From positions 310,001-374,000 of the forward strand of contig JAACJP010000020.1 of assembly GCA_013368375.1 (NCBI GenBank): a stretch of 64,000 nucleotides of DNA, given 5' to 3'. The position numbers were made by a program, and so were the translations under genes. Under the pieces are notes generated by a model. The model did not search any database and was not told where the DNA came from. It saw only the letters and a list, made by a program, of their open reading frames with translations. Of this stretch, positions 1 through 64,000 are shown in pieces; the stretch's first letter is position 1, and every line of letters starts with the position of its first letter. This DNA comes from Tricholomella constricta. Its lineage: Eukaryota; Basidiomycota; Agaricomycetes; Agaricales; Lyophyllaceae.

Positions 1-198
1 ACGCAGACCCACATTCCATTTAGAACTCCCATCATCAAAAGAACCACGAGACCCAGACCCGATTCGCAGGAGTCAATCAATTGCGGACGGAATACATGCT
101 GCCGGAGAGCAGCATAAAACTAAGATGCACGAACGGTTGCATCAACTGATACACGAGCGACTGGCTGTACGCCTATCGCTCCCTGATGGTATGAAATC

Positions 199-705
199 TT
201 GTCGTGCGGACTCAAAGTCCGTAGGGTACTGCTCAAGCCCGAGTTCTTCGCTGTTCGTGTGACCGAAGGACTTGCACTGGTCGGAGAGGAGGACGATGTG
301 CTGAAAGCGATCCGCAAGGGCAATCGCGACGGAGCACAGGAGGATGCGGTCGCGAAAGCAGCGCAACTGGTCAAGGCATCCAACATCGCCGGTCGCTCCC
401 TACGCTTCGGCGAGTGGGGAGAGGAAGGCGGTCTGCTCACGTTCCGTGGACGGATCTATGTCCTGAACGTTCCTGACCTCCGCCGACGCATTGTGGAGCA
501 GCATCATGACTCCAAGGTCGCCGGTCACCCGGGTCGCTGGAAGACGCTCGAGCTGGTGTCGCGCAACTACTGGTGGCCCCAGATGTCGCGCTTCATCGGT
601 TCATACACCAGCACCTGCGACATGTGCTTGCGCATGAAACCCCGCCGCCAACTCCCCGTCGGACAGCTGCAGCCGCTCCCAATTCCCGAAGGCCGATGGA
701 ACAAC
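199..705 (+). pseudogene. Gypsy-2 integrase N-terminal fragment
   Basis: This is a fragment of a Ty3/Gypsy polyprotein running from the end of the RNase H/connection region into the integrase zinc-binding domain. Seen: a glutamate/lysine-rich linker, then an H2C2-type zinc finger (HHDSKVAGHPGRW ... CDMCLRMK) with the YWWPQM motif typical of integrase N-termini, then LPIPEGRW, which in related elements leads into the catalytic core. The core is missing. At about 700-712 the sequence switches, in another frame, to the reverse-transcriptase upstream region of a different family (PPWQEVNHEI). It resembles MarY1-like basidiomycete elements and is the same family as the fragments near 43.6 kb and 54 kb. 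Bases 1-198 probably belong to it too, in a decayed frame. The junction marks a recombination or nested insertion that removed gag of the downstream element. Confidence 0.75.
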
Positions 706-3700
706 AGCTACCACCCTGGCAGGAAGTCAATCACGAGATTACTCTCGTCGATGATGAGAAACAGTACCAGTACCACGCGCCGAGGTGCCCAATGTCCCTT
801 CGCGAGGAATTCTACGCGAAGGTCAATCGGTATACGGATTCTAAATGGTGGGAGCCTCGTTCGGTGAAGCAAGCAGCGCCGCTGCTATGTATCCCGAAAA
901 AAGACGGCTCCCTGAGAACACCCTTGGATGCACGCCAGCGTAACGATAACACGATCAAGGACGTTACGCCCTTGCCAGACCAGGAAGTTATTCGCGAAGA
1001 TGTCGCTAGGGGAAAAATACGTTCAAAAATTGACTTAACAGATGCGTATGAACAAGTACGCATCCTTGAAAAAGATGTACATAAAACCGCCTTCGCAACG
1101 ATAGCGGGAACATACATCAGTAACATCATGCAAATCGGAGACTGCAATGCTCCCACGACATTTCAACGATTAATGACGTCCATCTTTCGGGACGTCATTG
1201 GGAAGTTCATGCATGTGTACTTGGACGATATATTCATATTCTCGAACTCTATTGAGGAACATGAAGACCACTTACGAGTTGTGTTCGAACGATTACGCGA
1301 ACAATCACTCTACCTTAAATGGAAGAAATGCGAATTGTATTCGGACCGCGTTGATTGCCTTGGTCACATTATTGACGACCAAGGAATTCACCCTGACGCT
1401 GACAAACTGGCACGGATCCGTGACTGGAGGAGACCACGGAATTACAACGATATCCAACGATTCGTTGGACTTGTTAATTATCTGGGACAGTTTCTCCCAG
1501 ATATATCTGCGTACACTGGTCCACTAATGGCGATGACCGAGAATGGGTCGCCATTTTATTGGAGACCAATTCATCAACGATGCTTTGAAATGATAAAGCA
1601 TATATGCTGCACAACGCCAATTATTCGGCCGATTCAACCGAAGACAGGCGAACCAATTTGGATTATCTGTGATGCCTCCAAGTCAGGCGTCGGTGCGATG
1701 TATGGACAAGGACCTACATGGATCCAAGCCCAGCCGGCTGGATTCATGTCCAAAAAATTCACTAATGCACAGCAGAATTATGCTGTGCATGAGCTCGAGA
1801 CCTTAGCTATTCTCGAAGTGTTACTTAAGTGGGAGGATAAACTTGTGGGCTATAAAATCCACATCATTACCGACCATAAAGCCCTCGAATTCTTTAAGAC
1901 CCAGGTGAATTTATCACCTAGGCAGCGTCGATGGATGGAATACATGTCGCGATTTAACTTCGACATAACCTATGTGAAAGGCGAACTGAATAAAGTCGCC
2001 GATTGTCTATCGCGATACTTCGAGAGCGATAACCATCAAGATCGTTACGACGTCCACGTAGCTGCCGATGCCAGAATCGATCCTACTGGTGAAGATCTAC
2101 CAGTACCACGATACCATGAAATCGTGGAAAAAGTAGTTGAGATTCGAGCGATGAAAGACGTAGAAATACGTCGAAGCAAGCGTCTTCAAGAACGCCAGGA
2201 GGATCGAGATGTCGAAGCTCAGATAATGGAGGCTGCGGCACCAAGTACCGCATCTGGAACATCGTCACACCCTCAGAAAAGCATGAGTCCAACCGAACGG
2301 GAACGTACGGTCGGAGATATTGTCCTCGGGAGGGACACAGTTTCTCCTCCCCCAGACAAAACGGATGAAAAGATCCGTCACGACGTCATTCTTGGATACC
2401 CAAAGGATAAACTATTTTCAGTTATTCTCGCTAACCCAACGGACTTTCGTACGTTCACCACGAAAGACCATCTCATTTGGACCACGAACGCTATAAATGA
2501 TAGCGTTCTATGTATACCGCGAGAACCCAAGCTCATCACCACAATTATTGAGCAAGCCCATAAAACTATGGGCCATTTCGGTGCCGAACAGACTACTGAA
2601 TATATTCGACGATGGTATTGGTGGCCATCACTAGCCACGACCGTGCGTACGTTTTGTAAAACGTGCGAGTACTGCCAGCAGATCAAGACGTCGAATCAAA
2701 AACCGTCAGGGAAACTACACTCCCTGCCAGTACCAACTAAGCCTTGGGATTCTATCGGAATGGATTTTATCGGTCCATTTCCAGAATCAAAGGGATATAA
2801 TTACCTATGGGTAGTAATTTGTCGTATGACGAGTATGGTGCATATGATACCCATACATACGACGATGACAGCAGCCCAATTATCATGGGTATACTTACGG
2901 GAGATCATCAGGCTCCATGGCCTGCCAAGCTCGATCGTAAGCGATCGAGAGACTCTAAGTTTACGTCACGCTGGTGGCGCGAACTACATAAGTTATTAGG
3001 AGCTAAGCTCCTAATGTCGACATCTTTCCATCCTCAGACGGATGGACAAACGGAGCGAGCCAATCGTAGTATTGGCCAGATATTTCGCGCCGTTGTGAGG
3101 CATGACCAAAAGGATTGGGTAGATTGTATACCCATGGCTGAGTTCGCGATAAATGCGAGCGTATCGGCTACCACCAAGTTCGCTCCATTTGAGCTGAATA
3201 GTGGATACATGCCGTCCATGTTGAAAGAGATACGCTCAGACAGCGTAATACCGAAGGGAATTCGAGAGTATGCTGAACGCGCATTGCAGAACATAGCGGA
3301 GGCGCATGCCGCTATAATCAAAGTGCGCGTATTTCAAACGCGCGAGGCAAACAGGCGCCGATCCGCTGGTCCAGAAATAAAGGGGGGAGACTTGGTGTAT
3401 TTATCCACCAAGAACTTGAACCTCCCCAAGGGACGCGCCCGTAAATTGTGCCCGAAATTCGTCGGGCCCTACAAAGTGCTGAAGGCCATGCCAGACACGT
3501 CGAACTATACGTTGGAATTACCTACGGCACTCATGGAGCGCCGGATACATCCAACATTTCATATATCGATGTTGCGTCCATACTACGCAATGAATGATAC
3601 AATGTTCCCTAATAGAACTCATCCGGAGCCCTACGATTTTGGGGCGCCGGATAATCACGAATGGTTCGTAGAAGACATTTTGGGCCATAGATGGACCCAA

Positions 3701-3847
3701 AATAATACTGTGGAATATCAGGTTAGGTGGAGCCTGGGAGACACCACCTGGGAACCGCACACCAACTGTAACAAGTTAGCGGCATTGGATCGCTACTTGG
3801 AACTACAAGGGGCGAAGAGCGCGTCGAGATTACCGCGACGAACCTAG
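699..3847 (+). pseudogene. pol: Gypsy-1 (old copy) pol: RT, RNase H, integrase, chromodomain
   Basis: Domains in order: reverse transcriptase (LLCIPKKDGSLR, ...KIDLTDAYEQVRI, active site YLDDIFIFS at about 1218-1244), RNase H (PIWIICDASKSGVGAMYG, TDHKALEFF), integrase zinc finger (EQAHKTMGHFG...CKTCEYCQQ), catalytic core (first D in SIGMDFIGPF, second D in IVSDR, E in HPQTDGQTERANRS), and a C-terminal chromodomain (HEWFVEDILGHRW...VRWSLGDTTWEP). It is therefore a chromovirus. The frame is open from the RT to the second catalytic aspartate. A 2-nt slip in a GA run (about 2945-2953) then moves the rest into a frame open to 3847. Without it, pol would be full length from the RT on. Gag and protease are missing upstream. 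The copy cannot be autonomous. Confidence 0.9.
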
Positions 3848-3857
3848 AATGTGGCGC

Positions 3858-3865
3858 GGTCATGT
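3858..3865. repeat. Candidate target-site duplication of KDZ-A (left)
   Basis: GGTCATGT lies just outside the left end of KDZ-A and recurs at 29522-29529 just outside the right end. An 8-bp duplication is the length reported for Zisupton-class elements. The element tips between it and the perfect inverted repeat are imperfect (ACATACAGG against AGGTAGGGG), so the exact end could be off by a base. Confidence 0.6.
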
Positions 3866-3873
3866 CACATACA

Positions 3874-4120
3874 GGCACTACAATGTAGCGTGTCCTACTG
3901 TCCAGCGGGGCCATACATGTAGCCGTATTGACGGCACCAGCGGGGCCGCTGGAGCGCCAGCGGGGCCACTACATGTAGCCGTGTTGCACGTTACCAGCGG
4001 GGTCTCTACATGTAGTCGTCTGGCACGGTTCCAGCGGCCCGCTGGTGCTACAGCAGGGCTAATATGCAGCGGGGTAGGGGGCCAGCGGGGGATTGCCCAC
4101 GTCTGCGGACCTCCGCGGGT
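3874..4120 (+). repeat. KDZ-A left terminal inverted repeat
   Basis: It begins GGCACTACAATGTAGCG and matches the reverse complement of 29267-29514 with only a few mismatches and a one-base indel. It contains three copies of the palindrome TACATGTA and several AGCGGGGCC blocks at about 60-bp spacing, which are plausible transposase-binding sites (inference). Confidence 0.9.
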
Positions 4121-4775
4121 TGCCTTTTTGGGGGCTAATACAGCGGGCCTATATGAGCCAGCGGGGGATTGCCCACGTCTGTGGACCTCCGCGGGTCGCC
4201 TTTCTGGGGGCTGATTGCCCACATCTGCGGACCTCTGCAGGTCTCCTTTGTGGGGGCTGGTATGGGGTATTGCCCACATCTGCGGACCTCCGCGGGTCAC
4301 CTTTTTGGGGGCTAATACAGCGGGCCTATATGAGCCAGCGGGGGATTGCCCACGTCTGTGGACCTCCGCGGGTCGCCTTTTTGGGGGCTGGTATGGGGCC
4401 CACATCTGCGGACCTCCGCGGGTCTCGTTGTTGGGGGCTGGTATTGCCCACGTCTGCGGACCTCCGCGGGTCGCCTTTTTGGGGGCTGGTATGGGGGATA
4501 CCCACGTCTGCGGACCTCCGTGGGTCACCTTTTTGGGGGCTGGTATGGGGGATTGCCCACATCTGCAGACCTCCGCGGGTCGCCTTTCTGGGGGCTGGCA
4601 TGGGGGATTGCCCACGTCTGCGGACCTCCGCGGGTCACCTTTTTGGGGGCTAATACAGCGGGCCTATATGGGCCAGCGGGGGATTCCCCACGTCTGCGGA
4701 CCTCCGCATGGGGGATTGCCCACGTCTGCGGACCTCCGCGGGTCGCCTTTTTGGGGGCTAATACAGCGGGCCTAT
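4083..4775 (+). repeat. Subterminal minisatellite of KDZ-A (left)
   Basis: About a dozen degenerate tandem copies of a roughly 55-60 bp unit: GATTGCCCACGTCTGCGG, then ACCTCCGCGGGTCGCC, then TTTTTGGGGGCTGGTATG. Some units are replaced by a variant carrying CTAATACAGCGGGCCTATAT. Three copies in inverted orientation lie next to the right TIR. Long ORFs read through it in several frames on both strands only because the unit lacks stops; none is a credible gene. Confidence 0.9.
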
Positions 4776-5271
4776 ACGTGCTGTCGGCAGCGGCAGAGGG
4801 TTTGCGGGGCATTACCCACGTCCGCAGATAAATATATGTCCGCGGGTTGTTGTCTGTGGCCTATAAGGGCTAAGGTAAAGGCTAGTGGGGCATTCCTCAT
4901 TGCCCGTGGGTTGTGCACGCTCTGACAGCGGGGAATTACGCCATGTCCGCGGCCCATGTCCGCAGCTCATTGTCTGTGGGGCATGTTACATGTAGCATGT
5001 CCAACAAGCCTTCTGGCAAGGGGCCTATATGCTGCTGTCTGAGGCAGCGGAGGCTTTCTTCACGCGTCCGCGGACCAATGCATAACGGGCTCATTTCTCA
5101 CCACCAAGTGAGTTGTCTTGGGCAGCGGCCAATACAAGCATACACTTTCTGCCAATACATGTCCGCGGTGTGGCCGCGGAGTCACACCGGTAAAATACAA
5201 TCAAAACAAATGTGGTGTATATATTGAAAACAAGGCAAATGTTGTACAAATCTGTCACTGATCTTCTACCA
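4776..5271. other. KDZ-A left subterminal region, non-coding
   Basis: About 500 bp between the minisatellite and the 3' end of gene A1. It holds dispersed GTCCGCGG motifs and CAGCGG blocks and no credible ORF. It probably acts as element end plus the 3' untranslated region of A1. Confidence 0.5.
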
Positions 5272-7344
5272 CTAATCATCCAAAATGTTGGCCGGAATGT
5301 GCGCAAATGAGGCGGCGGTGTATCGTCCGCGGGGTACTTGGACTGCAAGCTGCTCATTGAACTCATCGTCTGAAAACTGAAGTAAGCCTTCAAGCATTTC
5401 AATTGGCGGTCTGGCATTACGACGAGCCCGCTGCCTGCGGCCAGTGCGCCGTGTAACCCTAAGTTGCCCCTCCTCACCTGAGTCCTCGGACAGTGAGAGG
5501 ATGTCTGCCCCTTGCTCATCCGGGTCTTGCGTGCCCACCTCCGCGGGGCTGTCATCGTCTGAAAACTCGAGATCAGGGTCATGGAGATCTTCACTTTCCT
5601 CAACCCGATGGCCCGCGGAGCTGACTTCGTCGTCAGATGGCACATAATCTGGTGAGCCTGTGAGCTCAGACAGTAGAAATGATTAAGAATGCAATTTACC
5701 GCTCATCTCCGCAGACCTGGGCTCAGCATCGGAAGGAACATAGTCCGGGGTTGGATAACGCGGTGCTATTTGGGTTCAAACAGTCAGAAAATATACAGAG
5801 ACTGTAGAGGATGCAGCTTACCCGTCATCGCCGCGGGGTCCACCTCATCATCGGAAGGAATATACTCTGGGGTTGGATAACGCGGTGCTATTTGGGTTCA
5901 AACAGTCAGAAAATATATAGAGACTGTAGAGGATGCAGCTTACCCTTCATCTCCACGGGGTCCGCCTCATCATCGGAAGCAATATATTCCGGGGTTGGAT
6001 AACGCGGTGCTATTTGGGTTCAAACAGTCAGAAAATATACAGAGACTGTAGAGGATGCAGCTTACCCATCATCTCCGCAGGGTCCGCCTCATCATTGGAA
6101 GCAATATACTCCGGGGTTGGATAACGGGGTGCTATTTCACAGTCAGGAAATATGAGGAAACATGCAAATCCAGTGCTTACCACCCGTTGCAATGATTGCC
6201 TCCAGATCTACAGGGCTGTCCGCGGCGGGGCCCGCGGCATCCGTGGCTAAGACATTGCTTTGGTAGTAACTCACATATTCCCCACCATCATCAGCTCGGA
6301 GCGGTGGCCTGCAAAAGTGGTCAGGATACTCAGAAGGCAGGAGTTCCCTGGGCCAGCGGACATCATCTCCGAGTGCATCATACCTGTCTGATGGACTGGG
6401 ACTTGCGCTGTGTGAGTCGGAGTCGACCCCCTTTGCCTTCCCTGATGGAAGATCCCCACCAAAGTCGGATCCCAGTGGCCCTGCAGTTGCCTGGGGGTCA
6501 AAGATTCTGAAGAGCTCCCGAGGAAGCATTTCTCCCCTCCCTTGCATATCCGCGGGTTTGATCTGATTGTCCGGGGAGATTTCCTCCGCGGCCCCCGCCT
6601 TTTGAGCTGTGATCTCCTCCTCCGCCTTTAGAGCTGAAGCCTCAAAGATGGTGTTGAAGGTTGCGGCACGGTGGGTGGACTCGAAGGCCTGTGCTTCCAA
6701 AATGGATGCAAAGCCTTGCACACGTGTCCGGCACTGCTGCAGGGCTTGCGGACTTGCTTGTGTCCGCGGGACCCAAAGCGGAGGTGCTTCCTTCCGCTGA
6801 TGACGATGGAGGGCAAGGCATTCCTTCAGGGTAGAATGACTGAGCGGCTCCCGGGGCTCATTATCTTCATGCTCTAGCCACCAGTCACATGCATATTTTG
6901 TGACGGGTGCCGCGGGGTGTTCAAGCGGAAGGGCGGCGTCCAGAGCAAGGATCAGGGCATCCGAGAGCACCAGTGGGCCGTGAGATGTCTGTCCATAGAA
7001 GTGGCATGCAAGAAGTCGGAGGAGGTTTGGAACCTCACAGGGGGCCATCATGCTGGTTGCAGCACCTACATGGGCCAATGCAAAATCCTGTCACAAAAGA
7101 AACTGAGCTGCAATCTGATATTGATTTCACCGCGGGTACTTACAAGCTCCGCGGACAAGTGCTTCTGCATGGAAGCTCGAATTTTTGGATCATTCACTGC
7201 CGCATATTTGACCAGAGAGATATGCAACCTTGATTCGCAGTAAAAGAGGACCTCTTGCAAATGGATTGCGGCTCTGCCAAACGTCGGGAGTAAGAAAGTT
7301 TCGGCATCTATGGACAAGAGCGCGGGAAACGTGGGGGAAGCCAT
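5272..7344 (-). CDS. KDZ-A accessory gene A1, unknown, with amplified mini-exons
   Basis: I do not recognise this protein. The exon model is consistent in phase: 7344-7144; 7087-6181; four 66-nt exons at 6131-6066, 6009-5944, 5887-5822 and 5765-5700; last exon 5657-5272. The total is 1758 nt, 585 aa, with no stop. Introns are 42-56 nt with GTAAGY/GTAAAT donors and CAG/TAG acceptors. The first third is helical and starts MASPTFPALL; the middle is alanine/glutamate rich; each mini-exon encodes a 22-residue unit with core PRYPTPEYIPSDDE. The last exon continues the motif (PDYVPSDDE), then is very acidic, then basic (RRTGRRQRARR). Acidic, tandemly repeated PSDDE motifs suggest a protein-interaction tail (inference). 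It lies 262 bp downstream of, and on the same strand as, the transposase. Confidence 0.7.
5700..6131 (-). repeat. Four tandem 122-bp exon+intron units
   Basis: Each unit is one 66-nt exon plus a 56-nt intron (GTAAGC...CAAATAG). The exon starts and ends in phase 1, so each copy adds exactly 22 residues without frame change. The exon copies lie at 122-bp spacing; the first (6066-6131) has a slightly diverged upstream intron. Confidence 0.9.
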
Positions 7345-7606
7345 TGTGTTTGCCTTGAAGAGTCGATAAGAGATCGGATAAGGGGGAGAAAAGAGTAGTT
7401 GCCATAGTTACATAATTGACAGTTGCTTTCCCACCATCATGTGATTTGACTGCACACGTGCATCCTGCAACATCCACGGACATCATTAGGCAAAGCACAT
7501 CATGTTCAATGGGTCATGTCATCCGCGGACTTGGTTGTTGTCACCCCGCGGACACAATCATTGATCATTCCATTCCATTCTGCACGGCATTGATGATCAT
7601 TCCATT
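7345..7606. other. Spacer between transposase 3' end and gene A1
   Basis: 262 bp containing the transposase 3' untranslated region and presumably the A1 promoter. It contains two CCGCGG motifs and a short direct repeat around TGATCATTCCATTC. No ORF of interest is seen. Confidence 0.4.
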
Positions 7607-10600
7607 CTATGCAAGCAATGCTACATATGATTGATTTACTTCTTTAAATCGTTGCTCCGCCAACCAAGCAAGTTCCTTCCACATGGCTGTCTTCCGCCGT
7701 GCATATGCTGTCGGGCCCAGTTGTCCTGCAGCCGCGGCCTCCGCACCGCGCTCTATCCAGATCTGGGCCTGATGAAGGAAATATCGGGTGGTCCAAGTCA
7801 TTTCATATTGAACAAGAGTGAATTCTTCTGTCCATCGATCCTTTTGTGCCCTTGCCCTCAAGAAATGAACACGTTGAACTATTGGTATCATGTCAGTAAC
7901 AACTCCGCGGGGTTGACGCCAAAGAACATACACTCCAGCACAGCCTCCGGACTATCTGTCGCTTGACCAGGTATTTGCCAAATCCAAGAAAGACTGGTAC
8001 TTCGGATATCAGTTGAGCCCGGAGTGTTGGGATCCAGTATGGCGGTGCTCGATTTCACATGCTTCTTGTCAAGAATTTTGTACCTTTCCAGTGTGCCTTC
8101 ATCCGCACCCAGACGGACAAGCTTTGCTCTGCATTTGTCATACACCCGACAAAGGGTGGTGATTGTGTAATTGAGGGCGGTGATGTTACCCCGCGCGCGC
8201 ATCACCACACCCTTCCGCGGAGCAACTCGGATGACGTGTGAGTACAAAAATGATTTCTCCGCAATTGCATTGCGGAGGTTCTGCAGATGGCGCTCTGCTT
8301 GAACCTTGCGCAATGCAAGCTCAAGTTTAGCCAGATGTGTCTCAGTTTCCCCAGCCGAGGATGGCAGGCAAATAGGTGTCTGCTCTGGTGGTAGGGGTCC
8401 GTCTGTTGCACTGACAGGACGGGAGCGTGTTTGTGCTGGCACCGCGGCGTCTCCGGAGGGTGGCAGGTCCGCGGGGTTCTCGTCTAGGTTGTCAAAGGCT
8501 TCGACGTTCACTGGCACATCCTCCGCGGAGGCCGAAGGAATGAAGTTTATGCTCAGCTGTTTTGATGTGAACACATCAATTTGTGCACGTAGGCTTTGCC
8601 TTTCAGTTTCGACGGCCTTGCGGACATCTTCCCGCGGCTCGCGCACAAGTTGGCGGACTTTGTCTTGAAGGCCAATTCTAGATGGAAACTGTTCAGCTCC
8701 GGAAGACAAATAGAGATAAAATGTCTTACTGGCGCTCCTCAAGATCAAGGCCTGATTGTATCCACTCCTCTTCAGCTGTTGAGTGTTGCACAGGTCCATT
8801 GGAATCTCTCAGCTGCCCAATGTCCGCGGTGCACGCTTTGAGGATGTCCATAGCCTTGACATCATGAACCCTCCTCCGCTCGGCCTCCTGGATCTCCGCC
8901 TCCCAAGTTGTGGTTTGTGTGCGGCTTATGCCTGAAGCGACACCTTTGAAATATTCTTGAGCAGTCTCCAACATCTCTGTCGCCTTTTCGTATGTCCGAC
9001 ACAATGTGACCGCTACTCCGCGGCCGCGGACATGGTCAGTTATCATAACGGAATAGATGAAATTTTACTAACGCATCTGCAGGAGTTTCTTCCAGTTAGA
9101 ATCATTCATATGATCGTCCAGGATCTCCGCTCGGTGTGCCAATGTTGCGGTTCTGGTCATTGGTGACACAGTGTTCAACACGGCCCACAAACTCTCCAGA
9201 ATTTCACCCGCAACTATAGCAGCGCCTGGAATGAATGAAGTTGCAAAGCGGTTAAAGCAATCATCTTTGTGACCGTGAACATGGAGTAGTCCGATGGCCT
9301 GAGCAATAGTCATTCCTGGGGGGAGTAGGTGGCCGATGCGCTTCAGAAAGTGTACCATGTATTGGCAGGCAATATCATAGATCAATAACACCTGGTCAAT
9401 GTCTTCCACATTTGTTGTTTTAAGCGCCTGGAGGAATGCCCAGTCCACATTCTTTTGCTGCTCACCCGCGTGGAGGTCTGACAGGCTGTTGGGGGCAAAA
9501 CAACCATGCCGCGCACATGCAATGGCTACAATTCCTTTAACATCACAGGCTTTGGACACAAGCATTGCCTGCTCAACAGCGCGGAACTGATTCTCGCAAG
9601 GGGCTTTCTAAAATACAGGTTAGCACAGAACGCCGCGGGGTTGATGAACCCCGCTGATGAGCACCGTCCCGCGTTGTACACCGAACCCGCCCATAATATG
9701 GACATCAACCGCTGCGCCACGACGAACACGGTCCGGGATGCGACCAAAGCGCCGAACCGACCGACCGACAATGCGACCGACCGACCGACAATACGACCAA
9801 ATGACCGACGCACCGACCAAGAGACAGAGTAACTTGAAACGCCAGTTCTCCTCTCTAGGCGCACGGAGCACGGAACGCCGTATAACCTGTCAACGACCGC
9901 GCACGTTGGCATGCCAAGGTCTCAACCCGGCGACAACCAAACCCGATTTGAAATTATCATTGAAAACACCTTTGCCCAGCTATTCGCAGAGAGGATCCGG
10001 CCGTACCACGGAGTTCCGCACCCAAGAGCCACTACCGATCGCAAATCCACCACCGATCATACGTCCGACCCGACACCGCGAGCCGATCAAAAGCCCCTTT
10101 GCCGAGCCAGAGAGCGCCACACTCTCTGAAAAGCGTCGCGCGGTACTAAGCTTGGCGGCGCTTCTCCCAATAAACTAGTAAAACACCTGCCTCACCGGCT
10201 CGCGAGAGGCGAGTCGGTCGCATAGTATAAAAACGTACCCATGTACTACCTACTTCCCTTAGTGAATTACAGCCCGTATTTTCCCTCACTCTCAGAGTTA
10301 ATAGCTCAAAAACCGCCGTCTCTGTCGTCTCTGCATCGTTCTCATCGTATAAACCGTCGCCACCGTCGTAAAACCTCGTAACCGCCGTCTCTGTCGTCTC
10401 GTAACCGTCGTCCGAACCCGTGAGTTCTCCGTATTCGTCTCGCTCGTCTCGTTGTCGCACAACCGACACAAAAGTCGTGTTACCGACCCGTTCCACCTGT
10501 AAACGATTGTATTCTATCGCATCGCCGTCGGTTCGACTAATTACAAGTCGGATCGTCTTTACTTTCACCGAACCACCACTTTCAAACCCTGCACACTCGC

Positions 10601-13600
10601 GTGTTCGGGAACTTTTAACACTTCTCGCCCCCCCCATAGTTGTTAGTTGTTTTGTTGTTGTGCACAGCACCTACAGGCCTTCTAGCTCTATCATTCTGGA
10701 GCCCACCGCGAGGGTTTTAAAAGCCACCGCCGAACACGCAACCTCATTCCTCTTGTTCATAAAAACCTACGACTCGTCGACCATTCCGCCCGCAACCCGA
10801 CAAGAAGCTAAAGCCCGAACCCTCCGTGCCGAAATTCGCGCTGCTCTCGGACAAGTCGACACCGACTCAGAATCGCTCTCCCCGTTCTTCCGCTCAGTAA
10901 CCCCACACCGCGCGATCCATAACAACCTCAGCCCGCTCTTCTATAGCCCTTCGTCGACACTACCGTCGCCTACCCCGACCGATCAAACACCGCTCCCTGA
11001 ACCAACCGCGCAACCCGACCTAGCTTTCGACCCCTTTGCGTCGGAGCCTCCTACCACCGATCAAGGAGTTGAATTTAGACTCCCCTATCTATCGCCCGCG
11101 ACCCCAGAAATCTCAGATTCTTCTTCACCGTCGTATTCCCCCTCCCCGTCCCCTATCCCGAAACCAATACCATCTATCATGGCACAACCACCAATCATTA
11201 TAAAGCCGATGCCCGCACGCGGACAAAGCTCGGCGCCGACGTTCGTACCCGAACGCGCGCGTGAACTGCGCCGATATTTTTCGGACTTAAATCATCTCTT
11301 CATCGAGTGTAACGTCGTAGATGAGCAAGAAAAGAAAACGCACACTACGCGATACACCGACATCGATACCGCGGATCTGTGGGAGCAACTTGACGAATTC
11401 GCAGTCGGTACCACATACGACGACTGGCGAAAAGCGATAATGGCGCTTTACCCAGGCGCAAGCGAAGAAAGAAAGTATTCAATGGCCGACCTCGACTACC
11501 TGATCAGGGAACGACACCGACTCGGGATCCAGTCGAATAGTGACCTCGGGGAATATTACCGACAGTTCCTTTCTGTTACCCAGTTCCTTGTCAGCAAAAA
11601 CCGACTTTCGATAAACGAACGCGACCGCCAATTCCGTCGCGTGTTCCAGTCCGATCTATGGTCAAAGATCCATCGCAGGCTCGAGATCCTAAACCCGAAC
11701 CACCATCCCGACGACCCCTACGCCACGGAAACCGTTCGCGCTGCGGCGGAACATATCCTCCACGGAACAAACGCCGGCCAACGGCAGGAAGCGCCATCGA
11801 GCGCGCCCCCACAAATTACGATCGCGCCAAGCGGGTCGTTAACGGGCGCGACCAAGTCGCCTAACACGGGACAGCCCCTCAAGTTGGAAGAGCTCTACGA
11901 AAGAATCAACCTGTTGGAACAACATATCCAACGCTTAGGACAAGACAAAGGAGGCGACAGCGGCCGACCGAACCAGTCACCTAACGACAACTGCCTCTTT
12001 TGCGGTGGCGAAGGACATTATATCTCCAGCTGTCCCGTACATCAAGCATACGCGGGAGAAGGACGCTGCCGCAGGACCGACGACAACAAGATAGGCCTGC
12101 CAAGTGGTGCGCGCATACCAGTGGGGACCCCAGGTCGATACATAAAAGACAAACTGGACGAATGGCACAGGCGCAACCCCGGCCAAATGGCGACAGGACA
12201 GCTATCGGCAAACGCGAACCCGACCGAAAGCATGATGTTAGAGATACTACAATTTAACGACGTCACCGACCATGGCCTAAAAATCGAAGACCGCATGATT
12301 GTGTTAGAACGAGAACTCAACACGCTCCGCGCACGGAAGGAAGTGTTTGACGGCGTGGAGCTTATTAGTCGTGCACCTCAAAGGCGACCTGTCACGATCG
12401 AAACCGTTCAAGACCCCGACCAACCAGGGGTCGCATCGACCAACAAACCCGCACCCGCGTCGCAGCCTGCCCAAGACGCGACGGAAGGCAGAGCCAAGGC
12501 GCCCCCGCTACCATCCAACATACCGCTGATCCCTAGTGGAACAACCGACCCGTCGCTCGGTCTAGCAAGAAACGTACCCTGTACGATAGGCGACGTTACG
12601 CTCTACCTCCAGATGCACGTCATTCGCAACCCCGCATACGATATACTCCTCGGCCGTCCGTTCGACGTACTTACTTGTTCTAACGTAAAGACAAGATCCG
12701 CCGACGATACGATCATAACCATCACCGACCCAAACACTCGAGAGGTCATCGCAATACCGACCTTCGCGCGCGGGCAGCGTCGCCGCCCCAAGACCGACGT
12801 AAATTTTCATATACTCTCGAGGAAATAAGTCGAGATCACGGCGATCTTGCACTCCTCCTCGAGTACGACCCACTAAGCTATACCCCGACTGTCATTTCTT
12901 TCTGCGAACTACCGACCGAACTTAATAGCGACGCCACCTGCGACGCGCAACTAGCCTCACTCTACGTCGCGGCGTCCGAACTAACCACACCAGCAATCGC
13001 CGACCAATCCGTTAATACCAGCTCTACCCCTCTCGAGCGAGCGACCCTCTGCCCGATTTCACCAAACCACGAGCGCCACAGCGGGCGCTACACCCAAACT
13101 CCGACCAACACCGCAACCGACACCTTCGCTGTGAAAATCAAAGGCGTACAAACCAAAAAGAAGTACAAACCAGTGGCACAGAAAGTACGATCGATCGTAG
13201 CAAGTTGTCCCGACCACTTCCGAATCGAGCGCAAGATATTGGGCAACCCGCTCGCCGATATGCCGACCTTGCTCCCTAACCCGCCACCTTTCCAACCCAC
13301 CGGCCGCTACACTCTGGAGCGAAAAGAAGACCTAGACCGCGAACACCCGGATTTCCTAACGCCCGGCGAACGCGCTATTATGCACGACCTCATGTGTAAG
13401 CAGAACCTTGCTTTCGCATGGGACGACTCCGAACGCGGTAGTTTTCGGTCGGACTTCTTTCCCCCCATCGATATCCCCGTCGTCGCGCACACACCTTGGA
13501 TCGAACGCAATATCCCCATACCACCTGGCATCTACGACGAAGTTTGCGACATTATCAAAACTAAACTCGCCGCCGGCGTTTACGAACCATCCAACTCCAG

Positions 13601-16600
13601 CTACCGATCACGTTGGTTTTGCACTCTAAAGAAGAACGGCAAGTTCCGCCTCGTCCACAGCCTCGAACCGCTCAACCGTGTAACAATCCGACACTCGGGT
13701 GTCACCCCGATACCAGACCACGTCGCTGAACAATTCGCCGGTCGCATTTGTGGCGCAATGTTAGACCTGTTTGTCGGCTACGACGAACGGCTAATCGCAC
13801 CATCGTCGCGCGATCTTACCACCTTCCAAACACCTTTCGGCGCGTTGCGCCTAGTCACCTTACCTATGGGCTGGACCAACTCCGTCCCAATCTTCCACGA
13901 CGATGTCACTCACATACTGCAACCGGAAATCCCGGACTATACGCTACCTTATATCGACGACGCTGCTATAAAGGGACCTGCAACTTGGTACCCCGACCCG
14001 GTCACAGGGTTGCCGAAAACGCACCCCGACAATGCCGATGTGCGATTCGCGATCTGGGAATTCTTCAACGACGTCAATCGCATCCTCCAGCGCATGAAGT
14101 ACTGCGGCGGCACCTTCTCTGGCAAGAAGCTAGTCTTATGCGCGCCACAATTCAAAGTTCTCGGACACGTCTGCACGCCCGACGGTCGCATACCCGACGT
14201 GGACCGACTAGCCTTACTGCGTAATTGGAAGTCGTGCGCCACGCTATCGGAGTTACGCGCGTTCTTAGGAACAGTCGGAGTGCTCAGGATATTCGTCAAA
14301 AACTTTGCTCATCGCGCACACCACCTCGTGAAGCTAACCCGCAAGGATGCAGTCTTCGAGTTCGGCCCCGACCAGGTCGCAGCGCAACGCGACATCGTTG
14401 AGGCGATCGCAGAAGCGAAACCCCTCGTACCCATCGACTACGCCTCCGACGACCCCGTCATCCTAGCCGTCGACACTTCACACATAGCAGTCGGATTCTA
14501 CCTCTGTCAGGCCGACCCTGTCGATCGGAAACGACGCAGATACAATCGGTTCGGTTCCATCACGCTGAACGACCGCGAATCCCGATTCTCTCAACCGAAA
14601 CTCGAATTTTACGGCCTGTTTCGGGCGCTTGGCGCTTTACGACTGTACGTTATAGGCGTTCGCAACCTAGTCGTCGAAGTCGACGCACGCTACATTAAAG
14701 GCATGCTCTCCAACCCCGATATCCAACCGTCAGCTTCCATAAACAGGTGGATCGTATCTGTCCTCATGTTCCACTTCGAGCTCGTTCATGTTAAAGGCAC
14801 GTTCCACGGACCCGACGGCTTATCCCGTCGCCCTCGTCAGCCCGACGACCCGACCGACAACTGGGACGCAGAAGAAGCCGACTTTGAGGATTGGGTCGAC
14901 CGGATGCAAGGACTCATGCACATTATTCAACCACTGCCACAGCCACCGTCGCTATTGCATGTGCGCCAGATCTTTGCTATGGCGCAGATCTCAAGTAAGG
15001 AGGAGATGGTGGCAGTATACACCGACGCGGTACCACCAGACTCAGCGACTCACGAACTCGCAACCGACTCCCCGCGACAACCCAGAATCCGTACCGACGA
15101 TGATACAGGAATAACCGATCCAAACGCGAACTCGACCGACATGTCATACGACGACGTGCCCAGGACCGACGCCGCTAAAGCCCAAGACCACCGTATAGAT
15201 GCTGTTAGACAATGGTTGGCCGACCTCGAACGACCAGAAGGCATGTCCGACGACCAGTACGCCACATTCATTCGATACGCCACCGGGTTTTTCCTAGACG
15301 GAACACGACTCTGGAGAAGAGACAGCCAAGGCGCACATAAACTAGTCGCCCGCCCCAGCGCGCGATTAGAGATCCTGCGATCGGTCCACGACAACCTCGG
15401 ACACAAGCGCTTCTACGCGACACGCGCGACCCTACTCGAGCGCTTTTGGTGGCCTAATGTTCGGGCCGACGTCGTGTGGTTCGTACAGACATGTCACATA
15501 TGCCAAATCCAACAAACGACCAAGGTTCTGATTCCCCCGGTCGTTGCGACACCTGCGCCACTGTTCGCAAAGATGTACATCGACACTATGCACTTACCGC
15601 CATCGAACGGTTTCAAATATATTGTCCAAGGTCGTTGCTCCTTGATTCACTTTCCCGAATGGCGCGCACTCCGAAAGGAAAACAGTCGCACACTCGGCGA
15701 TTGGATGTACGAAGACATCATCTGCCGGTGGGGCGGACTACGCGAAATCGTAACCGACAATGGCCCAGCCTTCATCAAAGCCGCCGAACACCTCACAAAA
15801 AAATACCACATCCACAATATCCGAATCTCGGGCTATAACTCTAGAGCCAACGGACTCGTCGAGCGATCCCATTTCGACGTCCGACAATCCCTTTTCAAAG
15901 CCGCCGACGGTAACGAAAGCAAATGGTCGCAATCAGCTTATTCGGTTTTCTGGGCCGAACGCGTCACAATCCGCAAACGAATGGGATGTTCCCCCTACTA
16001 TGCCGCGACAGGGACTCAACCCCTCCTGCCGCTCGATATCGTCGAAGCCACGTACCTCCAACCGCCACCCGACTCTATCTTGTCCTCCACCGATCTCTTG
16101 ACACGTCGCGCGATCGCCTTACAAAAACGAGCGACCGACCTAGAGCGACTGCATTCAGACGTATACGCGGCGCGACGACAAGCGGCGATTCGCTTTGAAC
16201 TTAAACACGCCAGAACCTTACGCGACTATAACTTTAAACGCGGGGACCTCGTCCTCATGCGCAACACGAAAATCGAGAAGTCGCTCAACCGTAAAATGCG
16301 ATCTAGATACCTAGGACCGCTCGTCGTGATCTCACGCAACCGCGGAGGCGCATACATTCTCTGCGAACTGGATGGCACTGTCTTACACCGGCCCGTAGCA
16401 GCGTTCCGGCTCACCCCCTACTTCGCGCGCAACAATATCCTCCTACCCGGTAGCGCTCTGGACATAGATACCAAACGACTCAGAGAACTAGAGGCGACGA
16501 CGATTACCGACGACGAAGACCGACCCGAAGTCGTAGGCGACGACTCGGAGTCGGAAGAAGAGCAGAACTAATCGCCATCCGGTGAAACCGTATACCCTTT

Positions 16601-19600
16601 CTTTTAACCAACTCCTTTCTCACCGACACACATTGTTCTACCGACCGAATATACCAACGACATGGGCCCCCCTTTTTCCTCAGTTCCGACCTATTACCGA
16701 CCATCCATCGGGTTCTCGATTCATTATGTTCGGACTTAACAACACTCCACTCAATCGCTCTCTCCGACTCTGCCGCGACTTAACAACAACAGAAGAGAAC
16801 AGAACCGAATGCTAATATATATTATATGGCGGTCCCATTTAGGAACCGCCCAGACGCAGACCACACCAAGATAAAATATAACAAGGGCCGAGCGCGCGAC
16901 CAAGACACCAAGCGCGCTCCGACCGACCGACACCCCACGACGCTCGTTCAACCCATCACGACGTCACCTTCCTCGACACCGTCGCCGCCTTCCTCCGCCT
17001 CATCGTCATCGCCTTCACCTTCGGCACCCTCATCCTCCGTACTTACGGCGCTGCCCTCACTGGAGCCGTCGGCACCCATCCCACTCTCGAGTAACTCCTC
17101 GCGTCGCGTCTGCAACGCCGCCAGGACATCCGCCGTGCCTCCCACCTGCTGATACAGTTGTTGCAGTGTCCACTGCGTAATCTCCTGGCGGGACTCGAGG
17201 AGCTGCGCCTCTTGCACAAGCGCACGCAGGAACGAATTGCGCGCGAAGAGCGCGCGGTCCACGTCCTCGAGACTGAAATCGGCAACAACCGTCGCCGGTG
17301 CAGTATACCCCAATCCGGCCAAGTCCCCGTTGCGAAGGAGGCTGTTCGCGTGCGAAAGCGCCCCCTGGTACACAAAATCAACGCCCATGCCCCCGACGCC
17401 GGCGACGTGATGATTAGCGAGGCGATGAACGGTGGCCGCCCGCTCGCGAGGGGACCGCGCCGGGGGCGACACGCGCATCGCCGGGTGCGACTCGACCTCG
17501 GGCTCCTCTGCCTCACTGTCCTCGATCGTGGGGCGCGACGCGACCCGACGACGCAAACGCGAACCCGACGCCCTGGGAGTAGCCTCCGACCGCGCCCGAC
17601 GAACCGTCTCGCACTTCTTCGCATGGATCTTGCACAGAGCGCAAGTGCCGACCCCGGGCTTCTGAATGCAGGCGACGCCGGCGCTGGTACAGCGATCGCA
17701 CTCCGAAAAGAAGAACTGAGCCCAGGTGTAACGGACCCAGCGAAGGCATACGACTCACCGGTTCCTCACGCACCAAGTAGTTCGGAACGTCCACCTTAAA
17801 CTTGTCATAGCGGACCCGCCACCCCTCACCGGTCCCGCGCCGCCTTTTCCGCCCCACGACCACTTCCTCTTCAGGGATCTCCACAATGGACTCGTCCTCG
17901 TCGTCGGCGGCGGTCTCCCGCTTGCGCTTTCGACCTGAAGGCGCCGACTCGCTCTTGACCACGGTGGCCGGCGTGGTGCCTGCGATATTCGTCAGAGGCG
18001 AGCCACTCGCCGGATCGAAAACGACGCCCAAGGACGCACCCGCACTACGGAGTCGGGGTGTCGGTCGGGCTCTCTGTCCCCAGAATCAGCAATGTCCCGA
18101 AAAACGCGACGACACGCCCTCTTACCTCGGCGGGATCAACGGCTTTACCCTTCCCTTCCGCGGTCGAGGAGGCCGCCACACTAGACCCGGGCTCCATCGA
18201 CCTCGACGCCGTCGCTGGAGCTGGCGTCGGGACGGTACCGCCATCGCTGCGCGCCACGTCGCCCCGCGCCCCGGCCCCACCGCTGGACAACTCGCCTACA
18301 GAACCCGCTGGAACGACCGACTGCGACGCGCGGCCGCTGGTGGCCAATTGCAGGCGACGCTCGCGACGCCGACGGGTGTACTCGTCCTGCGGCGGGAATG
18401 GGGAGGTGGTCGTCAGTCTAGGAAAGAGCTGTCCGACGGACAGGCCGTACCTCAGGACACAGGTTCGCGAACCGCGCCTTCCACTCCTTGTCCTCCCCAA
18501 TAGTTGCCCACACTGCCGCCAGCGCGTCGTCCTCCCCCTGCCATACGCAACGTTCCGGGCCCGTTCCCTGTCTTCTTAACGCGACGATGCCTTCATGTAA
18601 GTCCTCCAGGATGAGAGCGCGGTCGTCGCGGGTGGCGTCATCTGGAAGCTGGCACCAAAGGACGTAGTCAGCGGCCAGGTTGCTGACCACAGTGGGGAAG
18701 TCGGTCGCAAGCGCCGTCATGGTGTGAGAAGCAGAAACAAAGAAAAAGGGAGGGAACCGAGAAAGACAGAGGGCCCTTATAAGGTCGACGCGCCGTCAAA
18801 TTCAGTTGCACCGCCACCGCCATCCCACGCCACACACGCGCCAGTCTAGAATTTTCTCAACCGGGCTCCGGACCGACTGAGGGCAGTCGGCATTTCAAGT
18901 AAGGAGGAGACATGACCTACAGACAAAGCGGCAGCCGACGATAGCAACCGACACCGCCGACAAAACCGACCGAACCGACCTGCGCCACTCAGAACACGAA
19001 ACCGACACCGCCGACAAAACCGACCGAACCGACCTGCGCCACTTAAAACACAAAGTTTGAATTATAAAGAACGACCCAATTTTAGGGCCCGAACAACAGA
19101 ATATCTATATACGGAATACGCGACCGATAACGAACGCAACCCGACCGCAAAACACGACAAACCCGAAGTCAAGGCGACGAACCCTCGCCACCATCGTCGC
19201 GTACGCCACCGTCGGCACCGCTCCCACTACCGCTGCCTCCACTGCTCAAATTACCCATCGCAGACGCACCAACTAACTCTGCGCGCCGGGCCTGAAGCAA
19301 GTCAAGGGCCGACGACGTAGACACGACCTGCTCGTAAAGCTGACGGGACGACGAACGCATGATCTCTTGGCGCGATTCAAGGACTTGAATTTCCTGGACC
19401 AAAGTACGCAAGAAAACGGTGCGCGCCGATAGCGCCCGATCTACATCTGCAAGACCGAACCGCGAAATAACCGACAACGGCGGGGTGAAGCCCAAACCGC
19501 GCAAATCTTCGTTACGAAGGAAGTCCTCAGGGCGAAACACCGGACCCTGATAAAGGAGACCCGCACCCCGGTCTACCGAACCCGCAGAACGAGCTACGAC

Positions 19601-22600
19601 AAGGCGCTGAGCGGCCCTTGCCAGGTCGGGTGAACGGACCTCGTCGAACAGCGGAGGGGGCGTACACGCGTCGCAAAAGTGGCCCTCTACTGAACACGAC
19701 ACGAACTGGTGCGGAGCTGGCCGAAACGACCCCACTTCGTTCGTCTCGCATTGCCTAGATTGAATCTCGCAAACCGCGCAAACCTCAATGTCGCTGCGCT
19801 GAACGCAGTCCAAGCCGTAGCTCACACAACGATCGCACTAGCCAATAGATGAACAGAAGAACAAGGATGCAGGAGGACCGACGACTTACCGCTTCGCTAC
19901 GAGTGTAATGCTCAGGGTACTCCTTCTTGAATTCCTCGAGACGCTCCAGCCACAAGCGGTGTCGCATCCCTTGTGCCGCCAATACCGACTCCCCGGAGAT
20001 CTCGACGACAGACGCCTCTTCGTCCCCGTCCCCAACAGAGGAAGCGCACGAACGCTCCCGAACGACAGACCCTGCCTCTTCTTCAGCAAAGGCGGCGCGC
20101 ATACGCTCCCGGGCGACCGGCTCTCGATAAGGGTAATCGGACTACCAACTAGCGCGTTAGTACGCTACAAAAACGACCAAATAACCAGCGAGCGAACGCA
20201 CACTCGGTTCTAGATCCGCGAACCGCTCGGACCATTCGGGGTCGGACGCGATCGTAGACCATATGTTAGACAATGCCTCTTCCTCGCCGCTCCACATCCA
20301 ACGCCAGGGACTAGCCACCGGCGACCTAAGCACTCCGAGGCTGTTCGACAAGTATTGTAGCACACGGGTGCGCGCGTAACGAGGGGAGTCGGCCGACAGC
20401 GATTGCCATTCGTCCCAGTCTCGTTCCAAGAAGCGGAGAGTGCGCTGAAGATCGACAGGAGGCCTCGACATAACGATGGGTAAACCAAACAAGAACCTGG
20501 GTATATATATGTCGCCAGCGCGTCAGCACCGCCACTTCCTCCTATCCCTGCCCCTCTTTTCCAAGGTGTACGCCCCCTGACCGATGCACGGGACCGACTG
20601 AGGACAGTCGGTATTTCAAGTAAGGAGGAGATGATGAGCACCGTCCCGCGTTGTACACCGAACCCGCCCATAATACGGACATCAACCGCTGCGCCACGAC
20701 GAACACGGTCCGGGATGCGACCAAAGCGCCGAACCGACCGACCGACAATGCGACCGACCGACCGACAATACGACCAAATGACCGACGCACCGACCAAGAG
20801 ACAGAGTAACTTGAAACGCCAGTTCTCCTCTCTAGGCGCACGGAGCACGGAACGCCGTATAACCTGTCAACGACCGCGCACGTTGGCATGCCAAGGTCTC
20901 AACCCGGCGACAACCAAACCCGATTTGAAATTATCATTGAAAACACCTTTGCCCAGCTATTCGCAGAGAGGATCCGGCCGTACCACGGAGTTCCGCACCC
21001 AAGAGCCACTACCGATCGCAAATCCACCACCGATCATACGTCCGACCCGACACCGCGAGCCGATCAAAAGCCCCTTTGCCGAGCCAGAGAGCGCCACACT
21101 CTCTGAAAAGCGTCGCGCGGTACTAAGCTTGGCGGCGCTTCTCCCAATAAACTAGTAAAACACCTGCCTCACCGGCTCGCGAGAGGCGAGTCGGTCGCAT
21201 AGTATAAAAACGTACCCATGTACTACCTACTTCCCTTAGTGAATTACAGCCCGTATTTTCCCTCACTCTCAGAGTTAATAGCTCAAAAACCGCCGTCTCT
21301 GTCGTCTCTGCATCGTTCTCATCGTATAAACCGTCGCCACCGTCGTAAAACCTCGTAACCGCCGTCTCTGTCGTCTCGTAACCGTCGTCCGAACCCGTGA
21401 GTTCTCCGTATTCGTCTCGCTCGTCTCGTTGTCGCACAACCGACACAAAAGTCGTGTTACCGACCCGTTCCACCTGTAAACGATCGTATTCTATCGCATC
21501 GCCGTCGGTTCGACTAATTACAAGTCGGATCGTCTTTACTTTCACCGAACCACCACTTTCAAACCCTGCACACTCGCGTGTTCGGGAACTTTTAACACTT
21601 CTCGCCCCCCCCATAGTTGTTAGTTGTTTTGTTGTTGTGCACAGCACCTACAGGCCTTCTAGCTCTATCACCGCGGACTACGCCGCGGAGGTGATCGGAC
21701 TTGACTCACTGTCATCACATTGAATGCTTCCTTCAGGAACTCATTATAATTGGCCCGGTTAGCCATCATACCTGACCCTTCCGACAGCCAAACATCCATG
21801 GCATTGTTCTTTTGGCGAACATGATCCGCTTTGAAATTGCCATCTGCGACAAAAGACCTCATGTATACTTTTCTGCATATAATGTTAATAACAATGATCA
21901 ATCGTCACCAAATGCACTCACTTATTTGGGTCCGCGGACCACCCCGCGGGGAGATTGACACCTGGCTGTGGACATGTGGGACAAAAAATGGCGAGCTCCC
22001 CTGCAGTGGTCTGCATTGGATCTCTGTTATTGCTGCCAAATCCACCCCATTTGAGCTTCTTCAGCCATCTCCATGAACGCGAGAGCCGGCGGAGTTCGCG
22101 ATAAAAGTTGTCGATGTCCGCGGAGCTCGTTGCTGCAGCGGTAGTCCGGCTGAGTTTGTGCCAATACTGAAATGCAGATGCCTTGCATTCCAGGTTCGCA
22201 AGATGATAATCATCGAGGACTGCAGTGGTGAAGAGCGTATTGTATCGTGTGAAGCTAGCAGGCACCAATCGTTTGTGCATCAGGTCTGTATTGACCTGGC
22301 TGACTCCGCGGCATGAACAGAAGACAAGTGGAATGTAGTGAATTCCATTGACATGTACAATGCGCACATAACGATTGTTGAATGCGTCGTGCCGTGGCAT
22401 TCTCGCCGGAAGGTCATCATCAACACCAGTGTCATCGTCATCTTCCTCGTCCACTTCGACTTCAACTGTGTCCAGATTAGACCCTGCCTCAGCAATCGGA
22501 TGAAATTCTGGCTGTTGACCATAAGCACGGCTCAAGCGCGCCATATAATCATTGTCCGCTGCATCATAGGAAGTCTGATCAGTCATGTCCGCGGGGTCCG

Positions 22601-23356
22601 CGGGGTCGCCGTGTCGACCCGCGGGGTCGTTTCGCTGCTCTGTGCAGTGGTTCTTCTGTTCTTCATCGTCGTATTTCACCTGGTAATTCTCCAACTGCTC
22701 CTGTTGTAGCTGTAGTGTATCACAGAGTGCTTTCTCGGAGGAGTGGTGGGGGACCAGCAAGTAGGTACCAACCTCCTGCAGCTGAGCTGCCTGGAAGTAT
22801 TGACCTGTCCAGAACTCAATGCGATGGAGAGGATTGTCCCTGTGAGTTGTCTGCATGCAACCCCGGCAGAGTATCCTGTCACTGAGACAGTCTCGACAAT
22901 GCCAACGTCCATAATTGCCCTTGGGACAATCAGAACATTGAGTTTGATTCTCAATGTACTCTCTCCCAAGTAGTCCCTCCAACAGTTCTGGAACGTGGTT
23001 CACAAATTCTTGAAGGTAATCACCTTGTGTCTGTGCTGTGATTCAGTTACATGTACACACTACTTCAAAGAACAATTCACCTTGCCCCGTTTGGGGGCCA
23101 CCTCATCAGTGGTGTCATTCAGGTCTGCTGAGTGAATGTCCGAATGCTCAAAGGGTTGGACATGGGTCTGCACACCCTGAGGGACAGATGTAGCAGGGTC
23201 CGGTGACCTCTTGCGCAAGGGGACACTCCTGGATTCCACGATGTCACCCCTCTGGGTATGCCTGACTGTTGTCTCGACATCCATGGCATATGAGCGAGAA
23301 CTTTCCTTAAGGACTTCATCCTTCTTGCGACGTGTGCGCTTTACTGCACGCAACAT
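7607..23356 (-). CDS. KDZ-family transposase with CxC2 domain (KDZ-A), intact
   Basis: Seven exons agree in phase: 23356-23081, 23030-21922, 21872-21710, 9607-9073, 9012-8730, 8677-7932, 7878-7607. Together they are 3384 nt, 1127 aa, with no stop. Exon 2 carries the CxC2 cysteine cluster that accompanies KDZ transposases (CSDCPKGNYGRWHCRDC...CRGCMQTTH..NPLHRIEFW). The RNase-H-fold catalytic core follows: first acid in VADGNFKADH, second in YDIACQYMVHF, the C/H segment ARHGCFAP and HVHGHKDDC, and the glutamate in GEILESLWAVLN followed by RAEILDDHMNDSNWKK. The C-terminal half is helical. Gypsy-3 sits in intron 3 (donor 21709, acceptor 9608; about 82 nt without the insertion). The start is the ATG at 23356, facing gene A3. 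It should move KDZ-A. Confidence 0.88.
9651..9654. repeat. Gypsy-3 target-site duplication (left)
   Basis: CCGC directly precedes the 5' LTR and is repeated at 21671-21674 directly after the 3' LTR. Four bases is short, but Gypsy-type integrases make 4-6 bp duplications, and the intron reads correctly once the insert is removed. Confidence 0.6.
9655..10693 (+). repeat. Gypsy-3 5' LTR
   Basis: 1039 bp, TGATGAGCACC...CTAGCTCTATCA. It contains CCGACCGACCGACAAT microsatellite and CGTCGTCTC-rich tracts. It matches 20632-21670 except for single-base changes such as TATGG/TACGG and ATTGT/ATCGT. Confidence 0.95.
10694..10714 (+). promoter_or_regulatory. Candidate primer-binding site of Gypsy-3
   Basis: Directly after the LTR is TTC and then TGGAGCCCACCGCGAGGG. 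A TGG within five bases of the LTR end fits priming by the CCA 3' end of a tRNA. The tRNA species was not identified. Confidence 0.45.
11179..12828 (+). CDS. gag: Gypsy-3 Gag (capsid, zinc knuckle, partial protease)
   Basis: 549 aa from the first ATG after the LTR in this frame; the frame is open further upstream without a start. Contents: helical capsid-like region (about aa 20-190, ERARELRRYFSDLNHLF...WRKAIMALYPG), a CCHC knuckle (CLFCGGEGHYISSC), a proline-rich linker, and near the C-terminus the second half of a retropepsin (LYLQMHVIRNPAYDILLGRPFDVL). The Asp-Ser/Thr/Gly-Gly active-site half that should precede it is not visible; the segment runs straight from a linker (PLIPSGTTDPSLGLARNV) into the second half, as if a block were deleted. 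The stop at 12826-12828 is bypassed by a -1 frameshift signal (see 12801-12863). Confidence 0.8.
   Translation: MAQPPIIIKPMPARGQSSAPTFVPERARELRRYFSDLNHLFIECNVVDEQEKKTHTTRYTDIDTADLWEQLDEFAVGTTYDDWRKAIMALYPGASEERKYSMADLDYLIRERHRLGIQSNSDLGEYYRQFLSVTQFLVSKNRLSINERDRQFRRVFQSDLWSKIHRRLEILNPNHHPDDPYATETVRAAAEHILHGTNAGQRQEAPSSAPPQITIAPSGSLTGATKSPNTGQPLKLEELYERINLLEQHIQRLGQDKGGDSGRPNQSPNDNCLFCGGEGHYISSCPVHQAYAGEGRCRRTDDNKIGLPSGARIPVGTPGRYIKDKLDEWHRRNPGQMATGQLSANANPTESMMLEILQFNDVTDHGLKIEDRMIVLERELNTLRARKEVFDGVELISRAPQRRPVTIETVQDPDQPGVASTNKPAPASQPAQDATEGRAKAPPLPSNIPLIPSGTTDPSLGLARNVPCTIGDVTLYLQMHVIRNPAYDILLGRPFDVLTCSNVKTRSADDTIITITDPNTREVIAIPTFARGQRRRPKTDVNFHILSRK
12801..12863 (+). promoter_or_regulatory. 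-1 ribosomal frameshift signal between gag and pol
   Basis: Slippery heptamer A AAT TTT (12801-12807) is in the correct gag phase (GTA AAT TTT). An 8-nt spacer follows, then an 8-bp perfect stem CTCGAGGA (12816-12823) pairing with TCCTCGAG (12856-12863), with a small inner hairpin AGATC/GATCT (12833-12847). The -1 frame is open across the gag stop straight into pol. Confidence 0.75.
12807..16571 (+). CDS. pol: Gypsy-3 Pol (RT, RNase H, integrase)
   Basis: 1254 codons open from the frameshift site to the stop at 16571. Domains: linker ending in KYKPVAQKVRSI and PPPFQPTGRYTLER; reverse transcriptase with PFGALRLVTLPMGWTNS and catalytic YIDD (LPYIDDAAI; the usual form is YLDD); RNase H region (DDPVILAVDTSHIAVGFYL); integrase zinc finger (VHDNLGHKRFY...CHICQIQQ); catalytic core with D in YIDTMHLPPS, D in IVTDNGPAF and E 35 residues later in NGLVERSH. 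There is no chromodomain; the end is acidic (DDSESEEEQN). The fold matches Agaricomycete elements with SALTY-like pol. A purine tract identical to the 3' PPT lies at 14991-15007 between RNase H and integrase. No lesions were seen. Confidence 0.88.
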   Translation, partial: SYTLEEISRDHGDLALLLEYDPLSYTPTVISFCELPTELNSDATCDAQLASLYVAASELTTPAIADQSVNTSSTPLERATLCPISPNHERHSGRYTQTPTNTATDTFAVKIKGVQTKKKYKPVAQKVRSIVASCPDHFRIERKILGNPLADMPTLLPNPPPFQPTGRYTLERKEDLDREHPDFLTPGERAIMHDLMCKQNLAFAWDDSERGSFRSDFFPPIDIPVVAHTPWIERNIPIPPGIYDEVCDIIKTKLAAGVYEPSNSSYRSRWFCTLKKNGKFRLVHSLEPLNRVTIRHSGVTPIPDHVAEQFAGRICGAMLDLFVGYDERLIAPSSRDLTTFQTPFGALRLVTLPMGWTNSVPIFHDDVTHILQPEIPDYTLPYIDDAAIKGPATWYPDPVTGLPKTHPDNADVRFAIWEFFNDVNRILQRMKYCGGTFSGKKLVLCAPQFKVLGHVCTPDGRIPDVDRLALLRNWKSCATLSELRAFLGTVGVLRIFVKNFAHRAHHLVKLTRKDAVFEFGPDQVAAQRDIVEAIAEAKPLVPIDYASDDPVILAVDTSHIAVGFYLCQADPVDRKRRRYNRFGSITLNDRESRFSQPKLEFYGLFRALGALRLYVIGVRNLVVEVDARYIKGMLSNPDIQPSASINRWIVSVLMFHFELVHVKGTFHGPDGLSRRPRQPDDPTDNWDAEEADFEDWVDRMQGLMHIIQPLPQPPSLLHVRQIFAMAQISSKEEMVAVYTDAVPPDSATHELATDSPRQPRIRTDDDTGITDPNANSTDMSYDDVPRTDAAKAQDHRIDAVRQWLADLERPEGMSDDQYATFIRYATGFFLDGTRLWRRDSQGAHKLVARPSARLEILRSVHDNLGHKRFYATRATLLERFWWPNVRADVVWFVQTCHICQIQQTTKVLIPPVVATPAPLFAKMYIDTMHLPPSNGFKYIVQGRCSLIHFPEWRALRKENSRTLGDWMYEDIICRWGGLREIVTDNGPAFIKAAEHLTKKYHIHNIRISGYNSRANGLVERSHFDVRQSLFKAADGNESKWSQSAYSVFWAERVTIRKRMGCSPYYAATGTQPLLPLDIVEATYLQPPPDSILSSTDLLTRRAIALQKRATDLERLHSDVYAARRQAAIRFELKHARTLRDYNFKRGDLVLMRNTKIEKSLNRKMRSRYLGPLVVISRNRGGAYILCELDGTVLHRPVAAFRLTPYFARNNILLPGSALDIDTKRLRELEATTITDDEDRPEVVGDDSESEEEQN
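14991..15007 (+). promoter_or_regulatory. Candidate central polypurine tract of Gypsy-3
   Basis: TCAAGTAAGGAGGAGAT inside pol shares its first 16 bases exactly with the tract next to the 3' LTR (20616-20631) and with a third copy at 18895-18910. Its position near the centre of the element, between RNase H and integrase, matches the central PPT of lentiviruses and Ty1. Confidence 0.65.
16572..16947. other. Gypsy-3 pol 3' spacer
   Basis: About 375 bp between the pol stop and the 3' end of the first antisense gene. It includes a TATA-like run (taatatatattatat, about 16812-16826) and no credible ORF. It would hold the convergent 3' ends of pol and the antisense gene. Confidence 0.4.
16948..18720 (-). 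CDS. Gypsy-3 antisense gene 1 (Cys6 cluster plus coiled coil)
   Basis: This gene runs opposite to gag-pol. Exon 1 (18720 to about 18452) encodes a helical N-terminus (MTALATDFPTVV...WQGEDDALAAVWATI...DKEWKARFANL). A basic/low-complexity middle follows, then KRKRE and acidic EDESIVEIPEEE, then after an intron (donor GTGAGTCG near 17757, acceptor ...TTCGGAG) a cluster CDRCTSAGVAC...CALCKIHAKKC. Its spacing C-x2-C-x6-C-x8-C-x2-C-x6-C satisfies the fungal Zn(II)2Cys6 pattern. The C-terminal part is helical (FLRALVQEAQLLESRQEI) and ends in an acidic tail. It is paralogous to the gene at 19169-20492, with an intron at the same place before the cluster. Middle exon limits are approximate. Role unknown; a DNA-binding regulator or structural accessory protein is possible (inference). 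Confidence 0.7.
18895..18910 (+). repeat. Internal duplicate of the Gypsy-3 polypurine tract
   Basis: TCAAGTAAGGAGGAGA preceded by GACCGACTGAGGGCAGTCGG closely matches the sequence that precedes the 3' LTR (20590-20631, GACCGACTGAGGACAGTCGG...). It sits 5' of antisense gene 1, so the gene plus tract appears duplicated as one module. Confidence 0.8.
18930..19060. repeat. Two tandem copies of a ~57-bp CCGAC-rich unit
   Basis: The unit ACACCGCCGACAAAACCGAC plus CGAACCGACCTGCGCCAC occurs twice in direct orientation (about 18950-19050), between the two antisense genes. It is low-complexity sequence in the style of the LTR. Confidence 0.75.
19169..20492 (-). CDS. Gypsy-3 antisense gene 2, paralogue of gene 1
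   Basis: Same architecture and order as antisense gene 1. Exon 1 runs from the ATG at 20492 (or 20471): VDLQRTLRFLERDWDEWQ...WMWSGEEEALSNIWSTIASDPEWSERFADL. An intron follows with a perfect TACTAAC branch site and GCTAG acceptor near 20150-20162. Exon 2 is acidic and helical (RLEEFKKEYPEHYTRSEA). A 52-nt intron with GTAAGT donor ends at CTAG, and exon 3 starts at CDRCVSYGLDC...CAVCEIQSRQC, with the same Cys spacing as gene 1 (C-x2-C-x6-C-x8-C-x2-C-x6-C). A second Cys/His patch (CSVEGHFCDAC) and a helical segment (FLRTLVQEIQVLESRQEI) follow. Canonical introns on the minus strand show that this strand is the coding one. Function unknown. Confidence 0.72.
20616..20631 (+). promoter_or_regulatory. 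Gypsy-3 3' polypurine tract
   Basis: TCAAGTAAGGAGGAGA immediately precedes the 3' LTR, the position required for plus-strand priming. Confidence 0.85.
20632..21670 (+). repeat. Gypsy-3 3' LTR
   Basis: 1039 bp and virtually identical to 9655-10693, ending CTAGCTCTATCA. It is followed by CCGC, the target duplication, and then by the rest of the KDZ-A transposase intron. Confidence 0.95.
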
Positions 23357-23612
23357 GGTGGGTAAGGATGAGATCTGATTTGGTGGAAAAATCAGAACCT
23401 GTCTACTGATGTATCACTGATTACTCTCGGACATGTCCTCATGGTTGTGCAAAGGTCAGCTGCACTCATAATCGGGGCCATCGATGTACCCGTGCCTCAT
23501 ATTACCCAAACTGGAAACTTCCTTGCCAAATGCGGGTACTGTGGGACAACTGTCAAGCGTGGAGTTCAACACTTTTAGACCCAAATAGGAAATTTTGTAA
23601 CGGAGCTCCACC
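23357..23612. promoter_or_regulatory. Divergent promoter region, transposase / gene A3
   Basis: The 256 bp between the start codons of the transposase (minus) and gene A3 (plus) must hold both promoters. No clear TATA box is evident, and CCGCGG is notably absent here although it is dense on either side. Confidence 0.5.
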
Positions 23613-25457
23613 ATGTCCGAAAATATTTTCACACCGGAAACAGTCACACATGCCCCCGCGGCCCTGAAGAAGACAAGTAAGGGGCCCCGTTACCCGGCTG
23701 ACGAGCGCGCCGTCCTCAACAAGTACCGAGAGGAGTACCGGTCAGAGTCGGACCAGAAAAAAAGGGCGGCCATTTTCAAGGACAAAGTCTTGGTTGATAT
23801 TTATAACTTCTGGAAGGCAAAGGGAACAGAGCCCAAGACCGCAAAGAAGTCTGCGTCAGCTACCATGGTCCGTCAGGCTAGAGTGTGTATCTCTGTGTCA
23901 TCACACTGATCAGCATACAGAAACTGGCAGATTGGGTGAGGAACAACTGGAGGCCCTACCCAGCATATAACCAGTCATCGGCGACTCCGCGGGCTTGTGC
24001 TGATGTCCGCCGCGGAGCAGTCATGACAGCATTGCAGCAAATGCAGGAGCAATCAGCAAAACTTTCATTGATACCTTTCCGCACATGGTAAAGGACTTCA
24101 AAAGAAAGCTTATGGACTATGTCCTTTCACTCCAAGAATCCATTGCACCAGACCCCCTGCATCAGACTGATACAGTAATTCAGCCACGTCCAGATCTACA
24201 GCTGGATCAACAAAATGATGGTTTTCCAATTCTACCGGAGTTGGTAGAAGGTGTGCAACAGAGCAAAGATGACCTTGAGCTTCTGGTCCGCGCATTCCTG
24301 AAACATCATTACAGTACGTGATAATTCTTTGATATCATATCAGACCTATCCTAATTTCCTTACAGAACTAGCATCGGGACACCTCTACTCATCCCCTCCA
24401 TTCACTTCCATCAAAGCGGACAATAGAATGTTCATCCCCGCGGAGTACGTTCCCACGGACATCCAAATTCAAGACCCACGGAACCTCCGACTACATGAAC
24501 TCCGGGAGTTGCTCGACTTCTGGCGAGAGCGCCAGAAGAGGCTTGGACCCTCAGAGACCTTTCGCTGGTCCAGTTACTTGAACAAGAAAAAGGAGAGAAC
24601 GGAGGCGGTCTACGGGGCGCACAAGGACGAGGAAGCTTTGGCTGCCGCGGCAGCAGCAAAGAAAGCAAGGCGGAAGAGGGGCAAAAAAAAAAGCACCAGC
24701 TCCGGACCCCTTAGAAAGCCTTATTCCAATGTCGGACCTGGAAGGCAGTGACGGCGAACACAGCAGTCCAGCACCAGATGAAAACCAACATCTGACACCC
24801 CTGGGATTCAATCCATTACCGGATAACGAACCCCGCGGACCACCCGATGAACTTGCAGAGCACTATCAGAATCAATCACAAGATAATGACCCTCACGGAC
24901 TACCCAACACACCCCGCGGAGCACCCATCAAACCCCGCGGAGCACCCAACGAACCCTGCGGAGCACCCAACGAACCCAACGAACCTGGAGAACAGACTGA
25001 CGAATATGGTCCCCATGACCGTCTTGAACCAGACCCCATGACTAATCAAAGCCTGGTCAGAATTGACGAAGCAACAATGCACCGCTTGAATGCCCACGGA
25101 CTTCCGACACAGGCACCCATCAATGGGCCTGGTGAAGGGCTGCCAGAGTACATGGTGCTGGCAACTGCAATGCAGCTCCTCAACGAGGTAACTCCGCCGC
25201 CCAACACTCCTACTCCCTCTCCGCCGAATACACCAACTCCGCCCACACCTCCGGTTACACGCAAGCGCAAGCAGGTTGAAGGACAGATGACTAAGCGAAA
25301 GAAATCAAAGCAGGATTTACTGCTTGCGGAGGCCGCGGACTTTGGTGTCAGTACCACCAGGGGTAGCCGCACACGCAATCAAACCATGACCCGAGCTGCA
25401 ACATCCAAGTCCGCAGGGCCTAGCAACAGGTCTAAAAGAAGCACAAGGCGCCGCTAG
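23613..25457 (+). CDS. KDZ-A accessory gene A3, unknown, possible frameshift in A10
   Basis: I do not recognise it. Starts at the ATG 23613 (MSENIFTPETV). Exon 1 is charged and helical (PADERAVLNKYREEYRSESDQKKRAAIFKD). Exon 2 starts near 23919 (KLADWVRNNWRPYPAYNQ). A further exon carries FIDTFPHMVKDFKRKLMDYV. An intron lies at 24315-24366 (donor GTACGT, acceptor TTACAG), then ELASGHLYSSPPF and a lysine-rich stretch (KKARRKRGKKK) with an NLS look. The reading frame changes at a run of ten A residues (about 24683-24692): read as nine A, it continues as APAPDPLESLIPMSDLEGSDGE into a proline-rich tail with repeats PRGAP(I/N)(K/E)P and a basic, NLS-like end (RSKRSTRRR). Either one base is extra, or two proteins are made. 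Exon limits before 24100 are approximate. Confidence 0.6.
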
Positions 25458-25550
25458 TTTACTGTTTTCTCATCAGTTATAATTGTTGACAGCTCATTGG
25501 TAATTCATTGATCACAATGTTCAAAAAAATTGTTTTATTGTATATACTTT

Positions 25551-27936
25551 TCAATAATGTGGCAGTATATACACTACAAGTTGCCAGTGCTTTGCTGTCA
25601 TACATATTTGTTCAGTAAAGAAAACAGATATTTGAAGGAAGTCCGCGGGGTGTCCAAAATAAAGCAAGTCCGCGGGGTGTTCGGAAAGTCCAAGCCACCT
25701 AGCTGAATTGTGCTTTTTGGAAGGCCCTCCACCCTCATCCGCTGCCTTGCGTTTTGTGCCTCGCGAACCTTCCTCTGGAGCAGGTGACCCCTCAGGACTG
25801 AGCCGCGGAGACGGAGTGGCAGGGCCCGCGGGGCCCGCGGATCCTTGTGGGGTGGGCGGAGTCACCTGGAGGGTGGGTCCAGCTGGGGTGGACGCAGGCA
25901 CAGTCGGGCTCCAGGCCGGTGGTGAAGGGGTGGCGAGAGCGGGGGTGGGCACAGGGGTGGTGGGCACAGGGGTGGCTGGAGGTGGAGGTGGAGGGGTGGC
26001 TGGAGGTGGAGGGGTGGTGGGCAAGGGGGGCAGAGGGGTGGAGGGAGGCGGAGTTCCCTCAGCCGCTGACTGGGGTGAAGACGGAGGCAAAGGCGGATCT
26101 TGAGCGGACTCTGCGGGCCTGCGCGGAGGAGGCGGAGTTGCTTGCGGAGGTGCTTGCAAATCCATGTTCTCTATGTTGAGGGCGGCCATGTCCGCAAACA
26201 GCTCCGCGGCCAGCTCCGTGGGAAGAGGTGCTTGCGCCTCTAGCATCCGCACACGCTTCTGCAGGCCCTGCACCTCGACTCCCTGACGTTGCGCCTCACC
26301 CAATACCTCCCTCCCTGCCAACTCCAGCTCCCGCTGTGCAAGTACAAGCTCTGCAGCCCTAAGGTTGATGAGCTCGCACTGCATTGACCGCCTCTTGTCC
26401 CGCTTCAGCACCAATTGCACGCTGACCTCCAGGTCTGACATCCGCTCCCGCAAAGTGGTATTTTCTGCGGTCAAGGTCGCAAGCCTGGTCAGGATCGCCG
26501 CGGGGTCAAAGTCCGCGGGGAGCGCGGCAGCGGACGGGAAGTGGGTGGCTACAATGGTCTTCTTTAGCAAAGTGATGAAGAGAAGAAAAAAGACTTACAA
26601 GGCCCCGCGGGGTTGAAGTCCGCGGAGGGCGCGGCAGCGGACCGGGGGTGAGTGGCTACAAGTATATTTATTAGCAAAGTGATAAAAAAATGGATGGGAA
26701 CTTACAGGGACCCGCGATGTTCTCCTTTGCCCGCTTGACCTTCGTTGGCTTTGGCCCCTTCCTCGGAATGCCTGGTGAGAAAACACAACTCTGCTTTGCA
26801 AACTTGCATGGAAAGCAGGCTGTTGCCTTCCCACCCTGTATCCTGCACGCGAGATTCCTCATTGTGCATCGTACACAGGCGGGGTCATAGTTTCCGTGGT
26901 CGACCGCGGACATCGCTCGGAATTCGTTGTCGCTGTCGTCCCAGTCCAAGTCCTGGAACGACTGCACCACCTTGCCCTTTCCCTTGTCTGCGGCGGAAGG
27001 CAAGGGGTCCGCCGCGCGGATACGGTGCTGTTCTGTTGTGTTGGGAAAGATCAGTGTCAGACTAGGTAATGCAAAAATGAAAAACTCACCGGGTTGAACG
27101 CCCGCGGCCTTGACCCCCGCGGACCCATCCACTTCCCTCTGCTTTCCCTTCTCCTTTCTTCTCCTCTCTGCCTTCTCCGCCTTCAACGCCACGGCCCTCG
27201 CTTTTGCTTCCACAGCCCTCACCTCTGCGGCCCTTGCCTCCGCCTCTCTCTCTTTGGCAGCCCTCCTCCGGGCGGCCTTCTCTGCTCTCGCTCTCTCCAT
27301 CTCCTCCCTCTCCCTCTTCTCCTTTTCCTCCCTCTCTATTTCTTCCTCTAACCTCTGCTCCTCAGCCCATTTGGCCTTCCTCTTCTCCCGCCTTGCCTCC
27401 GCGGCCTTCATCTCCTCTGCCATTTCCGCAGCCTTTCTCCTTGCCAGTTCCATCGCCCGTTTCCTTGCCTCCTCGGCCTCCGCGACCCTTGCTGCCCACT
27501 CTGTGGCGGCCCTTGACGACTCCGCCTCCGCAGCACTCGCTGCCGGCTCCGCGGCACCCGCTGCTGACCCCGCGGCACCTGCTGCCGGCCCCGCGGACCC
27601 CGTTGTCTGCTGTTGGCCCTGGTGAGCACGCACAATGTCCAGAAGTTTACCCATTAGCTCCTTCGTGTTTTCCCCATGCGAGATGTCCTGGATTAGCCGG
27701 ATTGTGGCAGCAAGGAGGGAGGCGTGCCTGGCCCGCATAACCTCCGGGGTGGTGCTGGCCTTGACCCGCGGCCATAATTTTTTCTTATTTTCTAATGGTC
27801 AGTGATTGGTTAAGATAGAGAAAAAAAAATGTACCGCTGTTTTTTTGTACAGCGCAGTCAGCGCCGGGACATCGCCGTTTTCGACGGCCTTGACAATGTC
27901 GTTGTCGATCGCGTTCAGAGCCGTGATGTCGGACAT
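25551..27936 (-). CDS. KDZ-A accessory gene A4: coiled coil, Cys6 cluster, Pro-rich tail
   Basis: Exon 1 is 27936-27835 (MSDITALNAIDNDIVKAVENGD). Exon 2 starts at 27783 with a helical segment, an Ala-rich stretch, and a long, highly charged single alpha helix (about 130 residues of Glu/Arg/Lys/Ala). A probable 60-nt intron with GTGAGT donor lies near 27090-27030. Next comes CVRCTMRNLAC...CFPCKFAKQSC, spacing C-x2-C-x6-C-x9-C-x2-C-x6-C, again within the Zn(II)2Cys6 pattern, followed by a basic patch (PRKGPKPTKVKRAKE). A 57-nt exon (about 26604-26660) is a copy of the start of the following exon. The last exon is a heptad-like coiled coil (LTRLATLTAENTTLRERMSDL), then a roughly 130-aa proline-rich tail. 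Cys6 followed by a coiled coil is the Gal4-type order; a DNA-binding role is inference. Confidence 0.65.
26490..26665 (-). repeat. Duplicated 57-nt mini-exon and intron in gene A4
   Basis: The 57-nt exon (CCACTCACCCCCGG...GGGGCCTT) and the first part of the next exon (CCACCCACTTCCCG...) are near copies, each preceded by a similar intron ending TTTGCTAA...TTGTAG. Donor and acceptor phases match (phase 1), so the duplication adds 19 residues in frame. Confidence 0.8.
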
Positions 27937-28141
27937 TTTGATGCGCGGAGGGCGGTGTTGCGGACTTAGATTTGGGAGTGGTGGCGGGCAGATATGGGAG
28001 GGCAGAAGAGTTCCGCAGGAGTTGAAAATTCTCAACATGGTCACGTGCAACATCCAATTATATCTCTCTTACTAATTGTTCTCCGTTGTTCCAAAAGATT
28101 CTTATCACGTGCTCTGATTGAAGATCAACCAGACCATAAAG

Positions 28142-28750
28142 ATGGCCTTCTTCAACAGACACAGACCCATACAAATGAGCGCCATCAACCCATCGGAAAG
28201 TAACTCCGCGGACACCGCGGACATGCGACCTACTCCGCTCCGCGGATATGTTGTGATCAATTCCAATGGCCGGGAGTACCTTGTGCCACAACATCTGGCT
28301 GCCATAACGGAGCAGAAGCTCCTAACTGAAGCTTTGAAGGAAAAAGAGCTGAAGAAGGCCAAGGCTGATCCTGGAGTAAGTGATGGAATTGCTGCTCATT
28401 CATTGAAGGGATAGCTAACATAAATTGAGTAGCCAGTGAAGCACAAAGACGGAGGGTTTCTGACTCTAGCCTCTGGTTCTGTTATAATCCCCGCGGACCC
28501 CGTAAGTCTTTTTATGCACACCTTGTTTACAAAACTAACAGTCATTTATTAGCCAATGACACAGCGAGAGCTCCTTGGTCTCCACGCTGAAATCAAAGCT
28601 TTCCAGCAACTTCACAATGTATCCTATGCTTCCGCGGCTCGTCAGCTGTATCTGGCAGAGGTCGCCAAACTTAACAGCCTGCAAGTTGCTCTCGGTGCCT
28701 TCCGTACCATCCGCAATGAAATTGATGGGCCTCAAATGGGTGATACGTAG
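28142..28750 (+). CDS. KDZ-A accessory gene A5, small unknown protein
   Basis: Three exons join in phase: 28142-28375, 28433-28501 (69 nt), 28553-28750, giving 166 aa. Introns have GTAAGT donors, CTAACA branch sites and TAG acceptors. The middle exon is 69 nt in phase 0 and ends in CCCGCGGACCCC. The protein has a polar N-terminus, a central lysine/glutamate-rich helix (LTEALKEKELKKAKAD) and a C-terminal helix (LHAEIKAFQQLHNVSYASAARQLYLAEVAKL). No signal peptide, membrane segment or known motif. It lies next to the right end of the element, transcribed towards it. The start at 28142 is the first ATG after in-frame upstream sequence; an internal ATG at MSAINP is an alternative. Confidence 0.6.
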
Positions 28751-29104
28751 AGGACATAGTTTGGTACACTTCTGCACTTCTGTCATTAAGTACTTGTGCA
28801 ACAATGTGTGATTACATGCAATTAATTACATTACTGTGATTAGTAATCCCCATAGACGGAGGCCCGCGGACATGTATTGATCCGCGGATGTTTGTATGGC
28901 CTGAGGCCCGCTGCGGTGCTGCGGGTGCCTCCAGAGACAACGACCCGCAGACATGTATGTCTCCGCGGACGTGCCTGCCCAGGCCCGCTGCAGTGCTGGG
29001 AGTGCACCACAAACTACGACATGTATTGAACTGCGGACGTCGGTAATGGCCCGGCCAGGCCCGCTGCGGTGCCGGGGGTGCCTCTAGAGAATGACCCGCA
29101 AACC
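28751..29104. other. KDZ-A right subterminal region, non-coding
   Basis: About 350 bp with three or four degenerate copies of a motif GGCCCGCTGCGGTGC...GACATGTAT, plus CCGCGGA sites. No gene is seen. Confidence 0.5.
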
Positions 29105-29300
29105 CTCACCCTGCCGCCGCTGACAGCACCATATAGGCCCGCTGTATTAGCCCCCAAAAAGGCGACCCGCGGAGGTCCGCAGATGTGGGCAATATCAGCC
29201 CCCAACAACGAGACCCGCGGAGGTCCGCAGATCTGGGCATCCCCCATACCAGCCCCCAAAAACAAGACCCGCGGAGGTCCGCAGACGTGGGCAATCCCTC
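29105..29300 (-). repeat. Subterminal minisatellite of KDZ-A (right)
   Basis: Three copies of the unit found at 4083-4775, in inverted orientation (CCCCCAAAAAGGCGACCCGC then GGAGGTCCGCAG). It merges with the inner edge of the right TIR. Confidence 0.9.
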
Positions 29301-29514
29301 GCTGGCCCCCTACCCCGCTGCATATTAGCCCTGCTGTAGCACCAGCGGGGCCGCTGGAACCGTGCCAGACGACTACATGTAGAGACCCCGCTGGTACCGT
29401 GCAACACGGCTACATGTAGTGGCCCCGCTGGCGCTCCAGCGGCCCCGCTGGTGCCGTCAATACGGCTACATGTATGGCCCCGCTGGACAGTAGGACACGC
29501 TACATTGTAGTGCC
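29267..29514 (-). repeat. KDZ-A right terminal inverted repeat
   Basis: Inverted match to 3874-4120, ending CGCTACATTGTAGTGCC. It is followed by CCTACCT and the flanking 8-bp repeat at 29522-29529. Confidence 0.9.
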
Positions 29515-29521
29515 CCTACCT

Positions 29522-29529
29522 GGTCATGT
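29522..29529. repeat. Candidate target-site duplication of KDZ-A (right)
   Basis: GGTCATGT, the second copy of the 8-bp sequence at 3858-3865. Confidence 0.6.
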
Positions 29530-30437
29530 GACCACGGCGATCAGGAAAATTACATAACCATCAAAAGTTATGACAGAAGGTTAAATATGTTTGGCGCTAG
29601 ACGCGCAACCGATTTTCAACCCTTTCAACACAAACCAACATGTACCCCAGCCAAGTACCAACCTCCAGCAACGACGCGATTCGGGGCGGCGACAGCCGCA
29701 CCGACCAGCAAAATTCGAACCCGGGGCCGAGTTCAAGTGGGGAGGGAGTGCAGGGGCGCGCGGAAAATGCGCCCCTGCCCCCAACTTACATGGGCTCGCA
29801 GCCCCAATTATACCAATATCCTCCGGGTGGCCATATGAGCCAACCGCACCACCAAGGGCAACAACCACCTATGGGTAGTTTTTACCCGCCAGGGCTGGCA
29901 TTCCAACAGATGCCATCAATGGCGGGTTTCATGGGGTACCCGCAACCGACGTGGTACCCCCAAATGCCCATGCAGCCTGTACCGCACAATACGCGGTACA
30001 ACGAGTCGGAGAAGATGGAGGTAGACGACCAAAGTCGTCTGCAAGCAAATGTTCCGCCGGCGCAAGTGGTGCGCGGTGAACCGGTGCGGCAACATGTCGC
30101 ACCGAATGCAGACGACAAAGCGTCGTCGGCGTCGAGTTCGCGGAGGATGGCAGACGATCGCAGAGTATCGCCTGCGTCAAGTTCGAGGAGACCATTCGCA
30201 GACGATGGTCTCCTTTCTTCTCTCTTGGACCGATTGGAAGACGCGGGTATTCACCGCGAATTTTGTGATTTCTTGGACGATGGAATGGCGCAGCTGGTTA
30301 TAACCCAGCTGCTTGATGCATACGATGGAGCTCGCGCGGATTTGAGACGCGTGAAAGCGAGAGAAGCGGCCATGGCTGAGCAACTCAGCCTGGCAAGAAA
30401 ACGGCCGGCAGTAGCATCGCCGGATCGCGGGGAGGGA

Positions 30438-30442
30438 CCATC
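30438..30442. repeat. Target-site duplication of young Gypsy-1 (left)
   Basis: CCATC, repeated at 40942-40946 directly after the other LTR. Five bases is the usual Ty3/Gypsy length. Confidence 0.9.
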
Positions 30443-30676
30443 TGTAACGGTTGTACGGGGTTGGGGGATCCTTGCGAGACACCAGACACGTTAAGCTAGA
30501 CCAATCTGTGGGATTCTGCTAAGTACGTGTACAGGGTGAAGGTACAAAGGATTATCTAAGCATAAACTGTACAGGACATTTATATACGCATAACAAAGAT
30601 GGTCGTGCATTACCAGAAGGTAATGCCAAACAGGTCGCGTCTCAATATAGACGTATTGTAACGCGCCGTCGTTACA
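30443..30676 (-). repeat. Young Gypsy-1 3' LTR
   Basis: TGTAACG...CGTTACA with the 7-bp end repeats TGTAACG/CGTTACA. It differs from 40708-40941 at two positions seen (GTACAAAG/GTGCAAAG and GTCGCG/GTTGCG). It contains a hairpin with an 8-bp perfect stem at 30607-30626 and a TATA-like TATATAAA on the minus strand. Confidence 0.95.
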
Positions 30677-30692
30677 CCCCCCCCTTTGAGAT
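30677..30692 (-). promoter_or_regulatory. Young Gypsy-1 polypurine tract
   Basis: On the minus strand AAAGGGGGGGGG directly precedes the 3' LTR. The old copy has TTAAAGGGGGGTA in the same place (43391-43403). Confidence 0.85.
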
Positions 30693-30830
30693 CAATGTAT
30701 GATCTCAGCAGATGGATGTGCATGGTTATTATTATAAGTACAAAGCGTGAGTATACAACTCCCGCTCAATTAGTGATCGCGTATGTATTTCGACGACTAC
30801 CATGACTGTGGCGTACACTCGACGTTGTCG

Positions 30831-33479
30831 TTAAGCCTTCTCGGCTACATCCATCGCATGGTCATCAGAAGCGTTAGCCTCTGGTAGAAGGACCAGTGGT
30901 GCGGATGAACTAGATGAAGCAGAGGGTGCTGGCGACGTAGTGGACTCGATAGTTGGGAGCGGAGGACCTTCCACCATAGGTGGTGGCGCAGGCGGGTCAG
31001 TGGTATCGTTAAACACCAGATCGCCGTCGTAGAGTACAGTAGCTTCGCGGTCACGTCCGGTGATGAATTTCATCGACGTGATGTCGTATCCTACAGGGTG
31101 TAGGCCGCGAGCGTGCGCAGTGTCCAGTCCTCGCTCTTTCTCACAGTCGAGTAGTACGTGGAGTCTAGCGATATCATCGCGGGTCGGCTGTCGCCATCCA
31201 TCCCATTGAGGAATGGCCGGGGGTATCCCGTAACGACATAGCCGAACAAGTCGGTCGTCGTCCACATTGTCGTATAGTGTACGATCAATTGTGGTTCCCG
31301 TATAATGCGCATCCAAGTAGTGGAGGCCGTAGGGATAGGCGTGATCAATCCAAGCGACGGGTAGTCGATTGGCAAGAAGAGTACGGATTACGTCCGTTTC
31401 GGTTAAGTTGGCGGCATGCTCCTCAGGAAGAGCTAAGCGACCAAGGCTTGCCGTAGAAGGTAAGTGGTCGGGGATGCGATCCAATGGGTGAATGGCATTC
31501 CACGAGTCCACCGCTTCTCGATAGAGGTTCGGTCGAGCAATGATCATGGCATATAGGCGCATGAATGCGACACGAGATGCGGCTCGGGTAGGGCTTATGG
31601 CGCGACCAAGGGCGTACCCGACCACAGTGCGGAAGTGGATCGAGAAGTTGTAGTCGATCACTAGACCGCTGTATACGTTGTCTAGGCCTGGCCTTCCGTG
31701 GTGTACAATATATTGTCCCCACACGTTGAAGTCCAGGGCTTGCGATACCGATGGTATGGGTAAACCCGCACCTCGGGTTCGAGGGTTGCGCGCTGAAGTG
31801 GACAATACTCCAGCGGGCGGTGGTAACACAGGTCGTGTCCACGCAGCGTCATCGCGTATCGATGGTTTGTGAGCCGGATCGAAGTATTCTCGTTGAAGGA
31901 TAAACTTCATAGTCCAGTCTCTGTGGGGTTCGGCGTATCGTGAAGCGATACGATAGAAGTCCCAGAGTAGGTAGTGGGCTTCCACACGGTCGGTATCCAT
32001 GTTGAAGTTATCGTCACGGAACTGAACCAGATTGCGGATGTCTCGAGGGGACATAGGGAACCCGCGAGGTGCACACTTGTACAAAGGTGAGCCTGTCGCA
32101 TTGAATGCGGTTTTGTGTTCACGTTCGTATTCTAGAGCGCGACTAGCGCTCTGAGAGGCAAACACTGTATTACTGTACGGTGACCAGTACAGGCATCGGT
32201 GAAGTAGTCCACCAAACACGTTGTGGCGTTCGGGAGTACCATTGATGTGTAGTACGCCAATAGTATCTGGAATGCGTCCGACAAATGTCTCGAAGTTATA
32301 CTTCAAGCGTTCGTTGGCTTCTCGGTCTGCAGCAAGGCGGTCGCGGCGGACTGAGGCGTTGTGCTTCATTCGTAAGCTACGCTCGTCGGCGGTTTCGCTT
32401 GCTGGTTCCTCCTTCAGCGTACCGATGGTAGAGGGCTCTACAGTCTCTTGCATCGGTTCATCGGCAGGCGAGCTAGTGTCGACCAATCGTACATCGTCAA
32501 CGGGCATCTGCTCGGGCACCGCAAAGGCCTGACGTATCGTAAGTACAATACGTCCAGCATCAATGTGCGGAGGTACGCCAAAAGGAAAGGGTACCTCAAT
32601 AGTGGGGATCACTAGAGGTACTTTGGCGGCGCTTGTGGGCGCAGATCCTATTTCTTGCGCTGGCGCCGTGGACTGCACCGATGTGGGTGCGGTCTGAGGA
32701 CCCTGCGTCCGACTACGCTTGTCGGTATAAGGCATCGCGTTCGGCGATGCGGGGCGCTTACGTAGCGCGCGTTGCAGCTCCTCGGTGATGTGGCGTTTAG
32801 CCATAGTTTGCTGGTCAACTTCTCGTTGAAGGCGGTCAATGGTGTCGAGTAGTTGTCCTATCACGACCCTTGCCATTCCATCATGGATAAAGTCGACTAC
32901 AAAGTCGGGTGCTACTCCGACGGTCTCGAGGCGGTTGAATATATCGTCTGGGTTCGTTCCCATATTAGCATGTGGTGCGTTGCGTGGCGCAGCATGTGTA
33001 CCTCGAGTATTTCCGTGAGAGTTCGAGGGATTTCCTTCCTTCTCTTCGACGGCTCGTTCACCCCCCTTTGGGCGGTGTGGTTTGTTACCACCACGCTGTT
33101 GTGAGGGGCGTCCCATCTCGACGCTTCTGTTCTTAGCATCAGGCAGCTGTCCAGGCTCGAGTTGCCCTGCTCCATGTCCATCGACATCCATTGGAGCGTG
33201 CAGGCGCTCAACGGCGGGTCCAGGAGCAGGCGTCTTGCCTGTGTTGGAAGGATTCTGTCCTTCGAACGGCTGATAGCTCGGTACCATTGTTGGCTGATAT
33301 GCTATCGATCCAAATGACAGTGGAGACTGTGCTTGGTTTTGCGGTTGCGTAGTTTGTTGCGCATGTTGTACGCGAGGTGAATTACTCGTAGCGCTGCGGT
33401 TATTGCGACCGCGGCGTCCACGCGTTCCTCCCCCTCTTGAGTTTCCTCGAAAACTCAGTGATTCTTGTCCAGACGACAT
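30831..33479 (-). CDS. Gypsy-1 ORF3, intact 882-aa protein of unknown function
   Basis: Uninterrupted ORF, 882 aa, on the same strand as gag-pol, 142 bp after pol, where env lies in errantiviruses. N-terminus: RG/GR-rich (RGGGTRGRRGRNNR), then Gln/Pro low complexity. At about aa 195-250 there is a helical block (IFNRLETVGVAPDFVVDFIHDGMARVVIGQLLDTIDRLQ) followed by RKRPASPN; both features recur in the old copy. The region from about aa 400 to 830 is the conserved core (CAPRGFPMSPRDI, TRGAGLPIPS, VHHGRPGLDNVY, FMRLYAMIIARPNLYREAV, PVAWIDHAYPYGLHYLD, NVDDDRLVRL, PAIPQWDGWRQPTRDDI). The tail is Pro/Ser-rich. No hydrophobic segment long enough to span a membrane and no cysteine cluster. Not recognised; an RNA- or nucleoprotein-binding role would fit the RG-rich start (inference). 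Confidence 0.85.
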   Translation of the reverse strand: MSSGQESLSFRGNSRGGGTRGRRGRNNRSATSNSPRVQHAQQTTQPQNQAQSPLSFGSIAYQPTMVPSYQPFEGQNPSNTGKTPAPGPAVERLHAPMDVDGHGAGQLEPGQLPDAKNRSVEMGRPSQQRGGNKPHRPKGGERAVEEKEGNPSNSHGNTRGTHAAPRNAPHANMGTNPDDIFNRLETVGVAPDFVVDFIHDGMARVVIGQLLDTIDRLQREVDQQTMAKRHITEELQRALRKRPASPNAMPYTDKRSRTQGPQTAPTSVQSTAPAQEIGSAPTSAAKVPLVIPTIEVPFPFGVPPHIDAGRIVLTIRQAFAVPEQMPVDDVRLVDTSSPADEPMQETVEPSTIGTLKEEPASETADERSLRMKHNASVRRDRLAADREANERLKYNFETFVGRIPDTIGVLHINGTPERHNVFGGLLHRCLYWSPYSNTVFASQSASRALEYEREHKTAFNATGSPLYKCAPRGFPMSPRDIRNLVQFRDDNFNMDTDRVEAHYLLWDFYRIASRYAEPHRDWTMKFILQREYFDPAHKPSIRDDAAWTRPVLPPPAGVLSTSARNPRTRGAGLPIPSVSQALDFNVWGQYIVHHGRPGLDNVYSGLVIDYNFSIHFRTVVGYALGRAISPTRAASRVAFMRLYAMIIARPNLYREAVDSWNAIHPLDRIPDHLPSTASLGRLALPEEHAANLTETDVIRTLLANRLPVAWIDHAYPYGLHYLDAHYTGTTIDRTLYDNVDDDRLVRLCRYGIPPAIPQWDGWRQPTRDDIARLHVLLDCEKERGLDTAHARGLHPVGYDITSMKFITGRDREATVLYDGDLVFNDTTDPPAPPPMVEGPPLPTIESTTSPAPSASSSSSAPLVLLPEANASDDHAMDVAEKA

Positions 33480-33620
33480 TAGGTGCGATTTTTAGTGATA
33501 GTGGTAGTGCACAAGGGGGCAGAGAGAAAATTTTCCGCTCCCCCGATCGGAGCTCCACTCGATCGAAGTGATCGAGTCCAGCCACGCTGTGGCTGTGTGG
33601 CGCACATTGCATGCCACACC

Positions 33621-36600
33621 TCAGCGCAACTTTGCGAGCTGCGATATACGCTTCACCCCCTGGAGCTCGAGGTATCTATCAAGAGCTGCCAGGGATTCGC
33701 AATGTTCACGCGGCTCCCACGTAGTGTCCCCCAGGGACCATCGAACTTGAAATTCAATGGCGCCCGCGGACCACCTATGTCCCAGAATCTCCTCGACGAA
33801 CCATTCGTGGTCGTCTGGTGCACCAAAGTCGTAAGGCTCTGGGTGCGCGCGATTCGGGAACAGTGCGTCCTCCGTAGCGTAGTACGGTCTCAGCACGGAA
33901 ACATGGAATTTCGCGTGCAGGCGTCGCTGCTGAAGCGCGGAGGGCAGTTCCAACGTATAATTGGATGTCTCTGGCTCCGCCTTCAATACACGATATGGCC
34001 CCACGAACTTGGGGCACAACTTGCGTGCTATACCCTTTGGAAGATTTAAATTCTTCGTAGAAAGGTAAACTAAATCGCCAGTGCTAATCTTAGGATCATC
34101 ACTCCGGCGTTTATTCGCATTCAGCGCTTGGAACACGCGGGCCTCGATAATAGCATCGTGGGCTTCCGCGAGATTCGAAAGGGCTTGTTCTGCGAACTGG
34201 CGAATACCCCGAGGAATCACATTATCACTGTGAATTTCCTTGATCATGGAGGGCATGTCTCCGCTGTTGAGTTCGAATGGCGCGTATTTGGTTGTCTCCG
34301 ATATACTCGCATTAAGTGCGAACTCGGTCATATCTACGCGATCGACCCAGTCTTTCTGGTCGTGGCGCACCACAGTACGGAATATTTGTCCGATACTGCG
34401 GTTTGCACGCTCAGTCTGTCCATCCGTTTGAGGATGAAACGATGTGGACATGAGCAGTTTCGATCCAAGGATCTTGTGAAGTTCTCGCCACCATTTGGAG
34501 GTGAACTTCGAGTCCCTATCGCTCACGATGGAACTAGGAAGACCATGCAGACGAACAATCTCGCGCATGTATATCCAGGACAATTCCGACGCGGTCATGC
34601 GCGTATGTACTGGAATTAAATGCACCATGCTCGTCATGCGGCACATAATAACCCACAGGTAATTATAGCCTTTTGATTCAGGGAACGGGCCTATAAAGTC
34701 CATTCCAATGGAGTCCCATGGTTTAATGGGCACTGGTAGCGAATGTATTTTGCCAGCAGGTTTTTGATTCAAACCCTTGGCTCGCTGACATGACTCACAA
34801 GTTTGACAGAACTTGCGAACTTCTGCGGTAATGGTGGGCCACCAGTACCAGCGTCGGAGGTATTCCGTTGTACGCTGGGCTCCAAAGTGTCCAACGGACG
34901 TATGTGCTTGTTCTATGAGTTGAGTGATCAATTTACGATCACGAGGAACACATAGAACTTCTACGTCGGCAGGATTCGTTGTCCAAATTAACGCATCTCG
35001 GTGTGTAAAATGCGTGAATTCACCGGGTTTGTCCATTATTACCGTGAACAATTTATCGGTTTTGTAACCTTTCCGTACTACCTCCAGGATTGAACAGGTG
35101 CGGGCTGTTGAAACAATGCCTCGCCCAACGTTTGTTCGCGTTCTGAAGTAGCCCCATCCGGTTGTTGACCGGTCGAGGATTCAGACTGTACGGTAGGTTG
35201 CTGAAACTCTTCCAGGATGGCGGCTTCGATTTCTCGATCCTCACGCCGTTCCTGGAGGCGGCGACTACGCCTCACTTCCACGTCCTGCATGGCTCGAATT
35301 TCAATAACTCGTTCAGCCACTTCTTGCAGTCGTGAAGGTGGGAGATCCTCTCCGTCTGGATCTATTCGCGCGTCAGCGCGTACATAGTCGTTGACGCTCT
35401 GCACCTCATTAGGTGCGTCTCCTTCAAAGTAGCGGGATAAGCAATCAGCTACTTTGTTCAGTTCTCCTTTTACATATGTAATGTCAAAGGTGAACCGAGA
35501 CATATAATCGTTCCAGCGTCGTTGACGCGGTGACAGATTTACTTGAGTTTTGAAGAACTCTAGCGCTTTATGGTCTGTGATTACATGGATATTGTAACCA
35601 ACCAATTTATCTTCCCATTTTAATAGGGCTTCTAGAATCGCAAGAGTTTCGAGCTCGTGTACAGCATAATTTTGCTGAGCGCTCGTGAACTTCTTCGACA
35701 TGAACCCAGCGGGCCGACATTTCTGCCAAGTGGGTCCTTGGCCGTACATGGCTCCGACGCCAGTCTTCGAGGCATCGCATATAAGCCATATAGGGTCTTT
35801 ATTCTTAACGTCTATAGGCTGTATGACTGGTGTCCTACAACATATTTGTTTTATCATTTGGAAACACCGATCATGGATTGGTCTCCAATGAAACGGCAAC
35901 CCATTTTGCGTCATGGACATGAGGGGTCCCGATTACGCAGTAATATCAGGTAGGAAGTTACCCAAGTAATTTACTAGTCCGACGAACCGCTGAATATCAT
36001 TATATGATCGCGGTGTTCGCCATTCGCGTATGCGGCTTAGTTTATCGACATCAGGGTGTATACCGCGATCGTCGATAATGTGTCCAAGGCAATCAACGCG
36101 TTCAGCGTATAATTCGCATTTCTTCCATTTCAGATACAAAGAAGCAGCTCTGAGTCTCTCGAATACTATTCGTAGGTGTTTCTCATGCTCTTCTATCGAT
36201 TCTGAAAAGATAAAGATATCATCCAGGTAGACATGCATGAATCTACCAATCAAGTCTCAAAAGGTTGACGTCATGAGTCTCTGGAATGTGGCAGGTGCGT
36301 TGCAGTCACCTATCTGCATTATATTGCTGACATAGGTGCCGGCGATAGTCGCAAAGGCTGTTTTATGTACATCCTCTGGTCATATACGCACTTGCTCATA
36401 GGCGTCGGTTAGATCAATTTTTGATCTAATCTTCGCCGTGCCACATCTTCCCGAATAATTTCTTGATCGGGTAGTGGTGTCACGTCTTTCACGGTGTTAT
36501 CGTTTCGTTGACGTGCGTCGAGTGCAGTTCGTAGCGAACCATCTTTCTTCGGTATGCACAGTAGTGGGGCTGCTTGGCTGACGGACCGTGGCTCCCACCA

Positions 36601-37449
36601 CTTAGCATCCACATAGCGGTTTATCTTCGCGTGGAATTCTTCTCTCAGCGACTTTGGGCACCGCGGTAAGTGATAGTGATACCGTGCATTCTCATCGATT
36701 AAATGAATCTCATGGTTAACTTCCCTCCACGGTGGTAACGTGTTAGGAGTTCCGTTCACCATATCTTGGAATTCATCATGCCATTGCTGACGTAGGCGGG
36801 GATAATCTTCAGTAGTGAGTTTACTTTTGCTTTTTGTATTCCCATCCTTTCGTCGCTTCCCTTCCGCGGTTGGTTTCTCATACCTATCGCGGAGGGCTTG
36901 TATCCGTTCTTCCGTCTCATCTGGTACTTCCAGTCGTACTTGTCGTGACTGTGGCGTACTTCCTGTAGTACTACCAGCTATTGTCCCGACGTATACTGAC
37001 GGTTCGGATATCTCGTCTGGGCGCGCATCGCGATATATCTCGCCTTGAGGCGCTTGGACTCGCGTATATGCACGCATGGACGCAATTACCTCGTTCCATT
37101 CAAATGGCATTCGAGGATCGTACGCCCAATCGACGTGCGGATGTGGTACAGGTCGATCCCAAAATGTTCGCTTGGGTTTCTCCTGCGCCACTTGTGGCGA
37201 CACTTGTGGTTCCGGTAATTTTACCTTCTCCTCAGTGCTACCCAAATTATCGATTTGCGAAGATTTGGGTTCTTTGTGCTGCATTTTGTGCGTTTTGTCT
37301 TTCTTTTCATACTCGGTTGACCCTTTCTCCCCCTGAAGAGTATCTATATACTCTTCCTCGCTCATCAGTAGACATGGCGCGTCCGACGGAAGACTATGCA
37401 TTTTGTGCACCTCTTCCTCCGGAACGTCTTCTACTGTGACTCGTGGGAG
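33621..37449 (-). pseudogene. pol: Young Gypsy-1 pol (RT, RH, integrase, chromodomain), broken
   Basis: Pol follows gag in the same frame after a single TGA. Domains match the old copy: RT (YLDDIFIFS near 36225), RNase H (PIWLICDASKTGVGAMYG), integrase finger (EQAHTSVGHFG...CQTCESCQ), core (SIGMDFIGPF, VSDRDSKFTS, HPQTDGQTERANRS), chromodomain (HEWFVEEILGHRW...VRWSLGDTTWEP). Lesions: a 1-nt deletion in the RT (about 36425-36435, VARGKIRSKIDL lost), TGA codons near 36380 and 36255, a TAA near 35938 replacing a Tyr codon, and a frameshift plus stop near 35070. The last 476 codons are open. At least one stop looks like a CGA-to-TGA change, as expected from deamination of methylated CpG. This copy cannot supply its own RT. 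Confidence 0.9.
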
Positions 37450-40400
37450 TCAATCCCGGGGTTTATCCGTGGTACGATAGCGGCGCAGCCGTCCATCAGT
37501 ATCCCGGAGGTCTACCTTCGTGGCTTCGGTTGATACACCGTTGACCACAACTGTATTCGTCGCGAAATCAAGGATAACTCCATGCTTTCGCATAAACGGT
37601 GTACCGATAATCATATCATATCGGTCAAAGTTTGCTATATTGACATACAGCATTTCTTCAGATCCGTGTGTTTTAACTAACGCATCAGACCCAAAGTTCA
37701 CTGTCGAGTGACTTCCAATCGTTCCCAATTGCAGCGTTATCGGTGCATCCAACGGATACACGCGCAGTCCCGCTACCTGGGAGAATGCCGGGGTTACGCC
37801 CGTAGTTGTACTACCCGAGTCCCATAGCGTCCATGCGTTGTGTCCGCCTACATTGACATATGTGGCCAAACACTCCTTGTCGTCGCGCTTATGCACTGGG
37901 CGAGCCTTAGCTACTTTCGATGCGCGAAGATGTACTTTGCGCATCTTTATCTGGCGAGTTTCATCCAACGGTAATGCCGTTATCGCCCTCAGGACTTCAG
38001 TCTCGCTGTCTCGGGAGTAGTAGTCATTATCATAGACATCGACCTCAATGAGTTCATCGCTGTCGCTGTCTACCAACGACTCAGGTGGATTATCCGCTTC
38101 ATTAGCAGAGGTATGTCCACTCTCGTCATCAGCCTCATTCTCCTGATCCATTTCCGAATCATCGTCCTCTTCATCAACTGCGGTCCGAGCTGCTCGTATC
38201 TGAGCACACACGGGGTACGGTTTCTGTTTACATTCTCTCGAGTAATGACCTTTCTTTCCGCATTTGTAGCAGATGACATCTGCCGCTGGTGACGGATTCG
38301 GTGTCGGAGATGAATGCAGTTGGGGGCGTTCCAACTGTCTATTGGGTGGCGCACCCGAGTTCGGGTCGGGGCGTGCTTGCACTCCCACCTTTCCTCCTCG
38401 TCCACGCAGTGGCGTAGCCACCACTCTCGCGTGTAGTCCTCCTGCTAAGGCGGACTTGCGAATGAAAGTGGTACCGATTCGCCCACCTCCGCGGGGCCTC
38501 GAAGATGTTACTTCGGGATTCCGGTGCGAACGACGGCGTGAGTTTCGAGCAAGGTAGTGCGCAGCTGTCTTAGAGGCAGACTCATACGCCTTCGCCTCAG
38601 AGACAAACTCATCGACTGTATTTATCTCAGGTGACAATCCACCTTCTTTAATTAGGGCGACGAGCATATCTTTGGGTATACCTTCCAGGAAGGTATCACG
38701 CACGGTGTATTCATCTGGGAACACAGCCATATTTTGTGCGTGGTCCATGAGCTCGTCATAAAACCCTTGAACTCCGATGCTCTCATTATAAGTAGCATCG
38801 TAGAAGTCCTCTCGTGCATCCTGCATTGTTGACGGCTGTACAAAGCGATCATACAATCCAAGAATGACGTCTTCAAACGTCCAATGGCGTTGACGACGGT
38901 TTACATGAACGACGTGGCGCTGGTACCATGTCTTAGCTTCTCCTCTGAGAAACTCTGGTACAACGAGCACGCGTTCACGGTCGCGTTCGTCGCCACCATA
39001 CTGGCATGCGGCTAAATGAACGCACACGTCCGTTAGCCACCTTTCAAGGTCGCTAAACTTGGTTCCTCCAGCGTATGGAGATATAGTTTTGGACGCATCA
39101 GATCGCCTCAATTTACTACCCTCGGGAAGTTGCAGGCATGTACCGAGTTGTTCTTCTAGCAGCGCTTTCAAGCGTACATGCATAGAATCTCGGTGTTGTT
39201 CCACGGCTTCAGCGACTCCAGGGTTTCGGGAAGTTGACCGCACTTGCGGAGGCATCGAGAACCCACGCCCAGGGGTTTCACTTGGTCTACCTGGGTTTCG
39301 TGATATAGGGTTCACGACGCTCATTCCCCTGCCGCGTCCACGAGCATTGGTAAAATGCGTACGAACTACGGGAGTCTCATGAGGAGGTCGATCTCTAGCA
39401 AATGTTTGCTGTTGATCACGTCCCTGCAGGTGCTCATCGTAGGGGGCACTCTGCACATTATTATCCTGTTTGTGAGGTTGTCCAATCGACTCGAAATAAA
39501 TACTCTTCATTTGGTCGACGGGCTGACGTCCGATAAAGATCACTCCCTGGTCATCGTAAACCGAATGACCCTGTTGCTGCAAGTCTCGATCCCGCTCGCG
39601 CTGGAGGGCGACTCTGTCTGCCCACGAGTCTGCCATTGGGTATCGACGGGATGCATTCCCAGGGACTTGTATCACAGGCGGTGATGTCTCAGTCGTGAAC
39701 CGTAGTGTTTGAGCAGGCGCAGGCCTTTCCTCAATCGGTTTGACGCCGTCGTGTGTTTCATCCACACGATCCTCAATTTTTACAGGCGTGGTGAGCACAG
39801 GGCCGATGCTGTCGGCTGCTTGTGTTGTTCCTACTGTTGCTTGCGGAGCTTTCGGTGTCGAAGACCTCGATGCTTCCAAGACAGTGGCCATAGAATAGTT
39901 ATCTATTTCGAAGCGAATGCCTTCGATAACTAGCTTTACAAATTCGATACTGTTCGTATCAGGCTCCGTGTCCATGATCGCACAGTGTACGTAGGCGGAG
40001 CCTAGCGCGTTCTCATTCATCTGAGTACGTCGACTAGCGTCTGGGACCATCGACTGGTATTCTGACCAGTAGAGGTGCACCTGGCGCTTGAGGAGGGGTG
40101 AGGACCTGAAGATGTTCAGGGTCCCGTTGTCCGATTCTGCCGTCGAGCTGACAGGCGATAACGCCCGTCGTCGAAGGTACGCACTCGTAACCGACTGGTT
40201 ATCCGTGTTGGCGTGTACCGGGGCTTGTACCGAAGACTGTGGCACAGCAGTGGGGGCCGGGGAGGCGGCGTACGCGGCGTACGCTTGTTGCAGAGCCAAT
40301 CGTACGGGGCCATTGTCCGATGCATGTCTAAGACTCGCATCTTCAGCAGTTTCGACCCCCAGAGTGCCTAACCTTGCGGCTGGGCGCTCTGTGGCGTGCA

Positions 40401-40593
40401 TTGATAGTAGCTCCAGGCTACTTACCGCTGTTGGTCCCTCTGCTGCTGCTACACCTTGCCCGACTTCGTCCGAACGACGTTGAGGCGGCACATAGGCTAT
40501 AGGAGGTCGCGGTACTGGCGGATCGACGATAGATTGTATCGTTGGTGTGTTTTCAGAGCTGGTAGCGCTCGGTGGCGCTCGGTTTGGATCCAT
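37450..40593 (-). CDS. gag: Young Gypsy-1 Gag-protease
   Basis: 1047 aa, open. The N-terminal 450 aa are low-complexity. The capsid region lies at about aa 520-700 (WLTDVCVHLAACQYGGDERDRERVLVVPEFLRGEAKTWY region, then FEDVILGLYDRFVQPSTMQDA). A zinc knuckle CYKCGKKGHYSREC follows at about aa 785, an acidic stretch, and a retropepsin with active site LWDSGSTTTGV and second motif DMIIGTPFM. The stop is TGA followed by C, and the same frame continues as pol after the stop. Because gag and pol share the frame, pol is either made by readthrough of this TGA, or the TGA is a mutated sense codon. The start is the first ATG after a 114-nt leader. Confidence 0.9.
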   Translation of the reverse strand: MDPNRAPPSATSSENTPTIQSIVDPPVPRPPIAYVPPQRRSDEVGQGVAAAEGPTAVSSLELLSMHATERPAARLGTLGVETAEDASLRHASDNGPVRLALQQAYAAYAASPAPTAVPQSSVQAPVHANTDNQSVTSAYLRRRALSPVSSTAESDNGTLNIFRSSPLLKRQVHLYWSEYQSMVPDASRRTQMNENALGSAYVHCAIMDTEPDTNSIEFVKLVIEGIRFEIDNYSMATVLEASRSSTPKAPQATVGTTQAADSIGPVLTTPVKIEDRVDETHDGVKPIEERPAPAQTLRFTTETSPPVIQVPGNASRRYPMADSWADRVALQRERDRDLQQQGHSVYDDQGVIFIGRQPVDQMKSIYFESIGQPHKQDNNVQSAPYDEHLQGRDQQQTFARDRPPHETPVVRTHFTNARGRGRGMSVVNPISRNPGRPSETPGRGFSMPPQVRSTSRNPGVAEAVEQHRDSMHVRLKALLEEQLGTCLQLPEGSKLRRSDASKTISPYAGGTKFSDLERWLTDVCVHLAACQYGGDERDRERVLVVPEFLRGEAKTWYQRHVVHVNRRQRHWTFEDVILGLYDRFVQPSTMQDAREDFYDATYNESIGVQGFYDELMDHAQNMAVFPDEYTVRDTFLEGIPKDMLVALIKEGGLSPEINTVDEFVSEAKAYESASKTAAHYLARNSRRRSHRNPEVTSSRPRGGGRIGTTFIRKSALAGGLHARVVATPLRGRGGKVGVQARPDPNSGAPPNRQLERPQLHSSPTPNPSPAADVICYKCGKKGHYSRECKQKPYPVCAQIRAARTAVDEEDDDSEMDQENEADDESGHTSANEADNPPESLVDSDSDELIEVDVYDNDYYSRDSETEVLRAITALPLDETRQIKMRKVHLRASKVAKARPVHKRDDKECLATYVNVGGHNAWTLWDSGSTTTGVTPAFSQVAGLRVYPLDAPITLQLGTIGSHSTVNFGSDALVKTHGSEEMLYVNIANFDRYDMIIGTPFMRKHGVILDFATNTVVVNGVSTEATKVDLRDTDGRLRRYRTTDKPRD

Positions 40594-40707
40594 CGCAGAT
40601 AGATCTTCGTTTCAGGGTTGTGGTGATGGTGATGGCGCTGATAAGCGAGTCGACGTCGACGATAGAGAGCAGTTAAGCAGATAGCAAAGCTGGGTAGCTT
40701 AAAAAAG

Positions 40708-40941
40708 TGTAACGGTTGTACGGGGTTGGGGGATCCTTGCGAGACACCAGACACGTTAAGCTAGACCAATCTGTGGGATTCTGCTAAGTACGTGTACAGG
40801 GTGAAGGTGCAAAGGATTATCTAAGCATAAACTGTACAGGACATTTATATACGCATAACAAAGATGGTCGTGCATTACCAGAAGGTAATGCCAAACAGGT
40901 TGCGTCTCAATATAGACGTATTGTAACGCGCCGTCGTTACA
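40708..40941 (-). repeat. Young Gypsy-1 5' LTR
   Basis: 234 bp, partner of 30443-30676. It is followed by CCATC (40942-40946), after which the frame of the old ORF3 resumes. Confidence 0.95.
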
Positions 40942-43047
40942 CCATCGTCCCGACCCATAAAAAGGCAGCAAACGGAGGTGCGTCGAGAAGAACGCACCTC
41001 ATACGAGCCGCGACGACAAGAGAGGAGCGAGCCCAGGCGTCCAGAACGACGCCTGGAACAGGAGAATCGGCGGTACAACCGCCACCCCAACCAGGAAGTG
41101 TGGCGTGATGAACGCCCACTTGATTATGGGTCTCAACGGGAAGAGCGCCGAGAGGATCAAGGGACGCGCGAAGTGCGCCCCTTACCTGCTCGAGAAATTG
41201 AGCGCACGGCGTCGACATTGTCGACGTCAGCGGAAGCAAAGCCGCAAAACCTATCCGGAGCGTTACCGCCCCCGGGAGAAAGCCGGGTGCGGAACCCAGA
41301 ACGAGGTTCTCAGAAGAAGGAACCTGTTGGCAAATATACTTTGCCAGCGCCAGCCCCTGCACCACCTAGTACGATGGTGCAGCCCCCAACGCCGCCATCC
41401 AAAGGCAAACAGAAGGCATCGGATCCATATGCCGAGGCTATGGATGAATCGGACTGGGGCGAGTCGTCTGACGATGACAAGCCTGTCAGCAAGAAGAAGG
41501 CTGCCGGGCAAAAGCAGCATCGCGAGAATATGGCTCGCAAAGCTGAGAAGGAGATGCCGGGGCGGATCCCTGACGAGCTCGGGGTGGTCTTCATCAACAA
41601 CCGCCACGAGAGGGACAACCGCTTTTGGGATATGCTAGTGCGGACAATATATGTATCGTCCGCCCAGAATCGTGCCTATGCACTAGGCACCGCAGCGCGA
41701 GTGTCCGAAAGCGAGTTGGGGACGGGACACAATTCTCGTCCCCCATCGGGACGGCTATATGCCGTCGCACCACGCGGGTTCCCAATGAACCCTCGTGAAG
41801 TTGATCAGTTGTATGCACTGATCAACGATCGGTGCCCAGGCGTGACGGATGAAGAGCGGGCAGAGGCCTTTATGCTCTTTAGGGAGTTCCGGCGAGTCTC
41901 CCTCTCGGTAGCGCCCCATTTGCGTGACCGATCCATGGCTCGAGCAGCCATGGATGAATTTAGAAGCGTCAACCGACCGTTCAATACATGGTCACCCATT
42001 TGGCAGGCCGCGCCAATTAGGCGGCCTGGGAGGGCATTCGAATATAGGCCGGACAAGCCTACACGAGGCGCTGGCCTGCCTCAGCCAGGCCCCGACCATG
42101 CCCTCGATGTCGAGCATTGGTGCCGACATATGATTCACCATGGGCGTATTGGTTCAAAGAACCAATACGGAGGAATCGTCATGGACTACCGGTTCCGCGT
42201 ACATAGGCGCGGAACTTGGGGATACTTGTTGGCGAATGTACTAGCGCCAACTACCCACAGCATGCGGTCATGGTTCATGCGACTTTTCGCGACCATTACT
42301 GCGCGGCCATACCTCTACTCAGAGGCTGTGGCTGCCTATAATGAGGCCAATCCAGATCGGCCTTTCACACCGATCGAAGGCCCTGAGGTTACCATACCTC
42401 GCATCCAAGTGATCCCTCCGGAGGTGCGGATCACTGAACAAGGTGTCTTGCAACACCTTATCAACATTGGTATTCCAGTAAGCTGGATACACCATAGCTA
42501 CACTTATGGTCTACATTATTTGGACCATAACTACTCTAACTCAGGTCCCTATAAGGACCTGTTCCGCAATGTTGACGACGATCGAGTTCGTCGTCTAGAT
42601 GAAATGGGTGTTCTGCCCGCCATCCCTGAGTGGGATGGGTGGTACCATCCCACCACCGATGACATCATGCGCATCCAAACACTGATGCACGTGGAATTCC
42701 AGACCGAATCACTAGACTGTCTAGTGAGTTCGGAATGGATGTTTGTGGGTGAAGACCCACACTTCCGAGGACTCCGTGTTCGGGTGGGGGAATATCTCCC
42801 CTCAGGCCTGCATCACCCAGCTTCATCGGGATCGACGTCCATCAACGTCGAAATGGCGGACCCAGCGGCAGCTATACCTGCCCCCGCGACACCCTCCACA
42901 GTCGTGGCAGCTCCAACTGGAGCTACCGAAACCCAAGTGGACCCCGTGTCGGCCCTTACAGGGCCTTTATCACTGGCGGTGATTACCACCAGCCAGGGTC
43001 CGGTGGACAACAACACCACCGACCCCGACACAGTGATGGAGTCATAG

Positions 43048-43403
43048 GTCGGGGAGACAACCTAATCCCCCCGTCAACGAACCGACCTCGACACGTAGGG
43101 CGTACCGCCGGGGCGACCGCCATTGTCAGGTGCAGACCACCTGACTCCCGAGGAGCAATCCGCAGGTTGCATATTAACGCAACATTGGATGTCCTCACCA
43201 CCACTCATTGTCGCACGGCACTTTGAGGCCGTGCAGTGGCGCTAATGCATCCACTTGTCGTTAAGTCGAGAATACGTATCATACCTACGTATTCTTGCAT
43301 TATTTGATAGGTCTAGGTCGCCGGGACCTAGACCCTCCTTTTACTCTCTTTTTCTGCCCAACTCCCTGGTGAAGATCGCTACACGCGATCTTAAAGGGGG
43401 GTA
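43048..43403 (+). other. Old Gypsy-1 3' untranslated region with serial hairpins
   Basis: No ORF. It contains several perfect stem-loops in a row: CAGGT/ACCTG near 43120, AGAATACGTA/TACGTATTCT near 43268, GGTCTAGGTC/GACCTAGACC near 43308, AAGATCG/CGATCTT near 43374. It ends in the purine tract TTAAAGGGGGG. Confidence 0.7.
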
Positions 43404-43624
43404 TGTAAGGACGCCCACTATCTTATCTAATATTGGTTATCTAATTGTATCTTATCGAGACGATTACGCTATTGTTTGGCAACACCTTCTGGTGTTGCCT
43501 ATTTAATTCATTACATTAACTAAGTATAAACAACCTTGTACACCTATACGTAGCAATCGACAGACTTGTCAAGCTTACGTCTAGTGTGAACAACAAGGTC
43601 CCCAAAATCTGTAACTCCGTTACA
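43404..43624 (+). repeat. Old Gypsy-1 3' LTR
   Basis: 221 bp, TGTAAGGACG...CTCCGTTACA, preceded by a purine tract. It aligns with the young LTR (shared CTTCTGG hairpin block, AAGCTTA block and CGTTACA end), but is much diverged. The hairpin at 43478-43499 keeps pairing although its stem sequence differs. Confidence 0.8.
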
Positions 43625-43855
43625 CCGGCGCCGAAGAACAAGAAGGAAGTGCAAGCGTTCCTAGGCTTCACCAACTTCTACCGACGGTTCATCCAGGACT
43701 TCTCGCATCACGCCCGACCCCTGTTCGATCTGACAGGCAAGGATGTCACCTGGCGATGGGGAGAGTCGGAGCAGTCGGCCTTTGGTCTCCTGAAGTCTGC
43801 GATCACATCGCGACCGGTGCTCATGTTCCCCGACGACGACCGACCGTACCGCATC
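43625..43855 (+). pseudogene. Gypsy-2 pol fragment (RT C-terminus)
   Basis: It encodes TPAPKNKKEVQAFLGFTNFY, then RRFIQDFSHHARPLFDLTGK and the start of the RNase H region (PVLMFPDDDRPYRID): the thumb/connection segment of a Ty3/Gypsy RT. It is cut on the left by the old Gypsy-1 LTR and on the right by the KDZ-C terminal repeat. Same family as the fragment at 199-705 by style. Confidence 0.85.
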
Positions 43856-44217
43856 GACACTTCAGTCAACCCCCTGGAGACCCCTTATTAGGGTAGTCAG
43901 TCCCACTGTGAAAGACTACCCTAACTAGGCCCTAGACCATGGTTCAGGACCACCCCCCCTGGGAATCCCATAATTAGGCATGGTCTTCCCATATTGGTCT
44001 TTCCCGACCATGCCCAGGGAGTGCCAAGTATTGTAATCTTGTCCAACTGTAATGTGGGGCTGCCCAAGAAATATGGGCAAGCCCAGCATGTCACGTCACA
44101 CTTATCGCCAAGACTATACACAATAAAACATGGTTCATCCAAGCACTTGGAAAGTTTCAATGAGCATCATGTCAGTTTTCTGGACAAACAAATGAAAATT
44201 TGATTAGATACAAAAAA
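43856..44217 (+). repeat. KDZ-C left terminal inverted repeat
   Basis: Matches the reverse complement of 50312-50759. The outer 200 bp, including CTTATTAGGGTAGTCAG and the CATGGTCTTCCCATATTGG block, are essentially perfect. Confidence 0.92.
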
Positions 44218-44524
44218 ATGAAAGCAAGTAGAAGAATAAGGTGTCTTATTGGAATAATTAGGTTAACAAAAAATATCTTGTCAGTTAGTAAAATATCTTT
44301 TGACCAGCATATATTTTGTACATTCAAAACTTACACTCCATGCTCTTCACCTTGGGCAGAGCAACATCCATCCAGTCAATTTGAAGTGTATTTGCATGTT
44401 CACCGTGTATTTGGTAGCATATTGTACTATTTGTATTTAATAACATATAAAGGAGGGCCAAGTTTATATGCGAGCAACTATATTTGAACCACTCAGCAAC
44501 TTTAGTAGTGCTGAATTACAGACC

Positions 44525-44895
44525 GTTAGGCAAGACCACACCTCACAAATGTGGTAGTTGGGAGTCCCAATACAGATGCAACTTCTTTTGGTAATCCCAT
44601 CTTTGATGGTCCTAGACCAGTTGGGCAAGACCACACCTCACAAATGTGGTAGGTGGGAGTCCCAATTCAGATGCAACTTCTTTTGGTACTCCCATCTTTG
44701 ATGGTCCTAGACCAGTTGGGCAAGACCACACCTCACAAATGTGGTGAGTGGGAGTCCCAATACAGGTGCAACTTCTTTTGGTACTCCCATCTTTGATGGT
44801 CCTAGACCAGTTGGGCAAGACCACACCTCACAAATATGTTTGGTGGGAGTCCCAATTGGGGTGTTCCACACTACCTGGGCAAGACCTTAGCTCAA
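44525..44895 (+). repeat. KDZ-C left subterminal tandem repeats
   Basis: Four copies of a roughly 93-bp unit: GGGCAAGACCACACCTCAC, AAATGTGGTRRGTGGGAGTC, ACTTCTTTTGGTACTCCC, ATCTTTGATGGTCCTAGACC. The motif GGGCAAGACC recurs in the right array and palindromic GGGAGTCCC blocks occur in both. Confidence 0.9.
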
Positions 44896-45566
44896 ATGGG
44901 AGTCCCAGTATTCAGTTTTTACAGTCTTGGGAGAATTGACATTCAAACAGATATAGTTCATGAATGCATTTAAAATGTCAAGCACAGTCCATGTATGGGT
45001 ATAAAAATATGATATAAAGGAGCACATATAATCTATGGGCATAAGTTCTGAAAAGGCTAAGAAACTAGTACTCATACTCATCATCATCATCAGCATCATA
45101 TTGGTTTTGATAAGTGGGAGGCTGATGTTGCATCACATACCCTCTTTCTGCACCTCCACGTGATGGGCCAGCTACAGGTTCCCTACTGCCATGCTGTGCA
45201 CGTGCTCATTGTGGAATTGGAGCAATTACACGAGGGTCCTGTTGCCCTGCCCCTTTTCAATATCACAATGCACGTCGAGCTGTGTTGGTAGGTGCCGCAT
45301 CCTCGCCATTATGCAATAGCTAATTTTCACTCTCCTATAGCTGTGCCCCTACTTAATGCGAAGGGCGAGTGAGGAATTTTGATATATAATCTACCGTAAT
45401 GTCGCACAGCAAGGCCTGCATCAGAGCGCAATGTACTTTTGTAGTGTATTTTTGTGTTGTACCGCGTCGGTCATGTGCAAACCCGATCAATTCTGGGCTT
45501 GCTGCACTGTTACCGCGACACGCTGCCCTCATTTCTCGGTCCTTGTTGCTGATTTTTTTTGGCAAT

Positions 45567-48500
45567 ATGCGGCCTAGGCTAAGCAAAAAGATGAAGAGTG
45601 CAACTTCAAGTCCCAGCACACCACGATCTTACACACCAATCCCTGGTCCTAGCCGTCCTCATCATCTTAGCCGTCCTGACGGCATTCGTCCCCTTGTGTA
45701 TCTACACCATGGAGAATCTCTCATTCAGCAGCCTAACCTCCTGCGAATCCCTGGACAGGTCGGATTTGCAGGTGATCGTCCCCTCAACACAAACACATCC
45801 CCCGCTCCACTCGCTGAGAATGCTGATCCATTTTCTGAAAACATGCTGGAGGATGATCTCACATATGTTCTCCCTTCAACTGTAGACCCCGCGCAGACTC
45901 GTTATCGCAAGAAGCGGTTCAATCAGTCCAATCGCTGGATGGTGGAGGTCATTCCAAGCCTTGTTATTCCCTATATGCATTATCTCAGCATGTCCTTGTC
46001 TTTGCGGCTTGACGTGACACCAGAGGTGTCGTGCATATGCGAAGGCCCCAGGAGGGTATTTGGCATTATAGTAGTCAAATTTTCAGGTGTGTTGCAATGT
46101 GATCTGGACGTTTGCAAGTCACTAATCAAATTTATCAGTTCTCGAGTCCACAAGAATCAATACCTGTGAATGTGCGCCGGCCGCATTGCAACTCATCAAA
46201 ATGGGACTTTTTCCATGCTCGCCCATCGCTCCTACTCTGGCTGTTGATGTTCGAGTTTTGGACTTTGTTACCCGTCTTTTTGTCCACATTCCACCCAATA
46301 ATACAGCATGGTGTCGTACAGTGGAGGAATTCCTTGATTCGCAGGGCTACAAGCTCACAACACAGGTCGGTGTCTCATACATCAAAGATTTTACATGTCC
46401 TGACAAACCTAACGTGCAGGGCTCACTACGAAGGCGGTTTTCAAATGCGTTGCAGTGGTATAACATGCTCCAGGACGCCACCACCAAACATGTCGATATG
46501 GAGCTCACACAAGTGCGGAGGGTGGTAACCGGTGACCGACATGGTAGTCTGGTAGACGGCAGTGCCAACATTGAACATTCCACGGCCCCTCCTACACCAA
46601 GTCGTCACCGTGTAACTGTTGAGGCCTTGGACACCGAGGATGAAGAAATCTATGAACCCCACTCTCCCTCAAAACGACGACGAGCAGCCGAAGAGGAAGA
46701 TCCATTTAGCATGTCTTCTCAGCCTTTTCCTGTACCAGTTGCTCGAGGACGGCCCAGTGATTATCTTCGAACTCGATGCGCTCTTTGCTTTGGAGGAGAG
46801 TATCCACGACAGGAAAACTCAGGGTAGGTGGTATCTTGCACATCAGAATCAATATATATTCAAATTTTCTTCAGTCCAGACGCTATTGTATGTGTTGATG
46901 CATGCTTCACGCAGAAACGCAATAAGCAGGCACGAGACCCAGTCCGCACCCACCCAAGGACAGTTTTCGTTCCCGAGTCAGACACAATTCACATGGCCCG
47001 CTATGTTGAGAGTGTTCGCCCAACCAGATCTAAACCACGCAAGCAGAGCCGTCGACAGGATGATGAACAGGATGACAAATATGAGGGACCTTTACGTGTT
47101 CCAAAGTCAGTGCTGGATGGGTGTGAGGCAGGATTCACGGCAGCTGATGATGCAAGGACCAAGGCGAGCACCCAGTTCTTTGATGATACTGCACTGATGG
47201 CTTTGCTTTGCCGTCACGACCGAGTACTCTGGATTGTCAATATGCGGTCTGCTGGCGAGAAACAGCACTACACCCTGGTCCTCATTGAGACCCTCTTTCA
47301 ACACCTACCTCTCTCCTTTCAGATCGGGCTCCTCTACGACATTGGCTGCCAGCTCCACCGCAGCTGTATCAAATGGGGTTTTCTTGACCGTTATCTTCAT
47401 CGTTTGACCTTTGCGATCTCTGTCTTCCATGCATTTGGTCACCAATGGGCATGTCAAATTATTTACCATCCACGCAAATGTGAAGGGTTTGGACTTTCAG
47501 ATGGTGAAGGCTGTGAGCGCTTCTGGCACTCAATCAGTAAGCTTATTTCTTACCTGCGAGTCTGCGGTGTAAGTTTTCTGATATTCATAATTTTCTTTTT
47601 GACTGATAATACAATTTTTAGTACCATCAACGGATCTACACCCTTGATCGTCAGGTCCAGCAAGCAGACAGAGAAGGCCTCGTAAAGCTAGTAACATGGC
47701 TGTTGCGTCGTACCAGACATTGTCAAGAAAAACGTTGTACAGCTGAAGAAGTCTTGCATGCCTGCGGAAAATCGGAGGAGCTTCTTCGGAATGAGTGGAA
47801 CTCACAAGTTGAGGCACAAACAAAGCCATTACCACGTGAGTCACCCACCAAACAACTTCCACAATATCTGAGTACCTTTTCCAGGTCGATCAAAAAACCA
47901 AGGCAAGAATGCAGTCGAGGAGGCAATCCGCCAGCGGAAGGCACGTGACATTCTCAAGCAACGTGTGACAGATTCAGAAAACATCATCTTGGATCCTCAT
48001 GTTGACTTTGTTGATATTGGCCGTGCTGAGATGCAAATAGCTGACTTGCGCACCCAGCTGGAGCATGCAGAAGCTGCTGTCAGGAGCAAAGAACGTGCTC
48101 TGGGGGTTGACGAGCGGGCAGAGTTGCGTCGTCTGGCTGGCAATCCATTTATTGCAGCCCGGATGAATGCTCGTGCATTGAAGATGCGCTTACGGGAGAA
48201 ACTGCGGGCCCGCAAGTTTGAGATGGACCATGTAGAGCGATCATTTCGCAAGCAGGTGAACGGTAAGTGTTTTTCAAAGCATTTTGATCACAGCAGGCTT
48301 ATAGGATATTTAGAGCAGAAGGTCCACTCACATACTGAGGCCTCTGTTCGAAGGCTAGATCCTAGCATTCAACAGCTGGCACGTGACTACAACAAGCTTT
48401 GTGATGTCATGCAGTCTTTGATAGACTCTAGAAAGGCTCCCCATGGTGCTATCTGCCCACCTCATATTGAAACAAAAGGGCTGTTTGCTCTGGATGTTGA

Positions 48501-49078
48501 TGATGAGATCTGGCAAGATGTGGGCTTGGAAGAGGACATATCAAATGAGCCACCCCTCTGGCTGTCTGATGACCATGCGAGAGATGGAATCAAAGCTCGC
48601 CTTGAGCTTGATCGATGTGTAGAAGAGGAAAGAAGGCTGGTACATGAGCGAAGAGCACTTCAAATCTGGTTTTCTGAGGAATGGAAGGTAATCTGTAATG
48701 CAATCAACTCCACTGGTATTTTCTTTTTGATTTCATTGTGATTGGGCCTTTGTTAACCTTCTTTTTTCAGACTCTTCATCTCTCAAATATCAATTTGAAG
48801 TCAGAAGACGTGACCTTCTTCGCCTCTACGTTACATGGCAATTGCCCCTGCGCACTCTTCATACAGGTCAAGATCCACTTCCAGAATGGGGACCTACACA
48901 GCAAGAGCTGCTCAATGCCAGCATTGATCAGGTAACAGCTGCATCTGTTGATCAGAATGATAATGAATCTTCTGAAGATGAACTCAATGAAGAGTTTGAT
49001 ATTGATATTGACAATTACTTGGTGGAGACTTTAGATGCATTAGATTTTGCAGCCTCATATCGTAATGAGACAGAGTAA
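45567..49078 (+). CDS. KDZ-family transposase with CxC1 domain (KDZ-C)
   Basis: Multi-exon gene, all exons open. Starts at the ATG 45567 (MRPRLSKKMKSATSS). CxC1 cluster: CICEG in exon 1; an intron about 46086-46140; then INTCECAPAALQLIKMGLFPCSPIAPTLA in exon 2, and CALCFGG (about 46776). The core begins after an intron near 46828-46874: first acid in VCVDACFTQKR, second in LLYDIGCQLHRSC, FHAFGHQWACQ, and glutamate in GEGCERFWHSISKLISYLR. Further introns near 47565-47622, 47836-47883, 48262-48312 and 48690-48770 lead to long helical segments (IGRAEMQIADLRTQLEHAEAA; ASVRRLDPSIQQLARDYNKL). The C-terminal tail is acidic (ESSEDELNEEFDIDIDNYL). It is distinct from the CxC2 type of KDZ-A and KDZ-B. 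Exon limits are approximate. It should mobilise KDZ-C. Confidence 0.85.
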
Positions 49079-49189
49079 CTAGAAGATCAATTGACACTTA
49101 TGGCCTGTTTGCCCCTTTTCCAATATTCCTAACAATTACTAAATACCCTGTACCATGTGTAACCTTATATATGAGAAGCTCATGTGTTA

Positions 49190-49850
49190 TATAAACCATA
49201 TATGGTCTTGCCCAGTTATATTGGCCTTGCCCATACTGAAATATGGGAGTCCCATATATGATATTCAAACACATTGGTCTTGCCCATCTGGTCAAGTACC
49301 ACTGCATGTTGGGAATCCCATGTGCTGTATAAATTACATATGGTCTTGCCCAGTTGTAGTGGTCTTGCCCATCTGGTCCAGTACTACTGCATGTTGGGAA
49401 TCCCATGTGCTGTATAAATTACATATGGTCTTGCCCAGTTGTAGTGGTCTTGCCCATCTGGTCCAGTACCACTGCATGCTGGGAATCCCGCATGTTGTAT
49501 AAATTACATATGGTCTTGCCCAGTTGTAGTGGTCTTGCCCATCTGGTCCAGTACCACTGCATGTTGGGAATCCCGCATGCTGTATAAATTACATATGGTC
49601 TTGCCCAGTTGTAGTGGTCTTGCCCATACTGAGATATGGGAGTCCCATATATGATGATTAAACACATTGGTCTTGCCCATCTGGTCCAGTACCACTGCAT
49701 GTCGGGAATCCCATGTGCTGTATAAATTACATATGGTCTTGCCCAGTTGTAGTGGTCTTGCCCATGGGAGTCCCATATATGATAATTAAACACATTGGTC
49801 TTGCCCATCTGGTCCAGTACCATTGCATGTTGGGAATCCCGCATGCTGTA
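49190..49850 (+). repeat. KDZ-C right subterminal tandem repeats
   Basis: About seven copies of an 85-95-bp unit: GGTCTTGCCCATCTGGTCCA, GTACCACTGCATGTTGGGAA, TCCCATGTGCTGTATAAATT, ACATATGGTCTTGCCCAG. GGTCTTGCCC, the complement of the left-array motif, occurs twice per unit. Long ORFs through it are artefacts. Confidence 0.9.
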
Positions 49851-50311
49851 TAATATGTAACCATACTGGAATATGAGAGTCGCATGTATGATAATTAAAC
49901 ATATTGATCTTGCTCATCTGCAGTACCACTGTACATATACACTTTAATGAACCCCTTCCCAGATGAATAGCACATGTCTTGCATCAGGAGTAAATAACAT
50001 GTAGTCTTATTATCTCCTCACAATCTCATCTGGACACATCTGAACATATTGCAAACTTGAGTATTGTATAGGGAACCAAATATTTGATTACCCATCACAT
50101 GGAGCACTGAACGGAACATTGTGCCATAATCACACGTAGTTCAAATACATTTTGAAATGCATGCAATTGCTGTAGTGCTTACAAAGAAAAAATTCTCACT
50201 GCATGGTGCGACAGCTTAAAGAATGTGTCATAATCACTTTATAGCTCCAAATACATCAACAGTTGTTTAAGGCATGTCACACTCAAAGTAGGATTACCAC
50301 AGACAGTTGGC
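49851..50311. other. KDZ-C right subterminal AT-rich spacer
   Basis: About 460 bp, AT-rich, with decayed repeat pieces near its left end and no ORF. Confidence 0.5.
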
Positions 50312-50759
50312 TTTTTTGTATCTAATCAAATTTCATTTGTTTGTCCAGGACTATGCCTGCTTGAGAAAACTGACATGATGCTCATTGAAGCTTTCCAAGT
50401 GCCTGGATGAACTATGTTTTATTGTGTACGGCCTTGGCTATAAGTGTGACATGACAAGCCCAGTTCCAAGTGCCTGATTGAACCATGTTTTATTATGTAT
50501 GGTCTTGGCTAAAGTGTGACGTGACATGCTGGGCTTGCCCATATTTCTTGGGCAGCCCCACATTACAGTTGGACAAGATTACAATACTTGGCACTCCCTG
50601 GGCATGGTCGGGAAAGACCAATATGGGAAGACCATGCCTAATTATGGGATTCCCAGGGGGGGTGGTCCTGAACCATGGTCTAGGGCCTAGTTAGGGTAGT
50701 CTTTCACAGTGGGACTGACTACCCTAATAAGGGGTCTCCAGGGGGTTGACTGAAGTGTC
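50312..50759 (-). repeat. KDZ-C right terminal inverted repeat
   Basis: Inverted copy of the left TIR with a duplicated segment of about 70 bp (AAGTGCCTGRWTGAACYATG repeated at about 50398 and 50469). Confidence 0.9.
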
Positions 50760-50810
50760 AGGTAACGGTTTGCGTGACAGATGTGATGCCACTTGCCATA
50801 TTTGGGCAAT

Positions 50811-51272
50811 GAAATATGCCGGATCCCGGACCGGACAAACATTGCGGAAGCTGAATCCGAGTCCGGTCCCGGACATTTATCATTTATTGTAAGCACAGAC
50901 AGGTTCGTCCCTCTTGAGATTTAAAATATACATAGCTATCTATGATTGAGATACATGTGTCGGATTAAATTTCAGAAAGGTTTGATCCGCCCTCGCAGCC
51001 AGGAGCTCATAGGCAGCGACTTTCCGCGCTGCATAAGCCGCGAAATATGCCGGATCCGGGACCGGACAAACATTGCGGAAGCCGAATCCAAGTCCGGTCC
51101 CGGACATTCATCATTTATTGTAAGCAAAGACAGGTTTGTCCCTCTTGAGATTTAAAATATACATAGCTATCTATGATTGAGATACATGTGTCGGATTAAA
51201 TTTCAGAAAGGTTTGATCCGCCCTCGCAGCCAGGAGCTCATAGGCAGCGACTTTCCGCGCTGCATAAGCCGC
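50811..51272. repeat. 231-bp tandem duplication at the KDZ-B 3' end
   Basis: Two direct copies (50811-51041 and 51042-51272) starting GAAATATGCCGGATCC. The unit includes the last codons and stop of the KDZ-B transposase, so the gene end is present twice; the second copy joins the rest of the gene. Confidence 0.88.
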
Positions 51273-53655
51273 GGGCCCGGTTTCCGAAACCTTTCCGCGC
51301 TCCTTCCAGATGTCTGACTGATGACGAAGGTATCTTACTGTCCAATCCATCTCGTATCCCAGCAGTTGGAACTCTTCCCTCCACCGCTGCCGTTGTGCAC
51401 GAGCCCGCAAGAAGTGAACCCGGTTGACTGAGTAGAATTTCAGAAACATGTAGACGGTGGTTAACAAAATACATACACTCCACGACTGCCCTCGGGTTAT
51501 CTGCGGGAAGGTCATTGACCCGCCAGATCCACGAGAGACGTTGGGTCGATGCACCTGCAAGGTTTGGATCCCGGATTGCCGTACTGCTGTGCAGATCCCG
51601 CGGCTCCAAAATCTTGTACATTTGCAATACTTCCCGGTCGGCACCAAGGGCCACTAAAGCAGCCCGACATCTCCAGTACGAGCGGCCGAGTGCAGCGATT
51701 TTGTTGTTTGTGATTGCCAAAGTTCCACGGACCCGGGTCCGGACCACTTTCCGTGGCGCAACCCGGAGCACCTGAGAATACAAGAATGACTTCTCGGCAA
51801 TAAGCTCCCGAAGATTATTGAGAAGTTCCTCAGCTTGCGTTATGCGGAGTACGAGCTCAAGTTTCGCTGCGGGTGATTCTGTGTCCTGGGTAGAGGACGG
51901 CAATGGAATGGTAATCCGTTCAGGCAGAACATTGGGATAAGCCGGTGTTTCCGGGATGTCATTCCGTGTGACCGGGTCCGGGGCCTCGTCCGGATTGTCA
52001 AGGTTGTCAAAAGCTCCAATGTCCGACAGTTCAAGGGGGTCTACGGTGGCATGCCCAGTTGGATGACTATAGCCGACACGTGATTGCAGAGTGGTGAGCA
52101 GGAGTAACTGCCCATGAAGGGTGACTCTGTCAACGTCAATGGATTTCCGGTCCTCCGGCCGCGGATCCAAGGAAAGCCGCTTAACCCGGTCCTGGATGTC
52201 AATCCTCAAACACAATAAATTCAGTGCTTTCACTACGGGGCATCTTATAAACTTACTGGGAGATTTCCAAATCCAACGCGAGCTGAATCCATTCCTCATC
52301 CACTGTTGAGACGTTGTTTGAACGGGTAGATCGCTGTCCGATGGTCACTTCCGTGGTCCGGGCCCGGAGAATGTCCATTGCGGTGATGTCGTCCAGCCGG
52401 CAATCCTCCGCAGCCTTGATTTCAGCCTCCCATACCGCTACGGCTGCCGGATCCATTGTGCCAACCAATTTGTCGTAATATGTTTCAGTCGCATCCCGCA
52501 TTTCAGTGGCCCGGGTGAAGCGTTTGCACAGGGCAGCCGCTGGGACAATCCGGATTCAACCAGGTTAAACGGATTCGGGTTGTGCGGAATCAGGACAAGG
52601 CCACTCACGCATGTCGAGGCTTTTTCCAGTTAGAATCATTCATGTGGTCATCCAATATTTCTGCCCGGTGCGCTAATGTTGCTGTCCGGGTCATTGGAGA
52701 TACCGTGTTCAGAACTGACCATAAGCTTTCCAGTATTTCCCCGGCCACAATTGCGGCCCCGGGAATGAAAGAAGAAGCATAGCGGAAAAAACACGCATCC
52801 TTGTGTCCGTGGACGTGCATGAGACCTATAGCACGTTCAATTAGCAACCCGGGCGGTAGCTTGTCTCCAATCCAGGCCATGAGATGAATGATGTACTGGC
52901 AGACAATATCATAAATGAAGAGGACAAGCAGAATGGGTCCCATATTGGTGGTTTTCAATGCCTGAAGGAACGCCCAGTCGGTGACCGCTTGCTTTTCACC
53001 AGCATCCATGTTGGTCAGACTGTTTGGGGCAAAGCACCCGTGGCGGGCACAGGCAATTGCAACAATTCCGGTGACGTCGCATGCCTTTGAGGTGAGCAAC
53101 ACTTGTTCTACAGCCCGAAATTGGTTCTTGCAGGGTGCCTTCTATTTCCGTAAATGAGTAGCGAGAACAAACAATGATGTGCAAAGCCGGCCGGTGCAAT
53201 CCGGAATCCGGATTGCACCCGATATCGAATCCGGGACCCGGAATCCGGAATGAATTTGAGCACGGATTCCGGTATCGACACTTCGAGAACAGCAGACCAA
53301 TAAACTTACAGTCGGCTTTTCCACCGCATTTGCCAAAAACTCCTTCTAATCCGCATCCTTTGCCATCATGCCACCACCCTCCGACAACCAGACATCCGGA
53401 GCCGGATTCTTGTGGCGCACATGGTCCGCTTTGAAATTCCCGTCGGCCACAAAGCTCCGCATATACACTTTCCTGAGTGGCGATTTCAACCAAAGGTTCT
53501 GGGTATGAGTGGGAGGCTTACTTGTTTGGATCAGAGGCCCAGTCTGAACGGAGATTAATACCAGGTTGTGGGCAGGTAGGACAGAAAATTGCCAGCTCTC
53601 CTGGGGCCGGATTCATCGGGTCCGTCTTCCCGTGCCCGTATCCGGCCCATTTAAT
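51171..53655 (-). pseudogene. KDZ-B transposase (CxC2 type), truncated and broken
   Basis: Homologous exon by exon to KDZ-A: end of CxC2 (AIFCPTCPQPG...SDPNK, 53655-53520), catalytic exon with VADGNFKADHVRHKN, core exon (53139-52608: ACARHGCFAPNSL, FIYDIVCQYIIH, HVHGHKDACF, GEILESLWSVLN, RAEILDDHMNDSNWKK), helical exons (52550-52253, 52220-51490) and C-terminus (NRVHFLRARAQRQRW, stop at 51171). It is broken: an in-frame TAG at 53346-53348 follows GGGMMAKDAD, and the N-terminal part including most of CxC2 is lost at about 53655, where Gypsy-2 gag begins. Its sequence is loaded with CCGG/TCCGGA rather than CCGCGG, so it is a different KDZ family from KDZ-A. No TIRs were found. Confidence 0.88.
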
Positions 53656-54373
53656 TTTGCCGGGGGTCCATTCCACGACGGAACTTCATGACAAGGTGCC
53701 TTCCGTCCGGATAATCGGCCTTGTGCGACAGGGATCGGAACGAGTCTATGTACTCTTCAATGGTCTGACCGTTCTGGAAGTACGCCGACGACTCCAGCAT
53801 GAGAGCCGCATCGGCGGCCTCGTTCAGCGGGTAAAACTCCGCTGCAAAGGTCGCCTGGAAGTCTGACCAGGTCGGGAAGGCCTCCTGGATGGTGGTGTAA
53901 TGGAATACCCGACCAACAAAGTCCGCGGCCCGACCGCGTTGCATGAACGACAGTGCCCATGCGATGCGCGCGTGTTTGTCTTGAAAGTGCCCCGGGCACA
54001 GGAACATGTACAATTTGCACGCGTTAAGGAATGTGCGACCTTCCGACCGGGATCCGTCAAAGATGGGTGGGGGCGACGGTCGGAGTGAGTGCGCTTCCGA
54101 CCGTGTCGTGTCGCGCGATCCAGATCAGTGTTTGTCAGGTGTCGGGGGTGTCCCCAACTTCGACTCCGAGGAGCCATTTGCTGCTAGAGGGGCAGCAGGT
54201 GGGTTCCGTGTAGGGAGTGAGTCCAAAAGAACGGAAATGCGGTCCATAATGGCCGAGTTGGAGGTGTGAGAGGTGGTGAGAGCCAGCATCATGGTTTCCA
54301 GTCTCTCTAATCGTTGCTCCGCTGAGAGTGCGGGAGTCTGCGACGGGGGAGCTGTATCACCAAGGTCCGACAT
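53656..54373 (-). pseudogene. gag: Gypsy-2 gag fragment
   Basis: Starts MSDLGDTAPPSQ with a helical N-terminus (EQRLERLETMMLAL). After a frame break near 54060-54125, the capsid region follows: FLNACKLYMFLCPGHFQDKH, ARIAWALSFMQRGRAADFVG, FPTWSDFQATFAAEFYPLNE, YIDSFRSLSHKADYPDG, matching the retrotransposon gag family. It is cut at MKFRRGMDPRQN by the KDZ-B junction, so protease and pol are missing here. It is next to its own LTR (54505-55009). Confidence 0.85.
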
Positions 54374-54492
54374 CTCGAGACGGGACTCAGCAACGGTCAA
54401 AGCGAACGGGCGTCTGACAATGTTGCACGCGGCGAACACGTGTTTCGGTGCGAGGGCGTTTAACTTGTCGACTTCGTCGGGTCTCTGGGATG

Positions 54493-54502
54493 AGACTATT
54501 CT
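54493..54502 (-). promoter_or_regulatory. Candidate self-primer binding site of Gypsy-2
   Basis: On the minus strand AGAATAGTCT lies two bases after the LTR end and is the exact complement of AGACTATTCT within the LTR (54630-54621). A TATATA box at 54659-54664 lies 29-34 bp before that position, so AGACTATTCT would be the transcript 5' end. Tf1/sushi elements prime this way. Confidence 0.65.
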
Positions 54503-54504
54503 GC

Positions 54505-55009
54505 TGTAAGGGCAACCTTACGGTGGAGCGTATCACACTAGCAAAGGGGAATCCGAAGTTGTATTAACTGTACAGTAAACGAGTGTATGTACTGCTCACC
54601 TAGCAAAGGGGAATCTGAAGAGAATAGTCTAAGGGTTCCCCGATGCCGGGAGGCGTGCTATATACGAGTATGGTACTTGAGGGCTGGCGCTCTGTACAGT
54701 TAATGTAACGATGGTGGATGGCGCGTGTATGCGACACGTTCCCGAGAGTATCCGATCCTCGTGGCTCAAGGTACAGAGCACGAGGTCGAATTGTCGGTCG
54801 CGATGTCGGGTGCGACGTCGGGGCGGCGTCGGGATCAGTCAATGCATCGGAAGGGGATTAAACGAATGTAGGAGTGTATGGAATATATATGTACACGACA
54901 CTGGGGTCGGAGCGTCGGGGATGCGATGGGGATCGGGACGAGAGCGGTCGCGCGTGGTCGGGGGACGGTCTGTGAGCGTCGGAGGGCGCGAGCGGGAGTT
55001 CCCCTGACA
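54505..55009 (-). repeat. Gypsy-2 5' LTR
   Basis: On the minus strand TGTCAGGGGAACTCC...CCTTACA, about 505 bp, directly upstream of the gag leader. It contains TATATA at 54659-54664 and a duplicated block AGCAAAGGGGAATCYGAAG (54541 and 54603). No partner LTR is in the window, so the limits rest on TG...CA ends. Confidence 0.65.
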
Positions 55010-55204
55010 GAAAAACAACCAGAATTTTCCTCTTTTTCGATCTCCGAGATCCTCCAAATTGCCCACACGGACCCACAATTGATCTAGACCTGCACGTGCC
55101 CCTCACGTGACCGCGCATGACCCAGAAAGGAAAACAACCGCCACACTCCCCGTATTCAAACATTTTTCCGCGTCTCAGTGGCTCGACGCTTGAGGAGGGG
55201 GTAA

Positions 55205-55549
55205 TGTCACGACCGCCCCTGAACTCACAACCCCCTTACGCTTTCCCACGCACAATCACGGTATATATTATGGCACCACTTATTTCCAAGGACCTTACCT
55301 CGATATTGCTTAACTGATACGACTAGTCTCTGTTCTCTACTCTTTCCGCTCTCAATTCTATTTCGCTTCTTCTACCTGCATCACCTTGAGCTCTGTACAT
55401 TCTCGTAAAGCTCTTACAAACGCATTCATCAACGCTCACGACCTCCGAACACTAATTCGGAGTTCGTCTTCCTTGACGACGTCAGGCCTGTCCACTTCGG
55501 TGGTCTCGGAATAACTCCGCAAACCAATGTGCTACACCAGGTCCTAACA
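55205..55549 (+). repeat. Another Gypsy LTR with preceding purine tract
   Basis: GAGGAGGGGGTAA precedes TGTCACGACCGCCCC, and the block ends near CCTAACA. Purine tract plus TGTCACGACC is a common 3'-LTR signature of basidiomycete Gypsy elements. It is unrelated in sequence to the LTR at 54505-55009. The internal part upstream is not recognisable. The end is uncertain by a few bases. Confidence 0.6.
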
Positions 55550-55937
55550 CATGTCCGGAGACGGTGTCAACGACTCGCCTGCGCTCAAGCTCGCGGTCTT
55601 TTTTGAGCTTGCGCAGAATAGACAGGTTTGGGTTCATGACGAACAGGAAGGAGAGTCAGATGATTTGGAGGATTTGGAGGATTCGAGGCCCTGAGGAAGA
55701 AATAGGAGGCTGTATCATTGAATAATAGACAGCTTTCCTGGACTGTGCACTACACTTATTACGATGTGTGCTCCGTCGTCTCACTGTGACACTTGCAGAC
55801 CATAGTCCATGGACCGATCATGTGAAAAACACATGCGTGGACCGTTCAGCTCGCTTTAGTGGAATTTTGTGGTCAGGAGAACAGGACCCACTACTAAAGT
55901 AGCGGGAATTCCGCACACTAAGTCTACCTTCACCTCC
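55550..55937. other. Intergenic, nothing recognised
   Basis: About 390 bp. A short purine-rich run (GATGATTTGGAGGATTTGGAGG) and no supported gene. Confidence 0.4.
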
Positions 55938-56240
55938 GACTCTCCTTGGCTCGCGTCGCGCTTCCCGCCTTGAGCCTTTCCTCTTGGAAATTTCCGCATC
56001 ACGAATTATCTCTCTCGCGGCCTTCCCCTCTGTATTTTTTTTTTCATTTGTATCGTTTCGAAACGACATTGGCAACATCCAGCAGCTTGACTCTCCTTGG
56101 CTCGCGTTGCGCTTCCCGCCTTGAGCCTTTCCTCTTGGACATTTCTGCATCACGAATTATCTCTCTCGCGGCCTCCCCCTCTGTATTTTTTTTTTTTTCA
56201 TTTGTATCGTTTCGAAACGACTTTGGCAATATCCAGCGCC
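55938..56240. repeat. 151-bp tandem duplication upstream of the Mug135-like gene
   Basis: Two direct copies (55938-56088 and 56089-56240) starting GACTCTCCTTGGCTCGCG, each with a T-run and CATTTGTATCGTTTCGAAACGA. The second copy ends 38 bp before the start codon at 56278, so the core promoter/5' UTR is duplicated. Confidence 0.85.
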
Positions 56241-56277
56241 GTCGATTCCACTCTTCACTCTCCCCTCCGGTTCGGCG

Positions 56278-57248
56278 ATGGCTGCACCACAGCAAAATGC
56301 CATCCCACTGCCGCCAGCTTCTACCCTACCCCTTCCCCATGCGCCTCAGAACCCCCCCAACGATGACGATTTTGCAGCGGCCATACAGTATCAGGAGGAA
56401 GTACGCGTATCGCGACGTAATATTACTTCCTCTCTCAGTTTGATAGTTCTGACATGCTTTCAGATCACGGCCAAGAAACCTCAAACGCCTTACGTCAAGC
56501 ACACGCCTACACAAACAGAATACTTACAAGGATCACCCATGGCAGTGAGTGACATGGTTAGGAGTTTCAGTATCAGAACGTAAACACTTGGAACAGTGCA
56601 CGGCGCCCCTGGTTGGGCCGTCGAAATGTTGGCCCATGTCGACCGTCGCCTTGATGACATTGGAACGCGCCTTGATGACATTGGAACGCGCCTTGATGAC
56701 ATTGGAACGCGCCTTGATGACATTGATAACCTTCTTTATGAATATGGACTGGAGACGGGAGAGCGTTTAGAAAGTCTGAAGCGGAGCGTTGAGGAGAATG
56801 ATACTAGAAGTGCCAAGGTTTGTCTTCATTACCACCACTCGATACCTTGACATCATCCCTCTTCAAGCCTATAATGCGACAGTGGCCGGCGGACTCACAG
56901 CTCCTTTTGAAGAAGTGCGATTTCCAAATGGTGATCTCCCCAGCGAGTTTGAGGTATGTTCGCTACCGTCGTAACACACCATATTGCTTATTTTGCTTTT
57001 AGGGCCTTCCAATACTCACGAGCCTCACGGTCATCAACGCGCTTACAAACAACCAGTGTCGCGACTATTGTCAGCTCTATTATCCTGGCGCTGTCATTCC
57101 CCATCTCGTGATAAACCGCAAACAATCCATCTGCCGAGCTATATCGGGTGTCCGCAGGACCCTGCGTGATTGGTGCGGAGCTTCTGGACACATTTTTTTT
57201 GCTACCTATCACATATTGTTGTACATAGAAGAGGATGGGTTTCATTGA
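56278..57248 (+). CDS. Host gene with Mug135-like C-terminal region and expanded heptads
   Basis: Five exons join in phase: 56278-56401, 56465-56551, 56597-56806, about 56871-56953 and 57001-57248. Introns have donors GTACGC, GTGACA, GTGCCA, GTATGT. The N-terminus is proline-rich (MAAPQQNAIPLPPAS). The third exon holds four RLDDI(G/D) heptads encoded by a 21-bp tandem repeat (about 56648-56730), extending a coiled coil. The C-terminal part (VRFPNGDLPSEFEGLPILTS, then LTVINALTNNQCRDYCQLYY) resembles the Mug135-like C-terminal domain common in agaricomycetes; S. pombe Mug135 is known only as up-regulated in meiosis. Family assignment rests on this pattern alone. Molecular function is unknown. 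Confidence 0.6.
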
Positions 57249-57558
57249 TAATCAAATTTTCCGGCTTCACTATTTCGTAGAAGGCCATGGATTAAGAATA
57301 GTGTGATGGGCTGGACGTGGCGATGGTACATAACGCCGGCAACTGTCCTCATCCAAACTCGCAGTATTAGAGAAGCGTGATCTCAACTCTATGACTCGTG
57401 CTCCTTCGGCGTCGAGTCTCGACGGACGCGGCCGAGGAACGATCATCAAAATTCATTAGGCAACCTGAGAATAACATGATGGGGGAAATATCGTATGTAC
57501 TTAAGATTAGCAAGAAACAGCAACCAGCTTAACCCGCTCTCAAACATCCAAGAGTCAA
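57249..57558. other. Intergenic between convergent host genes
   Basis: About 310 bp holding both 3' ends. No gene is seen. Confidence 0.5.
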
Positions 57559-60500
57559 TCATGACGACCCCACTGATTCATCTGAATCGCCATCCATCTC
57601 CATTGCCTCATCCTCCAGCTCCCTCCTGATATGCTCAATACCACCGTACGGCACCTTCCCCTTGATCCACCTTCCCCACAGCTCGTCAACCCTGCACAAC
57701 CCAGACGCAGTCGCCGATGCCAGGAGCCCCGACGCCGCAAGGCCGTTACAGATGTTCCACGTTACGCGGTGCACACCAACTTCGCGCGACCAAGCACCCG
57801 TCCCAACAGAGTTTGCCTTGATACGTACTTTCGCGGGATCCGTCTCGCCGGCCTTTTCCTTTGCAGTTTTAGCTTTAGCAGCAGGACGGTCTTGCGTTTC
57901 CTGCACCGTGGAAGAGCTTATCAGAATTTCGAACATTCATGCAATGGATTTGTGTCTACGAACCTGTGGAAGGAATCGGTCCAGCATCCTGTACACACCC
58001 AGATTGCGACTATAATCCAGTTGGTAGACCTTGTGGATGAAAAAGGGCTGGGGATCGCCGTCAGTGAGCTATCACTCCAAGAGTAGTTAGTTGCATGTGT
58101 GAACTAACCACTGAACCCCCTCTTCGTGTGGATCTGAGCGAGTTGGTAGTCGTACATGACCCGTCAGCAGATCCCACAGCTAGTTGTGGGTGAAAGTCTG
58201 ACGCATTGACGCTCTGGACAGTGAACATTAGCAAAGTCGAGCCACAAACTTCCCAAACAACTCACCCACACAGGCCCTTGTGGCTCCAGCAACGTATGCC
58301 CCCTGCCCAACATGCTCGGCGAAGCAGAATATGCCTTGACTACATTCTCGTGATCAATCGTTACAGGCCCACCTCCGAAAGGAGAAAACGCCATTGCATT
58401 GATGACGTCTAAAGAACCGAACCCATGCGCGCTTCAAGAGAGATATATAAGAATAGTTGCTGAAACGACGGACCTGTTCATGACCGACCCATGGCCTTCT
58501 CGGATATCCGTCAAACATTCCATGCCATCGTAGCCTCCGCTGGCAATGACAGTTGGGTCACCGTCCGTGCGAGGGGCACCAGTCGACGTCGCAGGCGGTG
58601 CCCGTATCCATGCTAAAGCACGTATAGCGGATTGGTGCACAGTGAGATAGTGCGTCGGAAGGATATTGGTAATTGACGGGGAATCTATGCGGATGTATAT
58701 CAGATGTGAACTTTCCTTGGTAAAAGAACGGACCGTACTTGGGCTACCAATCGCTTTAAGATGTGGGCCGACGTCATATACAGCGATGATACCTGACCAG
58801 CCAATAAATCAGCAACAACAGACAGGGATAGAATCGAAAGGAGTCACCATTTGTAGTTCCAATGGCAACCAATTCACTGTTGGCCCAGTCGAACGTCCAA
58901 CAATTGGTTTCTTCCAGCTCTATTCTGAGCAAAGGTTCAGGGAGCTTCACTGCTCAAAAGTTCGAGTCAGCCATGCCAATAGAACATGAGAGAGAACGAA
59001 CCGTAGACTGGTTGAGAGGGCTCATGATCGGCTGGTTTCACATCCGCAGGATCAGGGACAGCATAAACCGACCAAGACCCATCCTCAAAGGCGCCGCTCA
59101 AAAGGCCCAGCTTCCGAGGTCTCGTGGGGCTCGAAAACTATAGATGAAGAACACAGTCAAAAATTTGTCGCCTACCAAACAAAGACTGCACAAACGTCGT
59201 CATGAGCAGGCAAAGGACACCACTTGAGCTCATGAGCAGGTCCGCCTTCGAGGCAGAGCACCATCTCGCATTTCATCTCGCCGCGATTCGACTCTTCTTC
59301 CAAAGGTGGCTGGGTAGGACCGAATGACCATATCTGGATGCACGCATGCGACGGCCGAGCGACTCGCACGCCTATCTCGGGGGAATGAGAACTCGTGGGG
59401 AACGGAGCGACGGCGAGGTATTGCTTAAACAAATGGGCTACACAACATTCTTAGTAGATTGATGGAAACACAGAAGGGCTGCGCGACCTCACCTTCCCGA
59501 TCATCTGAGTGAACGGGGCACCAATCGATCCCCCAGACGGGTGCACCAGCATTGAATGTGTGCGCCGGACTTTCGGGCATGAACTCGGCTGGACGAGATA
59601 TGTCTGAGTACGAGGAACCATGCAGGTAGGTGTGGACGCACACATCTTCTGGGATTGGAACATTTCCAGTTTCCGTTCGGTCTGCTTCCCAAACGGCCCG
59701 AGCAAGCAGGTAACAGGAGGTGGTGGCTTGAGGTTCCCTTCATCAGTAATCGCCACGTCAGTCGGTAGATACAGAGCTGCTTCGCTGCGAGGAAAAACGT
59801 CAACTTTGTTCGGTGTCAGTCAAATCATTCACTCACGCACCTTTGGTTCAAAACCTCCCAAACAGCCTTCACTTGGATATTTCTGTACACCTTCGGTCGC
59901 CGGTTTCCATCGCTGTCCATGTCCGGAACATTCCCAACTGCCTCCTTGTACCACCCTCTGTCTTCGACAATCTCCCACAGAGGACCAGACCCAACATTAT
60001 ATCCCCACGACTTGTTCACCCGATCGGCCACCTTGGAATTCTGGGTAAAGTTGTTCGACATGGTGATTTTGGGCTTCTTAAAGAGGGACGGCCGCGTTTC
60101 CAGACGTTCGACGCGTCCCATGCGGGTGTACAGGGGCACAGCTCGATGCCGGTGGTGCACGCTCGGTGTTGGAAGGACGTACATTTGGCGTTTCGACGCG
60201 CGCGATAGACTGGGTTTCGGTGGACCTTTTCAAGTCCCTTCGTCAGATGCACGATTATCTCATGATGAAAACGGCATAGGTTACCTTTCGTGACGACGAG
60301 TTTAGATTTAGTCTCGAGCACGGAGGTGCTTCGGCGGCTGAGCGAACGTGAACGGGGCTGATTGAAGTCAGGGTCATCGCCTTCCTCGAAGTCGGGCTCC
60401 ATATCTTCGTCCTCCTCATTCTCTGCCTCGGCTTCCTGTGCATCAGGGTCTTTTTCGGGTGCGAAATCGCTCCCACTGTCGGCATCTTCGTCGAAGGCTA

Positions 60501-60603
60501 CAGCCCGCTTGGAGGGTCCGGCGCCGTTTTCATCGTCCAATTCAACCCCTGCCATCGCAACATAGCTAGGCTTTGATTTTCTTGGCCGCAGAGTTCGGGT
60601 CAT
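57559..60603 (-). CDS. WD40-like protein, probable TFIIIC subunit (Tfc6/Sfc6-type)
   Basis: Starts MTRTLRPRKSKPSY. The N-terminus (aa 35-85) is strongly acidic (DSGSDFAPEKD, EEDEDMEPDFEEGDD) and then basic. Many small exons follow, with about 55-nt introns. Recognisable blocks: SGPLWEIVEDRGWYKEAVGN, RPKVYRNIQVKAVWEVL; WD-type strands PVWGIDWCPVHSDD, AHELKWCPLPAHDD, FDWANSELVAIGTTNG; VHQSAIRALAWIRAPP, IASGGYDGMECLTDIREG, NAMAFSPFGGGPVTIDHENVV, EPQGPVWVS; C-terminal TWNICNGLAASGLLASATAS and an acidic end (DGDSDESVGSS). The order and the GGYDG.....D.R motif fit the WD40 subunit of TFIIIC, which binds the B-box side of RNA polymerase III promoters. Without alignment, a generic WD40 protein cannot be excluded. 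Exon limits were not fully resolved. Confidence 0.65.
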
Positions 60604-61113
60604 TTAGACTGAAATTCGGTCTTAGCAGGCCTTTCGACGAGAAAACTGAGATGAACCGGGTAGAAGAAGTACAGAATGCTTGTCAGACGATCTTAGATCT
60701 TATCTTATCTGCCACTCGACCCCTACCGATTCGGTGCATTCTCAGGTGCATACTCGAGTATCCCTTTGAATCCATGCATATGGAGTATTGAAATCATCAA
60801 AGAATTGTCTTTACTCGCAGCTTTCATTATTGTATTTTTCAATGTCGAAGTTTTGCATAATGCGAGAAATTCTGGGCATGGAGAAGGCCTCGGATGCTGT
60901 TCACAATATGAGCATCAAAATCAAGACCCATGATCCCGGCATAGACAATTGAGCTAGTAGGCATAATATTCGAAATTAGAGGATGAGCGAGGCTGAGAGA
61001 GACACATTAAGCCCTAGCTATCAATATCATTATCACCGGTTATTAGAACACCGATCGCTCCCGTCAAAGTCGAACTGTAATGTGGGTCCGGAATTACATC
61101 TTCCTCAGTCTCG
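60604..61113. promoter_or_regulatory. Divergent intergenic region of two host genes
   Basis: About 510 bp between the start codons of the WD40 gene (minus) and the dehydrogenase gene (plus), so it holds both promoters. AT-rich around 60780-60850. No ORF is supported. Confidence 0.5.
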
Positions 61114-62663
61114 ATGGCCACCACGACCAAGTTACCGAAACTCACCAAGGCCCTTACGGTGAAAAAGTCTCCTCTGCAAAGGAGTCCACTGTACCACGAT
61201 GCACTTGTGGAAGAAAAAGCGATTCCTGCTTTGAAGAAGGGCGAAGTCCTCGTGCGCATCGGCGCGGCGGCGTTTAACCACAGAGATGTGAGCAGACTAC
61301 GCGCATTAGATATCAAGCTGCGAGCTGCACGGCTCACATGGAATCTCTGCATGATATTAGGTTTGGATACGGAAAGGCCAATATCCACGCATCGGTTTCG
61401 GGAGTGTATTCGGTGCTGACGGAGCAGGCACGTCGTTTTGCAGTATCCTTGTGCTCCATAAAAGTCTGAATAGTCAATAGGAACTGTTGTGGCGGCGCAC
61501 GAGTCGAATGACCCATTGCTAAAGAAGCGTGTGTTTCTGACACCAAGTCGGGGTTGGGAGAACCACCCCGACGCGCCTGAATCCAAGTAAGTCGACTGAT
61601 CTTTTACAGTCAAGTTCAGATCTAAGTCCATATCCGTATCGCTATAGCTTCGGTATCCTAGGAGGCGTAAGTTTCCCGAATCTTGGGACATTTGCCGAAT
61701 ATGTAGTCGTCGAGCGAGAGCAAGTCATAATTAGCCCGGAGCACCTCAACGACGTTGAAATGTCAGCTTGGCCCTTAGGAGGCGTTACAGCATGGAGGTA
61801 AGCCCAACGTATCATACAACCTATCATTCCATTGATGGCTCCCCTACATCTAGAGCTGCCGTTGTGAACGGCCTTGTCAGTGCTGGTCATAACGTATTGA
61901 TTACGGGAATTGGCGGCGGCGTTGCCCTCCTTGCATTGCAAATATGCCTTGCTAAAGGTGCTTCTGTGTATGTCACCAGTGGGAACCCAGACAAGATACA
62001 GAAAGCTGTTGCTCTGGGTGCGAAGGGAGGTGTGAACTACAAAGATAGTAAGCGGCTCGATTTCGTTTGAGGTTTTGAGCTCCCCTGTTGAGCTCTCGAT
62101 CTGCAGAGGACTGGCCATCACAGATCGCGACCCTACTTGCGAAGGACAAGAATGGAGGCGGGGAGCTGGATGTCGTCATCGACTCTGGAGGTGGCGAAAT
62201 AATGGGTCAAACCAGCAAGATCCTCAAACAGGGAGGCCGAGTTGTATGCTACGGCATGTGAGTCTATCCATCGAAATCATCCCGCCTGGCATTTCTGATC
62301 ATAGATGATATGAAGGACTGCCAATCCCAAGATCAGCTTTACCATGCGCGAGGTCCTAAAGAACCAACGCCTCATCGGTGCGTCTTCTTCATCCACCTCG
62401 AGGGGTTCCTCCCCTGTCTCCCTTCATGTTAATCACATATCCTGTTCACAGGCTCCACGATGGGATCCCACCAAGACCTGATAGACGCAACCAACTTCCT
62501 GGCTGAACACCGCATAGTGCCTATCATCTCCCACGTCTTCGAGGGGCTCCATTCGGCCGAGCATGGCTTCGAAGTCATGAAGCGTGGCGATCAGTTCGGG
62601 AAGATAGTCGTCAGGATCAGTCCAGACCCGGACGGCAGTCCGAATCCCAAAGCCAAACTCTAA
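61114..62663 (+). CDS. Medium-chain dehydrogenase/reductase (quinone oxidoreductase-like)
   Basis: Starts MATTTKLPKLTKALTVKKSP. Exon 1 (61114-61287) ends in the GroES-like fold: VLVRIGAAAFNHRD. Following exons: WIRKGQYPRIGFGSVFGADG; DPLLKKRVFLTPSRGWENHP; FGILGGVSFPNLGTFAEYVV; PLGGVTAWR; then the Rossmann part, HNVLITGIGGGVALLALQIC with glycine motif, KGASVYVTSGNPDKIQKAVA, LGAKGGVNYKD; LDVVIDSGGGEIMGQTSKIL; FTMREVLKNQRLIG; and the last exon from about 62452 (STMGSHQDLIDATNFLAEHR). The order is that of NAD(P)H-dependent alcohol dehydrogenase/quinone reductases. The four-cysteine structural zinc lobe of classical ADHs is absent, pointing to the zinc-independent type. Substrate unknown; presumably cytosolic. 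At least eight exons, with limits approximate. Confidence 0.8.
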
Positions 62664-64000
62664 ACGCATCATCACTGCCTTTCAAATGCCTATTGACACA
62701 TCAGCACACATACGAGGAAGCCAAGCTGCATCTCCTCTCTCCTCCCACTGAACCCTACATACAACATCATCAAACTCTGTATTCACCGTCTAATCTTCAC
62801 TGAAAACCACGATCTTCCCCACCTGACAGAAGCTGGAGGACTCGATCCGACTAATACCTTTCAAGGGAGTTTGAACGCCATGTCTCCCATTGCCAAATCC
62901 CTGCCCCAACAAACTGGTATGTAAAGCCCCGTTAGGTGCGGCTTACAGTCCCCGGGTCGATCTCCGCAATCGAGCACTTCGATGGGAAATGCACCCATTC
63001 AGGATGCACAGCCCCGTACGCCCCCAATATGTTGCGAGATCTTCTTCATACTATGAAGGCAAGCCATTGCCTTCAAAGAACGCGTTCGAAAGCAGCATCA
63101 AAAACGCATAAATTGTGAACCAATTATCGGCGAACTGGTCTTGGCCTTGGTGAGAGAATCTACACATATAATGACACTGGTCGGACGCCCAAGTCTTGCC
63201 ACGCGAAGCTTCCAGCGTGCGTACTAACTGCGTATGCACGATGAGTTACATACAATTCGCGCCGACACCGTTATCATCTGCTTTCAGCCACACCGTGTTA
63301 TTCGTGGACAGTAGGCGTCAGCACCGCGACGGAACTCTCCAGCGCGATCTTAAGTTGTGCGAATCCAAAGTGGCGAATTTGTTGAGCAGCCGCAGCGTGA
63401 GGATCGAGCACTGGGCCTGAACGTCTGAACTATCCGGGGAGGCGCCGCGGCGGATGTTCGTTGGATGCGGGCGAGCCACGCAGAGCGTGAGGACGACTCG
63501 TAAAATGCTAGATACTTACCACATGCGCGAAGGAATGCCGGCGACGAGGCGTACCGCCACACGCTTTGATTGCGGATGAAGGACCCATCAGCCATCAGCC
63601 ATACCACAGCATCACAATCTGCCGAAAGAAAAACACAACAAGAAGCAACCACTTATCATTTCTGTACATTTATATACTAGACACCGCGAAGAAAATGCCA
63701 CAACAACAACATCATCATCAGCAGCAGCAGCAAAAAGGGGGCAGCAGGGGGCAGGAAGGAGGGGCCCGGGAGGCGGGGGCGGTCAAAAAGTAAAGTAAAG
63801 TAAGTAAGGTACTAAAGAAGAAAAGAAAAGCCTTTGCAAAGCGCGTCTCGAAAGGCTTTCAAAAAGATCGCCTCCGGGCGCCATCCCGGAGCCCCAGAGC
63901 CCCCTTTCGCAAGCTCCAAAGTCCAAAGAGTCCAAAAGTCCAAAAGTTCAAAAGTCCAAGAAAATTAAAGTACAGGACACAAGGTCGTCCATCAAACCAC
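62664..64000. other. Right end, no gene recognised
   Basis: About 1.3 kb. A weak minus-strand candidate starts near 63600 (MADGSFIRNQSVWRYASSPA) with a plausible GTAAGT donor near 63520 and possible continuation FGFAQLKIALESSVAVLTP near 63330. I do not recognise it. A short plus ORF at 62880 would need a 32-nt intron and is not credible. The last 300 bp are low-complexity. Confidence 0.3.
63700..63780. repeat. Simple sequence repeats
   Basis: CAA, CAT and CAG triplet runs (about 63703-63732) followed by GGGGGCAG-type G-rich sequence. A further imperfect GTCCAAAA tandem run lies near 63915-63955. Confidence 0.8.

Follow-up and report, generated by a model that had tools for sequence, protein, structure and literature searches.

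The question raised by this locus is why one six-letter word, CCGCGG, should be so frequent throughout a single KDZ element (KDZ-A) of the fungus Tricholomella constricta and so rare in the retroelement nested within it. The window, i.e. the whole 64-kb stretch of DNA that was analysed, contains the following features.

3866-29522, no strand: KDZ-A element, with CA..TG termini, 7-bp target duplication and terminal inverted repeats
3874-4040 and 29348-29514: KDZ-A terminal inverted repeats (167 bp, 99 %)
4113-9638, no strand: left-part sites, 39 CCGCGG (6.7/kb, counted over 3866-9654)
9071-9607, minus: KDZ transposase exon (PF18758, E 4.5e-36)
9655-21670, no strand: Gypsy-3 LTR retroelement (12,016 bp; LTRs 9655-10693 and 20632-21670), 3 CCGCGG
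21671-29274, no strand: right-part sites, 47 CCGCGG (6.0/kb, counted over 21671-29521)
21921-23042, minus: CxC2 exon of the transposase (PF18803, E 4.3e-19)
22619-23656, no strand: longest CCGCGG-free stretch of KDZ-A, spanning the transposase gene start and the divergent intergenic region
23063-23413, minus: probable 5' exon of the transposase gene (ORF reading)
23601-25454, plus: second gene (ORF pieces, no Pfam family)
25554-26594, minus: accessory ORF, 8 CCGCGG
26674-27798, minus: Zn2Cys6-like ORF with a C-terminal Zn2Cys6-like domain, the candidate CCGCGG reader
26785-26877, minus: cysteine cluster, C-x2-C-x6-C-x9-C-x2-C-K-x2-K-x2-C
43856-50759, no strand: KDZ-C, used as negative control, 0 CCGCGG

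Read from the sequence, the ends of KDZ-A are 5'-CACATACAGG...CCCCTACCTG-3', flanked by GTCATGT at 3859-3865 and 29523-29529; the right end lies one base past the boundary given in the first-pass annotation. KDZ-A is a KDZ element with Kyakuja-like ends, and was not classed as Kyakuja proper because it possesses inverted repeats, which the two Laccaria Kyakuja families lack according to the available text of PMC12730594. Gypsy-3 had inserted within a CCGCGG, with a 4-bp duplication (CCGC). The second gene showed 59-100 % identity across the copies compared and 41-58 % identity to a sister KDZ family, whilst the accessory ORF had matches in copies C11b and C17 and none in C1, C31, C41, C29 or C64.

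Density and placement of CCGCGG

Excluding Gypsy-3, KDZ-A contains 86 CCGCGG in 13,640 bp (6.3/kb), a mean interval of ~160 letters with the protein-coding parts included. The whole window contains 99, with none in 1-3865 and 10 in 29522-64000, five of these in 29522-43855. By-eye estimates in the first-pass annotation (about 80, 3, 5 and 0 for KDZ-A, Gypsy-3, the flanking Gypsy-1 and KDZ-C) were close to the counted 86, 3, 5 and 0. The genome background was 12,158 sites in 44.09 Mb (0.276/kb), making the density in KDZ-A 22 times the genome mean. As the reversed word GGCGCC was about equally common (12,474), CCGCGG is not enriched genome-wide.

Dinucleotide-preserving shuffles of KDZ-A minus Gypsy-3, a control proposed with the original observation, gave 3.5±1.9 sites (maximum 10, n=1000) against 86, and shuffles in 500-bp blocks gave 3.7±1.8 (maximum 10, n=300). 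Thirteen stop-to-stop ORF pieces (2,873 codons) contained 50 sites, compared with 7.0±2.6 (maximum 18) in 1000 synonymous-codon shuffles, so that the enrichment stands with codons matched as well. CCGCGG was the most over-represented 6-mer of KDZ-A (z about 42-44), and each of twelve other all-G+C 6-mers tried occurred 1-18 times.

Just over half of the sites (52/86) fall in ORFs, the density being 5.7/kb in ORF-like and 7.4/kb in other sequence, with a coefficient of variation of spacing of about 1.0; the subterminal repeats are also rich in CCGCGG. The ORFs accommodate the sites through synonymous codon choice and a preferred frame, x-Ala-x (NCC-GCG-GNN), which holds 37 of the 52. Where a site was possible GCG was used in 42 of 71 cases and NCC in 32 of 45, compared with 44 of 242 and 136 of 543 elsewhere. 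Viewed as everted CCG/CGG pairs, there were 86 at spacing 0 and 0-12 at each of the spacings 1-12; at some spacings, inverted pairs numbered up to 16 and direct pairs up to 30. The flanks favour Y-CCGCGG-R in KDZ-A, most commonly T/A, and R-CCGCGG-Y in the sister family (difference p 2e-23). The recurring site-free stretch was not taken for a functional promoter feature, since a site at 2206 of sister locus L003 falls between the divergent-gene matches.

Copies, relatives and the decay of CpGs

The claim of enrichment had been tied to its recurrence in other copies of the family. Within this one genome, each of nine other copies compared with KDZ-A contained 35-94 CCGCGG within the spans chosen. 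Six of these have inverted ends (C11b, C17, C1, C31, C51 and C3); their interiors held 76-94 sites, and 17.6 kb of flanking DNA contained 3. For three copies the limits are uncertain. C29 and C41 each show two end matches of like orientation, a further 17 sites outside the span and site-less LTR-element sequence within it; for C64 no left end was identified, and a manually chosen start was used. DNA that could not be aligned to KDZ-A contained 5.4 (C1), 6.1 (C31) and 6.6 (C64) sites/kb, and a decayed copy at 46-61 kb of C1 retained 8 sites in 3.5 kb and 9 in 4.0 kb. Among 30 loci, 29 had 3.2-7.6 sites/kb with flanks included, the exception being L031 (1.2/kb).

The sister family (38-62 % protein identity to KDZ-A) is also CCGCGG-rich. 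Two of its loci, L003 and L004, came from a motif search, making their richness partly a matter of ascertainment; a sister-type gene picked by its match to the Zn2Cys6-like protein, and not by motif, had 13 sites in 1.2 kb. In sister loci CGCGGC ranked above CCGCGG. Triple-site clusters numbered 119, versus 9 for the reversed pattern; of the 50 clusters listed, 48 lay inside a KDZ or Zn2Cys6-like match or no more than about 8 kb away from one. On the contigs covered by the cluster listing, a triple-site cluster was present at 10 of 13 KDZ-A-like KDZ matches with a Zn2Cys6-like match and at none of six without one (p 0.003). Many of the genomic Zn2Cys6-like matches contained in-frame stops, from introns or decay.

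In a trio of recent copies, 13 of 486 site CpGs (2.7 %) and 40 of 1569 other CpGs (2.5 %) had changed (ratio 1.05, p 0.87). Seven recent pairs (97-99.9 % identical) gave corresponding ratios of 0.70-1.03; for C41-C29 the ratio was 2.5 over the full spans and 1.03 when limited to the KDZ part. Site CpGs therefore decay neither clearly faster nor slower than the other CpGs of the element. Between ten older lineage pairs the ratio was 0.08-0.50, and in ten intact lineage pairs 0.77-0.95 of aligned sites were kept, compared with 0.56-0.75 of other all-GC 6-mers with two CpGs. Equal decay in recent copies combined with slower change between older lineages points to selection and not to mutational protection, and the array is apparently maintained by selection that acts on transposing lineages. 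The decay itself suggests that the CpGs of the element are methylated, and such methylation, if present, could hinder CGG-binding proteins.

There is next to no chance that the sites are a by-product of protein or base composition, i.e. of Ala-rich tripeptides and G+C content. The x-Ala-x frame does hold most of the ORF sites, but the two kinds of shuffle (50 versus 7.0 for codons) and the counts of other all-GC 6-mers (1-18) rule this out; GCG and NCC are favoured where a site results, and density is similar outside ORFs. Mutational survival, in which the CpGs of a methylated element were lost elsewhere whilst CCGCGG was protected from methylation or deamination, would fit the CpG observed/expected ratio (0.64 in KDZ-A outside the sites, 1.4 in Gypsy-3) and the fact that CpG transitions explain 93 of 107 single-mismatch differences between sites. 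It is nonetheless highly improbable, being disfavoured by the near-equal decay in recent copies (2.7 versus 2.5 % in the trio, 0.70-1.03 in the seven pairs), and it cannot yield 22 times the genome mean, sites in lineage-specific DNA or opposite flanks in the two families.

A candidate reader encoded by the element

To judge from its sequence, KDZ-A probably supplies its own DNA-binding reader of CCGCGG, the candidate being the Zn2Cys6-like ORF. Its N-terminal part is charged and by eye looks coiled-coil. The cysteine cluster was encoded in all 10 copies compared, with all six cysteines kept, whilst protein identity in distant copies was 39-45 %; the CX2CX6C...CX2CX6C spacing was invariant in five aligned sequences and found in 10 copies. 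Against the PF00172 cut-off of 21 bits, a 50-residue piece from KDZ-A scored 17.0 (whole ORF E 0.45) and a 52-residue sister-type piece 21.5. The first half of the cluster aligned to the PF00172 profile from position 18 to position 33/34 in KDZ-A and the sister type, and the second half to positions 1-15 in the sister type; the KDZ-A second half alone matched neither this profile nor another family. The two halves are thus apparently swapped in order relative to Gal4/PF00172. No relatives were found at E<=0.001 among 7,991 scored candidates from a 5.8-billion-protein database, and tblastn gave no match in KDZ-C. A sequence search of the PDB returned only Gal4 (E 0.87-8.7). The AlphaFold model (91 residues) is weak, with mean pLDDT 58 and 68-79 in the cluster. 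Foldseek with this model gave a best E of 0.075 and none under 0.001; all 20 matches (E up to 10) are what we take to be fungal zinc-cluster DNA-binding domains. Zinc-cluster factors recognise CGG repeats, the yeast Pdr1 site being TCCGCGGA (available text of PMC8211738).

We lean slightly towards reading the CCGCGG sites as an array, spread over the whole body of the element, by which its own Zn2Cys6 protein recognises it, most likely to counter silencing. The protein would bind CCGCGG as a dimer, its target being the everted CCG/CGG pair at zero spacing, and the families would be told apart by the flanking base, Y..R for KDZ-A and R..Y for its sister family. It would coat the entire element, exons too, keeping off silencing methylation or heterochromatin, and the unsilenced element would then be transcribed and mobilised, as with VANC on plant VANDAL elements. 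The signal would lie in site density over about 14 kb and in no single site. A little short of an even chance is given to the fuller proposal of a family identity code: a palindromic CCGCGG core with Y..R or R..Y flanks, spread across the entire element, its exons too, and read by a co-evolving, element-encoded Zn2Cys6 protein with swapped halves. Such a code would persist in spite of CpG deamination, impose itself on the coding of the element's proteins, and let the element tell itself apart from host DNA and nested retroelements and evade silencing.

The first-pass annotation had suggested dispersed binding sites for the CxC2 transposase or its partners. A DNA-level role regardless of strand and coding is borne out, as the sites outlast CpG decay between lineages, synonymous codons are bent towards them and unalignable DNA is equally dense; as for the reader, the Zn2Cys6-like partner, absent from that annotation, is a likelier candidate than CxC2. 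Reading by the transposase (CxC2 or another part) or a partner, which would fold the 14-kb element and join its ends like a body-wide En/Spm TnpA, is unlikely but deserves weight. All members of the family have the transposase as well as the sites, so that co-occurrence alone cannot single out the reader; the subterminal repeats are full of sites, and CxC2 is a cysteine cluster. However, the sites do not cluster towards the ends, the repeated word of KDZ-C is confined to its subterminal arrays, and no CCGCGG occurred in the 2.5 kb read of another KDZ element in this genome, one that has a CxC2-like region and lies next to a TET/JBP match. That stretch also counts against a concentrated CpG target, whether of TET/JBP or of a CCGCGG-reading host methyltransferase, and this explanation is very unlikely. 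The genome does contain 23 Tet_JBP matches (E <= 0.001; 6 above cut-off), 13 of them within about 9 kb of KDZ matches, but none lies within the window's KDZ-A or the copies fetched (one weak match, E 5.9e-4, is just outside C51), and none of the five TET-KDZ places whose contigs the cluster listing covers has a triple-site cluster. The CpG-centred function first envisaged loses further ground in that site CpGs decay like others. Transcriptional autoregulation, with the Zn2Cys6-like protein activating the element's genes through spread promoter or enhancer elements, is improbable. Zinc-cluster proteins are mostly transcription factors, but a handful of promoter sites would be enough, and a promoter-only role is disfavoured by the 52 sites inside ORFs and by the intergenic region between the transposase and second genes, which lies within the longest site-free stretch. 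The site type fits zinc-cluster sites (PMC8211738, available text).

Known systems and significance

Pdr1 sites lie in host-gene promoters and Pdr1 has its halves in canonical order, whereas in KDZ-A the sites are element-wide and the halves apparently swapped. The core is identical: the yeast Pdr1/Pdr3 PDRE is likewise an everted CCG/CGG pair at zero spacing, with the T/A flank that is commonest in KDZ-A (PMC8211738, as far as available). TET-bearing Kyakuja elements, for which escape from methylation is presumed, share with KDZ-A the KDZ transposase, CA..TG ends and 7-bp target duplication (accessible part of PMC12730594); KDZ-A differs in having inverted repeats and a Zn2Cys6-like gene, and a search of it gave no TET/JBP. 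In the accessible parts of PMC5735166 and PMC10398659, the Arabidopsis VANC/VANDAL system combines an element-encoded accessory protein (here a candidate), a dense family motif and related families with diverged motifs. There, however, the motifs are mainly in non-coding tandem repeats, and binding and methylation loss are demonstrated, whilst in KDZ-A the motif is dispersed through ORFs and codon-favoured, with some in subterminal repeats, and the counterpart is inferred from sequence. Host kingdom and transposon class also differ. The En/Spm TnpA protein is element-encoded, binds DNA and has many short sites, which are subterminal only; those of KDZ-A are body-wide.

To our knowledge, this would be the first self-recognition code that runs through an element's exons and shapes its proteins; a non-exhaustive literature search by title and abstract opening found none comparable, and CCGCGG did not occur in the KDZ literature searched. 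If true, it would represent another origin of sequence-specific transposon self-recognition, in fungi, and would open to direct test the long-standing question of how an element distinguishes itself from the DNA around it, along with whether chromatin state can be set by the density of sites alone. Code-less KDZ elements in the same genome, some beside TET/JBP genes, would serve as built-in controls.

Distribution of CCGCGG in KDZ-A, its relatives and the rest of the genome

The following features of KDZ-A, a KDZ DNA transposon, were delimited in the window.

3866-29522, KDZ-A element; termini CA..TG, target duplication GTCATGT (7 bp), inverted repeats of 167 bp
9655-21670, Gypsy-3, an LTR retroelement nested in KDZ-A
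22619-23656, ~1 kb without CCGCGG, where the transposase gene starts
26674-27798, minus strand, Zn2Cys6-like ORF with C-terminal C-x2-C-x6-C-x9-C-x2-C-K-x2-K-x2-C

Without Gypsy-3, KDZ-A comprised 13,640 bp and contained 86 CCGCGG sites, against three in Gypsy-3, none in KDZ-C (another KDZ element of the window) and a genome mean of 0.28 per kb, which bears out the distribution described in the first-pass annotation. The shuffling controls fell far below the real counts: dinucleotide-preserving shuffles gave 3.5±1.9 sites (maximum 10, n=1000). For 13 ORF pieces, which were stop-to-stop readings rather than gene models and overlapped slightly in a few cases, shuffling of synonymous codons gave 7.0±2.6 (maximum 18, n=1000) against 50 observed. 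CCGCGG ranked first among 6-mers in KDZ-A and in all eight further copies ranked.

A DNA search with KDZ-A returned 172 matches in the same genome, the single genome used throughout, and nine further copies, complete or almost so, were taken. The enrichment extended to these copies, with 76–94 sites within the set spans of seven of the nine; C29 and C41 had 35 and 45, respectively, in uncertain spans that include LTR-element sequence without sites. Six copies have inverted ends (C11b, C17, C1, C31, C51 and C3), and their flanks held three sites in 17.6 kb. Across 30 loci from the DNA search, flanks included, 29 had 3.2–7.6 sites per kb and one had 1.2, and a decayed copy (C1:46-61 kb) had ~2.3. 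Two loci of a sister KDZ family (L003 and L004; protein identity to KDZ-A 38–62 %) had 12 and 15 sites in 3 kb, respectively, both having been located by motif search and hence ascertained for CCGCGG richness.

Genome-wide, 119 triple-site clusters were found, compared with nine for the reversed pattern. The cluster list covered contigs C1 to C27 and gave 50 distinct places, some of which overlap within short tandem repeats; 48 of them lay inside a KDZ match or a match to the Zn2Cys6-like protein (Zn match), or no more than about 8 kb away, the exceptions being C1:553449 and C12:152650. From 29 KDZ-A-like KDZ matches, hand-picked by score and profile range, 19 were on contigs covered by the cluster list; a cluster was present in 10 of the 13 whose element also had a Zn match and in none of the six without (p 0.003), although the latter are perhaps fragments. 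The nine KDZ-A-like matches without a nearby Zn match were at C20:69850, C12:933796, C31:130209, C50:30784, C11:734618, C9:1053204, C9:1070730, C5:1595014 and C59:89638. KDZ-C had no Zn match, and the KDZ-B remnant (51180-53658), whose KDZ exon is 78 % identical to that of KDZ-A, had three sites in ~2.5 kb.

Several other structural features were recorded. The other copies showed a CCGCGG gap of 1.0–1.5 kb, apparently at the place matching 22619-23656. Gypsy-3 was inserted within a CCGCGG, with a 4-bp duplication CCGC (9647-9654 / 21671-21678), and this site was unbroken in two copies without Gypsy-3 (C11b and C3). The word ACATGTAG/CTACATGT, a possible transposase site, is repeated in the KDZ-A terminal repeats (3915-4015, 29373-29473), which hold 10 of its 11 occurrences in KDZ-A; the window has 13 and the C1 copy 19. 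In KDZ-C a different word, TGGTCTTGCCC/GGGCAAGACCA, is repeated at 17 places, only in subterminal tandem arrays (44623-44813, 49203-49796). The second gene of KDZ-A (23601-25454, plus strand) was conserved throughout the copies compared, as well as in the sister family, and matched no Pfam family. The 23 Tet_JBP matches were on contigs C5, C10, C14, C22, C27, C29, C33, C42, C50, C51, C56 and C67; 13 (hand count) lay about 9 kb or less from KDZ matches of non-KDZ-A families, so that TET-bearing and TET-less KDZ elements occur in one genome.

Preservation and accommodation of the sites

Outside CCGCGG, the CpG observed/expected ratio of KDZ-A was 0.64. Among three recent copies, 2.5 % of CpG dinucleotides had changed (~1.3 % per base) against 0.22 % of other bases, a roughly sixfold faster decay at CpGs. 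In this trio, CpGs within CCGCGG had changed in 13/486 cases and other CpGs in 40/1569 (p 0.87). The ratio of the two rates was 0.70–1.03 in seven pairs at 97–99.9 % identity, with the C41–C29 pair counted over its KDZ part alone (whole-span ratio 2.5), and 0.08–0.50 in ten older pairs of intact lineages. Retention of aligned CCGCGG was 0.77–0.95 compared with 0.56–0.75 for control 6-mers (weakest pair 0.77 versus 0.67), the lineage pairs being non-independent through shared copies. Sites differing by a single mismatch were CpG transitions in 93/107 cases, and 58 of 202 unshared sites faced a gap. DNA of C1, C31 and C64 that could not be aligned to KDZ-A, part of which codes for related proteins, had 5.4, 6.1 and 6.6 sites per kb, respectively. 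Such a pattern would be expected if the sites were preserved by selection, not mutation, acting on still-transposing lineages while single insertions drifted.

At CCGCGG sites in the recent trio (4113-29274), 12 of the 13 CpG changes affected the outer cytosine and one the inner (p 0.003 versus equal odds), unlike other CpG contexts, which showed little difference; unequal methylation or a footprint is possibly responsible.

Exon codon choice is bent toward CCGCGG. ORFs contained 52 of the 86 sites, 37 of them in the frame NCC-GCG-GNN (x-Ala-x; p 5e-8). The Ala codon was GCG in 42/71 cases where a site could form, against 44/242 elsewhere (6/58, 20/73 and 18/111 in the three remaining contexts), and the P/S/T codon before Ala was NCC in 32/45 against 136/543.

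The Zn2Cys6-like protein and the flanking base

Relatives of the Zn2Cys6-like ORF go with the KDZ-A family (42 genome matches, many with in-frame stops). The six cysteines were present in 10/10 copies, and the protein was just 39–45 % identical in distant copies. A sister-type gene at L056, chosen by Zn match and assigned to the sister family from KDZ match and layout rather than direct alignment, had 13 CCGCGG in 1.2 kb. Its 52-residue piece passed the PF00172 cut-off (21.5; cut-off 21), the first half of the cluster corresponding to profile 18-34 and the second to 1-15, which indicates a swapped order of halves. The KDZ-A piece scored 17.0 against the same cut-off, its first half corresponding to profile 18-33, and its second half alone matched nothing in the profile. 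The predicted fold of the KDZ-A domain was weak (mean pLDDT 58); its 20 PDB matches (E up to 10, best 0.075) were Pho7, Leu3, Gal4, Put3, Ppr1, Hap1, AlcR and one entry named just DNA-binding protein. CGG repeats are described in excerpts of PMC8211738 as targets of zinc-cluster factors, the yeast Pdr1 element being TCCGCGGA. Everted CCG/CGG pairs in KDZ-A numbered 86 at spacing 0 and 0–12 at spacings 1–12, with up to 16 for inverted and up to 30 for direct arrangements. The product of the Zn2Cys6-like ORF is a likely candidate reader of CCGCGG.

The base 5' of the core was preferentially a pyrimidine in KDZ-A copies (T 0.40–0.54; A 0.03–0.05), alike at ORF, other internal and subterminal sites, whereas a purine was preferred in the sister family (G 0.70, A 0.19; n=40 sites; Fisher p 2e-23, from rounded counts). 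Because of this flank preference, CGCGGC ranked above CCGCGG in the sister loci. The second Zn half also differs between the families (CK.AKQSC versus CRDKKRHC), two families being too few to prove co-variation and the sites of L003 and L004, 89 % alike, being non-independent. It is difficult to account for opposite flanks round one core unless a protein reads the sequence.

Possible use of the proposed array

On balance, and with modest confidence, we favour CCGCGG as a body-wide recognition array, which the putative Zn2Cys6 protein of the element itself would read over the whole of KDZ-A. That the sites serve folding and are read by the transposase seems unlikely: the transposase is as universal in the family as the Zn protein, but a KDZ element adjoining a TET/JBP match had no CCGCGG in the 2.5 kb read, despite a CxC2-like region. 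The same element argues against targeting by TET or a methyltransferase, which we regard as very improbable, autoregulation being a little less so. Least credible of these is mutational survival, given that CCGCGG CpGs change as often as other CpGs in recent copies.

For an array read by the Zn2Cys6-like protein, the likeliest use, by analogy, would be anti-silencing, because KDZ-A is evidently CpG-decaying and VANC/VANDAL provides a precedent with dense, family-specific motifs (excerpts of PMC5735166 and PMC10398659). As described there, the VANDAL motifs lie chiefly in non-coding repeats, whereas the CCGCGG array that would protect KDZ-A from silencing runs through its ORFs.
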